Assembly (NCBI GenBank): GCA_936450465.1
Contig: OW388293.1
Coordinates: 46,490,040-46,554,039 of the forward strand
Direction of reading: 5' to 3'
Length of the DNA: 64,000 bases
Origin: Gibbula magus
Taxonomy: Eukaryota > Mollusca > Gastropoda > Trochida > Trochidae
Shown here: piece by piece, positions 1-64,000 of the stretch
Position numbering within the stretch: position 1 is the first letter of the stretch
How the letters are laid out: the number at the start of each line of letters is the position of its first letter
Made by a program: the position numbers and the translations under genes
The notes under the pieces: model-generated
What the model was told of the DNA's origin: nothing
The model's database searches: none
What the model saw: only the letters and a program-made list of their open reading frames with translations

Positions 1-416
1 GAATTTATTATTTTATCTTTTACATTATTGAATAAAAGACGTTTCATTCAATAAGATTTGAAGAATTATTTATATGTGTAGCGGACTGAACTGAGCAGAT
101 GGAGAATTTGATTCCTCACCACTTTTATTACCAAAGTTCTTTTGTATCACAATTACTTTTTTAGGTATTAGTTTTTTCGTGAGCAGGGGAATTTCCGACG
201 GGATTCGCCATGACATAATGAGAAAAAATTCCCATGAACATGGGCGTGGTCCGTCATCTTCGGGACCGACCCACAAGTATAAATATCTACCGGGGGGTGC
301 GCGGACCCCCCCGCTTTTGGTCGCCACCCCCCAAACTTTTTGTGCAAATTATTTTTTTGTTTCTACTTTGAAATAAAGGTTCGTGTCATTCCGAGGTATG
401 AAGGTTTCTGCTATAT

Positions 417-665
417 ATGTCGAGAGGGCATGGGAACCCATTCCCAATAGAATCCGGGGTTCGTCCCATAGGATTGTTCCTCGGAGTCTCTCGTTCTCAA
501 AAGAGAACATGGGAAACCTGTCCCGCGATTGAATCCGGGGTCCGCCGCGGAAGACGGGGACGGGAATTCCCGGAGAGCATGGGAGTATGCTCCCATGGGT
601 CCGGGCTCCGCCTCGAGAGACCGCTCCTTGGATGCTCTGCTTCTCGAAAAGAGAAGTCATTCGGC
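417..665. promoter_or_regulatory. GC-rich leader with a run of short dyads
   Basis: Upstream of the transposase, several short inverted repeats follow one another: CATGGGAACCCATTCCCAAT, GTTCTCAAAAGAGAAC, GGGAGTATGCTCCC and CTTCTCGAAAAGAGAAG. The same set is kept in element B (about 17,385-17,625). The role is unknown. Candidate roles are promoter, transposase-binding region or structured 5' leader; the retention in both copies is observed and the function is inferred. Confidence 0.4.
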
Positions 666-694
666 AACTGACAACCCGAGCTTCCCTGACATAG

Positions 695-877
695 TAGTTT
701 ATTTTCCGGGCCTCGCGCCCGGTGCTACACGTCGCCGAGGAAATCAGAAAATGGTCCGTTTGACATATGCGTCGGAAAAATCGGCGCGATGTCAGAAGCC
801 GTCGGCGCCGTCGGCGCTTGCGGCGCAGTCGTCCTAGATGCGCCGGGAGGTTCTGAAACTGGCAAATGAACGTCCAT
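695..877. other. 183-bp segment present only in piggyBac copy A
   Basis: Copies A and B align on both sides, but the stretch between GACATAG (ending 694) and GAAGCTCAC (from 878) is missing from B at about 17,345. It contains GC-rich CGTCGGCGCCGTCGGCGC-like runs. It is either an insertion in A or a deletion in B; the data do not say which. Confidence 0.6.
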
Positions 878-978
878 GAAGCTCACATTCATTATCTCTG
901 TATGTTTATTGTCTCTAATCACATGTTATATGTTGCATACATCTAACGCATTTTCAATCATTTACAGGTTGAAGCAGA

Positions 979-3012
979 ATGCTGCGCGGACGTGGACGCA
1001 AGGCCCTGCGACGGCCTAGGACGTTGCATACTAGGACACGCAGCTTTAAAGCCGTTACAAGCGACGACGACTTCATCAACGAGATCCATGCTGATGAAGC
1101 CTCTGATATGGAGTCAACTGACAGTGATGGTAGCAGTGGTTTAGACAGTGATGATGCATATGATCGGGACACTGTAATAGATAGTGAACATGGTGACACA
1201 GATGCTCTGAGTGATATAGAGACAGAGATTGCCAGAAAGATTCTAGCCGCCGGTAATTCCACCGAAGAAGACTTTAGTGGTTTTGAGGAGGAGTTTGCCG
1301 AAATACCACAATATAATCATGATAATTCACAGACGTTTGATGAGTGGGTGGATGGTCCGCGGCCACGTGTAAACTTGCCTTTCACTGGTCAAACTGGGTT
1401 GCGCCAGTTCATAGAACTTCCTGAGAACCCTGAACCTATTGACTTTTTCAAATTGTTTATACATAATGATGACTATGAGGATATGGCAACGGAAACCAAT
1501 AGATATTTCAAACAAGCAATGGAGGACAAAATTCTAAGACCCCGTTCAAGAATGCAACAGTGGCAAGACACTAATGCAGAAGAGATGAAGGTATTTGTAG
1601 CCATGACAATTGCCATGTCATTGGTTGTGCAGAGAAACTTTGCTGATTACTGGTCAACAAGTGATGTTACCTCAACGCCTTTCTTCGCCAAGTGCATGCC
1701 CCGAGACAGGTTTTGGCTTCTTATAACCTACCTACACTTGGCTGACAACAGGAGGATGCCGGGCCGTAACACCCCGTGCTTTTCACCAATAAATAAACTG
1801 GGACACTTGTATAACCGGATAGTTCACCGTTTTTCAAGAGTGTATAAACCGCATCAAAACATTTCAGTCGACGAGGGCATGGTGCCCTGGAAAGGTAACT
1901 TATCTTTCAAAGTTTATCTTCCCGACAAGCCTAAGAAGTATGGGATAAAGGCTTTCATGTTGTGTGACTCGCACAACGGATACGTTTGCAAGTTCAAACT
2001 CTACACTGGAAAAACGAATGAACCGGTTTCTGAAGGTGGCAAAACTTATGATGTAGTCATGGACTTGGTGAACGACTACGTTGGACAGGGGCATCACATC
2101 TTTATGGACAACTACTATTCGTCCACAAATCTGTACATAAATTTGTGGGAGCGGGGAATAGGTGCCACGGGGACGTTGAGAGCCAATCGAAAGGGACTTC
2201 CTGATTCAGTCAAGAAACCTAAAAAGAAAGCCAAGCAAGGGGACATGACAGTTTCTCACAACCATGGCCTACTCGTTCTTCGCTACGAAGATAGAAAATC
2301 AGTGCTTCTCATGTCTACTGTTGAAGATACACAACTTGAACAAACAGGGAAGAAGAACCGGGCAACAGGGGAACCAGTTCTCAAGCCGCGCATTGTAACA
2401 ACGTACAACAAGTACATGGGAGGTGTTGATCGGGCCGACCAGATGTTGTCGTACACGCCGTTCCGAGTGAAGACCCTGAAGTGGTGGAAACGGGTTTGGT
2501 TTCACGTTCTCAACGTTGCCATGTTGAACTCTTACATCGTTTATAAAGAATACAGCAAAGATAAACCTCTAAAAACAAGTCGGGAATACAGGAAGGCTTT
2601 GGCGCAACATATAGTAACATTTGCGGACAAGGAACAAGTTCCATCACTTTGCAGACGTCCCCGTGGTCGGCCGAGCACGAGCGACGAGAGTGTCACTCGT
2701 CTTCATGGACGTCACTTTCCGACGAAGATTGAGCCTGTCGGAAGGAAGAAAAACGTCACAAGGATGTGTGTGGTATGCTCTAAGGCAAAACGCGCCGTCC
2801 TCGCAAAACAGATTGAAGAAGGCAATGGGCCAGCAAGGAAGAAAAAACGAGTAGGCAGAGAGTCTTCTTATGAATGTACAGATTGTAATGTTTCTCTGTG
2901 CGCCGCACCATGCTTCAAACTGTACCACACCGCCACTGACTATTCCAGGGCTTACATCACTGCCACGGAAAAAGAAAGAAATGAAGAAGGGAATGAAGAA
3001 GAAGAAAATTGA
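979..3012 (+). CDS. piggyBac transposase, intact (677 aa)
   Basis: Cut-and-paste DNA transposase of the piggyBac / PGBD4-like family (DDE_Tnp_1_7 type), acting in the nucleus on TTAA-flanked ends. The acidic N-terminus (about 27-110) contains a Ser/Asp-rich stretch. The catalytic core has aspartates at D298 (SVDEGM), D377 (FMDNYY) and D484 (GGVDRADQM, with D487 close by), the DDD pattern of the family. The C-terminal cysteine-rich zinc domain has C597/C600, C633/C636, C641/C645 and H650. The tail is basic then acidic, ending in EEEEN. The start MLRGRGRK is preceded by a splice-acceptor-like TTTACAG at 961-967, so a 5' UTR intron is possible. No stop or frameshift interrupts the frame, so this copy could be active. 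The length is typical of the family. It is the intact counterpart of the copy at 15,212-17,244. Confidence 0.95.
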   Translation: MLRGRGRKALRRPRTLHTRTRSFKAVTSDDDFINEIHADEASDMESTDSDGSSGLDSDDAYDRDTVIDSEHGDTDALSDIETEIARKILAAGNSTEEDFSGFEEEFAEIPQYNHDNSQTFDEWVDGPRPRVNLPFTGQTGLRQFIELPENPEPIDFFKLFIHNDDYEDMATETNRYFKQAMEDKILRPRSRMQQWQDTNAEEMKVFVAMTIAMSLVVQRNFADYWSTSDVTSTPFFAKCMPRDRFWLLITYLHLADNRRMPGRNTPCFSPINKLGHLYNRIVHRFSRVYKPHQNISVDEGMVPWKGNLSFKVYLPDKPKKYGIKAFMLCDSHNGYVCKFKLYTGKTNEPVSEGGKTYDVVMDLVNDYVGQGHHIFMDNYYSSTNLYINLWERGIGATGTLRANRKGLPDSVKKPKKKAKQGDMTVSHNHGLLVLRYEDRKSVLLMSTVEDTQLEQTGKKNRATGEPVLKPRIVTTYNKYMGGVDRADQMLSYTPFRVKTLKWWKRVWFHVLNVAMLNSYIVYKEYSKDKPLKTSREYRKALAQHIVTFADKEQVPSLCRRPRGRPSTSDESVTRLHGRHFPTKIEPVGRKKNVTRMCVVCSKAKRAVLAKQIEEGNGPARKKKRVGRESSYECTDCNVSLCAAPCFKLYHTATDYSRAYITATEKERNEEGNEEEEN

Positions 3013-3164
3013 AAGTAAAGAGAGCCGAAGTGTGGACTAGTATATACACATTATATACATACCTTGTTAGGTCCCTAAAGCTGTTCTGCGCACAACCGCA
3101 GGTAAATATTGTGTATATTTGTACATAAATGCATTGTAATTTCATTGTAATACATGTCATTGCA

Positions 3165-3170
3165 AATAAA
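3165..3170 (+). promoter_or_regulatory. poly(A) signal of piggyBac A transposase
   Basis: AATAAA lies about 150 bases after the stop codon of the transposase, in an A/T-rich stretch, and is the first canonical signal downstream. Use is inferred. Confidence 0.5.
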
Positions 3171-3879
3171 ATATTCTTTATTTTATCAAAGAGACAGAGA
3201 AAGTGAATGCGAGCTTTCATTGGAAGTTCAGCCAGAACCGCATCATAAAAAAACACCCATAAATGCTGAACCGGGTGGCCGATTTTCATAAAACTTACAT
3301 GGGGTAAAGAGGAAAGATTCGGCTTTGATTCAATATAAAATTTATACATGCGCACGAAAAACTAAAGTTGCGGCACGTGCCCCGATATGCGCGATAGTCA
3401 AAAAGTTGCCTCAAAGTACCGAGGGTACCTTCATTTGGCACGCTATAGCTTCCAAACGAAGTTGCGCATTTTTTTCCTTTTTACATCATCGTAAAGAGCA
3501 ATAAATTGTCTTCAATTCCATGTATCATATGTATATGCGCAGCGAAAAATAAACATGCGGCAAATGATGCGCCAGATGTCGCAAAAAGTTAGTTTTTCAA
3601 AAATGAATTTTCTAAGTACTGGGGGTGCCTTCCTTACGCTCTTCATATATTGCGAACCATTTGACGTATTCCAATAATTTTTATATCATTGTAAAGAGGA
3701 ATAAATTGTCTTCAAGTACATACGTGTTTCGCATGCGCGCGAAATAATTTACGATTTTATAAAGCTGGAAATAAAGACAAACTTTACACCGCGCAACATG
3801 TATTGCGTTCGCCGCGGTGATTAGTGTATGCTGTGCTCATTAGTACCCATTAGTTCCACGCGCGCTCGGCTCTGGCACC

Positions 3880-3912
3880 CTCGAGGAGGTCTCGAGGAGG
3901 TCTCGAGGAGGT
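3880..3912. repeat. 11-bp tandem repeat, three units
   Basis: CTCGAGGAGGT is repeated three times head to tail. The same site in element B (14,300-14,343) has four units, so copy number has changed since the two elements diverged. Confidence 0.85.
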
Positions 3913-4668
3913 AACGGTACTGTAATTAGCACAGTCCCGGGGGGACCAAGCAGTGCCAGTAAATTGGTGCGCGTCGGGACCATTCACGTGGTACTGTCGG
4001 GGTAGCGTCACTCTCCTTTGGTTGGTTATATTTTCTGAACCATAAGTCGTATTCTAATAATTTTTATGTCATTGTAAAGAGGAATAAACTATCTACAAGC
4101 ACATGCGCGCTCAGGAGTTTTGATTTCATGAAGCTGGAAATAAAGACAAACTTTAGATGACAATAGAATTATAACCATAGGTCGCATTCTAATATTTTTT
4201 ATATCATTGTAAAGACAAACATCTGGTCTTCAAGTCCATATAAAAATTTCAGTAGCGCGCTCCAAATTCATGATGTTATAAGGCCCGAATTAAAGACAAT
4301 CTTTACAAAGGAATAGAAAAGTAAAGAAAAATCGTAAAAAAATAATTCGAAGATGCGGGTATAAAGCAACCATTTGTGTACGGGTGCCGCGACTTGAATT
4401 TGTATTCAACGCCCGTATATAGCCCGTATTCGCCATGTAGATGCGGTATATTTCGTAAAAACGGTACCGGAATCGCCGCCTGGAAATTCCGCCAGCAGAG
4501 CTCGTTAGTGCCTAAGCTCAAACTACTGCTGCGAGCTGCGAGCCTGTAAATTCCGCCACAGGGGCTAAAAAGGGTAAAATATATATACGCAACGTAAGGG
4601 TTAAGACAATTCTCAAGTAATTTTTATTGACAAAGAACCACCAATTGACACTGCTTGACATCCATGAA

Positions 4669-5045
4669 CCCTTAACCTGCGGCTCCTGGCATGGTCCGGG
4701 ATGGCCATAGACGATTCCGAGGTGCCTGCCGCGAGACCCGGATCTCGACTTAAAATATAAATCCTCTCTCTACCAATTATGCTGGCTGCCATAGCGAGGC
4801 GCGAGACGACATGTATCCGTGACTCACACCATGAGAAGCTCTGTTTCAATGCCTCACAGTTCACTATGAATACCAGTTTTTTGTCAATGTCACACATACT
4901 AAATTGCGTGTGCATTGTTGACCCGTAACGCATCGATAATTAGCTTTACAAAAGGCCAATTTTGTCAGGCTAATCTCGCTGGGGGATAATCATCATCCAC
5001 GTGTTTGCATTGCCCCAGGCCGAGTGGGCCCGTACAGGTTGTCTT
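4669..5045. mobile_element. piggyBac left-end fragment E
   Basis: The fragment begins CCCTTAACCTGCGGCTCC, matching the left end of element D at 33,138. It shares the stretch from GTGCATTGTTGACCCGTAACGC onward with elements B (reverse) and D. The bases before it (TGAA, 4665-4668) correspond to a TTAA in the paralogous intron (CCATTAAGCTTG near 13,266), so the target site appears mutated. No right end is visible; the fragment ends near 5,045. Confidence 0.6.
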
Positions 5046-5195
5046 GCTAGCGTGATGCCCAAAAGAAAAATGAATTTGTTTCTGGTTTCCGCCCGCGTCA
5101 GTTTCAAACCCACGCCTCAGGTATTTTTGTTTTAAGATTTTAACAAAAGTAAGGGGCAGATAACTTTTTTTAGGCTCAGAAAACATTGGACATAG

Positions 5196-5569
5196 CAGGG
5201 TTCGAAATTAGCACTAGTCCGGTAGCCCATGGCTAGTGAAAAAGAAGCTGGGCTAGTAGAGTGTATAAACTGGTAGTCCGAAGGACTAGTTAAAATTTGT
5301 GGTGAAATGATCATGGAGATGCATTTGGCTAGCTGAAATAAGTCTGGACTAGTACTTTTAGAAATGCACTAGTTCGAGTGGCGATGGAGATGAGATGGAG
5401 TGTAGGGATGAGATTTTTGACTATTTGGAATAGTAACTCATATTTAATAGGGTTTGTGCTTCATTTATATAAGTAATTGTATAAATTTTGTTTATTTAAC
5501 TCTTCATTACAAAAAAAAAGGTCGTGGATCGCATCATTTTTGTCAGCCTATAGAGATCAGAAACATTTT
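5196..5569. mobile_element. possible hAT-like 5' end fragment and flank
   Basis: CAGGGTTCGAAATTAGCAC resembles the terminal inverted repeat type common in hAT transposons. It is followed by repeated CTAGTCC/ACTAGT motifs. A matching right terminus is not present nearby, so this is either truncated or a coincidence. The rest of the stretch up to the Helitron-like element is A/T-rich with nothing else recognised. Confidence 0.3.
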
Positions 5570-7795
5570 AGCTTATCAGGCCTAAAAGGTCCGATGGGCT
5601 TATGGCATGTCGTCTGTCCATCCATCCATCAGGGGTAAAAAAATATGATTGCCCGACTCCCGGGGCAAGTAAGAAATCGATGTCGGGCTAGTAAAATGTG
5701 CACTTCAACTTGCCCGGTGGCAAGTAAACAATCAAAAGTCATATCAAAAACTTACATCAAGAAGAAATTTAGAACACCCTCCAAAATACTTCCATAACTG
5801 ATAATTGTTATTCAACATGTGATTTTTTTTTCTATTTGTCATTTCAACACATTGCTTACAATATTTAACAGAGAAACTCGTAGTGTGTTGAGGTACCAAA
5901 AACCAATAAGCAAAGACCATTTTTTGTAGGGATTAATAAGTCACTTAACTTTGAAACAATTTAATTATAAATTCATATTTTTATGCCTGAAATATATTTG
6001 TAAGTAAAAGCTAATATCTGTCATAATATTCCAACAGTACATTCTAACAGTAATCCTTTGACAAGTAATTTGACTCTTACCAAAAGGAAAATGAACGGCA
6101 ATATATCCTGGTCATCCCTGTTCAAAAATAGACCAGACTACAAGGAACTAGGTCAAAGTAACTGTTTCAAGTCTCCCCAGCAAACATCCAGAAGTTATAA
6201 ACCTTATGATTAGTCAAGTGACTGTTTCAAGTCTCCCCAGCAAACATCCAGATGTTATAAGCCTTATCATTGGTCAACTTTGGGACTTCCCTTTTCTTAG
6301 CCAATCAGAAAATTCAATACAAGCTCAATCCATAGTGTAGCATTACTGTGTTGACAGTCAAAGTGGTATCTATTTATAGACTCGCATGGCAGTGATTGCT
6401 GCCTTTTCATTTACGAAAAATGAAATCTTTGATGAAGATAATATGATAAGATGTAACATCATTCTTGATAAATGTATGCCATAAGTATGGTAAGTGAATA
6501 CATTGATAAGTGTGAACATAAATCATCACTCATTTATCGATTAGTATGTTTTGTGACAAGCTTGGACAAGGTAAAACATTTCCCAAAAAATGTTGTAATT
6601 AAAATTCCGTCTTTTCTCACATCAATCTTACTGAATACAAATCATAAGATGAGTGTAAATGATATCATGACTTTAACTAATTTGTTTTAAGTGCCATGCA
6701 TGCCCTGTTTTGTGAAAACCTGTATTCATCATTGTTCCCCAAGCAAATGATTCATTAATTTATAATAATATTGTATCTCAAATTTAACTTTTATTGATAG
6801 AAATATGAAACTTCAAGGGAATCCCTAAATCTAAATAAACATAAAACTTAATCACAGTTGTCAATCAAAAGTGAACTCATTAATAAAATAGCAATTTGCA
6901 AACAAACTTCTAAATGTTTTGGGCAGGTTAAAATACTTTACTTGCTTTTATTGTCATTGTTAAATATTCACACAATGTTGATTTCTAACCCTTGATTGAT
7001 AAAGCAAAATGACTCCCAAAAACACATTCATGACTCCCTATCTAAACAGCAGGGAGTCATGATGACTCTTAAATTTGTGTGCCTAGGGCAAACACTGCTG
7101 CATTAGCTGTTTTTGATATTGTCATACTCACACAATGTTGATTTGTAATCACTGTGACAAATAAAACTGAATGACCCCCAAAAACCATATGCATGACTCC
7201 CCCACTCACCAGCAGGGAGTTATAATGACTTTTAAAGCTGCCTACAGAGGAGTAGGGTAAACATTGAATTAGACTGTTTAATTATGAGTTCGGATGCTTA
7301 TTTGGAATGTCTAGTCAATTAAGACTTAAAACAGACACACACACATTGTTATTTTGTTTTTGTTTTATTTCGATGAAAATAGTGGGCAAGTATGAAAAAA
7401 ATCAGGGCAAGTAAAAACACAGTTTACACTTGCCCTTGGGCATTAAAGATTTTACTAATTTTTTGACCCCTGATCCATCCAACTTTTCGCTTCTTCTCCA
7501 GAACCAGTAACTCTAGAGAGCTGAAATTTTATGTGTCAAATGGGATTCTAAATTGTAGATTTTGTGACCCTGTGGCCCCAAATAAGGGCCTCACAGGCCA
7601 TGACCTAAGAACTTATTTTCATCTTCTTCTCCAGAACAAAAAGACGTAGAAGGCTGTAATATTGTGTGCAGAATCTTTAGCCAATGGGGATTCTAAATTG
7701 TAGATTTTGTGACCCTTGGGCCCCAAATTAGGGCCTCAAAGGCCATGACCTAAAAACTTATTTTCATCTTCTTCTCCAGAACAAAAAGGTGTGAT
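5570..7795 (+). mobile_element. Helitron-like element H1, split by a hAT insertion
   Basis: It starts AGCTTATCAGGCCTAAAAGG, the start shared by the copies at 9,231, 42,451 and others. It continues at 7,473 with CTTCTTCTCCAGAACC and the ATTCTAAATTGTAGATTTTG core units. The 3' hairpin end is missing. The hAT element at 5,630-7,472 interrupts it. Confidence 0.6.
5630..7472. mobile_element. non-autonomous hAT element (1.84 kb)
   Basis: Ends are CAGGGGTAAAAAAATATGAT and, reverse-complemented from the right, CAGGGGTCAAAAAATTAGTA. It is inserted in a CCAT-repeat inside a Helitron-like element, so the 8-bp duplication (CCATCCAT / ATCCATCC) is only approximate. About the first 110 bases match the 5' end of the hAT copy at 33,355, which carries transposase remnants. 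This element carries no transposase. Internally it has a 60-bp direct duplication (6,160-6,275) and a 160-bp one (from 6,970 and 7,130). Confidence 0.8.
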
Positions 7796-7815
7796 GCATT
7801 AAGTTCATGATTTAC

Positions 7816-8259
7816 CAGTCTGATTAAAATCGACGGTTTTCCGTGGAATAAAAAATGCAAAATAGTGCATCTACCGGGATACGAACTCGTTCGTGGGTTT
7901 CCACGCCAAACCGTCTGAAAGCACCCCGTACACTAGCGTGTTCGGGCGCAATTCAGCTAGCCAATCAAAAGATGCGCAACAAATGCTTTCGGTGCGAGAA
8001 ACTAGGGGCAGATAACTCCAAACAGCTATCCTTTTGTCTGTTCCGAATGCTTTCAAAACCGCAACCGTTTAAATACTATGATGTGATTGGTCAGCTATTT
8101 GACTGGGTTTTGGCTGCGCTAAACTGGTTCTGAACACACGCCTATACGGGGTGTTCTCAGACCTTGTGGCGAGGAATCTACAGAACCTGTTCGTATCCCG
8201 GCAGATGCAAAATTTTGCAAATTTTATTCCTTGGAACAAGGTCGATTTTAATCAGACTG
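7816..8259. mobile_element. hAT MITE with perfect 8-bp TSD (444 bp)
   Basis: Termini CAGTCTGATTAAAATCGAC at the left and the exact reverse complement of CAGTCTGATT plus the next bases at the right. The duplication TGATTTAC is perfect (7808-7815 and 8260-8267). The paralogous intron at about 22,805 has a single TGATTTAC, which is the empty site. It has no coding capacity. An internal imperfect inverted repeat around GGGATACGAAC / GTTCGTATCCC is visible. Confidence 0.88.
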
Positions 8260-8347
8260 TGATTTACAGTAATCATCTGAAGTAAATATTACCATTATCA
8301 CATTGTCATGCTTTCGAAAGTTAATTTTGTGTTCTCCTTTATTTCAG

Positions 8348-8486
8348 TCCTACTTCAACTTAAAACTATCTCAGAAATTGAGGAACATCCGATGGAATTG
8401 GAAGAGGCAATCGGAACAAGGCAAAGTATATGTAGCACGGACTGCAAAGATACAAATGAGGAATCTCAAGCGTATTGAAACCAATG
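8348..8486 (+). CDS. Cassette gene exon A1
   Basis: 139 nt, phase 0 to 1, between TTTATTTCAG and GTAAGTGA. It encodes SYFNLKLSQKLRNIRWNWKR followed by a Gln/Lys-rich tail ending in ETN. It should join to an unseen C0 exon upstream of the window. Confidence 0.75.
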
Positions 8487-11400
8487 GTAAGTGAATCTTG
8501 AATTTTTTTTTATCCAAAAACGTAATATGAAATTAAACACCGCTTATTGGTTGCTGAAAAATCATAAACTCTTCCATCATACATTGTATTATAGCTAAAA
8601 TGGATGGAATTATCATGAAACCGCCATCTTGTTATCAGAAATGAGCGGGCCACTGCAAATGATAACGGCCCTCTCAACGCTGACGACGGGCCGTTATCAC
8701 TGTGTTTCTAAGTGACGTCACTTTAGAATCTCCTCTTGCAATTAGAACAAATATGGCGACCAAATGAGAGTATCGACTCACTTATTTTAAAACATTTTCT
8801 GAAACGAGGACACATAATTTTGCCAAATGATATCATAAACACAATGTGACAATACAATCGCACTGTTTTTTAAGTGTTTTAAACAAAATAAAGAAGAATA
8901 TCGTTCTCAGTCACCTCCGGTAGACCTTCAATGTTGGATTTAGGTAGCCTAAGTGCGCATGCATCCTCAACTTGGTAAATATGTAATGATTCGTTGATAT
9001 TCATCATTTTACTGGATGGTTATATAATAAGACACGCCTATGCATCAATATGATAATCCTTCGTCGGGCAGTTAATTGAAGACCTCAGGCTTCTGCAAAT
9101 GATAATGCCCTGAGAAACAACGTTACCCCAATAGTATTGGTACTGATACTTTACAAACACCCATTGTAGGACAGGCTCATTGCAAGAGTAGCGATGCATT
9201 GTCAAAGCTTAATTAGTGAGTCTTATTTTTAGCTCATCAGGCCTGAAAGGCCCGATGGGCTAATGGCATGGCATGGTGTCCGGCGTCCGTCCATCCGTCC
9301 GTCCGTCCATCCGTAAACTTGTCGCTTTTTCGACTTCTTCTCCAGAACCAATGACTCCACAGAGCTGAAATTTTACTTGAAACTCCTTGGCCAATGGGGA
9401 TTCTAAATTGTAGATTTCGTGACCCCGTGACCCCAAATGGGGTCACCGGGGTCACATCCTTAAAAACCTATTTTCATCTCCTTTCCAGTTCCAAAAGGTC
9501 TAGAAAGCTGAAAAGTTGTGTGCAGACTCCTTGGCCAATGGGGATTCTAAATTGTAGATTTCATGACCCCATGACCCCAAATGGGGTCACAGGGGTCACA
9601 TCCTTAAAAACCTATTATCATCTTCTTCTCCAGTTCCAAAAGGTCTAGAGAGCTGAAAAGTTGTGTGCAGACTCGTTGGCCAATGGGGATTCTAAATTGT
9701 AGATTTTGTGACCCCGTGACCCCAAATGGGGTCACAGGGGTCACATCCTGAAAAACCTATTTTCATCTTCTTCTCCAGTTCCAAAAGTTCTAGAGAGCTG
9801 AAAAGTTGTGTGCAGACTCCTTGGCCAATGGGGATTCTAAATTGTAGATTTTGTGACCCCGTGACCCCAAATAGGGTAACCGTGGTCACATCCTTAAAAA
9901 CCTATTTTCATCTTCTTCTCCAGTTCCAAAAGATCTAGAGAGCTGAACAGTTGTGTGCAGACTCCTTGGCCAATGGGGATTTCTAAATTGTAGATTTTGT
10001 GACCCTGTGACCCCAAATGGGGTCACCGGGGTCACATCCTTAAAAACCTATTTTCATCTTCATCTCCAGTTCCAAAAGGTCTAGAGAGCTGAAAAGTTGT
10101 GTGCAGACTCGTTGGCCAATGGGGATTCTAAATTGTAGATTTTGTGACCCCGTGACCCCAAATGGGGTCACAGTGGTCATGATCTAAGAACCTATCTTTT
10201 GCTTTTAAACAATAACTTAAATAACTTAAATATTCAACTTCAGATAGTAAAGCAATGAAATCCTGATGAGCTACAGAGCCCATGGCTCTATTTTTGTAAA
10301 AATTGGAAGCAGGGTTAAGAATCGAACAGAGCTAAATCTTGTTATTGACACTGAGGGACGCTATTGTATTAACTTGAAGATCCATTTGAGTTCAATCGAT
10401 CTAGGTGTTTATATATTTGAGGCGAATTGGAATTTAGGGAATAAGAGACTAAACTGTTCTATTGGAAAAAAATTCTGAAACAAAATTTTAACAGATATTC
10501 CCGTTCACACATATATGCTATGAAATACATGATTAAAACACTGTCAGATTAAAAGATATGAAGTTACGTTAATATTTCGATGATTTTATATTCCACAAGT
10601 TCGTAAAGACAAGCGAACATTGTTGAAAAATGTAAACAATGAAGTAATTCTTCGGCCCTGTGATTTGGGAAAACGTGGCTATGGCATAACAGCAATTCTT
10701 TATTAGTTTTATGGTACATTTTGTGCTACTATGTGAATATTCTATTGGTGTATATCTTATATTTTGAAAGTTTGGCGCAATATAGTGTGTTTTCATTTCA
10801 TGTAATGCAAAAAATCATGCATGTCATTGAGACATGTAAATCCTATTATCAGTGGCCGTTGTTCAAAGTCACTCAAGCACGTTGTCAAACCAGACATCCT
10901 CCAACCATGCAAGATTATCTCACAATCCCTTCTCACCTATTAAAATGGCAGTTACCATCATCATGTGGTATAATAACAAATGTGACAAGAACAATCTTCA
11001 AAAATGTCAGTCTCATTAATTTCAGGATGCATTTAGTCTCAACCCTAGCACTATCATTAATTTCATGATTTACAGTATTCACCAAGATCCCAGGAAAAGT
11101 TGAACGAGCTTGGAAACTCCGAATACAGCTGACAGATCCAAACAGGCAGGATACGACCAAAAAGCATGTTCCGGAGCCTTCAAACGGACCAGAAATTGCT
11201 GAGCTTGCAGTTGGAGATGCTGACCAAAGTTATAAGGTATAATGCTTTTAATAACAATTATTTTCTTCAATATCTAATTTATTTTGAGTTTTAACTCATC
11301 GATTGGCGTATGGAATGGCATGGTGTCCGGCGTCCGTCCGTCTGTAAACTTTTCGCATTTTCGTCTTCTTCTCTAGAACCACTTAATCTAGGGAGCTGAA

Positions 11401-14400
11401 GTTTTGTGTATAGACTCATTGGCCAATGGGGATTCTAATTTGTAAAATTGGTGACCCTGTGACCCCAAATAAGGTCACAGGGGGCACGACTTTAAAAACT
11501 TATTTTTGTCTTCTTCTCCAGTTCCAAAAGGTCTAGACAGCTGAAAAGTTTTGTGCAGACTCCTTGGCCAATGGGGATTCTAAATTGCAGATTTCTTGAC
11601 CCCCTGAACCCAAATAACGTCACAGGGGTCACAACCTTAAACACCTATTTTCATCCTCTTCTCCAGTTACAAAAGGTCTGGAGAGCTGAAAAGTTGTGTG
11701 CAGACTCCTTGGCCAATTGGGATTCTAAATTGTAGATTTTGTGGCCCCGTGACCCCAAATAGGATCACAGGGGTCATGACTAAAAAAAACTATTTTCATC
11801 TTTTTTTCCAGTTCCAAAAGGTCTAGAGAGATGAAAAGATGTGTGCAGACTCCTTGGCCTATGGGATTCTAAATTGTAGATTTCGTCTCCCCATGACCCC
11901 AAATGGGGTCAAAGGGGTCAAATCCTTAGACCTATTTTCATCCTCTTCTCGAGTTCCAAAAGGCCTGGAGAGCTGAAAAGATGTGTGCAAACTCCTTGGC
12001 CAATGAAGATCCTAACTCTAGATTTCTTGATCCTGCGACCCCAAATATAGGTCACAGAGGTCATGATCTGAAAAACTATTTTCATCTTGAGATTTTATGT
12101 GCCCTTCAAAGGAAGGTAATTAAAGGAAACAACAGTGATGAATTTAATCTTCAAGTGTGTCTCTATTTATAGGGGCTTTATCTCTGGCCTCAAAGATAGG
12201 TCAGAAGAGTCAGGACGTTAAGTCCTATTTCATCTTCTCCGTCTAAAGTGACATTTTGAATTAGTTAATAAAGCCTGGTGAGCTACAGAGCCAGTGGCTC
12301 TGTTTTTTTTCTTTGGTTTTATTACAGTATAAATACAAAGAGAGTCTCATTTTAAAATGATATTACCAAAACATGCACTACTATGGGAATCTCACATTAA
12401 TGCACTATGCAATATTATGTTTAATGGCACATGATCATTTCATTGAATTATGTCTTTAGTCCAATTTTGAAAATACAAAGTAAGCAAAAATTCTGATATT
12501 GTTTCAGTCATCAGTGTCCATGGATGCCCTCATCACACCTAAAAGATCCCCCAGCTTGGACCAGATTTCAACACCACAGACCGAAGACAGTCCAGGCACC
12601 AGCAGATCCAACATCGAAGCATATCTCCCCACTTACTCCACAATTATTTACAAAAGACTAAGAACTGAAGGGAAATTGGGGAACCTCTATAACAAGTTCA
12701 TCAAAGAAACAGCATATCATGTGTTTAGCATTGGTGGAATGGACAAACCAGGAATGTATGATGAATTCGGGGCTTTCATGTGCCACAAGTTCCCCTGTCT
12801 CGTTCATTCTGAAGGGAAAAGAGATTGGGTGTGTATTTTTCTCGTACCACATTTGTTAATTTGATAATTGTGTTCTTATTAACGTACTCTACATTGTAAG
12901 CTGTTGTAACTCACAAGGGAGATAATTCTGCAATCATAAGTAGTTTTCCGCATCAGATGTCAAGATTTGTAGACGAAGAAGTGGATTATTCTGGATCAAA
13001 CTCTTTGAATTAATACCTCATGTTTATAATGTAAATCATTACCGGTAAATTTATGCGAGCATTTTCTTAATGCGAAAATGCATCTGTACTGATCTCGCAA
13101 TATTAAAGGACACATTTGAGTCCTACCAACTCCTTAAAAGAAAACAGAAACGTAAAAATATTGTGGTCTTTATTATCATGATGTTACCACTGATCATTGC
13201 AATACGAAACAATTAAAACATTTCTCAAGTAATTTTTATTGACAAAGAACCACTGATTGACATCCATTAAGCTTGTTCATCAGTCATACTTTGACAACAA
13301 CCACAGTTTTAACATTTACACATTCAACAATCTTTGGCCATTGTTCAAAGTCGTTCAAGCACGTCAACCAGACTGGACATCCTCAAACTGTGCAATATTA
13401 CATCACAATCTCTACTCACATTTGAAATAGCGGTTTCAATCCACCTGGCGTGAAGCGCTTTCATTTAGCTAATTCATAAATCTAAAGTAAGCGTTTTGCA
13501 AATAATAAGGAAAAAAGTTTCGGGGCTCACATTAATTTCAGGACTCATTTTAGGCTTGACCCTCGCACTCGCAAAAAATTTCATAATGCATTAAACCTTA
13601 CGTTGCGTATATATATTTTACCCTTTTTAGCCCCTGTGGCGGAATTTACAGGCTCACAGCTCGCAGCAGTAGTTTGAGCTTAGGCACTAACGAGCTCTGC
13701 TGGCGGAATTTCCAGGCAGCGATTCCGGTACCGTTTTTACGAAATATACCGCATCTACATGGCGAATACGGGCTATATACGGGCGTTGAATACAAATTCA
13801 AGTCGCGGCACCCGTACACAAATGGTTGCTTTATACCCGCATCTTTGAATTATTTTTTTACGATTTTTCTTTACTTTTCTATTACTTTGTAAAGATTGTC
13901 TTTAATTCGGGCCTTATAACATCATGAATTTGGAGCGCGCTACTGAAATTTTTATATGGACTTGAAGACCAGATGTTTGTCTTTACAATGATATAAAAAA
14001 TATTAGAATGCGACCTATGGTTATAATTCTATTGTCATCTAAAGTTTGTCTTTATTTCCAGCTTCATGAAATCAAAACTCCTGAGCGCGCATATTGCGAA
14101 ATTTATATGTGCTTGTAGACAGTTTATTCCTCTTTACAATGACATAAAAATTATTAGAATACGACTTATGGTTCAGAAAATATAACCAACCAAAGGAGAG
14201 TGACGCTACCCCGACAGTACCACGTGAATGCGTCCCGACCCACACCAAGTTACTGGCACAGCTTGGTCCCCCCGGGACTGGGCTAATTACAGTACCGTTA
14301 CCTCCTCGAGACCTCCTCGAGACCTCCTCGAGACCTCCTCGAGGGTGCCAGAGCCGAGCGCGCGTGGAACTAATGGGTACTAATGAGCACAGCATACACT

Positions 14401-17400
14401 TATCACCGCGGCGAACGCAATACATGTTGCGCGGTGTAAAGTTTGTCTTTATTTCCAGCTTTATAAAATCGTAAATTATTTCGCGCGCATGCGAAACACG
14501 TATGTACTTGAAGACAATTTATTCCTCTTTACAATGATATAAAAATTATTGGAATACGTCAAATGGTTCGCAATATATGAAGAGCGTAAGGAAGGCACAC
14601 CCAGTACTTAGAAAATTCATTTTTGAAAAACTAACTTTTTGCGACATCTGGCGCATCACTTGCCGCATGTTTATTTTTCGCTGCGCATATACATATGATA
14701 CATGGAATTGAAGACAATTTATTGCTCTTTACGATGATGTAAAAAGAAAAAAAATGCGCAACTTCTTTCGGAAGCTATAGCGTGCCAAATGAAGGTACCC
14801 TCAGTACTTTGAGGCAACTTTTTGACTATCGCGCATATCGGGCACGTGCCGCAACTTTAGTTTTTCGTGCGCATGTGTAAATTTTATATTGAATCAAAGC
14901 CGAATCTTTCCTCTTTACCCCATGTAAGTTTTATGAAAATCGGCAACCCGGTTCAGCATTTATGGGTGTTTTTTATGATGCGGTTCTGGCTGAACTTCCA
15001 ATGAAAGCTCGCATTCACTTTCTCTGTCTCTTTGAAAAAATAAAAAATATTTTATTTGCAATGACATGTATTACAATGAAATTACAATGCATTTATGTAC
15101 AAATATACACAATATTTACCTGCGGTTGTGCGCAGAACAGCTTTAGGGACCTAACAAGGTATGTATATAATGTGTATATACTGGTTGTCCACACTTCGGC
15201 TCTCTTTACTTTCAATTTTCTTCTTCTTCATTCCCTTCTTCATTTCTTTCTTTTTCCGTGGCAGTGATGTAAGCCCTGGAATAGTCAGTGGCGGTGTGGT
15301 ACAGTTTGAAGCATGGTGCGGCGCACAGAGAAACATTACAATCTGTACATTCATAAGAAGACTCTCTGCCTACTCGTTTTTTCTTCCTTGCTGGCCCATT
15401 GCCTTCTTCAATCTGTTTTGCGAGGACGGCGCGTTTTGCCTTAGAGCATACCACACACATCCTTGTGACGTTTTTCTTCCTGCCGATAGGCTCAATCTTC
15501 GTCGGAAAGTGACGTCCATGAAGACGAGTGACACTCTCGTCGCTCGTGCTCGGCCGACCTCGGGGAGGTCTGCAAAGTGATGGAACTTGTTCCTTGTCCG
15601 CAAATGTTACTATATGTTGCGCCAAAGCCTTCCTGTATTCCCGACTTGTTTTTAGAGGTTTATCTTTGCTATATTCTTTATAAACGATGTAAGAGTTCAA
15701 CATGGCAACGTTGAGAACGTGAAACCAAACCCGTTTCCACCACTTCAGGGTCTTCACTCGGAACGGCGTGTACGACAACATCTGGTCGGCCCGATCAACA
15801 CCTCCCATGTACTTGTTGTACGCTGTTACAATGCGCGGCTTGAGAACTGGTTCCCCTGTTGCCCGGTTCTTCTTCCCTGTTTGTTCAAGTTGTGTATCTT
15901 CAACAGTAGACATGAGAAGCACTGATTTTCTATCTTCGTAGCGAAGAACGAGTAGGCCATGGTTGTGAGAAACTGTCATGTCCCCTTGCTTGGCTTTCTT
16001 TTTAGGCTTCTTGACTGAATCAGGAAGTCCCTTTCGATTGGCTCTCAACGTCCCCGTGGCACCGATTCCCCGCTCCCACAAATTTATGTACAGATTTGTG
16101 GACGAATAGTAGTTGTCCATAAAGATGTGATGCCCCTGTCCAACGTAGTCGTTCACCAAGTCCATGACTACATCATAAGTTTTGCCACCTTCAGAAACCG
16201 GTTCATTTGTTTTTCCAGTGTAGAGTTTGAACTTGCAAACGTATCCGTTGTGCGAGTCACACAACATGAAAGCCTTTATCCCATACTTCTTAGGCTTGTC
16301 GGGAAGATAAACTTTGAAAGATAAGTTACCTTTCCAGGGCACCATGCCCTCGTCGACTGAAATGTTTTGATGCGGTTTATACACTCTTGAAAAACGGTGA
16401 ACTATCCGGTTATACAAGTGTCCCAGTTTATTTATTGGTGAAAAGCACGGGGTGTTACGGCCCGGCATCCTCCTGTTGTCAGCCAAGTGTAGGTAGGTTA
16501 TAAGAAGCCAAAACCTTTCTAGGGGCATGCACTTGGCGAAGAAAGGCGTTGAGGTAACATCACTTGTTGAGCAGTAATCAGCAAAGTTTCTCTGCACAAC
16601 CAATGACATGGCAATTGTCATGGCTACAAATACCTTCATCTCTTCTGCATTAGTGTCTTGCCACTGTTGCATTCTTGAACGGGGTCTTAGAATTTTGTCC
16701 TCCATTGCTTGTTTGAAATATCTATTGGTTTCTGTTGCCATATCCTCATAGTCATCATTATGTATAAACAAATTGAAAAAGTCAATAGGTTCAGGGTTCT
16801 CAGGAAGTTCTATGAACTGGCGCAACCCAGTTTGACCAGTGAAAGGCAAGTTTACACGTGGCCGCGGACCATCCACCCACTCATCAAACGTCTGTGAATT
16901 ATTTTGATTATATTGTGGTATGTCGGCAAACTCCTCCTCAAAACCACTAAAGTCTTCTTCGGTGGAATTACCGGCGGCTAGAATCTTTCTGGCAATCTCT
17001 GTCTCTATATCACTCATACCATCTGTGTCACCATGTTCACTATCTATTACAGTGTCCCGATCATATGCATCATCACTGTCTAAACCACTGCTACCATCAC
17101 TGTCAGTTGACTCCATATCAGAGGCTTCATCAGCATGGATCTCGTCATGAAGTCGTCATCGCTTGAAACGGCTTCAAAGCTGCGTGTCCTAGTATGCAAC
17201 GCCCTAGGCCGTCGCAGGGCCTTGCGTCCACGTCCGCGCAGCATTCTGCTTCAACCTGTAAATGATTGAAAATGCGTTAGATGTATGCAACATATAACAT
17301 GTGATTAGAGACAATAAACATACAGAGATAATGAATGTGAGCTTCCTATGTCAGGGAAGCTAGGGTTGTCATTTGCCGAATGACTTCTCTTTTCGAGAAG

Positions 17401-20400
17401 CAGAGCATCCAAGGAGCGGTCTCTCGAGGCGGAGCCCGGACCCATGGGAGCATACTCCCATGCTCTCCATGAATTCCCGTCCCCGTCTTCCGCGGCGGAC
17501 ACCGGATTCAATCGCGGGACAGGTTTCCCATGTTCTCTTTTGAGAACGAGAGACTCCGAGGAACAATCCTGTGGGACGAACCCCGGATTCTATTGGGAAT
17601 GGGTTCCCATGCCCTCTCGACATATATAGCAGAAACCTTCATACCTCGGAATGACACGAACCTTTATTTCAAAGTAGAAAAAAAAAAATAATTTGCACAA
17701 AAAGTTTGGGGGGTGGCGACCAAAAGCGGGGGGGTCCGCGCACCCCCGGTAGATAGTTATAGTTGTTGGTCGGTCCCGAAGATGACGGACCACGCCCATG
17801 TTCATGGGAATTTTTTCTCATTATGTCATGGCGAATCCCGTCGGAAATTCCCCTGCTCACGAAAAAACTAATACCTAAAAAAGTAATTGTGATACAAAAG
17901 AACTTTGGTAATAAAAGTGGTGAGGAATCAAATTCTCCATCTGCTCAGTTCAGTCCGCTACACCTATAAATAATTCTTCAAATCTTATTGAATGAAACGT
18001 CTCTTTTTCAATAATGTAAAAGATAAAATAATAAATTCAATTCAAATGGTTTGGAAGGGTGCGCCCTCGCATTTGAATTTTAGAAATGCAAACCTTTCGC
18101 AAATGGCATCAGTAAAAAAAATGTTCACGCATTTTTAGAAACTCCGAAAAGTGAAATATTTTCCTGAGAAAATATTCCCACGAAAAGGCTTTTCCCCGAG
18201 CGGCGGGTCCCGTACTCAAATATATTTTCGCTCTTATGTTATATTTTTTTTTCCAAAACTGGAAATAAAATTCCGTCATGACAGTTGTTCATCGTTTATA
18301 AAGCTCTATATTTGCGTATCAAAAGAACAGTATTTTAGTTATATATTATCATACTTCTTCACTTATGCGTACATCAATATTGCGGCGCTTCGCGTATGCA
18401 TAGTTCTTCCCAAAAACATGCGCATTATATCTGGAATTAAAGACAATCTTTTCCTCTTTACAATGATGTAAAAATTATAAAAATCGGACTTGCGGTTCAC
18501 AATTTATAAAGCCCGTAATGATGGTATATGCTAAGAGCGCCACTTATTCAAAGCCGAATATCACCTTCTGCGCGACACCTGGCGCATCAAAAGTTATTGC
18601 CGAAAATACACGTATTTTATATGGAATTGAAGACAATTCTTTTATCTATATACTGATAAAAAAATTATGAAAATATCCCAAGTAGTTTCTTAGAAATAGA
18701 GCGCCGAGGCATGTTGGGGTAAATGCGCCACATGTATCAAAATTCAAAAGTGCGAAAGTCGCCTATCTCTGTGCGATTGCTGTATTTTCTGTTATGTTAG
18801 CGCAATTGCGATTTTTATATGGGAATAAAGGCCATTCTTTCCTCTTTAGTTTGGTATAAAAAAAAACAACCAATTGGTTCATATGATACGAAGTGCGAGA
18901 GAAAGGTAGCTTATCGCAATATCTTCCCGTAATTAGAGGCTATCTGCCCATGTGGCGGGATGCGAGACAGATAAGCATAGGGCAGTGTAGCTATCGGAGC
19001 GAAGCAGGACAAAATTGGCCTTTTGTAAAGCTAATTATCGATGCGTTACGGGTCAACAATGCACACACAAATTGGTGTGAATTTTGCTGGACGTTCTGAC
19101 CAGACACTGAACAAAGCTTTATTCTCATTGCGGGCTGCGAGGCATAAATACAGCCATTCTCATGCAGCGAGTCGCGGAAACAATCGACTCGGGACTCGGT
19201 ACGGGGGGATAGAAAAGTACTTAGACAGCCGTGAATTCTTCTAAGTAAGCGATCCGGGATCCGTATTGAGGTACCTCAGAATCGCTTATAGCCCGCCCGG
19301 ATAATTCCGGGACCCGTATGTTAAGGGTTAAGTTTATGATTTACAGTAATCATCTGAAGTGAATATTACCGTTATCACATTGTCATGGTTTTGAAAGTTC
19401 ATTTAGTGTTCTCCTTTATTTCAGTCCTACTTCAATTTAAAACTATCTCAGAAATTGAGGAACATCCGATGGAATTGGAAGAGGCAATCGGAACAAGGCA
19501 AAGTAGTACGGACTGTAAAGAGACACAAGAAGTATCTCAAGCCTTTTGAAACCAATGGTAAGTGAATTGTGAAAACAAATTTATCCAAAAATGTACTACA
19601 AAATTAACACTGCTTATTGGTTTCTGAAAAATCATAAACTCTTCAATGAAGTAATTCATCGGCCCTGTGATTTTGGGAAAACGTGGCTATGGCATAATAG
19701 CAAATTGTTTATTAGTTTTATGGTACGTTTTGTGCTACTATGTGAAAATTCTATTGGTATATATCTTATATTTTGAAAGTTGAAAAATTTGGTGCAATAT
19801 AGTGTGTTTTCATTTCATGTAATGCAAAAAATCATGCATATCATTGAGACATGTAAATCCTATTATCAGTGGCCATTGTTCAAAGTCACTCAAGCACGTC
19901 ATCGAACCACAAATCCTCCAACCACGCAAGATTATCTCATGATGTCTGTTTCTTTCTGAAATGGCAGTTTCCCTAATCATTTGGTATACCGGTAGGAACA
20001 AATGTGACAAGAACAATCTTCAAAAATGTCAGTTGTATTAATTTCAGGATGCATTTAGTCTCAACCCTAGCACTGTTATTAATTCCATGACAAATTAATT
20101 TCATGATTTACAGTATTCACCAAGATCCCAGGAAAAGTTAAACCAGCTAGGAAACTCAGAACACAGCTGACAGATCCAAACAGGCAGGATACGACCAAGG
20201 AGGATGTTGTGGAGCCTTCGAAGGGACCAGAAATTGCTGAGCTTGCAGTTGGAGATGCTGACCAAAGTTACAAGGTATAATGCTTTTAATAACAATTATT
20301 TTCTTCTATATCTAATTTATTTTGAATTTCAACTCATCTGGCCTGAAAGGCGAGATGGGCGTATGGAATGGCATTGTGTCCGGCGTCTGCTGTCTGTAAA

Positions 20401-23400
20401 CTTTTCGCATTTTCGTCTTCTTCTCCAGAACCACTGGGAGCTGAAATTTTGTGTACAGACTTATTGGGGATTCTTAATTGTAAAATTGGTGACCCTGTGA
20501 CCCCAAATAGGGTCAAGGGGGCACGACTTTAAAAACCTATTTTTATCTTCTTCTTCAGTTCCAAAAGGTCTAGAGGGCTTAAAAGTTGTGTGCAGACTCC
20601 TTGGCCAATTGGGATTCTAAATTGTAGATTTTGTGACCCAGTGACCCTAAATAGGGTCACAGGGGTCACGACCTTAAAAACCTATTTTCATCTTCTTCTC
20701 CAGTTTGCGCCGCTAATGGCTGCAATACTGCCAAAGCGGCGTTAAACAATAACTCACTCACTCTTCTCCAGTTTCAAAAGGTCTGGAGGGCTGAAAAGTT
20801 TTGTGCAGACTCCTTTGCCAATGGGGATTCTAAATTGTAGATTTTGTGACCCCCTGACCGCAAACAAGGTCGCAGGGATCACAGGGATCACGACTTTAAA
20901 AACCTATTTTCATCTTCTTCTCCAGTTTGCGCCGCCTATAGCTGCAATACTGTTGAAGCGGTGTTACTCACTCACTCACTCACTCTTCTCCAGTTCCAAA
21001 AGGTCTGGAGAGCTAAAAAGTTGTGTGCAGACTCCTTGGCCAATTTGGGATTCTAAATTGTAGATTTTGTGACACCGTGACCCCAAATAGGGTCACAGGG
21101 GTCATGACTATGAAAACCTATTTTCATCTTCTTCTCCAGTTCCAATTGGTCTAGAAATCTGAAAAGTTGTGTGCAGACTCCTTGGCCAATGAAGATCCTA
21201 ATGTAGATTTCTTGATCCTGCGACCCCAAATATAGGTCACAGAGGTCATGATCTGAAAACTATTTTCATCTTGAGATTTTATGTTCCCTTCAAAGGGAGG
21301 TAATTAAAGGAAACAACAGTGATGAATTAAATCTTCAAGGGTGTCCTTATTTATAGGGGCTTTTATCTCTGGCCTCAAAGATAGTCAGAGGGGTCAGGAC
21401 CTTAAGATCTATTTCATCTTCTCCGTTTAAAGTGCTTCCTATTTGTTGTACCTCTCACCTTGAAGTTGACATTTTGAATTAGTTAATAAAGCCTGATGAG
21501 CTACAGAGCCACTGGCTCTATTTTTTTTCTTTGGTTTTAGTACAGTATAAATACAAAGGTTGGCTCATTTTAAAATGCTATTACCAAAACAAACACTACT
21601 ATGGGAATCTCACATTAATGCACTATGCTATATAACTATATATATATATATATAGATGATCATTTCATTGAATTATGTCTTTAGTCAAATTTTGAAAATA
21701 CAAAGTAAGCTAAAATTCTGATATTGTTTCAGTCATCAGTGTCCATGGATGCTCTCATCACACTAAAAAGATCCCCCAGCTTGGACCAGATTTCAACACC
21801 ACAGACCGAAGACAGTCCAGGCACCAGCAGATCCAACATCGAAGCATATCTCCCCACTTACTCCACAATTATTTACAAAAGACTAAGAACTGAAGGGAAA
21901 CTGGGGAACCTCTACAACAAGTTCATTGAAGAGACAGCGTATCATGTGTTTAGCATTGGCGGAATGGACAAACCAGGAATGTATGATGAATTCGGGGCTT
22001 TCATGTGCCACAAGTTCCCCTGTCTCGTCCATTCTGAAGGGAACAGAGATTGGGTGTGTATTTTTCTCGTACCACATTTGTTGATTTGATATTAATTGCG
22101 TTCTTTAAACTTACTCTACATTGTAAGCTGTTGTAACTCATAAGGGAGATATATCTGCAATGATAAGTAGTTTTCCGCATCAGATGTCAAGATTGTAAAA
22201 GAAGTGGATTATTCTGGATCAAACTCTTTGAATTACTACCTCATGTTTATAATGTAAATCATTAAATTAATGCAAGCATTTTCTTAATGCGAAAATGTGT
22301 CTGTACTGATCTCACATTATTAAAAGGGCGCATTTTAGTCCTACCAACTTCATAAAAGAAAAACAGAAATGTAAATATATTGTGATGTTACCACTGATCA
22401 TTGCAATACAAAACAATTAAAACATTTCTCAAGTAATTTTTATTCACAAAGAACCACTGGTTGACATCCTTTAAGCTTGTTCATCAGTCATACTTTGACG
22501 ACAACCACAGTTTTAACATTTAGACATTCAACAGTCGTTGGTCATTGTTCAAAATCGTTCAAGCACGTCAGCCAGACTGGACATCCTCAAACCATGCAAT
22601 ATTACATCACAATCTCTACTCACGTTTGATATAGTTGTTTCAATCCACCTGGTGTGAAGCACTTTCACTTAGCTAATTCATATATCTATAATAAGTATTT
22701 TGCAAATAATAAGGAAAAAATATTCGGGGCTCACATTAATTTCAGGACGCATTTTAGGCTTGACCCTCGCACTAGCAAAAAATTTCATAAGTTCATTAAG
22801 TTCATGATTTACAGTAATCATCTGAAGTAAATATTACCGTTATCACATTGTCATGCTTTTGAAAGCTTATTTCGTGTTCTCCTTTATTTCAGTCCTACTT
22901 CAATTTAAAACTATCTCAGAAATTGAGGAACATCCGATGGAATCGGAAGAGGCAATCGGAACAAGGCGAAGTAGATGTAGCACGGACTGCAAAGAGACAA
23001 AAGAAGATTCTCAAGCCTTTTGAAACCAATGGTAAGTGAATTGTGAAAAAAAAATTATCCAAAAATGTACTACAAAATTGAATTATTGGTTGCTGGAAAA
23101 TCATAAACTCTTCCATCATAAATTGTAGTATTGGTACTGATACTTCACAAACATCCATGGTAGGACAGGCTCATTACAATAGTAGCGATGCATTGTCATA
23201 GCTTAATTAGTGAGTCTTATTTTTGTAAAAACTGGAAGTGGGGTTAAGAATAGAACACTGAGGGACGCTATTGTCTTAACTTGAAGATCCATTTGAGTTC
23301 AATCGATCTACGTGTTTATATTTTGAAGCGAGTTGGAATTTAGGGAATAAGAGACTAAACTGTTCTATTGGAAACAAAATTTTATCGGATATTCCCGTTC

Positions 23401-26400
23401 ACACATATATGCTATGAAATACATGATTAAAACACTGTCAGATTAAAAGATATGAAGTTACGTTAATATCAGGGATGCAGAAATCGGTCTATTTGCCGGA
23501 CATGTCCGATTGTATATCCAGTTTGACCGAATGGAAAATTGACCTATCGGACATCAGTTGACCGATTGCAGAAAATAAAAGGAAAACTAAACTTACAAGC
23601 ATATTAAATAAAGGCAAACGGCCCTGCTTGTGTCGGTCATAATTGTTTATGAAATTGAAATATGTTGATCCAGTCAAGAAGTCATATTTATTCTTCACAG
23701 CACGAGGCACGACGTCAATCATCATTATCTTCAGTAAATTATAATTGTCGGCAGAAAAAACACTTACCGTTTGATATTTAATTGCAATTTCCAGTGTCAT
23801 TTAGTGACTGAAAGATATGACCCATTTCACAACATTATTTACGAAAAAGGTAACATATTGTAACAAAATATGATAGATCAATATCGATGTATGGTAAAGC
23901 TATTTAAAAATTCAAAATAAATAAACCTATCAAAAACAAATCATTAGCAGTAGTCAAACACCGTTTGTATGACGCTACGAACACGCGATCGCATTTACAT
24001 GATGACACACGTTATAAAGAGGTACGCTAATTTAAAAACTCCAATTTCTCTTGCGTTTACATTAGTTCTTTTTATTTTGTAATTATTTATTTACAATGCG
24101 AAATATGTCTCCAAATAAAATATAAAAGTAATCTTAGTAGAATAAGTTCAAATTCGTAACTACATCTTGAATAGGAAATAGTCGTATGGAAAATAGTTGG
24201 ACCACGTGCTCTGCCGAGTTGTGAGTTTACGTAAATTATATCGCTATTGAAAACGAGTTCCTTTGAATTTAAAATGATTATTTAGAAGGTACATATCATT
24301 TGGTCCATGATTGGAACTTTTGATGAACTATGTGCAATTAAATTATTAGAATTTTCTCGTCCATCTTGACGCAAATTCGCTTGTAAACTCGCTTGTGTAA
24401 ACTCGCTCAAACTAGCACTGTCGGTAAATCGTAGTTGGTAAACATTGATTTTAAATTATGAACCATTTTATGCATGTTAATGATAAATTAATAGTTGTCT
24501 TTAATTGCTTTCGTGTTATGTTTAATAGTATGCAATGAATGAAGAACCAACAAATAGTAATACTTTCTGATACTTTATTCATAAAAACAATTTTTACTTC
24601 CGGGTTCGTCTTTTTGGGTCAAAGATGAAATGTCCGACTGGCAAAAATTTGAATCTGCATCCCTGGTTAATATTTCGATGATTTTATATTCCACAAGTTC
24701 GTAAAGACGAGCGAACACTGTTGAAATATGTAAACAATGAAGTAATTCATCAGCCCTGTGATTTAGGAAAACGTGGCTATGGCATAACTGCAAATTGTTT
24801 ATTAGTTTTATGGTATGTTTTGTGCTACTATGTGAAAATTCTATTGGTGGCACTGTATATCTTATATTTTGAAAGTTGAAAAATTTGGCGGAATATAGTG
24901 TGTTTTCATTTCATGTAATGCAAAAAATCATGCATGTCATTGAGACATGTAAATTCTATTATCAGTGGCCGTTGTTCAAAGTCACTCAAGCACGTCATCT
25001 AACCACACATCCTCCAACCACGCAAGATTATCTCACGATGTCTGTTCCCTTCTGAAATGGCAGTTTCTCTCATCATTTGGTATACCGGTAGGAACAAATG
25101 TGACAAGAACAATCTTCAAAAATGTCAGTCTCATTAATTTCAGGATGCATTTAGTCTCAACCCTAGCACTGTTATTAATTCCATTACAAATTAATTTCAT
25201 GATTTACAGTATTAACCAAGATCCCAGGAAAAGTTAAACCAGCTAGGAAACTCGGAATACAGCTGACAGATCAGAACAGGCAGGATACGACCAAGGAGGA
25301 TGTTGTGGAGCCTTCGAAGGGACCAGAAATTGCTGAGCTTGCAGTTGGAGATGCTGACAATACTTACAAGGTATAATGCTTTTAATAACAATTTCTTCAA
25401 TATCTAATTTATTTTGATTTTTTTCTTTGGTTTTAGTACAGTATAAATACAAAGAGAAAATCATTTTAAAATGTTCAAACCAAAACATGCACTACGATGG
25501 GAAACTCACATCAATGCACTAGGCTATATTTTAATAGCTCATAATCATTTCATTGAATTATTTCTTATGTCCAATTTTGAAAATATAATGTAAGCTAAAA
25601 TTCTGATATTGTTTCAGTCATCAGTGTCAATGGATGCCCTCATTACACCAAAAAGATCCCCCAGCTTGGACCAGATTTCAACACCACAGATAGACGACAT
25701 TCCAGGCACCAGCAGATCCAACATCGAAGCATACCTCCCCACTTACTCCACAATTATTTACAAAAGACTAAGAACTGAGGGGAAACTGGGGAACCTCTAT
25801 AACAAGTTCATCAAAGAGACAGCATATCATGTGTTTAGCATTGGCGGAATGGACAAACCAGGAATGTATGATGAATTCGGGGCTTTCATGTGCCACAAGT
25901 TCCCCTGTCTCGTCCATTCTGAAGGGAAAAGAGATTGGGTGTGTATTTTTCTCATACCACATTTGTTAATTTGATAATTACCGTATATTACCGGGTATAA
26001 GTCGAGAATTTGATACCAAAAATTAGGGGGTCAAGGAGGGGGGTCGACTTATACACGGGGTATATGTTTCAGCCCCAAAAATCTAGAGGCCAGGTAAGTA
26101 TCTGCCAGCCCACCAAGTCGAACGGACGATGTTTACACCGGAAACATTTCACAAACATCGATGTCCAGTCAATATTAAATCATTGAATAAAAAACTTATG
26201 CTTTATTGTTGTCTTTTTAAAATACAAATTAAGCGTGATATATGAATAAAAAATTACATTTCAATCACGAAAGTTCATTAAAGTTTATATTATAATCTTC
26301 ACTATTACCTGACAAACATCGATCGATATCTAGCCTTGATGTAAGTCGAGTGACCCGATAACGTCACGTGGACCAATGAGATTCTACATAGAAGCCGGTG

Positions 26401-29400
26401 ACATGATAGATCCTCATGAAAAAGTAATCAAGTGTTTACGCAGAGAGAAGTGCAAACTACTGGTACGAGTAGACGTATAATTTCTGAGATGTTCTAACAT
26501 AATAGCATGTATTCAAAAATATTTAGAGAAATGTAAATTACCGATTGTCATTGTATTGTTACTGAGATGTTCACCATTCATTTTGTATAATAGTATATAC
26601 ATATTCAATACTTGTTAATAGACCGACGTGTGATTAAGGTTGTGAATATATTTGTTAATTGCCAGTCAGGGTAGTGATTCATTAGCGCATCCGGTAATTA
26701 TCTAAGCTTTGATGTTTAATTAACATTAATTGATAGTAATTAACAGTAGTTAAAGCCTGTCACTTCTCATCTCAAAAGTAAAAGCAATTTCTTTTTACGT
26801 CTTTTTCTACTAGGTAACAATTTGACTATTCACCGGTTATCTAATAAAGTTTTGTCAACATGTTGGTCGTAGTTTATTCGGCTTGATGAGAGGAAAATGT
26901 AATTTGATTGAAACAAATAATAACAGACACCGTGAGTCACAAGTTGTATTTTTTTATTGGTTGTTTACAACGTCTGAAAAATAAATTATCATTTAATAAT
27001 ATTTAGGGCAAAACAATTGATAAATCGATCGACATCACTGCTTACCAATCGCCGCTGTGTTGACTCTTGGGCATGTCGACTTGTCACTCGGTGTCAGTCA
27101 GAACGTGGTAAAAGGGGGGTCGACTTATACATGAGATATAGGGTTTTGACCAGTATTTGGGAAGTTGAGAAAGGGGGTCGACTTATACGCGGGGTCGACT
27201 TATACCCGGTAATATACGGTAAGTTCTTATAAACTTACTCTACCTTTTAAGCTGTTGTAACTCATAAGGGAGATATATCTGCAATGATAACTATTTTCTT
27301 CACATCAGATGTCAAGATTGTAAAAGAAGAAATGGATTATTCTGGATCAAACTCTTTGAATTAATACCTCATGTTTATACTGTAAATCATTTTATTTATG
27401 CGAAAAATGCATCTGTACTGATCTCGCATTATTAAAAAAATGCATTTTAGTCCTACCAACTCCATAAAATAACAGAAAACGTAAATATATTGTGGTCTTT
27501 ATCATCATGATGTTACCACTGATCAATGCAATACAAAACAATTAAGGAGAGATGGGACCATGAAACAAAATATTTTAGAATTCGTTTATTTTTTCAAAAT
27601 AGCAAGTTTATTATGTTATTTTCCAAAAATGTAAGAAAATGTTGGGGTCACCAAACGATTTAGAAAGTTATCAGCATTAATAATAATACTCCCATCGGCA
27701 AATTACGCCATTTTTGACTGATTTGATGTATTTAAATGAAGCGCTTGCTTTCGACAAATAAGCTCAGAATCCTTTCAAATACATTTGAGTTACATACGGG
27801 GATATACAGGCAAATTTAAGCGCTTCCCGTTAGTGTATGGATAAACCTGTGCCCCAAACAATGTAATCCACATATGTTGAGACTTATTAGTTGTTGTTGC
27901 AAAATGTTACCATAAGCGAGTTCGATTTCTGGGTCCCATCTCTCCTTAAAACATTTCTCAAGTAATTTTTATTATACCCCCGCTTAATTCATTCCGTCCG
28001 TCCTTCCGTCCGGTCAATTTTCTCAAAAACCGTCAAAGGTACATCAACCAAACTTTGTACAGTTGTTAACCATGTTCTTCCGATCGCGCAGAGACAATTT
28101 TCAATTTTCTGGGATTTAAATTTTTTGTCGTAATTCTCAATGGATGGACAGCGGATGGCGGGGGTATGTGAGCCATGCTCACATGTTTCTTGTTGACAAA
28201 GAACCACTGATTGACATCCATTAAGCTTGTTCATCAGTCATACTTTGACAACAACCACAACTTAACATTTACACATTCAACAGTCGTTGGTCATTGTTCA
28301 AAGTCGTTCAAGCATGTCAGCCAGACTGGACATCCTCAAAACATGCAATATTACATCACGATCTCTACTCACGTTTGAAATAGCGGTTTCAATCCACCTG
28401 GTGTGAAGCGCTTTCATTTCACTAATTCAGAAATCTACAGTCAGTGTTTCGCATTTTGATAAAGAAAATAGATTCGTGACTCACATTAATTTCAGAACGC
28501 ATTTTTAGGCTTGACCCTTGCGCTCGCATTAATTCCATGACGCATTAATTTCTTGATTAACAGTATTAATCTGAAGTAAATATTACCGTTATCACATGTC
28601 ATGTTGTCAAAAGTTCATTTCGTGTTCTCCTTTATTTCAGTCCTACTTTAATTTAAAACTATCTCAGAAATTGAGGAACATCCGATGGAATCGGAAGAGG
28701 CAATCGGAACAAGGCGAAGTAGATGTAACTTGGGCTGCAAAGAGACAAGAGAATTCCCTCCAGCCTATTGAAACCAATGGTAAGTGAATCATGTAAACTA
28801 AGTTTAATACAAAAATGTATTACAAAATTTAACACTTCTAGGTGCTGAATAAGTCGTAAACTCTTGCACCATAAATTGTAGTATTGTTACTGATACTTCA
28901 CAAATACCCATGGTAGGGCGGGCTCATAACAAGGGTAGCAGTGCATTGTCATAGCTTAATTAGTCAGCCTTATTTTTGTAAAAACTGGAAGTGGGGATGA
29001 GAATAGAACAGGGCTAAACAGGGTTCACACTTTATAATTATCAATAATGTATCATAGTATATTTTGTCACCGTTAAAATTTTGAATGTTTTGTTAAACTT
29101 TCACAAAACTGTCAGTATGAAATTCTAAACATTGTCGCCTCGTCTCACCGAGGGATGCTTTTGTCTTGAAGATCCATTTGAGTTCAATGGATCTACATGT
29201 TTTTAACCCCCAGGTGAAACCGAAGGGGGTTTATGTCGTGGCGCAGCCCGTCTGTCCGTCCGTCCATCCGTCCCAAAAGGGTTACTTGTGTTCTGAAATC
29301 AACTCCTCCCACAGTTTTTGGTCACTCTCTCTGATACTTTACACATGCTTTGGATATACATCGGTGATACGCATATTTTTAGAGTTATGGCCCTTGACTT

Positions 29401-32400
29401 ATAGCGCTCATCTTTCTATTTCACATTAACAGTAACTTTTAATTCCTCAGCATTTGAACATGTTATGTTTCCAATGTCACACACTGAAGTTATAACCTTT
29501 GACCATGTGACCATGATCTTGATGTAGGATCCATTTTGTTAGAAACTTAACCCTTACGTTGCGTATATATATTTTACCATTTTTAGCCCCTGTGGCGGAA
29601 TTTACAGGCTCGCAGCTCGCAGCAGTAGTTTGAGCTTAGGCACTAACGAGCTCTGCTGGCGGAATTTCCAGGCGGCGATTCCGGTACCGTTTTTACGAAA
29701 TATACCGCATCTACATGGCGAATAAGGACTATATACTGGCGATCAATACAAATTCAAGTAGCGACACCCGTACACAAATGGCTAATTCACACCCGAAACT
29801 TTGAATGAATTTTCTATGATTTTTCGTTTTTATTCTATTACTTTCGAAAGATTGTCTTTAATTCGGGCCTCGTAACATCATAAATACCAAACGAAAAAAA
29901 TCCATTTATATACGGAATTGAAGACAAGATGTCTAGCTTCACAATGATATAAAAATTATTAGAATGCGACCTTTGGTTATAATTCTATAGCTATGTAAAG
30001 TTTGTCTTTATTTCCACCTATAAAATCGTCAATACTTACAACATGTATGCGGCATTGCAAACGGTCGTTCAACGCACTTTTCCAAGAAATCATAATCTCG
30101 AACCAGTTGACAAATAAGCACATGTCAACCCAAATATGGTTATGTTGTTTGACTTTTAAAATAAACGCTAACCTCGAACCATAACTGATGAAAATATGTT
30201 GATTAGTTTGTGTGCCGTTTGGTTTCTCATGCCTCTCAGAAAGGTAAAATTGTATCTTTATTTCTGTGAATAAATCTGCGCATTTTTTATATAGAATAAA
30301 AGATTATTCTTTTCGGTTTATTGTGATATAAAAATTATGAAAATGCATTCAGTATTTTAGCCGTGATAAATGTTTTAGAAGTTGTGAAAATCGCCGATTG
30401 TTTCAAAATTTATGAAGTGTAAACATGACCTTTTTCACGGCGCTTGCTGTGTCTTTATTATTTTTTTGAGATTTTCTAATTTTATATGGGAATGTAGTCC
30501 ATTGTTTCCCCTTTATTTTGCCGTATTTTTTTTTGAAAACAAACAATTCGCTCACATGATATGAAGTGCGGGAGTAAGGCGAGTTAGCGATTTTTGTCCC
30601 CGTCTCGCGAGATGCGAGGCAGATAGCAGTCTCGGGCGAGGCACACTTCGTCTCGCATTTCGCCTGGGGGCAAATATAATTATTACTGACCCGGTAAATG
30701 CACTAAGTCCAACGTACGGGTCTCGCCAAGGGTTCTAACATTTTTCTCTATGAGCCTCCCGGATAATTACGGGACCCGCAAGTTAAGGGTTAACCATGGC
30801 CATAATTTTTCCGATTGATTGGTGATAGGCTTTCAATACTTGAAATGCTGATTTATTTTTAACAGGTCATTACATTACCCTTACAATTAAACTGCTGATT
30901 AGGAGGATAAGGAACCCAGGGTTTTTGTGCTCTCAGAGCACTCTTGTTATTTTTGAGTTGAGTCAAAACGTAAGCAAATTGGGATGTAGGCAATTTGAGA
31001 CTAAACTCTTCTATCGGGCTTTTTTTTGTGGGAACAAAATTCGAGAGGGTATTCCCATTTTCCAATATTCCCATAATGGGGATTCTAAATTCTAGATTTG
31101 GAGACCCTGTGACCCCAAAAACCTATTTTCACCTTCTTCTTAAGTTCCAAAAGGTCTAGAGAGCTGAAAGTTGTGAGCAGACTCCTTGGCCAATGGGGAT
31201 TCAAAATTGTAGATTTGGTGACCCTGTGACCCCAAATAAGTCACAACCCTAAAAACCTATTTTCATCTTCTTCTACAGTAAGAAAAGTTCTAGAACAAGC
31301 TGAGAAAATATATTATAACAATATGAATCCTAATGAGCTACAGAGCCCATGGCTTTATTTTTGGAAAACTGGAAGCGGTGGAAGAATAGAACAGGGCTTA
31401 ATCTTGTCATTGACACCGAGGGACGCTATCGTCTTAACTTGAAGATCCATTTGAGTTCAATGGATCTAAGTGTTTATATATTTGAGGCGAATTGGAATTT
31501 AGCGAATAAGAGACTAAACTGTTCTATTGGTAACAAAATTTTAGAGGATATTCCCGTTCAAACATATATGCTATGAAATACAAGATTAAAACACAGTCAG
31601 ATTGAAAGATATGGAGTTATGTTAATATTTCGATGATTTTATATTTCACAACTTCATTAAGACAAGCAAACATTGTTGAAAAATATGAACAATGAGAACT
31701 GAAGTAATTCATCCGGGCTGTGAGTAGGGAAAACTTGGCTATGGCATAACAGCAAATTGTTTATTAGTTTTATGGTACGTTGTGTGCTACTACCGGTATG
31801 TGAATATTCTATCTGTGTATATCTTTTATTATGAAAAGTTGTAAAATTTGGCACAATATATATTGTAACATGGTTATATTTGGGATAACACTACCTTCAA
31901 TAGTACAAATTCTTGTACTTTTTTGGGCCGAGTCCCATGCGGGATTCGAACCCACGCCCTCAGAGTAAGGCAACTATCGCCAGCATTGACTGTACCAACA
32001 GCTTACCACACGACCATTTCGCCATTTTGTCGAGGCGAAATGGTCGTGTGGTAAGCTGTTGGTACAGTCAATGCTGGCGATAGTTGCCTTACTCTGAGGG
32101 CGTGGGTTAGAATCCCGCACGGGACTCGGCCCGAAAAAGTACAAGAATTTGTACTATTGAAGGTAGTGTTATCCCAAATATAACCATGTTATATTTCCTC
32201 ACTATCTAAATGGCAAGTATTTCTAAATATATATTGTGTTTTCATTTCATGTAATGCCAAGAAAACTTGCATGTCATTCGAGATACGTAAATTCTATTAT
32301 CAGTGGCTGTTGTTCAAAGTCACTCAAGCACGTCATCAAACTAGACATCCTCCAACCACGCAAGATTATCTCACGATCTCTTCTCACCTATTGAAATGGC

Positions 32401-35400
32401 AGTTTCCATCATCATTTGGTATAATAACAAATGTGACAAGAACAATCTTCAAAAATGTCAGTCGTATTAATTTCAGGATGCATTTAGTCTCAACCCTAGC
32501 ACTGTAATTAATTTCATGACAAATTAATTTCATGATATACAGTATTCACCAAGATCCGAGGAATAGTTGAACCAGCTAGGAAACTCCGAACACAACTGAC
32601 AGATCCAAACAGGCAGGATACGACCAAGGAGGATGTTGTGGAGCCTTCGAAGGGACCAGAAATTGCTGAGCTTGCAGTTGGAGATGCTGACCAAAGTTAT
32701 AAGGTATAATGCTGTATTTTCTTCAATATCTCATTTTAAAAATATTTTTCTTTAGTTTTACATTTCTTTATAGGGATTGTAACGTTCCTACAGAGGTTTA
32801 TGACCTTGACCTTCATTTCAAGGAAACTCAAGAACCATTCTTTGGATTCTCTTCATATCTTACACATAGCTTCTCCAATTAAAGACAAAGAGCTGATTAG
32901 ATTGTAGTAATCTTATCATTATTCTCAAGGTCACAGCGGAACTTTGATTTTTTTTACATGTTAATGTACCGGTACATGTAAAGCTTGTCAGCGGGACATC
33001 TCAAAAATCATTCATCATAATTTCATCATATCTTACACAAAGCACCTCCTAGGGAAGACAAAGGGCTGATTAGATTTTGGTGACCATGACATTATTCTCA
33101 AGGTCACAGCAGAACTTTAACTTTGTCGACATGTTAACCCTTAACTTGCGGCTCCCGGCATGGTACGGGATGGCCATAAACAATTACTATGTTTCCCATA
33201 CCAGGTCCCGGATACTACACTTAGAATTATTTGTCTACCATTGAGCTAGTACTCAGCTAGCCCCCTCCGTGAGATGCGAGTCGAGTTGTCCCTGGGAGTC
33301 TCTCCATAAGAACCTCTGCATTATGCCTCGCAGTTCACCACAATGATGAGTCTTCAGGGGTAAAAAAATATGATTGCCCGTCTCCGAGGGCTAGTAAGAA
33401 ATACATTCGGGCAAGTAAAAAGTGCATTTCATTTTGCCTGGTGGCATGTAAACAATCAAAAGTCTTACTATCCGTATTTTCTCGTAATTTCCAATTGAAA
33501 CATTTTAAAAAAAAATTCATGGCTTTAGTTTTTCTGCATCACGAAACCAAACTATCAAAACTTCATAATTCGGGAAGAGTTACTTCCCTTTACTTTTATT
33601 TATGCCTAGAGGGGTAGGTCGTATTGAGACTGGGCTCCTTCCCGTAGTAATCAGTTAGGAGAGCGCAGTCGCTAACAGGTCAAATTCATAGTTGTGTACA
33701 TGGCGACGAAGACGCCATACGGCTTTGATAATGTCACAGCGGTCGATTGCGAGTTTCTTTTGTGGGGGAAACATCAAAAGATAAATAGAAGACACAAAGG
33801 AAAGTATTTCTTCTAAAAATAAGAAATATGACAATGAAAAACGGGAAAGAAAATTGATTCCATCTTGGAAAGGCCTATATCCGTGGGTTGTTTACGATAA
33901 CGATGAAAATGTAATGAGGTGTGAAATATGTGTGAAATTCCCGGAAATAAACGCTAAATATAGAAAACATGCCTTTGTGGATGGGTGTAGCAATTTTAGA
34001 CTAGGATATCTAAAGAGTCATGACCAGTCTGACGCCCATTTGGAATGCCTTTCATATTACAAGGCGTCACAGAAATCGAAAGGAAAGACATGTACGGAAA
34101 ATTTTTCGAGTACAAACATTAGTCAGAGTACAAGTGAAACTGCTTCAAAAATAAAACCAATTATAAAGGCATTCCAATGTATTGACACTAACACTTTGAA
34201 AAGACTTGACAGGTTATTAACTGCTTTCCAGATTGCATATAGAGGTAAACCACTTACAGACTTTGAAGCAAATCTAGAATTACTAGATTGTTTAGACATT
34301 GATGTGAGAACAAAATATCGAAACAATGGTGGTGTACGTTCCTTTAAACATGCTGTAGCCAATTCTTTTCGGAAAAGTTTTCTAAATGAAGTAAAGAATG
34401 CCAGATTTCTGACAATTTTGAGTGACGGCAGCTATTATTATTGAACAGGAGACAGTGTTTATTGTACATACGGACGCCGCTGAATACATAGTCCCCCGTT
34501 CCGCGTTACGGTGGGGGACTATTTATTCAGCGGCGTTCGTACGTTCGACGTACGTATGTCTCAACGCGATATCTCATGAAGCTTTGTATTAAGAGTTTTC
34601 AAATTTCATGTCGGCCTACATTGGGGGAAGACGCAGACACCAGTCGATTTTGGTGATCATGACCTTATTTTCAAGGTCACCACGACACTTCGACCACTTT
34701 ATTGTCTCTTGTTAACATGATATCTCATGACCGGTTAGACATAATGTCTTTATATTTGCTGACAGCCTATATTGGTGGTTTACACAGACACCAGTCGATT
34801 TGGATGACCTTTACCTTAATTTCAAGGTCACCACAATGCTTTGACCACTTTTCGAACTCTTGTTAACGCAATATCTCATGAACCCAAGCACCCAAAGCAT
34901 CTCAAAGTTGGTGTCAGTCTACATTGGGATATGAAGCAGACACCAGTCGATTTTGGTGACCTTGACCCTTTTTTCAAGGTGACTGACACTTGACCAAATG
35001 ATGTGTCTTACTAAACCCAATGTTAACAGCGGGGGACATTGCCATGTTAGTGGCAAACACTTGTTAGATATGTGAGTGCGTCTGGGGAACCAGTTTCATT
35101 CCATGCTTCAACAGTACCACTTGCACACTGTCATGCTGATGGTGTGCTTGAAGGGATCAAGTCTGCTGTATCAACACTGGGATTTACCTGTGAAAATATT
35201 GTAGACCCGGACTATAATGGACCTCATCTTGTGTCAGTTAAATTTGATGGAGCTGCTGTGATGCTGGGGTTGAAAGGTGGTGTGGCAGCCAAAATAAAGG
35301 AAGATGTAAATCATGTTGTGCCAGCACATTGCATAGCGCACAAGCTAGAACTTGCTGTGTTAGACTCTGTCCAAAATTTGACACAGCTTGCAAGATTTGA

Positions 35401-38400
35401 AGAACTTTAAAACAAGTTTTTAAGTTTTATAAATATAGTCCAAAAATGAGAAGAGAACTAAAGAAAGTTTCAGAAATCTTTAATACTGAGCTTGTTAATT
35501 TGAGTGCCGTGAAACAAGTGCGGTGGCTAGCAAGCAAAATCTATGCTGTTCAAGCATTGAAGATTGCTTTCCATACAATCATCAATCATATGGAATTAGT
35601 GGCGACAGGCAGGTCTGATCAAAGTGCTAAAGCAAAAGGATGGCTGAAAAAAATGCTGACTTCTTCCTTTATTAAGGTTATGAGTATTCTTCTTGACATT
35701 CTCCCCATTTTGACAGAGGTGTCTCTTCTGTTCCAGACAGAAGATTTACTCATTATTGAAGGACTGGTCCTGAAGCTGATGAATCTCAAGATTGAAACTC
35801 TGCAAGTTGGTGAAAACATGAGGAATTTCTATGACAAGTACAATCCTGAGGCAAGTACCTATGATGGTATCAAACTCAGAGACGCTTGCCCTCCCATCCT
35901 TTACAAACAAGATGTCTTCCTGAATTCCTTCCTTGATGGTGTTATGAAGTACCTAGACAAAAGGTTTGCTTGTTTTAACGAGAAGCCACTGAAACTATTT
36001 AGTGTGTTCAACTTTGCTGATTGGCCCTCAGACAGGGCAGAACTGAGTGTGTATGGAAACAGTGATCTGTCTGAACTTGTGGATCATTATGCCATATTGT
36101 TTCCTGATGAAAAGACAGTCATTTTGCAAGAATTCACTGAACTGAAAGGGCACTTGAAATCCAGCAAAAGATCCTAACTTGAAACTTACACAAGGTTACT
36201 TGCTGATAGACCTGAGAGATTTGTGCATGTTCTGAATGTTGTAGAACTGATGTTTGTAGTAAGTCCAGGAACTGCAGTCTGTGAACGGTTATTATACATA
36301 GCGGTCATTCCGTCCGTCCGTAGCTATGAAGTAAGCGGGGGTATTATATATAGCGGTCATTTCGTCCGTCCGTCTTTCCGTCCGGTAAATTTTCTCAAAA
36401 ACCATCCAAGGTACATCAACCAAACTTTGTACAGTTTTTAACCATGTTCTTCCGATGGCTCACAGACAATTTTCAAAATTCGTCAAAATTTGTTGTCGTT
36501 TCCGTGGAAACGTCACTTTTTCGACTTAGTTTTATTGTGTTCAATTGGGAAAATGTTCAAACTAGATGAATGAAATTTTGGTTGTGAGTACTCATGACCA
36601 TACTCTTTATCGAGTTCGAAAACCACTTCTGAAATTTAACTTAGTACCAAAAGAACTGTGATGCTCCAATGGAGACAAGTTTTCTCGGAAACTATTGCAT
36701 CTAAGTGAATGAAATTTAATATGGAGGTAGTCCAGATGATACTCTTTATCGAGTTCGAAAACCACTCCGAAATATTATTTTTGACGGAGTTATGACCCTT
36801 GAATCCGAAATTGAACTTAGTATCAAAAGAACTGTGATGCTGCAACGGGGACAAGTTTTCTCGGCAACTATTACATCTAGGTGAATGAAATTTAACATGT
36901 AGGTAGTCCAGATGATACTCTCCATCGAGTTTACAGTCCAGTTCCGAAATGTTATTTTGACGGAGTTATGAAGCCCTTGAATCTGTAATTGAACTTGGTA
37001 CCGGTTTGATGCTCTAATGGGAAAAATTAAGATACCTGAAAAATATTACATCTGGGTGAATGAAATTTTGTAATAACAAAGCCAGTTCCCAAAATTATTT
37101 TGGACAATATTATGATGCTTGAAGCTGTTTTTTAAACATAGTACCCTTCACATCTATAATTCTCAATGAACGGGATAGCAGATGGCGGGGGTATGCACAA
37201 GTTAAGATAAGCAGTTCTGAATCATTTGTAACATTGTTGTACCATTGAGTAAGTCCAGTCAATAAAATAAAATTGAAACAAAACAAACCCGTAACGCATC
37301 AATAATTAGCTTTGCAAAAGGCCAATTTTGTCAGGCTTCGCCCCGAAAAACTAATCTCCCTGTGGGCTAATTATCACCCACGTGTTTGCATTGCCTCCGG
37401 CTGTACAAGGCCTGTACATACTATCTGCCTCGCATCTCGCTTGACGGGAACATAAATCAGTAATTTGCCTTACTCGCGCACTTCATATCATGTGAACCAA
37501 TTGGTTGTTTTAAAAAAAAATTACGCCAAAATAAAGGGGAAAGAATAGCCTACAATCCCATATAAAATTTGCAAATGTTTAAAGAATAATAAAGACACAG
37601 CAAGTGCCTCGAAAAAGGTCATGTTTACACTTCATTATTTTGGAAACAATCAGCGCTTTTCACAACTTCTTGCACAAATTATCACTGCTAAACTACTGAA
37701 TGCATTTTCATAATTTTTATATCACAATAAACCGAAAAGAATAATCTTTTATTCTACATAAAAAGTGCATATTTACTTACAGAAATAAAGATACAAATTA
37801 ACCTTTCTGAGAGGCATGTAAAACCAAACGACACACAAACTAATCAACATATTTTCATCAGATATGGTTCGAGGTTAGCATTTATTGGACTGGTCAAACA
37901 ACATGACCATATTTGGGTTGTGCTTATTTGTCAACTGGTTCGAGATTATTATTTCTTGGAAAAGTGTGATGAACGGCTTTTCCAACGCCGCATAAATGTT
38001 GTCAGTATTTATAATTTTATAGGTGGAAATAAAGACAAACTTAACACGGCTCTAGAATTATGACCAAAGGTTGCATTCTAATAATTTTATATCATTGTGA
38101 AGCCAAACATCTCGTCTTCAATTCCGTATATTCATAAATTGAATTTTTTCGTTTCGTATTTATGATATTTTGAGGCCGGAATTAAAGACAATCATTTGAA
38201 AGTAATAGAAAAAAAATAAAAAATCGTAGAAAATTCATACAAAGTCACGGGTATGAATTAACCATTTGTGTACTGGTGCCGCCAGTTGAATTTGTATTGA
38301 ATGCCCGTATATAGTCCTTTTTTTAGATGTGATATATTTCGTAAAAACGGTACCGGAATCGTCTTCTGGAATATTCCGCCAGCAGAGCTAATTAGTGCCT

Positions 38401-39502
38401 AAGCTAAAATACTGTTGTGAGCTGGAGGGTCTGTAAATTCCGCCATGGGGGCTAAAATGGGTAAAATAGAAATACGCAACTTCAGGGTTAAGCTTGTCAG
38501 GGGAATCAATATCACAAGAATTGTTCATTGGATTCTCATCATTATCTTACACCAGTGTTTTTTTAGGGAAAATTCAGGGCCCAGTTGATTTTGTTGGTCT
38601 TGACATTATTTTTCATTTTGAAGTATTAATTTGCGGTGAGGGATCATGTCACCTTAGTGACAACTTCTTGTTTTTAGTGGCACATGATCATTTCATTGAA
38701 TTATGTCTTAACTCCAATTTTATGAATACAAGGTAAGCTAAAATTCTGATATTGTTTCAGTCATCAGTGTCCATGGATGCCCTTATCACACCAAAAAGAT
38801 CCCCCAGCTTGGACCAGATTTCAACACCACAGACCGAAGACAGTCCAGGCACCAGCAGATCCAACATCGAAGCATACCTCCCCACTTACTCCACAATTAT
38901 TTACAAAAGACTAAGAACTGAGGGGAAACTGGGGAACCTCTATAACAAGTTCATTGAAGAGACAGCGTATCATGTGCTAAGCATTGGTGGAATGGACAAA
39001 CCAGGAATGTATGATGAATTCGGGGCTTTCATGTGCCACAAGTTCCCCTGTCTCGTCCATTCTGACGGGAAAAGAAAATGGGTGTGTATTTTTCTCGTAC
39101 TACATTTGTTAATTTGATAATTACATTCTTAACTTACTCTACATTTTAAGCTGTTGTAACTCATAAGGGAGATATATCTGCATTGATCAGTAGCTTGCAA
39201 GTTTCTCCACATCTGATGTGAAGATGAGAAGAAGAATAAATGGATTATTTTGGATCAAGTAACATTAAACTTTGAATTACTATTTCATGATTATATGCAT
39301 CTGAAGGAGGTAAATCTGTCTGTAGTAAATGTCACATTGTCATGCTTTTAAAAGTTCATTTTGTGTTCTCCTTGATTTCAGTCCTACTTCAACGCAAAAC
39401 TATCTCAGAAATTGAGGAATATCCGATGGAGGTGGAAGAGGCAATCAGAACAAGGCGATGCAAATAGACAAAGGAAGTATCTCAAGCGTCTTAAAAACAA
39501 TG
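8348..39502 (+). CDS. Tandem three-exon-cassette gene (partial; 13 exons seen)
   Basis: One multi-exon gene is inferred from exons A1-B1-C1-A2-B2-C2-A3-B3-C3-A4-B4-C4-A5, listed separately. All have matching splice sites: A after TTTCAG with GTAAGTG donor, B after TTTACAG or ATACAG with GTATAATG, C after TTTCAG with GTGTGTA. Phases join without a break in every case, giving a 207-residue repeat. Across the C-to-A junction the protein reads DEFGAFMCHKFPCLV...DW then SYFNLKLSQKLRNIRW, probably one folded unit. B is acidic and low in hydrophobics (PEIAELAVGDADQSYK). C begins with a Ser/Pro-rich linker. I recognise no named domain. Only in-frame indels occur in exons (A2 lacks 6 nt, A5 lacks 18 nt), while introns are full of insertions, which suggests selection on the protein. 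The first exons lie upstream of the window, and the 3' end is uncertain (see 45,208). Confidence 0.75.
8595..9130. mobile_element. unclassified insertion in intron A1-B1
   Basis: The paralogous introns run from CATAAATTGTAG directly to TATTGGTACTGATAC (about 23,120). Here about 535 bases intervene. They include the GCAAATGATAA motif near both sides (about 8,656 and 9,096) and a hairpin ACGGCCC...GGGCCGT at about 8,665-8,695. The ends are not clear enough to classify. Confidence 0.5.
9231..10288 (+). mobile_element. Helitron-like non-autonomous element H2
   Basis: It begins AGCTCATCAGGCCTGAAAGG and ends CCTGATGAGCTACAGAGCCC followed by ATGGCTC. That gives an 11-bp inverted match (AGCTCATCAGG / CCTGATGAGCT) and a 3' hairpin AGAGCC...GGCTCT. 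TATTTTT flanks it on both sides (9224-9230 and 10289-10295). The empty site is visible at 23,220 and 28,972 (CTTATTTTTGTAAAA). The core is a 145-bp tandem array. The tandem core, subterminal inversion, 3' hairpin and T-rich target suggest a Helentron / HINE ('pearl'-like) element. The classification is inference. Confidence 0.65.
9391..10260 (+). repeat. 145-bp tandem repeat core (six units)
   Basis: CCAATGGGGATTCTAAATTG recurs at 9391, 9535, 9680, 9825, 9970 (one base inserted after it) and 10116, spacing 144-146. Each unit holds the near-palindrome GGGGTCACAGGGGTCAC around GACCCCAAATGGGGTC and ends with TCTTCTCCAG. Open frames across it are by-products of the repeat. Confidence 0.9.
11076..11236 (+). 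CDS. Cassette gene exon B1
   Basis: 161 nt, phase 1 to 0, between ATTTACAG and GTATAATG. It encodes FTKIPGKVERAWKLRIQL, then a Lys/His/Pro-rich stretch and PEIAELAVGDADQSYK. It differs from B2-B4 in KKHVPEPSN (others KEDVVEPSK). Confidence 0.75.
11294..12300 (+). mobile_element. Helitron-like element H3 (decayed 5' end)
   Basis: It starts ACTCATCGATTGGCG, has degenerate 145-bp core units, and ends GCCTGGTGAGCTACAGAGCC then AGTGGCTC before a T-run. It lies in intron B1-C1 at the place where intron B3-C3 (about 25,418) has only TTTTGATTTTTTTC, the empty site. Confidence 0.6.
12508..12828 (+). CDS. Cassette gene exon C1
   Basis: 321 nt (107 codons), phase 0 to 0, after GTTTCAG and before GTGTGTATTT. 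It begins SSVSMDALITPKRSPSLDQI, has a Ser/Thr/Pro linker to about residue 33, then a helical-looking part with LRTEGKLGNLYNKFIKETAY and MYDEFGAFMCHKFPCLV, ending in DW. Confidence 0.78.
14300..14343. repeat. 11-bp tandem repeat, four units
   Basis: ACCTCCTCGAG is repeated four times; it is the reverse complement of the three-unit array at 3,880-3,912 in element A. Confidence 0.85.
15212..17116 (-). CDS. piggyBac transposase copy B, N-terminal frameshift
   Basis: This frame covers 634 aa of the same transposase as element A, including all three catalytic aspartate motifs (VDEGM, FMDNYY, GGVDRADQ) and the C-terminal cysteine-rich zinc domain. The original start (complement 17,242-17,244) is present, but a one-base loss near 17,147 (GACTTCATGACGAG against GACTTCATCAACGAG in copy A) shifts the frame and leads to an early stop. 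Only an internal Met at 17,116 opens the remaining frame, costing about 43 residues. There are scattered substitutions against A (W to C in DYWSTSDV, T to A in VTTYNKYM). It may be inactive, or translated from the internal Met; the catalytic core is complete. Confidence 0.85.
   Translation of the reverse strand: MESTDSDGSSGLDSDDAYDRDTVIDSEHGDTDGMSDIETEIARKILAAGNSTEEDFSGFEEEFADIPQYNQNNSQTFDEWVDGPRPRVNLPFTGQTGLRQFIELPENPEPIDFFNLFIHNDDYEDMATETNRYFKQAMEDKILRPRSRMQQWQDTNAEEMKVFVAMTIAMSLVVQRNFADYCSTSDVTSTPFFAKCMPLERFWLLITYLHLADNRRMPGRNTPCFSPINKLGHLYNRIVHRFSRVYKPHQNISVDEGMVPWKGNLSFKVYLPDKPKKYGIKAFMLCDSHNGYVCKFKLYTGKTNEPVSEGGKTYDVVMDLVNDYVGQGHHIFMDNYYSSTNLYINLWERGIGATGTLRANRKGLPDSVKKPKKKAKQGDMTVSHNHGLLVLRYEDRKSVLLMSTVEDTQLEQTGKKNRATGEPVLKPRIVTAYNKYMGGVDRADQMLSYTPFRVKTLKWWKRVWFHVLNVAMLNSYIVYKEYSKDKPLKTSREYRKALAQHIVTFADKEQVPSLCRPPRGRPSTSDESVTRLHGRHFPTKIEPIGRKKNVTRMCVVCSKAKRAVLAKQIEEGNGPARKKKRVGRESSYECTDCNVSLCAAPCFKLYHTATDYSRAYITATEKERNEEGNEEEEN
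19425..19557 (+). CDS. Cassette gene exon A2
   Basis: 133 nt, phase 0 to 1, splice sites as A1. An in-frame 6-nt deletion shortens the tail (GKVVRTVKRHKKYLKPFETN). It joins C1 across intron 12,829-19,424, which contains piggyBac B. Confidence 0.75.
20114..20274 (+). CDS. Cassette gene exon B2
   Basis: 161 nt, phase 1 to 0, ATTTACAG/GTATAATG. It encodes FTKIPGKVKPARKLRTQL and ends GDADQSYK. Intact. Confidence 0.75.
20707..20762 (+). mobile_element. short SINE 3' fragment with 12-bp TSD
   Basis: GCGCCGCTAATGGCTGCAAT ... AAGCGGCGTTAAACAATAAC ending in an ACTC repeat. CTTCTCCAGTTT flanks it on both sides (20695-20706 and 20763-20774). The motif is one I recall from abalone-like gastropod SINEs. 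Confidence 0.7.
20939..20984 (+). mobile_element. second SINE 3' fragment at the equivalent site
   Basis: GCGCCGCCTATAGCTGCAAT ... GCGGTGTTACTCACTCACTC, flanked by CTTCTCCAGTT. It sits at the same position of the next core unit as the copy at 20,707, which suggests that a unit already carrying the SINE was duplicated. Confidence 0.65.
21629..21654. repeat. (AT)n microsatellite
   Basis: An imperfect TA/AT run in intron B2-C2; absent from the other copies of this intron. Confidence 0.8.
21733..22053 (+). CDS. Cassette gene exon C2
   Basis: 321 nt, phase 0 to 0. Differences from C1 are few (ALITLKRSP, FIEETAYHV, SEGNRDW). Splice sites are unchanged. Confidence 0.78.
22893..23031 (+). CDS. Cassette gene exon A3
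   Basis: 139 nt, phase 0 to 1. It reads SYFNLKLSQKLRNIRWNRKR, then a tail with VDVARTAKRQKKILKP. Intron C2-A3 (22,054-22,892) is the shortest of its class, free of large insertions, and serves as the reference empty site. Confidence 0.75.
23470..24665. mobile_element. non-autonomous hAT element, perfect 8-bp TSD (1,196 bp)
   Basis: Ends CAGGGATGCAGAAATCGG and ...GAATCTGCATCCCTG are inverted repeats. GTTAATAT is duplicated exactly (23462-23469 and 24666-24673). The paralogous intron has ACGTTAATATTTCGATG once (about 10,568). No convincing transposase is inside; a 103-aa reverse frame at 23,489-23,800 has no recognisable features. Confidence 0.9.
25210..25370 (+). CDS. Cassette gene exon B3
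   Basis: 161 nt, phase 1 to 0, ATTTACAG/GTATAATG. Ends GDADNTYK where other copies have DQSYK. Intron B3-C3 is only 247 bases and lacks the Helitron-like insertion. Confidence 0.75.
25618..25938 (+). CDS. Cassette gene exon C3
   Basis: 321 nt, phase 0 to 0. Differs by TPQIDDIPGTS in the linker. Splice sites unchanged. Confidence 0.78.
25981..27219. mobile_element. TA-flanked DNA transposon, non-autonomous (1,239 bp)
   Basis: Perfect 25-bp terminal inverted repeats starting CCGTATATTACCGGGTATAA, with a second internal GGGTCGACTTATAC motif at both ends. TA on each side (25979-25980, 27220-27221) fits a TA target duplication of the Tc1/mariner type, but other superfamilies are possible. The paralogous introns C1-A2 and C4-A5 lack it. 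No transposase frame. Confidence 0.8.
27546..27945. mobile_element. 400-bp MITE in TTAA
   Basis: Inverted ends GGAGAGATGGGACC / GGTCCCATCTCTCC, flanked by TTAA (27542-27545 and 27946-27949). The paralogous intron reads ACAATTAAAACATTTCTC (about 13,210), the empty site. piggyBac element A occupies the same TTAA in the upstream cassette (4601-4604). The ends differ from that piggyBac family. Confidence 0.85.
27974..28190. mobile_element. short repeat with TACCCCCGC / GCGGGGGTA ends
   Basis: Absent from the paralogous intron, which reads TAATTTTTATTGACAAAG. It starts TACCCCCGC, contains TTTTCTCAAAAACCGTCAAA, and ends GCGGGGGTATGTG with a hairpin GTGAGCCATGCTCAC. Related copies lie at 36,292-37,195. 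No gene. Confidence 0.65.
28641..28779 (+). CDS. Cassette gene exon A4
   Basis: 139 nt, phase 0 to 1. SYFNLKLSQKLRNIRWNRKR kept; the tail differs (VTWAAKRQENSLQPIETN). Confidence 0.74.
29206..29546. mobile_element. interspersed repeat starting AACCCCCAGGTGAAACCGAA
   Basis: Contains CCGTCTGTCCGTCCGTCC and TCTGAAATCAACTCCTCCCA, shared with 40,615-41,030. Non-coding; class unknown. A duplicated piece of the host intron (TTGAAGATCCATTTGAGTTC) lies on its left and again at 31,440. Confidence 0.5.
29551..30789. mobile_element. piggyBac deletion derivative C (1,239 bp)
   Basis: TTAA flanks at 29547-29550 and 30790-30793. Left end CCCTTACGTTGCGTATATAT; right end reversed CCCTTAACTTGCGGGTCCCG. Left 450 bases resemble the left end of B (13,595 on) and right part resembles 18,4xx-19,327, but the transposase gene is absent. 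This is a non-autonomous member that element A's enzyme could in principle mobilise (inference). Confidence 0.88.
31073..31354 (+). mobile_element. Helitron-like 3' fragment
   Basis: Core-unit pieces (GGGGATTCTAAATTCTAGAT, CTTCTTCTACAG) followed by the 3' end CCTAATGAGCTACAGAGCCC and a T-rich target. No 5' end. Confidence 0.55.
31866..32225. mobile_element. palindromic element with two head-to-head tRNA-like sequences
   Basis: 31,866-32,191 is one long inverted repeat (arms about 157 bases, centre near 32,028, short loop CATTTTGTCGAG). Each arm holds a tRNA-like stretch. The A-box-like part is TGGTAAGCTGTTGG. The B box is GGTTCGAATCC on the reverse-strand copy but GGTTAGAATCC on the forward one. 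A 34-nt unpaired A/T-rich tail (32,192-32,225) follows. An 11-bp duplication AATATATATTG brackets the whole (31855-31865, 32226-32236). Paralogous introns read straight through (10,775; 19,796). The one-sided tail and long duplication suggest LINE-driven insertion like a SINE; a fold-back DNA transposon is the alternative. Confidence 0.8.
32543..32703 (+). CDS. Cassette gene exon B4
   Basis: 161 nt, phase 1 to 0, ATATACAG/GTATAATG. Encodes FTKIRGIVEPARKLRTQL and ends GDADQSYK. Intron B4-C4 (32,704-38,760) holds the nested insertions. Confidence 0.75.
32760..33133. repeat. interspersed repeat, left part (continues at 38,492)
   Basis: Repeated motifs TATCTTACAC, GACAAAGGGCTGATTAGATT and CTCAAGGTCACAGC. 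It resumes after piggyBac D at 38,492-38,680 and ends near GGGATCATGTCACCTTAGTG. Similar repeats at 34,570-35,060 and 49,430. Non-coding. Confidence 0.55.
33808..36291 (+). pseudogene. hAT transposase relic, ZNF862-like
   Basis: Coding pieces in order. First, 33,808-34,440 gives KRERKLIPSWKGLYPW, a TTF/BED-like zinc finger (CEIC ... LKSHDQSDAH) and LTILSDGS. Next comes a small frame change, after which IIEQETVFIVHT continues to about 34,482. After an inserted repeat, 35,065-35,410 (VSFDGAAVMLG-type region, VPAHCIAHKLELAV) belongs to the RNase-H-like core. Then 35,446-36,177 (KQVRWLASKIYAVQAL) leads to a stop, and 36,178-36,291 (LMFVVSPGTAVCERL) is the start of the hAT dimerisation motif. Stops, frameshifts and two insertions make it non-functional. 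The family assignment is from memory of ZNF862-type proteins. Confidence 0.75.
34483..35062. mobile_element. repeat inserted in the hAT transposase
   Basis: Opens with a hairpin (ACGCCGCTGAATACATAGTC ... GACTATTTATTCAGCGGCGT, 34,483-34,535), followed by three imperfect ~130-base units with ATCTCATGA and CAAGGTCACCAC. Ends GCGGGGGACATTGCCATGTT. Coding frame of the hAT resumes after it. Confidence 0.6.
36292..37195. mobile_element. repeat related to 27,974, inserted in the hAT
   Basis: Begins ATACATAGCGGTCATTCCG, shares TTTTCTCAAAAACC and CAACCAAACTTTGTACAGTT with 27,974-28,190, and ends GCGGGGGTATG. Interior shows repeated GAACTTAGTA and GATACTCTTTATCGAGTTCG units of about 170-190 bases. Confidence 0.6.
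38761..39081 (+). CDS. Cassette gene exon C4
   Basis: 321 nt, phase 0 to 0, TTTCAG/GTGTGTA. Differences: TAYHVLSIGG and SDGKRKW. Followed by the shortest C-to-A intron (300 bases). Confidence 0.78.
39382..39502 (+). CDS. Cassette gene exon A5 (last A)
   Basis: 121 nt, phase 0 to 1, an in-frame 18-nt shorter version. SYFNAKLSQKLRNIRWRWKR with tail DANRQRKYLKRLKNN. It needs a phase-1 acceptor downstream; no B5 exon was found. Confidence 0.72.
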
Positions 39503-39540
39503 GTAAGTGAATTGTGAAAACAAACATTTATTTAAACATT

Positions 39541-40215
39541 ATTATCCCCCGCCACGAAGAGGAAGGGGGATATAGGTTTGTGCTCAGTCCGTCCGAGATA
39601 AAGGGGACAGCTTTTATCAGACACCGTTTAAGATAGGATTACCAAATTTGGTGTGTTGCTTGAGGTCATACATACCTTGATGGAGTTCGATCATGGGAAG
39701 CTTGCAATTATTTTTTCCGGAGGTATTGCCCTTGTTCCGTATTTTTGGACTTTGTTCATGGTATCTGCAAAGGGGACAGCTATTCTCAGAAACTATTTCA
39801 GATAGGATAACCAAATTTGGTGTGATGCTTGAGGGCATAAATACCTTGATGGAGTTCGAAAATGAGAAGCGTGCCTTTGTTTTTTTCCGGAGTTATTGCC
39901 CTTGATTGTTTGTTTTTTTCCCCACTCTGTTCCAGGTAATTTCAAAGGGGACATCTTTTCTCAGAAACTGTTTCAAATAGGAGAACCAAATTTGTTGTTT
40001 GGCTTGAGGGTTTGAAAAGTAGAATCGTGTGATTCATGTATCTTCAAAGGGGATAACTTTTCATTGAAACTGGTTAAGATCAAATCAGTTGTGTGGCTTG
40101 AGGGTATCGATACCTTGATGGAACATGTGAAGTGCACAATTATTTCTTTTCGAATTATTGCCCTTGATCCAATTTCTTGGGTCTGGCGGGGGATGTTGAT
40201 GACTATGTCTTCTTG
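39541..40215. repeat. interspersed repeat with internal units
   Basis: Starts ATTATCCCCCGCCACGAAGA. AAAGGGGACA recurs at about 39,600, 39,769, 39,944 and 40,045, with CCAAATTTGGTGTG and CTTGATGGAGTTCG in most units. No gene seen. Confidence 0.55.
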
Positions 40216-40218
40216 TTA

Positions 40219-40585
40219 TCAATCAATCTTTATTACGGTACTTAGAAGGCTACAGCTGCAGGCCTGTAGTACAATCATGAGTAAATCACATTACAGATTA
40301 TTTTAGGTAACAATATTCTTTCTAAATAACATTGCATAATAAATATACATTGCAAGATTTTGCAATATGTGAGTATTGGTATGTTGCAACAATAACAATA
40401 GTTTTGTTACACTGGGGTAAGTATAATAGTATGATTTAATATATTTTAACCGTAGGCTTTTATAGGATGGACATATCAACAAAAAATGTAGTTCGTCTTC
40501 TACAGCATTCATATTACAAATTTGACAGATTCTTTTATTTCTTGTAAAGCCTGCATATCTATCTGCAATTGTACAAATGTGTATA
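40219..40585 (-). pseudogene. non-LTR retrotransposon 3' end fragment
   Basis: Reverse strand reads AGFTRNKRICQICNMNAVED then LHFLLICPSYKSLRLKYIKS, a cysteine-containing tail typical of the end of some invertebrate LINE ORF2 proteins. It then has LAMYIYYAM and a stop. 5'-truncated. Confidence 0.6.
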
Positions 40586-40614
40586 AGTAGCTCATGGCAT
40601 GGCGTCCTGCTTTT

Positions 40615-41030
40615 GGCTGTAAATTTGTATCCCCGGAGTGAAACCCAAGGGGGCTATTGTCATGGCACAGCCTGTGTGTCCGTCCGTCTGGCCTGAAAAT
40701 GGTACTTGTGTTCTGAAATCAACTCCTCCCACAGGTTTTGATCACTCTTTCTGAGACTTTACACATGCTTTGGATATACATCAATGATGTGCATGTGCTT
40801 TTGTGTAACCAATCGGTTGAATATTTTCAGAGTTATGGCCCTTGACTTTGAGTGCTCAGCTTTCTGACTGTGGGTTAAACTTAGCATTGCTCAAACTTTT
40901 GATATTTCTTTGAAACTTGATAGACCATTGAATAAGATCAAATCTTTCGTAAATTACCCTTACATTTAAACTGCTTATTTGGAGGATAAGGAAGTCCGGG
41001 CTCTGTACTCTCAAAGCACTCTTGTTCACT
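40615..41030. repeat. interspersed repeat related to 29,206
   Basis: CCCCGGAGTGAAACCCAAGG, then TCTGAAATCAACTCCTCCCA and TACACATGCTTTGGATATAC, as at 29,206-29,546. Non-coding. Confidence 0.5.
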
Positions 41031-41036
41031 TTTTAC

Positions 41037-41460
41037 CTCATCATGCCTGATGAGCTTTTGGCATGGCATGGCCTCCTTTCATCCGTTTGTAAACGTTCTC
41101 CACTTCTCCTCCAGAACCAATGACTCTAGAGAGCTGAAGTTTTATGTACAGACTCCTTGGTTGAAGGGGATTTTAAATTGTAGATTTGGTGAGTCTGTGA
41201 CATTTAAAGCCCATTTCCATCCTCTTCTCTAGGACAAAAAGCTGAAATGTTGTATACAGACTCCTTGGCCAAAAAGGATGTTAAATTGTGGATTTGGTGA
41301 CCCTGTGACCTCAAATTTGGAGCACAACCTAAAAGAAACTATTGTTGTAAGCTTTGAACAGTACTCTTGAGATTTTATTTGCTCTTCACTTCAGTCAATA
41401 TAGAGACTGAGGGCAGGCAGTACTCGCAAAGAAAGGCATAGAGAGACAGAAATGTAATAT
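41037..41460 (+). mobile_element. Helitron-like 5' portion
   Basis: CTCATCATGCCTGATGAGC start and decayed TTCTAAATTG core units; no 3' hairpin before the next copy starts at 41,465. Confidence 0.45.
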
Positions 41461-41464
41461 TTTT

Positions 41465-42443
41465 AGCTCATCAGGCCTGTAAAGGCCAGATGGGCTAATG
41501 GCATGGGCCGGCGTCAATCGTCTGTCGTTCGTCATTCGTCTTCCGTAAACTTTTGACATTTTCGACTTCTCCTCCAGAACCACTACACCCCCAAAGCTGA
41601 AATTTTGTGGGGAGGTACCTGGCACCTAGGGGGTCAAAGTTTGTTCATCACGAATTCCAACGCCCACAAATATGGCCGCCAGAGACGTTTAAAGTGAAAC
41701 CTTTAAACGACTTCTTCTCCGAAAGCGCTTGATATAGGAATGTGAATTTTTTTCATTAACATTTTTTGTAGGATGGAGATACAAGTTTGTAAATTTGGTG
41801 AGATAAATTATGAAATATTAACTTTGCACGGGGTTCACCCTTAAAGCTTAAAACGACTTCTTCTCATGAACCAGAAATAGGAGATATTCAGAAACCTGGG
41901 CAGTGTTTACTTTTAAAGATGGAGATTATGATTTGTAAATTTTATTATTTAAATTTTAATATTTTGATTTTTGACAGGGGTTCATTTAAATGTATATTTT
42001 TCATCCCAGAAACAAATGACCCTAGAACATTCTACTTTTGGGGATATCATCTATGTTTAGTGAATATCAATAGTTCCGAATATCAAGTCTTTTGGATGAA
42101 AAATAAGAAAGTTATAAGTGAAAACATTTTAATGGTTTACCATTTTGCTGAAATTAACTCAGTCATAACATATGAGCAGTGTTTATATTTGAATGAAAGG
42201 TGTTTTCGAGAGCTTTCTAACGAAACTTTCATTATATTTGTATCATAGAAATTAAGCAAGATAGAACTTATTTTATTTTTTGCAATTTCACTTGGGCTGG
42301 TTGGAGGATCAGGTTTCACTCACTGTTCTCCACATCAGCCAAGAGCAGTAGAGAGAAAGAGTAAGTGTAATGTTTTGTAATAGGAGATCAGGTTAGTCCA
42401 AGCTCAATTAATCTACTCTGATGAGCTACAGAGCCCATAGCTC
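41465..42443 (+). mobile_element. Helitron-like element H5
   Basis: AGCTCATCAGGCCTGTAAAGG-type start, 3' end GATGAGCTACAGAGCCC then ATAGCTC, followed by TATTTTT. The next copy (H6) begins directly after at 42,451, giving a head-to-tail pair. A/T-rich interior with no gene; a small AG/GTAAGT-bounded segment at 42,327-42,360 could mimic an exon. Confidence 0.55.
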
Positions 42444-42450
42444 TATTTTT

Positions 42451-44442
42451 AGCTTATCAGGCCTGAAAGGCCTGATGGGCTTATGGCATGGGATGGCGTC
42501 CGTCCGTCCGTAAACTTTTTGCTTTTTCGACTTCTTCTCCAGAACCACTGGGTCTAGGTAGCTGAAATTTTGTATACAGACTCCTTGGGCAATGGGGATT
42601 CTAAATTGTAGATTTAGTGATCCAGTGACCCCAAATATGGGCCTCACAGGCCATAACCTAAAAACCTATTTTCATCTTCTTCTCCAGAACGAAAAGACCT
42701 AGAAGACTGAAATGTTGTGTACAGACTCTTTAGCCAATGGAGATTCTAAATTGTAGATTTGGTGACCCTGTGACCCCAAATAAGGGCCTCACAGGCCATG
42801 ACCTAACATTCTATTTTCTTCTTCTTCTCCAGAACGAAAAGACCTAGGAGGCTGTCATGTTGTATAAAGAGTCTTTAACCAATGGAGATTCTAAATTGTA
42901 GATTTGGTGACCCTGTGGTCCCAAATAAGGGCCTCACAGGCCATTACCTAAAATCCTGTTTTCATCAGTTTCTCCGGAACAAAAAGACCTAGAAGGCTGT
43001 AATATTGTGTGCAAACTCTTTAGCCAATGGGGATTCTAACTTGTAAATTTGGTGACCCTGTGACCCCAAATATGGGCCACAGCCTAAAAAAAACCTTTGA
43101 AATTGAATTTTGAACTGATATTTTATGTGCACTTCAATCAAATTTTCCCTAATAAACAAAACATAAAAATCTATTTTCATCTTCTTCTCCAGAACAAACT
43201 AGAAGGAATATTGCGTTCAGAATGTTTAGATGTTTGGATGAAAAGGCTAAGAACCGATAAAATTGTGCAAAGATCTCAGGACAAGATGACCAGGTGCATT
43301 GATGACATTCGCAAGTGGATGTCAAGCAACTTCCTAAAGTTAAACGACGACAAAACTGAGTACATGGTCATAGGTACGAAACAGCAGTTGAACAAGGTTC
43401 CAAGCCGCCCCCTTGCAGTTGGAGATTCGTTAGTTGAATCGAGCGACAAAGTCAAGAACCTTGGAGTGATGTTCACCAACAATATGACATCTGACCAGCA
43501 AGTCCTCAATACCTGTAGTGCTGCGAACATGCACCTACGTAACATCGGTAAGATAAGAAGATTCCTCAACACTGAGACAACCAAACTGCTTGTTCACTCT
43601 ACTGATCGGATCAGGCAATATTCACAGTCTGCAACTTGTTCAGAATCGTGCAGCCAGAATCATCACAAGAACTAAACCAAGAGACCACATAACTCCCAGT
43701 CTACGGCAGCTGCACTGGCTACCAATCCAACAACGGATACAATTCAAGATCCTAGTTCTGACACACAGATCTCTGTATGAAGATGACTTTCCCCTATACA
43801 TGAGAGAACTCATCAGCATGTACCAACCCTCAAGGTCTCTCAGATCAGAAAAAAGTTGTCTGCTGTGTGTTCCTGGGACCAGAACAAAACTTGGCAATAG
43901 TGCATTTTCAGTGACAGCCCCAGTCCTTTGGAACTCTATCCCACTCAAACTCCGATGCATCGAGAACGTCTCATCTTTCCGAACTCACTTAAAAACCTTT
44001 CTTTTCTCTGAGGTCTATGTTGTCTAGAATTGTAAGTGCGCCGTTGAACAGCTGGAAGCTGGAAACCAGGCGCGTTAGAAATGCATTATTATTATTAAAG
44101 ATTATTTAGCCAAGGTGATTCTAAATTGTACTATGTGCCATGAGATTCATCACATTGCCTGTTCTCTCTAAGCCTTATACAGTTAGATCAGTGATGCCAG
44201 TGTTTTGTGCAAGGCAGAGGCTATTACATAATTTGGCTGTAAAAGCCCAGCTGGCTTGTAACCAGAGCCAAGGGGTCAGCATATTGCATAATCTCCTGTG
44301 TGTTGACCTTGCTGAGTGCTCTCTCTCACTTTCAAGACGAAGATTTGTCAGGGCTAGGGATTATGCATTATATTGAGACAATATGTTTCTGTCTTCATCA
44401 TCAAACAATATAAACCCTGATGAGCTACAGAGCCCATAACTC
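42451..44442 (+). mobile_element. Helitron-like element H6, split by a LINE fragment
   Basis: AGCTTATCAGGCCTGAAAGG start; four core units with GGGCCTCACAGGCCAT; 3' end CCCTGATGAGCTACAGAGCC then CATAACTC and a T-run. The non-LTR fragment at about 43,230-44,098 is inserted. Confidence 0.6.
43230..44098 (+). pseudogene. L2/CR1-like non-LTR retrotransposon 3' fragment
   Basis: C-terminal reverse-transcriptase part: CIDDIRKWMSSNFLKLNDDK, NLGVMFTNNM, then after a frame break near 43,600 LQLVQNRAARIITRTK, LRQLHWLPIQQRIQFKILVL, VLWNSIPLKLRCIENVSSFR. These are typical of the thumb and tail of CR1/L2-type ORF2. It ends with ATTATTATTATT after the stop, a microsatellite tail typical of that clade. 5' truncation is as expected for LINEs. 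Confidence 0.8.
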
Positions 44443-44630
44443 TATTTTTTATATGAGTTCTAACATGTGCTTTCAGAAATGGTTATTGAGAAAGAGAAGT
44501 TGAGACTTGGAAACTAAGAATTGAGGTTCTAACAAAAATTGTATGCAATATTTATTTTGTAAAACAATCTCTTTGTAAATTTTATCATATTTCATATAAG
44601 TAATTATTAATATTTCATTATTATTTAAAG

Positions 44631-44810
44631 CCTGATGAGCTACAGAGCCAATGGCTCTATTATTTATTTGTAATAATTTTGATATTTCTATATCCTGGTA
44701 GATCCTGGTCAATTTTTAATCACATTGTGCATTATATTATATTTTGTTTCGGCTTTCTACATAAACAATAAAGATCCTGATGAGCTACAGAGCCCATGGC
44801 TCTATTTTTT
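44631..44810 (+). repeat. two orphan Helitron-like 3' hairpins
   Basis: CCTGATGAGCTACAGAGCC followed by ATGGCTCTAT at 44,631 and again at 44,776 without any 5' part. A decayed third occurs at 46,522. With the end at 44,416 these form a series of termini. Confidence 0.6.
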
Positions 44811-45000
44811 CTTAGCATTATTTGATTGAATTTCAGTATTAAAACTACTCCACAGATGATATGCACGCTGCTACATCAAGTAACATCTCTTAGTGATACA
44901 GTGTCTGACATTTTGGTTGTGTGAGGGCTAGAATATGAAGTTCATATCACAATGCTTTGGCAGCAGAAAGAACATTACCTCAGAATTCAGACATCATCAT

Positions 45001-45084
45001 TATGCTATGAAATCACAGTGTGGTCATCATTATGTTATGAAATCACAATGTGGTCATCATTATGTTATGAAATCGCCTCACTGA

Positions 45085-45123
<39 letters not shown>
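45001..45123. repeat. 30-bp tandem repeat and (AGT)n microsatellite
   Basis: TATGTTATGAAATCACAATG recurs at 45001, 45031 and 45061 (30-bp period), then an AGT run from 45,087 to 45,123. Confidence 0.85.
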
Positions 45124-45207
45124 CCTTTAAAAATAAATGTAATGTAAAACATAACTAATCTGCAATTTCTATAAACTTTAATTAAAAATCCCTCATATCT
45201 TTTCAAG

Positions 45208-45318
45208 GAATCGGAAGAAGGAAATGAAAATGAAGAAGTTCTCAGTCTGATGAAGAGAATCGAAGAAAAACGGAAGTTGCAAAAGAGAGGGGTTCAAAGA
45301 AGGCATTTCCGGCCATAA
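45208..45318 (+). CDS. possible terminal exon of the cassette gene
   Basis: After TATCTTTTCAAG a 36-codon open frame reads ESEEGNENEEVLSLMKRIEE, then a basic end RRHFRP and a TAA. It is charged like the A tails. It would have to be entered in phase 0, whereas A5 ends in phase 1, so an unseen phase-1-to-0 exon must lie between or this is not the right exon. A GTAAGT at 45,421 and a TTTCTTTCAG at 45,656 with another 40-codon open stretch (to 45,776) suggest a further intron nearby. Confidence 0.3.
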   Translation, partial: ESEEGNENEEVLSLMKRIEEKRKLQKRGVQRRHFRP

Positions 45319-47862
45319 TAACTGTAATGGATGTAAAGGAAAACCAAAGGGGAGAACAATCTAAGACAACATTAGGACTTGTGGAGCTCAATAACCACCA
45401 TCGTCTGTACTTGTAATGCATGTAAGTTGTTTTTTAAAACTAGAATGACAATGTAAAAGGATTAGGTAAAATGTAATAGAATTGCAAACTGTTGATTATT
45501 TTTTCTTTGGGATAATACGTGACCTCTATTTGCCAAAGCGTCTCAGTTGTGTATGATGTAATTCTTGTTTTTAAATTCAATTGCCTGATTTTAAAAGGTT
45601 TAAAATGTCATAAGCTAATTACATCATGAAAGTTATTTTCTTGTTTTCTTTCAGTGCAGGGATGTTAACTTAACATCTAATGAGAAGGAGGCCCAATGCA
45701 TGGCTGGTGCTCTAATGAGTGAATGGACATTCACAAGTGCTTACATAGTGGGAGATGTGATTAAAGTTCAGCTGTAATATATTTTTGTTAAGAATACAGA
45801 TTATTATCTGTATGTACATTATATAGCAGAATCAAATGAGCATAAAATCAAGTCAATGTACACCTGCAATTAATTATTAAGACAACTTTTATGACCCTGT
45901 TTGAGAATAGCTGCACATTTAGCCCTGCGAGCATGCTGAAGCTTAGCTGCATGATTGATCACATGTTCTCTTGTTTCGTGGGATGTATAATTTGGCTATG
46001 ACAAAATTTTCATTAGGAATTTGGTCAGGTCTTTGTGAATCACTTTTCCTAATGAAGTCACGATTCTTTAATAAGCAGTATATGAATAAGCTTGAAAAGC
46101 AGCCAGCCAAAAAGTGTTATTTTGTCAATTTAATAGCAAAATTAAAGAAAAACCTCAAATATTTACCAGCCCAGACCAAAAGTTCCTAGGTTCAGACTGG
46201 CGGACAGGACTTATTTCATACACTGTAATAACGTATACTTACTTGAGAAGAGATTACCGGTAGTATTGTTTCTCTCCAAATTTTATACCATTTTTTTATT
46301 TGGGGAATATCTTTATTCCATTTTAATTGGGAGGATCACCTTTTCTTCATTATTTTTGCAGGAATTTTGATACTTGGACCACCATTTACATCCCCATTTA
46401 CATCCAAATTTAGTCTATAGTTATGTTTTTGTTATGCACTGACAATTTGGAAGATAAGATTTGTTCAGCTCTTGGGAGTGTGCACATTTTATTTTGGTTT
46501 TCTACATCAAACAAGACAATTCCTAATGATATACAGAGCCCATGGCTCTATGTTTTGCTCATAACTCAGACTCTAATTGGTCTTGTGTTTCAAAACTTGA
46601 TAGATATTATGATCACCATGATGTATTGATGTTTCTTTTGCATGTTTTATACTCTCTTTTGCATAGTTCTGAAAATGTTCTTAGAGACTTTGTTTTCATA
46701 TAAATCTTACAACTGTCTCTATGGGGACATTCTAGTTTTACCAAACTTGTCACACATGTCAATCATGATCCCTAGATGTGTCTTTTATGGGTTAGACCTA
46801 TATATGAATTTATTTTTTATGGTTTCCATGAAGTGAATAGTAACTCTGTGAAGAAGTAATTTTGTTAACAGTTTGAACCATATCTCCCCAAGTTAGAATG
46901 TTAGCTTCATGACAATTTATACACAAGTCAACCATGATACCTAAATCTGAATTATGTGTGGTTTTGATCAAATTATGACTTTGTGGGATATCTGTAGAAT
47001 TGTCTCATTGTCTTTCCTGAAGTGTTAGTCCACTTTGCTTACATAAAACTACAGTGATATAATCATACAAAGGACACTATTTTGAAGCTTCCATCTTTGA
47101 CCAATTTTGGAAGCTGTGATATTATGAGTGCTCAGGATTTCTTCTGTAACATTTTGTATCTTAAATACTTTTTGTCAGGGGCTTTTTATTAGCATTTTCA
47201 AATGCTATGAAATTTCAACCATGATCCTAAGAAGTTGTTTAATTGGTTAGACCAGCATATGAAGTTAAAGGCACAAGTGCATGCTTTTCTCACTCAAATA
47301 AGCTCTAATATTAGGTCATACGAGGGCATATAAACTCACTTTAGCTTCCTTGCGGTGCAATGAAATACTTTATACTTTACAATTGACCTGCAGTCAATAA
47401 TTAGTAAGTTGAGTCACTCAGGGATATCACAACTAGTAAGAGTCCCTGTTGTGCAAAATGGGATATATAGAGTGAGAAAACGGCTGAACTAGGATTTCAT
47501 TCAGCTCATGCATACACTTTATTATCTTAACTGACAATAAAAATTGGATAGTCTTCATTAAGAGTATCTGTAACTTCACCGGTTTCTAATACATGGTGTA
47601 AGCATTGTTGTTACATTAACCATAGCTGTTTTTGGTTGTCGGGTTGTGTGCAATTTTTTTATAAAGGTGATATTGTAGTTCTTGCAGATTTAATGCAACA
47701 TTGCATTAATTAGTTCTGGTCTTTTAAAGTTAACTTTAAAACCTGAAAACGTACATATTTTTCAAATAACTAAAAGAATGCATTACCTGAGGACAGATTG
47801 TTTGTAATATTGAGAGATGTGCGTTATCTATATTTTAAAGCAATTGGCGTGCAACAATGCCT
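45319..47862. other. A/T-rich stretch, nothing recognised
   Basis: No protein family, RNA or transposon end seen apart from the decayed hairpin at 46,522 and the exon-like segment at 45,656-45,776. Short open frames show no recognisable motifs. Confidence 0.5.
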
Positions 47863-47878
47863 TTAACTATTATTATTA

Positions 47879-47984
47879 TGCATAGCCACATGGCGTTGTG
47901 GGCTTTCTCCCTGCCATAATACTAGCAGCCGCGATATAAGTGAAATACTCTTGAAAGCAGCGTTAAACCCCAACTCACCTCACC
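47879..47984 (+). mobile_element. SINE insertion with perfect 16-bp TSD
   Basis: 106 bases starting TGCATAGCCACATGG, containing GCCGCGATATAAGTGAAATA and GCAGCGTTAAACCCCAACTC, ending in an ACTCACCTCACC-type tail. TTAACTATTATTATTA duplicates exactly at 47863-47878 and 47985-48000. Same family as the fragments at 20,707 and 20,939. Confidence 0.85.
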
Positions 47985-48267
47985 TTAACTATTATTATTA
48001 ACTATTTTGAGTGGGCTGTGCTTATAATTTCCATGTTATGATACTGTAATGAGAACATTGAAAAATAAATATGAAATCATTAATAAATGTATTTGTTGTT
48101 TTTGGAGTGAAGTTAACTGAATTATATGCATGTATGAAAGTAATATAATCAATTTCATTGCCTTTTACTTTTACCAGTTTCATGGATTGGATTCAGATTG
48201 TTTCATCACACAGATGACACTTTTAAATCCTGAACACATTTCTTAACACATACAGGAAAGTATATGA

Positions 48268-48387
48268 GTGTCTATGGCATACTATGTTTACGACACTAGT
48301 GCCTGAATATTAGTATTTAGTGAGCAAGAGCGAGTGATATACCGATATTCAGGCACAAGTGTCGTAAACATAGTATGCCATAGACAC
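48268..48387. repeat. fold-back inverted repeat (43-bp arms)
   Basis: GTGTCTATGGCATACTATGT ... and its inverse at 48,345-48,387 pair over 43 bases with one mismatch, spacer 34 bases. Probably a MITE remnant or a strong hairpin; no target duplication recognised. Confidence 0.85.
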
Positions 48388-49490
48388 AAATATAATATTC
48401 TGTTTATCAACGAAACGTGATGTCATAGCATTGTTTATGATGTCACGTCACCATGACAAAGTGATGTTTTGCCCTTGGGCATCGTAAGAATTATATGAAC
48501 CCCAATATGATTGCCCTTGTAGGTAATAAATTCTGTTATAATGTGTTTAGCTTCTTTTCTCGTCATTCTTACTCATATGTTTAAATTCTAAACACACGCC
48601 TAAACACGTTTAAATTATGGGACACAAAACGTGCTAAGGATTGTGTTTAGAATCTAAGCATAACTTTTACTGAGCAAATGTGTATGTTCGTGGACTACAT
48701 ATTGATTATAGGCTCTTAGATTCGATAGTAAAGAACTCTAAAAGGAACTTACATAGACGAATGTACGAGACTTGCATATGATAATGTGGATTTTATGAAC
48801 ATACGTATACCATATACTTTGGACCACCTTCAAACAACAGTTTAAAGTCTTTTACAAAGAAATTACTTGAGGTGTTTAAATGAATGAGTTTGCTTAATAT
48901 GTTTTATTTTAAAAATTACAAGAGGTTTTATACAAAGGATCCTCTATCACCAGAGGTGCTTTCATTTACAACTTACAAACTTCCCAAATGTTCATTTCTG
49001 TTAATGTTAGAGTTGAAACTATTACAAAAATAGTTTATACTTACATGCAAAAGACACACCCCGACATTTTGGAAGAGTAAAACACGAAATATTGTTGACA
49101 GAGAAAAAAGTTTTCGAATGTATTTGATAGAAACATTTTTAGTAAAGAAGTACTTGCAATCCCTCGTTGCGCCTTTAGCGTGAAGCGGGTATATATTATT
49201 GGGTGCGTCTGTACGTTCGAAATGGAATAATGCAAGTACTATTCACTGGATTCTTTTCATATTTTGCATATAGGTTCAGAATAGAGAGAGTGATGTTCCT
49301 ACAGAGTTTTATTTTAAAGTCAAAACTAGACTATGTCAATTTTACTCTTGTCAGCAGGATATAGCAAGAACCGTTTGCCCAGTCGATTTTGCAGATCTTG
49401 AAATTAGTTTTAAATTTTGAAGTATTAATTCGCGGTGGGGGATCATGTCACCTTTGTAACAACTGCTTGTTTTCTTAGTTGTGTTGAAAT
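48388..49490. other. intergenic, mostly unrecognised
   Basis: No gene. The end (about 49,430-49,480) shows the GGGGGATCATGTCACC repeat end seen also at 38,640. Confidence 0.45.
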
Positions 49491-49491
49491 A

Positions 49492-49667
49492 CTTACACAT
49501 ATTATGTTAAGAACTAATGAAAACATCAAAGGAATGGACATGCTTGAACTTGATTATCGTTTAACTCAAGTTGCTGACGATACAACAATAAGTGTCGATG
49601 GTAATGAAAAATGCTTAAAGGCAACCATAAATGCGCTGAATAAATACGTATTATTTCTCCGTCCTTA
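49492..49667 (+). pseudogene. reverse-transcriptase fragment with ADD motif
   Basis: Reads NENIKGMDMLELDYRLTQVA then DDTTISVDGNEKCL, the pattern around the catalytic (F/Y)ADD of non-LTR reverse transcriptases. Stops follow immediately. A short relic. Confidence 0.6.
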
Positions 49668-49945
49668 AAATGAATATTAAATATTGATGGGGTCAAAGTG
49701 GAAAATAAATAACTTGGTTCCAGTTCGAAGCACATTTAAATCAAAATATTTTCAAAGTCGTATAACTCTGAGAATACGAGCAAAGAACAGAATTGCTATC
49801 ATTTACAACTTACCGAAATGTGTAAATGTCAAAGTTGAAACTATAAAACAACTCTTATACTTTTTGGCTAGAATGCTTGGTGTTTTATAAATTTTAATTA
49901 ATTTATTTATAAATTTAATTCAAGATGTCAAGGAAGCTATGTAGG

Positions 49946-50082
49946 AAACATGAACTGCATTTGCTCTGGAAGGTGTTGAGGAAGTCTCTGCGACAGAAGA
50001 TGTTGTCGTCTTTTACGTAATAGGAAGTAAGACTGTCTGGAGTTGCTTGACAAACACAACAGCGGAGACAATGTACATGGAT
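49946..50082 (-). pseudogene. inverted fragment of the LIM region of the LIM-homeobox gene
   Basis: Reverse strand encodes HCLRCCVCQATPDSLTSYYV then KDDNIFCRRDFLNTFQSKCS. This is nearly the same as residues 108-148 of the gene at 50,917, with a few substitutions. It covers the second half of LIM1 and the start of LIM2, with no flanking gene. It is a remnant of a local inverted duplication. Confidence 0.85.
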
Positions 50083-50102
50083 ATGATATGATGACAAGAT
50101 GA

Positions 50103-50245
50103 CACCGGTCGTATCGGCGACAATGATTGGTTGTAAAGTGACTAACATCACCGGTCGTATCGGCGACAATGATTCATTGTAATTAAGTGAATAACATCAC
50201 CGGTCGGATTAGCAACACTGATTGGTCGTTAAGTGAATAGTGTTA
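50103..50245. repeat. 46-49-bp tandem repeat upstream of LIM-homeobox gene
   Basis: CACCGGTCGTATCGGCGACA starts at 50103 and 50149, a degenerate CACCGGTCGGATTAGCAACA at 50198; each ends near TAACAT. A fourth decayed unit may follow. Confidence 0.7.
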
Positions 50246-50897
50246 AATCATAACGTAAATGCTGATTGGATGTTAGGTTAATAACATTAACAGCCTTGGA
50301 CATACTAATTAGAAAAAGAAACACAAAAACACTAATTGATCGTTAACTGAAAATCAAGTGAGTTTTCGTCATCGTTGCTAAGCTGAACCATGTAATGCTT
50401 TAAACTTCACCGGAAGTGATACTTAACTAATGTTCTGATAATGGGAAAATATGTAATATCGGTCAAATGTCATTCATTCAGTCCCCTAGAAAACTTCGGG
50501 ATAAATTATACCTGGTGTGGCAATCATAGATAAATCAATCTCGACCTCAAATACCATATTTCTCATATCAGGCTGCACATGACAAAACAACTGAAATTCA
50601 AGATTGTTCCATTTAAAGTCAGATTCAAAGTCAAATTAGAAACATGAATATTCAAATATCAAAAGCCGGATTGTCAAAGAAAAAGTTATTCAATCACAAT
50701 GATTCAATCAACTTATAACGACCATTAAAGCCCCCACCAACCAATCTCGATCTCAATAACCTTCCCCCATCACATACAGCAATCAGCATTGCAATGATGA
50801 CATGACAATGTCCAGTGAGACAGTAAATGCTGTAATCACAGTCCGACACTGTCACGATGTTGACACGGTAGTTCACTCCAACTTGTCAAGTACAACA

Positions 50898-50903
50898 TAT
50901 AAA
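50898..50903 (+). promoter_or_regulatory. TATA box candidate for the LIM-homeobox gene
   Basis: CATATAAACGG about 19 bases before the first ATG. If used, transcription would start near 50,925-50,930, after that ATG, making Met17 (50,965) the practical start. Confidence 0.4.
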
Positions 50904-50916
50904 CGGAGGCATTCCC

Positions 50917-51741
50917 ATGTTCCCCGTTATCAAACTTAAAGATCTTTCACAATTTTACCGAACAATGTCTGAACTATCCTATAGTACCTTGTCCCAGGTC
51001 TTACTACGTGATGCGACCCATCTTGACCTCGACCCAGAGACGTCATATCTACCTTTTGACGAAACGATGTTATTTTCTTCTGATTATTCTGCACTGATGA
51101 CGTCATCTGACCTAGAGGATGAAGTTTATGCATCATTGTGCAGTCAGAGTCCTGAAATTGAGACACTTTGCTTCACCTGCTGTGACGTCATCACCGACCA
51201 TTATTTCTTACAAGCAGGACAACACGTCTGGCATGAACATTGTCTCCGCTGTTGTGTTTGTCAAGCAACTCTAGACAGTTATACTTCCTGTTATGTTAAA
51301 GACGACAACATCTTCTGTCGCAGAGACTTCCTTAACACATTCCAGAGCAAATGCAGTTCCTGTTTTCTGTCTATAGAGTCCGGAGACTGGGTCAGATCAG
51401 CTGGTCAGCACGTGTATCATCTGGCGTGTTTCTCGTGCATCACGTGTCAACGACAGCTGTCCACAGGAGAAGACTTCGCCATCCACGACGGTCGTGTTTT
51501 GTGTCGAGTCCACGCCCTCAGCCCTGAAACTGACAACTCCACCAGACGACCCAAGTCCAAGAGATTCCGGACAACCTTCTCAGACAACCAGATTGGTATT
51601 CTCCAGAAGTACTTTCACCTTGACACCAATCCAACCGGAAGTAGTCTCGATATGATCGCCAAGGAATCTGGGTTGACCAGGAGAACGGCCCAGGTGTGGT
51701 TCCAGAACGCACGTGCGAAGTCCAAGAGAAAGACTAAGTGA
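50917..51741 (+). CDS. LIM-homeobox transcription factor, single exon
   Basis: Nuclear DNA-binding regulator of the LIM-HD class. 274 aa from the first ATG. The acidic N-terminus contains MTSSDLEDEVYASL. LIM1 spans 85-137 with ligands C85, C88, H106, C109, C112, C115, C134, D137. LIM2 spans 146-199 with C146, C149, H168, C171, C174, C177, C196, H199. The homeodomain is at 213-272, ending in GLTRRTAQVWFQNARAK with W, F, N and R of helix 3 in place. By eye the homeodomain is nearest apterous/Lhx2/9 or Lhx6/8 types, but it diverges enough that I do not assign a class. No intron interrupts it, unusual for this family, so a retrocopy or an intron-loss duplicate is possible. The alternative start Met17 (50,965) has a better Kozak context (A at -3) and fits the TATA position; the longer frame is listed. 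AATAAA follows at 51,890. Confidence 0.9.
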   Translation: MFPVIKLKDLSQFYRTMSELSYSTLSQVLLRDATHLDLDPETSYLPFDETMLFSSDYSALMTSSDLEDEVYASLCSQSPEIETLCFTCCDVITDHYFLQAGQHVWHEHCLRCCVCQATLDSYTSCYVKDDNIFCRRDFLNTFQSKCSSCFLSIESGDWVRSAGQHVYHLACFSCITCQRQLSTGEDFAIHDGRVLCRVHALSPETDNSTRRPKSKRFRTTFSDNQIGILQKYFHLDTNPTGSSLDMIAKESGLTRRTAQVWFQNARAKSKRKTK

Positions 51742-51889
51742 ACTCCGAACTTTATGTACATATGCAGATCATCAAAAGTGCTATTTTTACATCCAATACA
51801 CAATAGACTTTTTTAAAAGCATATATTAAAAGCTTGTGTAAAGGGTAAAATGTATAGTGTGTAAACATTCGTTGGTACATGAATAATTT

Positions 51890-51895
51890 AATAAA
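51890..51895 (+). promoter_or_regulatory. poly(A) signal of the LIM-homeobox gene
   Basis: AATAAA about 150 bases after the stop, with ATTAAA at about 51,825 as an alternative. Confidence 0.55.
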
Positions 51896-53045
51896 TTACT
51901 ATGAACGTTTTCCATTTTTACTATCATTTATGTAATATATGTTGTAACTTGATATTTTCACGATCATGAACGATAGCAGCACGGCCCTGTGGAGATGTAT
52001 TTCTGTCAAATTCATCATACCACAAGTTATACAGCAACTTCTCAACGCAAGGCATAACCCTTGCCAGTTTTCATCACTGGCTGATTTAAGTCTTGCAGTA
52101 TTTCCCTCGCTGTTCTGTGCTAAGATAGTGGATCACTGCACCTGAAATGCACAGTGGGCTCAGATTTCCTAGCATGGAAACCTGAAGGAAATAGTGCATG
52201 GCGTAAATCATCCAATAATAGAGACTGGCAAGAGTTATGTCTTGCGTTAGGAAGTTGATTATACAGCTGCATGCATAAAGTGTGCTCACCCACTTGTGTA
52301 TCTTAGAGCTTGTGTTGTCTTTGAGGAACCGTACCGAAAACGAAAACGATTATTTTGTGTTTTCATTTAACAGCAATGCATTGCTATTCAACAAATTACA
52401 CGGTCATGCCAGTTGAGAATAACACTTTTCAAAATAAACTATTTATTCTCGCGCTATTCACCCGTCTCAGAAAGAGGTAACGAAGTCACGTCGACATCAC
52501 ACACGAAGGGGATTCCCAATATTGCGGGTTTCCTTATAGATACTCAATTAGTTTTATTTTAACGAATTTAGATCGAAAACTGACATGGATAATAAAAACA
52601 AAAACCAAGATAACCAGATTCTATTTTTCCTCGTTATGTTAATTAGGTAATACGAGAAAAACGCATCAAATTACAACAATGTATTGAATGAATGATGTCC
52701 TATCAACAGAAGGAAATACACATATAGTTTAGTTAATAACACACAGAAGGTCTTGTAAAGTTTGTCAAAGATAGATATTGGAATGGCCATGAATGAGATT
52801 GTTTCTCGTACGAGCTGTACAGCACCTACCGTATGGCGGCTTACGATGAAACAACTTGTTCATTGTTTTAACGGAACAATTAGGACATCTTGACGGACAT
52901 TTATGCTTCCTTTCACAAAGCAACATTTACTAAGGTGAATCTTAACTCCCATTCGTTAACATTGCACAAAGGTTACCTTAGTGACTTACGATCACCTTAA
53001 TGCTTGGTGAAAGAGGGCCAAAATAAAAACTGTCATATGCTCCCT
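51896..53045. other. intergenic; possible antisense relic and MITE
   Basis: Reverse-strand frames around 51,965-52,330 (ARVMPCVEKLLYN, LKSASDENWQGLCLALRS) look protein-like but are broken, family unknown. At 52,909-53,026 TTTCACAAAGCAAC ... AAGGT and ACCTTAATGCTTGGTGAAAG form a loose inverted repeat, perhaps a MITE. Confidence 0.35.
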
Positions 53046-56000
53046 CTAAAGGGACATCCCTTCATTCTAATACTCAGTCTGTCTATTCTCTAAACTGACA
53101 TCTATCTAATCCTCTACTATCCTATCTCTAAACTGACATCTATCTAATCCTCTACTATCCTATCTCTAAACTGACATCTATCAAATCCTCTACTAGCCTA
53201 TTTATAAACTGACTTCTATCTAATCCTCTACTAGCCTATCTCTAAACTGACATCTATCAAATCCTCTACTAGCCTATCTTTAAACTGACATCTATCTAAT
53301 CCTCTACTAGCCTATCTCTAAACTGACATCTATCAAATCCTCTACAAGCCTATCTCTAAACTGACATCTATCTAATCCTCTACTATCCTATCTCTAAACT
53401 GACATATATCTAATCCTCTACTAGCCTATCTCTAAACTGACATCTATCTAATCCTCTACTAGCCTATCTCTAAACTGACATCTATCTAATCCTCTACTAG
53501 CCTATTTCTAAACTGACATCTATCTAATCCTCTACTATCCTATCTCTAAACTGACATCTATCTAATCCTCTACTAGCCTATCTCTAAACTGACATCTATC
53601 AAATCCTCTACTATCCTATCTCTAAACTGACATCTATCAAATCCTCTACTAGCCTATCTTTAAACTGACATCTATCTAATCCTCTACTAGCCTATCTTTA
53701 AACTGACATCTATCTAATCCTCTACTAGCCTATCTCTAAACTGACATCTATCTAATCCTCTACTATCCTATTTCTAAACTGACATCTATATAATCCTCTA
53801 CTAGCCTATCTTTAAACTGACATCTATCTAATCCTCTACTATCCTATCTCTAAACTGACATCTATCAAATCCTCTACTAGCCTATTTCTAAACTGACATC
53901 TATCAAATCCTCTACTAGCCTATCTTAAAACTGACATCTATCTAATCCTCTACTAGCCTATCTCTAAACTGACATCTATCTAATCCTCTACTATCCTATC
54001 TTTAAACTGACATCTATCTAATCCTCTACTAGCCTATCTCTGAACTGACATCTATCTAATCCTCTACTAGCCTATCTCTAAACTGACAACTATCAAATCC
54101 TCTAGTAGCCTATCTCTAAACTGACATCTATCAAATCCTCTACTAGCCTATCTTTAAACTGACATCTATCTAATCCTCTACTAGCCTATCTCTAAACTGA
54201 CATCTATCTAATCCTCTACTAGCCTATCTCTAAACTGACATCTATCTAATCCTCTACTAGCCTATTTCTAAACTGACATCTATCTAATCCTCTACTATCC
54301 TATCTCTAAACTGACATCTATCTAATCCTCTACTAGCCTATCTCTAAACTGACATCTATCAAATCCTCTACTATCCTATCTCTAAACTGACATCTATCAA
54401 ATCCTCTACTAGCCTATCTTTAAACTGACATCTATCTAATCCTCTACTAGCCTATCTTTAAACTGACATCTATCTAATCCTCTACTAGCCTATTTCTAAA
54501 CTGACATCTATCTAATCCTCTACTATCCTATCTCTAAACTGACATCTATCTAATCCTCTACTAGCCTATCTCTAAACTGACATCTATCTAATCCTCTACT
54601 AGCCTATATCTAAACTGACATCTATCTAATCCTCTACTAGCCTATCTCTAAACTGACATCTATCTAATCCTCTACTAGCCTTTTTATAAACTGACATCTA
54701 TCTAATCCTCTACTAGCCTATCTTTAAACTGACATCTATCTTATCCTCTACTAGCCTATCTTTAAACTGACATCTATCAAATCCTCTACTATCCTATCTT
54801 TAAACTGACATCTATCAAATCCTCTACTAGCCTATCTCTAAACTGACATCTATCAAATCCTCTACTAGCCTATCTCTAAACTGACATCTATCTAATCCTC
54901 TACTAGCCTATCTTTAAACTGACATCTATATAATCCTCTACTATCCTATCTTTAAACTGACATCTATCAAATCCTCTACTAGCCTATCTTTAAACTGACA
55001 TCTATCTAATCCTCTACTAGCCTATCTCTAAACTGACATCTATCTAATCCTCTACTATCCTATTTCTAAACTGACATCTATCTAATCCTCTACTATCCTA
55101 TCTCTAAACTGACATCTATCAAATCCTCTACTAGCCTATCTTTAAACTGACATCTATCTAATCCTCTACTAGCCTATCTTTAAACTGACATCTATCTAAT
55201 CCTCTACTAGCCTATCTCTAAACTGACATCTATCTAATCCTCTACTATCCTATTTCTAAACTGACATCTATATAATCCTCTACTAGCCTATCTTTAAACT
55301 GACATCTATCTAATCCTCTACTATCCTATCTCTAAACTGACATCTATCAAATCCTCTACTAGCCTATTTCTAAACTGACATCTATCAAATCCTCTACTAG
55401 CCTATCTTTAAACTGACATCTATCTAATCCTCTACTAGCCTATCTCTAAACTGACATCTATCTAATCCTCTACTATCCTATCTTTAAACTGACATCTATC
55501 TAATCCTCTACTAGCCTATCTCTAAACTGACATCTATCTAATCCTCTACTAGCCTATCTCTAAACTGACAACTATCAAATCCTCTAGTAGCCTATCTCTA
55601 AACTGACATCTATCAAATCCTCTACTAGCCTATCTTTAAACTGACATCTATCTAATCCTCTACTAGCCTATCTCTAAACTGACATCTATCTAATCCTCTA
55701 CTAGCCTATCTCTAAACTGACATCTATCTAATCCTCTACTAGCCTATTTCTAAACTGACATCTATCTAATCCTCTACTATCCTATCTCTAAACTGACATC
55801 TATCTAATCCTCTACTAGCCTATCTCTAAACTGACATCTATCAAATCCTCTACTATCCTATCTCTAAACTGACATCTATCAAATCCTCTACTAGCCTATC
55901 TTTAAACTGACATCTATCTAATCCTCTACTAGCCTATCTTTAAACTGACATCTATCTAATCCTCTACTAGCCTATTTCTAAACTGACATCTATCTAATCC

Positions 56001-57953
56001 TCTACTATCCTATCTCTAAACTGACATCTATCTAATCCTCTACTAGCCTATCTCTAAACTGACATCTATCTAATCCTCTACTAGCCTATATCTAAACTGA
56101 CATCTATCTAATCCTCTACTAGCCTATCTCTAAACTGACATCTATCTAATCCTCTACTAGCCTTTTTATAAACTGACATCTATCTAATCCTCTACTAGCC
56201 TATCTTTAAACTGACATCTATCTTATCCTCTACTAGCCTATCTTTAAACTGACATCTATCAAATCCTCTACTATCCTATCTTTAAACTGACATCTATCAA
56301 ATCCTCTACTAGCCTATCTTTAAACTGACATCTATCAACTCCTCTACTAGCCTATTTCTAAACTGACATCTATCTAATCCTCTACTATCCTATCTCTAAA
56401 CTGACATCTATCTAATCCTCTACTATCCTATTTCTTAACTGACATCTATCTAATCCTCTACTAGCCTATCTTTAAACTGACATCTATCTAATCCTCTACT
56501 AGCCTATCTTTAAACTGACATCTATCTAATCCTCTACTAGCCTATATCTAAACTGACATCTATCTAATCCTCTACTAGCCTATCTCTAAACTGACATCTA
56601 TCTAATCCTCTACTAGCCTATCTTTAAACTGACATCTATCTAATCCTCTACTAGCCTATATCTAAACTGACATCTATCTAATCCTCTACTAGCCTATCTT
56701 TAAACTGACATCTATCTAATCCTCTACTAGCCTATTTCTTAACTGACATCTATCTAATCCTCTACTAGCCTATCTTTAAACTGACATCTATCTAATCCTC
56801 TACTAGCCTATCTTTAAACTGACATCTATCTAATCCTCTACTAGCCTATATCTAAACTGACATCTATCTAATCCTCTACTAGCCTATCTCTAAACTGACA
56901 TCTATCTAATCCTCTACTAGCCTATCTTTAAACTGACATCTATCTAATCCTCTACTAGCCTATCTTTAAACTGACATCTATCTAATCCTCTACTAGCCTA
57001 TCTTTAAACTGACATCTATCAAATCCTCTACTATCCTATCTCTAAACTGACATCTATCAAATCCTCTACTAGCCTATCTCTAAACTGACATCTATCTAAT
57101 CCTCTACTAGCCTATCTTTAAACTGACATCTATATAATCCTCTACTAGCCTATCTTTAAACTGACATCTATCAAATCCTCTACTATCCTATCTCTAAACT
57201 GACATCTATCAAATCCTCTACTAGCCTATCTTTAAACTGACATCTATCTAATCCTCTACTAGCCTATCTCTAAACTGACATCTATCTAATCCTCTACTAT
57301 CCTATTTCTAAACTGACATCTATTTAATCCTCTACTATCCTATCTCTAAACTGACATCTATCAAATCCTCTACTAGCCTATCTTTAAACTGACATCTATC
57401 TAATCCTCTACTAGCCTATCTTTAAACTGACATCTATCTAATCCTCTACTAGCCTATCTCTGAACTGACATCTATCTAATCCTCTACTATCCTATCTTTA
57501 AACTGACATCTATCTAATCCTCTACTAGCCTATCTCTAAACTGACATCTATCTAATCCTCTACTAGCCTATCTCTAAACTGACAACTATCAAATCCTCTA
57601 GTAGCCTATCTCTAAACTGACATCTATCAAATCCTCTACTAGCCTATCTTTAAACTGACATCTATCTAATCCTCTACTAGCCTATCTCTAAACTGACATC
57701 TATCTAATCCTCTACTAGCCTATCTCTAAACTGACATCTATCTAATCCTCTACTATCCTATTTCTAAACTGACATCTATATAATCCTCTACTAGCCTATC
57801 TTTAAACTGACATCTATATAATCCTCTACTAGCCTATCTTTAAACTGACATCTATCTAATCCTCTACTATCCTATTTCTAAACTGACATCTATCTAATCC
57901 TCTACTATCCTATCTCTAAACTGACATCTATCTAATCCTCTACTAGTCTATCT
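53046..57953. repeat. 38-bp satellite, subfamily 1 (about 128 units)
   Basis: Unit TCTCTAAACTGACATCTATC + TAATCCTCTACTAGCCTA (38). Variants at a few positions (ATCAAAT, ACTATCC, TCTTTAAAC). No indel seen between landmark variants: GACAACTATC at 54085, 55567 and 57581 are spaced 39 and 53 whole units. Strand bias is about 12 C to 2 G per unit. Nothing coding. Confidence 0.97.
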
Positions 57954-58018
57954 CATACCATTTTCATTTTGTTTTGTCATTTTCATAAAAGTCATTATCT
58001 ATTCCTCTATTTCAAAAA
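57954..58018. other. non-repeat spacer between the two satellite arrays
   Basis: CATACCATTTTCATTTTGTT and further T-rich sequence, followed by a partial unit. Confidence 0.7.
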
Positions 58019-61000
58019 GCTTAACGCTGACATCCCTCTATTCCTATACTAACCTACCCCTAAACTGATATCCCTCTTTTTCTATACTAACCTACCCCTA
58101 AACTGACATCCCTCTATTCCTGTAGTAACCTACCCCTCAACTGATATCCCTCTATTCATGTACTAACCTACCCCTAAACTACACCCCTCTTTTCCTATAC
58201 TAACCTACCCCTAAACTGACATCCCTATATTCCTATACTAACCTACCCCTAAACTGACATCCCTCTATTCCTGTACTAACCTACCCCTAAACTGACACCC
58301 CTCTATTCCTGTACTAACCTACCCCTAAACTGACACCCCTCTATTCCTGTACTAACCTACCCCTAAACTGACATCCCTCTATTCCTATACTAACCTACCC
58401 CTAAACTGATATCCCTCTATTCCTATACTAACCTACCCCTAAACTGACATCCCTATATTCCTATACTAACCTACCCCTAAACTGACACCCCTCTATTCCA
58501 ATACTAACCTACCCCTAAACTGACACCCCTCTATTCCTATACTAACCTACCCCTAAACTGACACCCCTCTATTAATATACTAACCTACCCCTAAACTGAT
58601 ATCCCTATATTCCTATACTTACCTACCCCTAAACTGACACCCCTCTATTCCTATACTTACCTACCCCTAAACTGATTTCCCTCTATTCTTATACTAACCT
58701 ACCCCTAAACTGATATCCCTCCATTCTTATACTAACCTACCCCTAAACTAACATCCCTCTATTCGTATACTAACCTACCCCTAAACTGATATCCCTATAT
58801 TCCTATACTAACCTACTCCTAAACTGATATCCCTCTATTCCTATACTAATCTACCCCTAAACTGACACCCCTCTATTCCTATACTAACCTACCCCTAAAC
58901 TGACATCCCTCTATTCCTGTACTAACCTACCCCTAAACTGATATCCATCTATTCCTATACTAACCTACCCCTAAACTGACATCCCTCTATTCCTATACTA
59001 ACCTACCCCTTAACTGATATCCCTCTATTCCTATACTAACCTACCTCTCAACTGACATCTCTCTATTCCTATACTAACCTACCCCTAAACTGATATCCCT
59101 CTATTCCTATACTAACCCACCCCTAAACTGACATCCCTCTATTCCTAAACTAACCTACCTCTCAACTGATATCCCTCTATTCCTATACTAAACTACCCCT
59201 AAACTGACACCCCTCTATTCCTATACTAACCTACCCCTAAACTGACATCCCTATATTCCTATACTAACCTACTCCTAAACTGATATCCCTCTATTCCTAT
59301 ACTAATCTACCCCTAAACTGACATCCCTCTATTCTTATACTAACCTACCCCTAAACTGACATCCCTCTATTTCTATACTAACCTACCCCTCAACTGATAT
59401 CCCTCCATTCCTATACTAACCTACCCCTAAACTGATATCCCTCTATTCCTATACTAACCTACCCCTAAAATGATATCCCTCTATTCCTGTACTAACCTAC
59501 CCCTCAACTGATATCCCTCTGTTCCTATACTAACCTACCCCTAAACTGACATCCCTCTATTCCTATACTAACCTACCCCTAAACTGACATCCCTCTATTC
59601 CTATACTAACCTACCCCTAAACTGACATCCCTCTATTCCTATACTAACCTACCCTTAAACTGATATCCCTCTATTCCTATACTAACCTACCTCTCAACTG
59701 ACATCCCTCTATTCCTATACTAACCTACCCCTAAACTGATATCCCTCTATTCCTATACTAACCTACCCCTAAACTGACACCCCTCTATTCCTATACTTAC
59801 CTACCCCTAAACTGACATCCCTCTATTCCTATACTAACCTACCCCTAAACTGATATCCCTCTATTCTTATACTAACCTACCCCTAAACTGACATCCCTCT
59901 ATTCGTATACTAACCTACCCCTAAACTGATATCCCTCAATTCCTATACTAACCTACCCATTAACTGATATCCCTCTATTCCTTTACTAACCTACCCCTAA
60001 ACTGACACCCCTCTATTCCTATACTAACCTACCCCTAAACTGACATCCCTCTATTCCTATACTAACCTACCCCTAAACTGACATCCCTCTATTCCTATAC
60101 TAACCTACCCCTAAACTGACACCCCTCTATTCCTATACTAACCTACCCCTAAACTGACATCCCTCTATTCCTATACTAACATACCCCTAAACTGACATCC
60201 CTTTATTCCTATACTAACCTACCCCTAAACTGATATCCCTCTATTCCTATACTAACCTACCTCTCAACTGACATCTCTCTATTCCTATACTAACCTACCC
60301 CTAAACTGATATCCCTCTATTCCTATACTAACCTACCCCTAAACTGACATCCCTCTATTCCTAAACTAACCTACCTCTCAACTGATATCCCTCTATTCCT
60401 ATACTAAACTACCCCTAAACTGACACCCCTCTATTCCTATACTAACCTACCCCTAAACTGACATCCCTATATTCCTATACTAACCTACTCCTAAACTGAT
60501 ATCCCTCTATTCCTATACTAATCTACCCCTAAACTGACACCCCTCTATTCCTATACTAACCTACTCCTAAACTGACACCCCTCTATTCCTATACTAACCT
60601 ACCCCTAAACTGACATCCCTATATTCCTACACTAACCTACTCCTAAACTGATATCCCTCTATTCCTATACTAATCTACCCCTAAACTGACACCCCTCTAT
60701 TCCTATACTTACCTACCCCTAAACTGACATCCCTCTATTTCTATACTAACCTTCCCCTCAACTGATATCCCTCTATTCCTTTACTAACCTACCCCTAAAC
60801 TGATATCCCTCTATTCCTATACTAACCTACCCCTAAACTGACATCCCTATATTCCTATACTAACCTACCCCTAAACTGACACCCCTCTATTCCTATACTA
60901 ACCTACCCCTAAACTGACACCCCTCTATTCCTATACTAACCTACCCCTAAACTGACACCCCTCTATTCCTATACTAACCTACCCCTAAACTGATATCCCT

Positions 61001-64000
61001 ATATTCCTATACTAACCTACCCCTAAACTGACACCCCTCTATTCCTATACTTACCTACCCCTAAACTGATTTCCCTCTATTCTTATACTAACCTACCCCT
61101 AAACTGATATCCCTCTATTCTTATACTAACCTACCCCTAAACTAACATCCCTCTATTCGTATACTAACCTACCCCTAAACTGATATCCCTATATTCCTAT
61201 ACTAACCTACTCCTAAACTGATATCCCTCTATTCCTATACTAATCTACCCCTAAACTGACACCCCTCTATTCCTATACTAACCTACCCCTAAACTGACAT
61301 CCCTCTATTCCTGTACTAACCTACCCCTAAACTGATATCCCTCTATTCCTATACTAACCTACCCCTAAACTGACATCCCTCTATTCCTATACTAACCTAC
61401 CCCTTAACTGATATCCCTCTATTCCCATACTAACCTACCTCTCAACTGACATCTCTCTATTCCTATACTAACCTACCCCTAAACTGATATCCCTCTATTC
61501 CTATACTAACCCACCCCTAAACTGACATCCCTCTATTCCTAAACTAACCTACCTCTCAACTGATATCCCTCTATTCCTATACTAAACTACCCCTAAACTG
61601 ACACCCCTCTATTCCTATACTAACCTACCCCTAAACTGACATCCCTCTATTCCTATACTAACATACCCCTAAACTGACATCCCTTTATTCCTATACTAAC
61701 CTACCCCTAAACTGATATCCCTCTATTCCTATACTAACCTACCTCTCAACTGACATCTCTCTATTCCTATACTAACCTACCCCTAAACTGATATCCCTCT
61801 ATTCCTATACTAACCTACCCCTAAACTGACATCCCTCTATTCCTAAACTAACCTACCTCTCAACTGATATCCCTCTATTCCTATACTAAACTACCCCTGA
61901 ACTGACACCCCTCTATTCCTATACTAACCTACCCCTAAACTGACATCCCTATATTCCTATACTAACCTACTCCTAAACTGATATCCCTCTATTCCTATAC
62001 TAATCTACCCCTAAACTGACACCCCTCTATTCCTATACTAACCTACTCCTAAACTGACACCCCTCTATTCCTATACTAACCTACCCCTAAACTGACACCC
62101 CTCTATTCCTATACTAACCTACCCCTAAACTGACACCCCTCTATTCCTATACTAACCTACCCCTAAACTGATATCCCTATATTCCTATACTAACCTACCC
62201 CTAAACTGACACCCCTCTATCCCTATACTTACCTACCCCTAAACTGATTTCCCTCTATTCTTATACTAACCTACCCCTAAACTGATTTCCCTCTATTCTT
62301 ATACTAACCTACCCCTAAACTAACATCCCTCTATTCGTATACTAACCTACCCCTAAACTGATATCCATATATTCCTATACTAACCTACTCCTAAACTGAT
62401 ATCCCTCTATTCCTATACTAATCTACCCCTAAACTGACACCCCTCTATTCCTATACTAACCTACCCCTAAACTGACATCCCTCTATTCCTGTACTAACCT
62501 ACCCCTAAACTGATATCCATCTATTCCTATACTAACCTACCCCTAAACTGACATCCCTCTATTCCTATACTAACCTACCCCTTAACTGATATCCCTCTAT
62601 TCCCATACTAACCTACCTCTCAACTGACATCTCTCTATTCCTATACTAACCTACCCCTAAACTGATATCCCTCTATTCCTATACTAACCCACCCCTAAAC
62701 TGACATCCCTCTATTCCTAAACTAACCTACCTCTCAACTGATATCCCTCTATTCCTATACTAAACTACCCCTAAACTGACACCCCTCTATTCCTATACTA
62801 ACCTACCCCTAAACTGACATCCCTCTATTCCTATACTAACATACCCCTAAACTGACATCCCTTTATTCCTATACTAACCTACCCCTAAACTGATATCCCT
62901 CTATTCCTATAATAACCTACCTCTCAACTGACATCTCTCTATTCCTATACTAACCTACCCCTAAACTGATATCCCTCTATTCCTATACTAACCTACCCCT
63001 AAACTGACATCCCTCTATTCCTAAACTAACCTACCTCTCAACTGATATCCCTCTATTCCTATACTAAACTACCCCTGAACTGACACCCCTCTATTCCTAT
63101 ACTAACCTACCCCTAAACTGACATCCCTATATTCCTATACTAACCTACTCCTAAACTGATATCCCTCTATTCCTATACTAATCTACCCCTAAACTGACAC
63201 CCCTCTATTCCTATACTAACCTACTCCTAAACTGACACCCCTCTATTCCTATACTAACCTACCCCTAAACTGACATCCCTATATTCCTACACTAACCTAC
63301 TCCTAAACTGATATCCCTCTATTCCTATACTAATCTACCCCTAAACTGACACCCCTCTATTCCTATACTTACCTACCCCTAAACTGACATCCCTCTATTT
63401 CTATACTAACCTTCCCCTCAACTGATATCCCTCTATTCCTTTACTAACCTACCCCTAAACTGATATCCCTCTATTCCTATACTAACCTACCCCTAAACTG
63501 ACATCCCTATATTCCTATACTAACCTACCCCTAAACTGACACCCCTCTATTCCTATACTAACCTACCCCTAAACTGACACCCCTCTATTCCTATACTAAC
63601 CTACCCCTAAACTGACACCCCTCTATTCCTATACTAACCTACCCCTAAACTGATATCCCTATATTCCTATACTAACCTACCCCTAAACTGACACCCCTCT
63701 ATTCCTATACTTACCTACCCCTAAACTGATTTCCCTCTATTCTTATACTAACCTACCCCTAAACTGATATCCCTCTATTCTTATACTAACCTACCCCTAA
63801 ACTAACATCCCTCTATTCGTATACTAACCTACCCCTAAACTGATATCCCTATATTCCTATACTAACCTACTCCTAAACTGATATCCCTCTATTCCTATAC
63901 TAATCTACCCCTAAACTGACACCCCTCTATTCCTATACTAACCTACCCCTAAACTGACATCCCTCTATTCCTGTACTAACCTACCCCTAAACTGATATCC
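58019..64000. repeat. 38-bp satellite, subfamily 2 (about 157 units, open end)
   Basis: Unit TACCCCTAAACTGACATCCC + TCTATTCCTATACTAACC (38), aligned in register with subfamily 1 but diverged. GACATCCC, GATATCCC and GACACCCC variants alternate. ATTCGTATAC recurs at 58761, 59901, 61155, 62333, 63815, spaced 30, 33, 31 and 39 whole units. About 15 C to 1 G per unit. Continues past the window. Confidence 0.97.

Follow-up and report, generated by a model that had tools for sequence, protein, structure and literature searches.

The window analysed here, a stretch of 64,000 nucleotides of Gibbula magus DNA, carries an array of exons that would make up the middle and the 3′ part of a single gene. As a divergent paralogue, this gene would belong to a molluscan family in which a SAM domain is followed by a basic helical domain without a name (called CA below) and a C-terminal region. 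We think it probable, if some way from certain, that this one gene was enlarged by unequal crossing-over and that its predicted product contains multiple CA domains. In this reading, a trio of exons, B-C-A, with phase-1 introns on either side was duplicated in tandem several times via unequal crossing-over within introns, and serial splicing would yield a protein in which the CA domains number at least four and probably five or more. Each of these would be an all-helical and strongly basic unit of ca 98 residues, and the linkers, of ca 100 residues, would be made up of the tail of exon A, an orphan SAM helix from exon B and the start of exon C. Selection would maintain the C part of every CA copy, with the linkers free to drift.

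The array comprises thirteen exons on the + strand between positions 8348 and 39502, in the order A-B-C four times and then A5, with limits fixed from the sequence (Table 1). All of them have an AG acceptor and a GT donor; the acceptors end in CAG, and the donors read GTAAGT for A, GTATAA for B and GTGTGT for C. Exon A starts in phase 0 and ends in +1, B is always 161 nt and C 321 nt long, and the lengths of the A exons differ by multiples of three. When joined, the exons form an open frame of 866 residues with phases that fit at 12 of 12 junctions, and neither a stop codon nor a frameshift is found in them. The thirteen open exons and their matching phases had been put forward in a preliminary description and are borne out. 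Its figure of 207 residues per round holds for most rounds, but one round (that with A2) has 205, and A5 is shorter still. The peptides of the C and A exons were located at these places by a scan of the window. Against the family profiles the C exons reach 75.6–80.2 bits and the A exons 41.3–47.9 bits, and the B exons are weaker, with B2 and B3 matching the family and neither B4 nor B1 doing so by itself. Since C4 and A5 score highest, the last copy, ending in A5, is probably the ancestral one.

Table 1. Exons of the array and associated sequence features in the window; scores are those against the family profiles.
Feature	Position	Strand	Length (nt)	Profile score	Remarks
C-to-A intron remnant	4601..4650	+	50		before A1; 92% to 13213-13262; adjoins transposon end with TTAA
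Exon A1	8348..8486	+	139	44.9 bits	last helix of a CA domain (SYFNLKLSQKLRNIRW) and variable tail
Exon B1	11076..11236	+	161	E 1.4	orphan second SAM part and linker; alone too diverged for the family profile
Exon C1	12508..12828	+	321	75.6 bits	linker and first helices of the CA domain
Exon A2	19425..19557	+	133	45.2 bits	6 nt shorter than A1; completes the CA domain begun in C1
Exon B2	20114..20274	+	161	E 3.4e-5	best family match among the B copies
Exon C2	21733..22053	+	321	77.3 bits	
Exon A3	22893..23031	+	139	41.3 bits	
Exon B3	25210..25370	+	161	E 5.1e-4	
Exon C3	25618..25938	+	321	75.6 bits	
Exon A4	28641..28779	+	139	42.2 bits	
Exon B4	32543..32703	+	161	E 0.28	alone weak against the family profile
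Exon C4	38761..39081	+	321	80.2 bits	nearest to the relatives among the C copies
Exon A5	39382..39502	+	121	47.9 bits	nearest to the relatives among the A copies
Tentative decayed C-terminal piece	45208..45295	+		E 0.085	acidic, ESEEGNENEEVLSLMKRIEEKRKLQKRGV; weak
Tentative decayed C-terminal piece	45646..45772	+		E 1.9	followed by a stop; weak; collinear with 45208..45295

The relatives of the frame are found in oysters, mussels, pearl oyster and abalone, namely twelve uncharacterized SAM proteins (P0001–P0012) from Saccostrea, Crassostrea gigas (LOC105324467), Pinctada imbricata, Mytilus and Haliotis asinina. Exons B, C and A are collinear with them, and they encode all three in one protein. 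The CA domain of unit C3-A4 is 39–53% identical to the twelve over 92 columns, the best match being Haliotis P0011 (49/92), where it should be noted that the twelve are not independent (P0005, P0010 and P0012 are 94–98% alike, and P0007 and P0008 90%). The four CA units keep 21, 22, 21 and 22 of the 28 residues that are invariant in the relatives, and L182, I187, E190, W191, R219 and R258 are lost in all of them. Whereas each of the twelve relatives has one CA domain, as judged from the ETAY and LSQK motifs, the window has at least four. No relative with a repeated CA was found at E ≤ 1 among 668 candidates (866-residue join, region 120–330), which is weak evidence because the search missed known relatives of 521–614 aa although they were within its length range. 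By profile and fold, the SAM domain of the relatives is of the Polycomb type, and the Pfam SAM cut-off (SAM_1/SAM_2) is reached by four of the twelve (P0004, P0005, P0010 and P0012).

The preliminary description had recognized no named family. This stands for the CA part, which has no Pfam name, but the frame does have relatives among the molluscan proteins listed as uncharacterized. The joined unit gave only sub-cut-off matches to four Pfam families, the best being Catalase at E 0.011; the catalase and capsid rows, below the Pfam cut-offs, were taken as chance. With C-A, nothing under E 0.59 was found among PDB sequences, and an NCBIfam scan of two relatives returned no family. The locus points to a helical domain that is common to oysters, mussels and abalone and has no name in the Pfam and NCBIfam scans made. 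We found no literature on LOC105324467 and, among the matches listed for SAMD3 and for SAM proteins of molluscs, no description of the molluscan SAM-CA family. The CA and C-terminal patterns may resemble those of SAMD3-like proteins of fishes.

It is important to point out where the module begins and ends. The preliminary description was right about a tandem cassette of three exons, but its cassette A-B-C is not the natural unit. In the relatives, B makes up the second part of the SAM domain and is followed by C-A, from which B-C-A emerges as the natural module. Relative to P0001, exon B begins at residue 47, within SAM helix 4 (residues 44–50 in the P0001 model), and codes only for the end of helix 4 and for helix 5. 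The internal units contain B only and have no five-helix SAM fold, as the A exon that precedes an internal B supplies a CA helix and the tail, not SAM helices 1–3. Exon C ends at the invariant Trp237 in the alignment of the relatives, and the residue after it is the first of exon A, which places the C-A joint inside one domain. That this joint lies within one folded unit had been suggested before and is supported in two ways: the alignment of the twelve relatives runs uninterrupted through it (...DPW/GYFNKKLSQK..., with the slash at the joint), and in the AlphaFold2 model of P0001 the helices encoded by C and A are in one helical domain (residues 171–250, pLDDT 79–92 per block of ten). CA can form four times in the array of the window.

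The trio B-C-A is bounded on both sides by phase-1 introns (symmetric 1-1) and therefore duplicates in frame. With these flanks, its tandem copies and its homologous introns, it has the features of a class 1-1 module. Exon B begins with TA in all four copies. The A exons end in G, giving Val at the A-B joint; a 5′ exon ending in A, itself not seen, would instead give Ile (ATA), the residue that most relatives have at the start of B (Asp-Ile-Phe, D-I-F).

The array is no product of chance, as its copies arose by genomic duplication in tandem and the duplicated stretches comprise intron sequence. Self-alignments of like exons have identities of 83.7–93.9% and extend into the introns, an example being 12246-13594 against 21463-22799 with 91% over 1364 columns. 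The introns differ by 8.6% between copies. In the 22 like-exon self-alignments, which are not independent pairs, 125 indels fall on the 6798 aligned bases of the introns (1.84 per 100), compared to none in 966 aligned bases of B and none in 1926 of C. If two independent pairs are counted for each exon, the Poisson probability of no indel is 0.003 for B and 7e-6 for C. For A, 16 alignment gaps in 1164 (1.37 per 100) were counted, which the aligner has split into pieces of 1–5 nt.

The lengths of the introns vary, with C-A gaps of 6596, 839, 2702 and 300 nt in the individual rounds, and they contain inserted piggyBac-type elements, a transposase-like frame with a C17orf113-type zinc finger and a 145-nt minisatellite. 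The shortest gaps are 556 nt for A2-B2, 247 nt for B3-C3 and 300 nt for C4-A5, which means that nothing large is hidden between the exons of the basic unit. At these places there is also no room for the end of a separate gene and a new start, and the A2-B2 gap contains neither AATAAA nor ATTAAA. The larger A-B gaps, of 2178–3763 nt, hold 5, 7 and 5 such words and have enough room for gene boundaries. In the one-gene reading, a single transcript would carry all copies. The 145-bp minisatellite is found at 7539-7790, 9382-10199, 11387-12088, 20465-21272, 31117-31294 and 42524-43078, that is, both within several introns of the array and to the left and right of it, and it could have helped the unequal crossing-over.

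At the left side, the 50 nt from position 4601 match the C-A introns, which indicates that a C-A intron preceded A1 and that an exon C0 is to be expected past the left edge. By profile, no exon for the N-terminal part of the SAM domain was found within the window; it would lie to the left of the edge.

We now turn our attention to selection between the copies. For exon C, the pooled pairwise values, from pairs that are not independent, are dS 0.14 and dN 0.021, with a ratio of 0.15. Counted as distinct changes, there are 15 synonymous and 11 nonsynonymous ones (P 1e-4 to 1.3e-3 for kappa 1–4). The dN/dS ratios of B and A are 0.88 and 0.97. The distinct changes in B (6 synonymous, 17 nonsynonymous) and in the tail of A (2 and 17 in A1, A3 and A4, the count omitting A2 and A5 owing to indels) give no sign of residue constraint, and the copies vary most in the A tail. 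In the first 16 codons of A, the 3 synonymous and 2 nonsynonymous changes (P 0.07–0.18) are too few to judge. These counts indicate that exon C has been under purifying selection since the duplications and that B and the A tail are relaxed. It has to be mentioned that some site patterns in exon C are at odds with a single tree (0101 three times, 0011 twice and 0110 once), which suggests exchange among the C copies and makes the selection ratios approximate.

The B copies have all lost Met50 and Gly56, which are invariant in the relatives, as would be expected if an internal B no longer forms a SAM domain. In addition, B4 has lost Pro52 and Lys54, and B3 has lost Phe48. We read this as a B exon in which frame and length would still matter and the SAM residues no longer do, alongside a C part of CA that appears to be kept. 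Both the absence of SAM helices 1–3 and the loss of family-invariant residues set the internal B copies apart from the molluscan relatives.

The process itself is a recognized one. Class 1-1 modules are described in PMC3927616 as being duplicated in tandem through intronic recombination and unequal crossing-over, and the phase-1 flanks, the tandem copies with their introns and the preserved frame are alike here. Unlike the modules described there, the present trio does not match a single domain; it starts within SAM, which is thereby split, and CA alone is multiplied. The growth of domain repeats often proceeds in blocks that comprise several domains, and nebulin has a recurring block of four exons (PMC1553488). 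As in that case, a fixed exon block recurs and exon borders lie inside domains, but the domain of the present array is unrelated, its copies are far fewer, and they are young, with introns that can be aligned. New here, in a known process, is a duplicated block that begins within one domain, with multiplication of the other one alone. Because the introns of the copies still align, the rough sites of breakage, the part that is kept (C of CA) and the drifting linker with half a SAM domain are visible, and the array can be regarded as a domain-repeat protein caught at an early stage of growth.

The product of such a gene may act as a multivalent binder, in which the array would hold a repeated or long partner more tightly. 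The basic charge of CA (pI 9.66 in the window, 9.35–9.91 in the twelve relatives), together with the Polycomb-type SAM of the relatives, suggests nucleic acid or chromatin as the partner, which is a guess. We consider it unlikely that the locus encodes a multivalent scaffold in which the basic CA is multiplied, SAM has shrunk to a linker helix and optional splicing of the trios sets how many beads a protein has.

Another option is that the trios are alternative cassettes, with a 5′ SAM exon spliced to any of the B exons and any of the A exons spliced to 3′ exons, such that isoforms vary in the number or choice of CA domains. This scenario is rather unlikely in our view, but several features are compatible with it. 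Namely, every B accepts a +1 donor and every A ends in +1, skipping of whole trios stays in frame, and the variability among copies is highest in the A tail. There is also a precedent in the sDscam genes of chelicerates, for which PMC4835542 reports tandem multi-exon cassettes at the 5′ side of one locus, used by promoter choice and splicing. Generally one sDscam cassette is used per protein, whereas for the present array serial inclusion is the mode that we favour, as predicted from the sequence. A B exon that is spliced to the N-terminal SAM exon should moreover be constrained, but its dN/dS is ca 0.9 and both Met50 and Gly56 are gone from every copy. The CA domain itself hardly varies among the copies, which argues against a diversification of domains.

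We have also considered that each C-A pair forms a small gene of its own, coding for a protein of ca 150 residues in which CA would be complete, with B as a leftover. An in-frame ATG is present near the start of all four C copies (SSVSMDALI...), and all five A copies, if read through the donor, reach a stop after NGK. This stop is, however, set by the conserved donor (GGTAAGTGA) and is not independent evidence. In a leftover, one would hardly expect length, frame and splice sites to be maintained across four copies, as they are in B with no indel in 966 bases against 1.84 per 100 in the introns, and the relatives have B, C and A in one protein. Separate C-A genes are for these reasons quite unlikely.

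The main weakness of the reading as a single functional gene is the missing convincing 3′ end. The C-terminal region of the molluscan relatives, with the pattern PPRL...YYxWDLSYPK...LLGFLQ, appears to be missing or decayed in the window, which could mean a truncated or dying gene. For its first part, the sub-profiles gave no convincing match downstream of A5. The score of a chain of collinear matches is 16.8, compared to 120 column-shuffled profiles that do not exceed 12.5 and a reversed profile that reaches 5.2. Without its third link (48274-48301, score 4.1, inside a palindrome and probably chance), however, the chain scores 12.7, hardly above the best shuffle. The shuffling of columns, furthermore, breaks up acidic stretches and so flatters the acidic match at 45208-45295. 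This piece runs into stops, and its possible continuation lies in another frame, which makes a frameshift probable. The two pieces at 45.2–45.8 kb are possibly a decayed 3′ end rather than exons. As C-terminal exons, a collinear match at 49179-49361 was not accepted, and one at 48268-48303 was rejected as part of the palindrome at 48268-48387, in which exact arm pieces of 30 and 12 bp flank a short loop.

From this side of the locus one could argue that the whole array is decaying, a recent pseudogene or untranscribed relic whose C-terminal region has been lost. The C-terminal pieces are indeed weakly recognizable and look frameshifted, and the introns contain transposons. In such a relic, however, one would not expect thirteen exons without a stop or frameshift next to introns that differ by 8.6% and have 1.84 indels per 100 bases, nor purifying selection on C since the duplications, and we judge this explanation to be very unlikely. 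An assembly artefact, with haplotypes or copies wrongly joined, is hardly credible even at a locus where repeats and transposons are common, considering that the C copies differ by ca 0.14 synonymous changes per site, that corresponding introns differ in length and insertions, and that four ordered successive rounds are hard to create by error.

Finally, the window contains a number of other features. Two piggyBac-type elements, at 1-4604 and 13591-18038, are inverted with respect to each other and ca 98% identical. Their transposase frames of 679 and 647 aa match DDE_Tnp_1_7 (E 9e-92 and 2e-89), one TTAA terminus is seen on each (4604 and 13591), and the two copies are likely young. The elements at 29547-30626 and 37421-38492, with ends of the TTAACCCT type, are also mutually inverted (86% over 1089 columns). 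They have ca 0.47 kb in common with the end of the piggyBac element and are probably non-autonomous copies. In the B4-C4 intron, at 33785-36177, three open pieces resemble a broken transposase, which we take to be hAT-like; the first has a C17orf113-type zinc finger (PF25431, E 4.5e-13) and the other two have no Pfam match. A reverse transcriptase fragment lies at 43088-43672 (RVT_1, E 0.00097, below the Pfam cut-off).

Further to the right, a single uninterrupted frame of 289 residues at 50872-51741 codes for a LIM-LIM-homeodomain protein. LIM-homeobox genes usually have introns in this part, and the frame may be an intronless copy. From 53088 up to the right edge at 64000, the window is occupied by a satellite with a 38-bp unit in ca 287 copies, in which the GC skew is −0.79 to −0.86 from 56 kb on.
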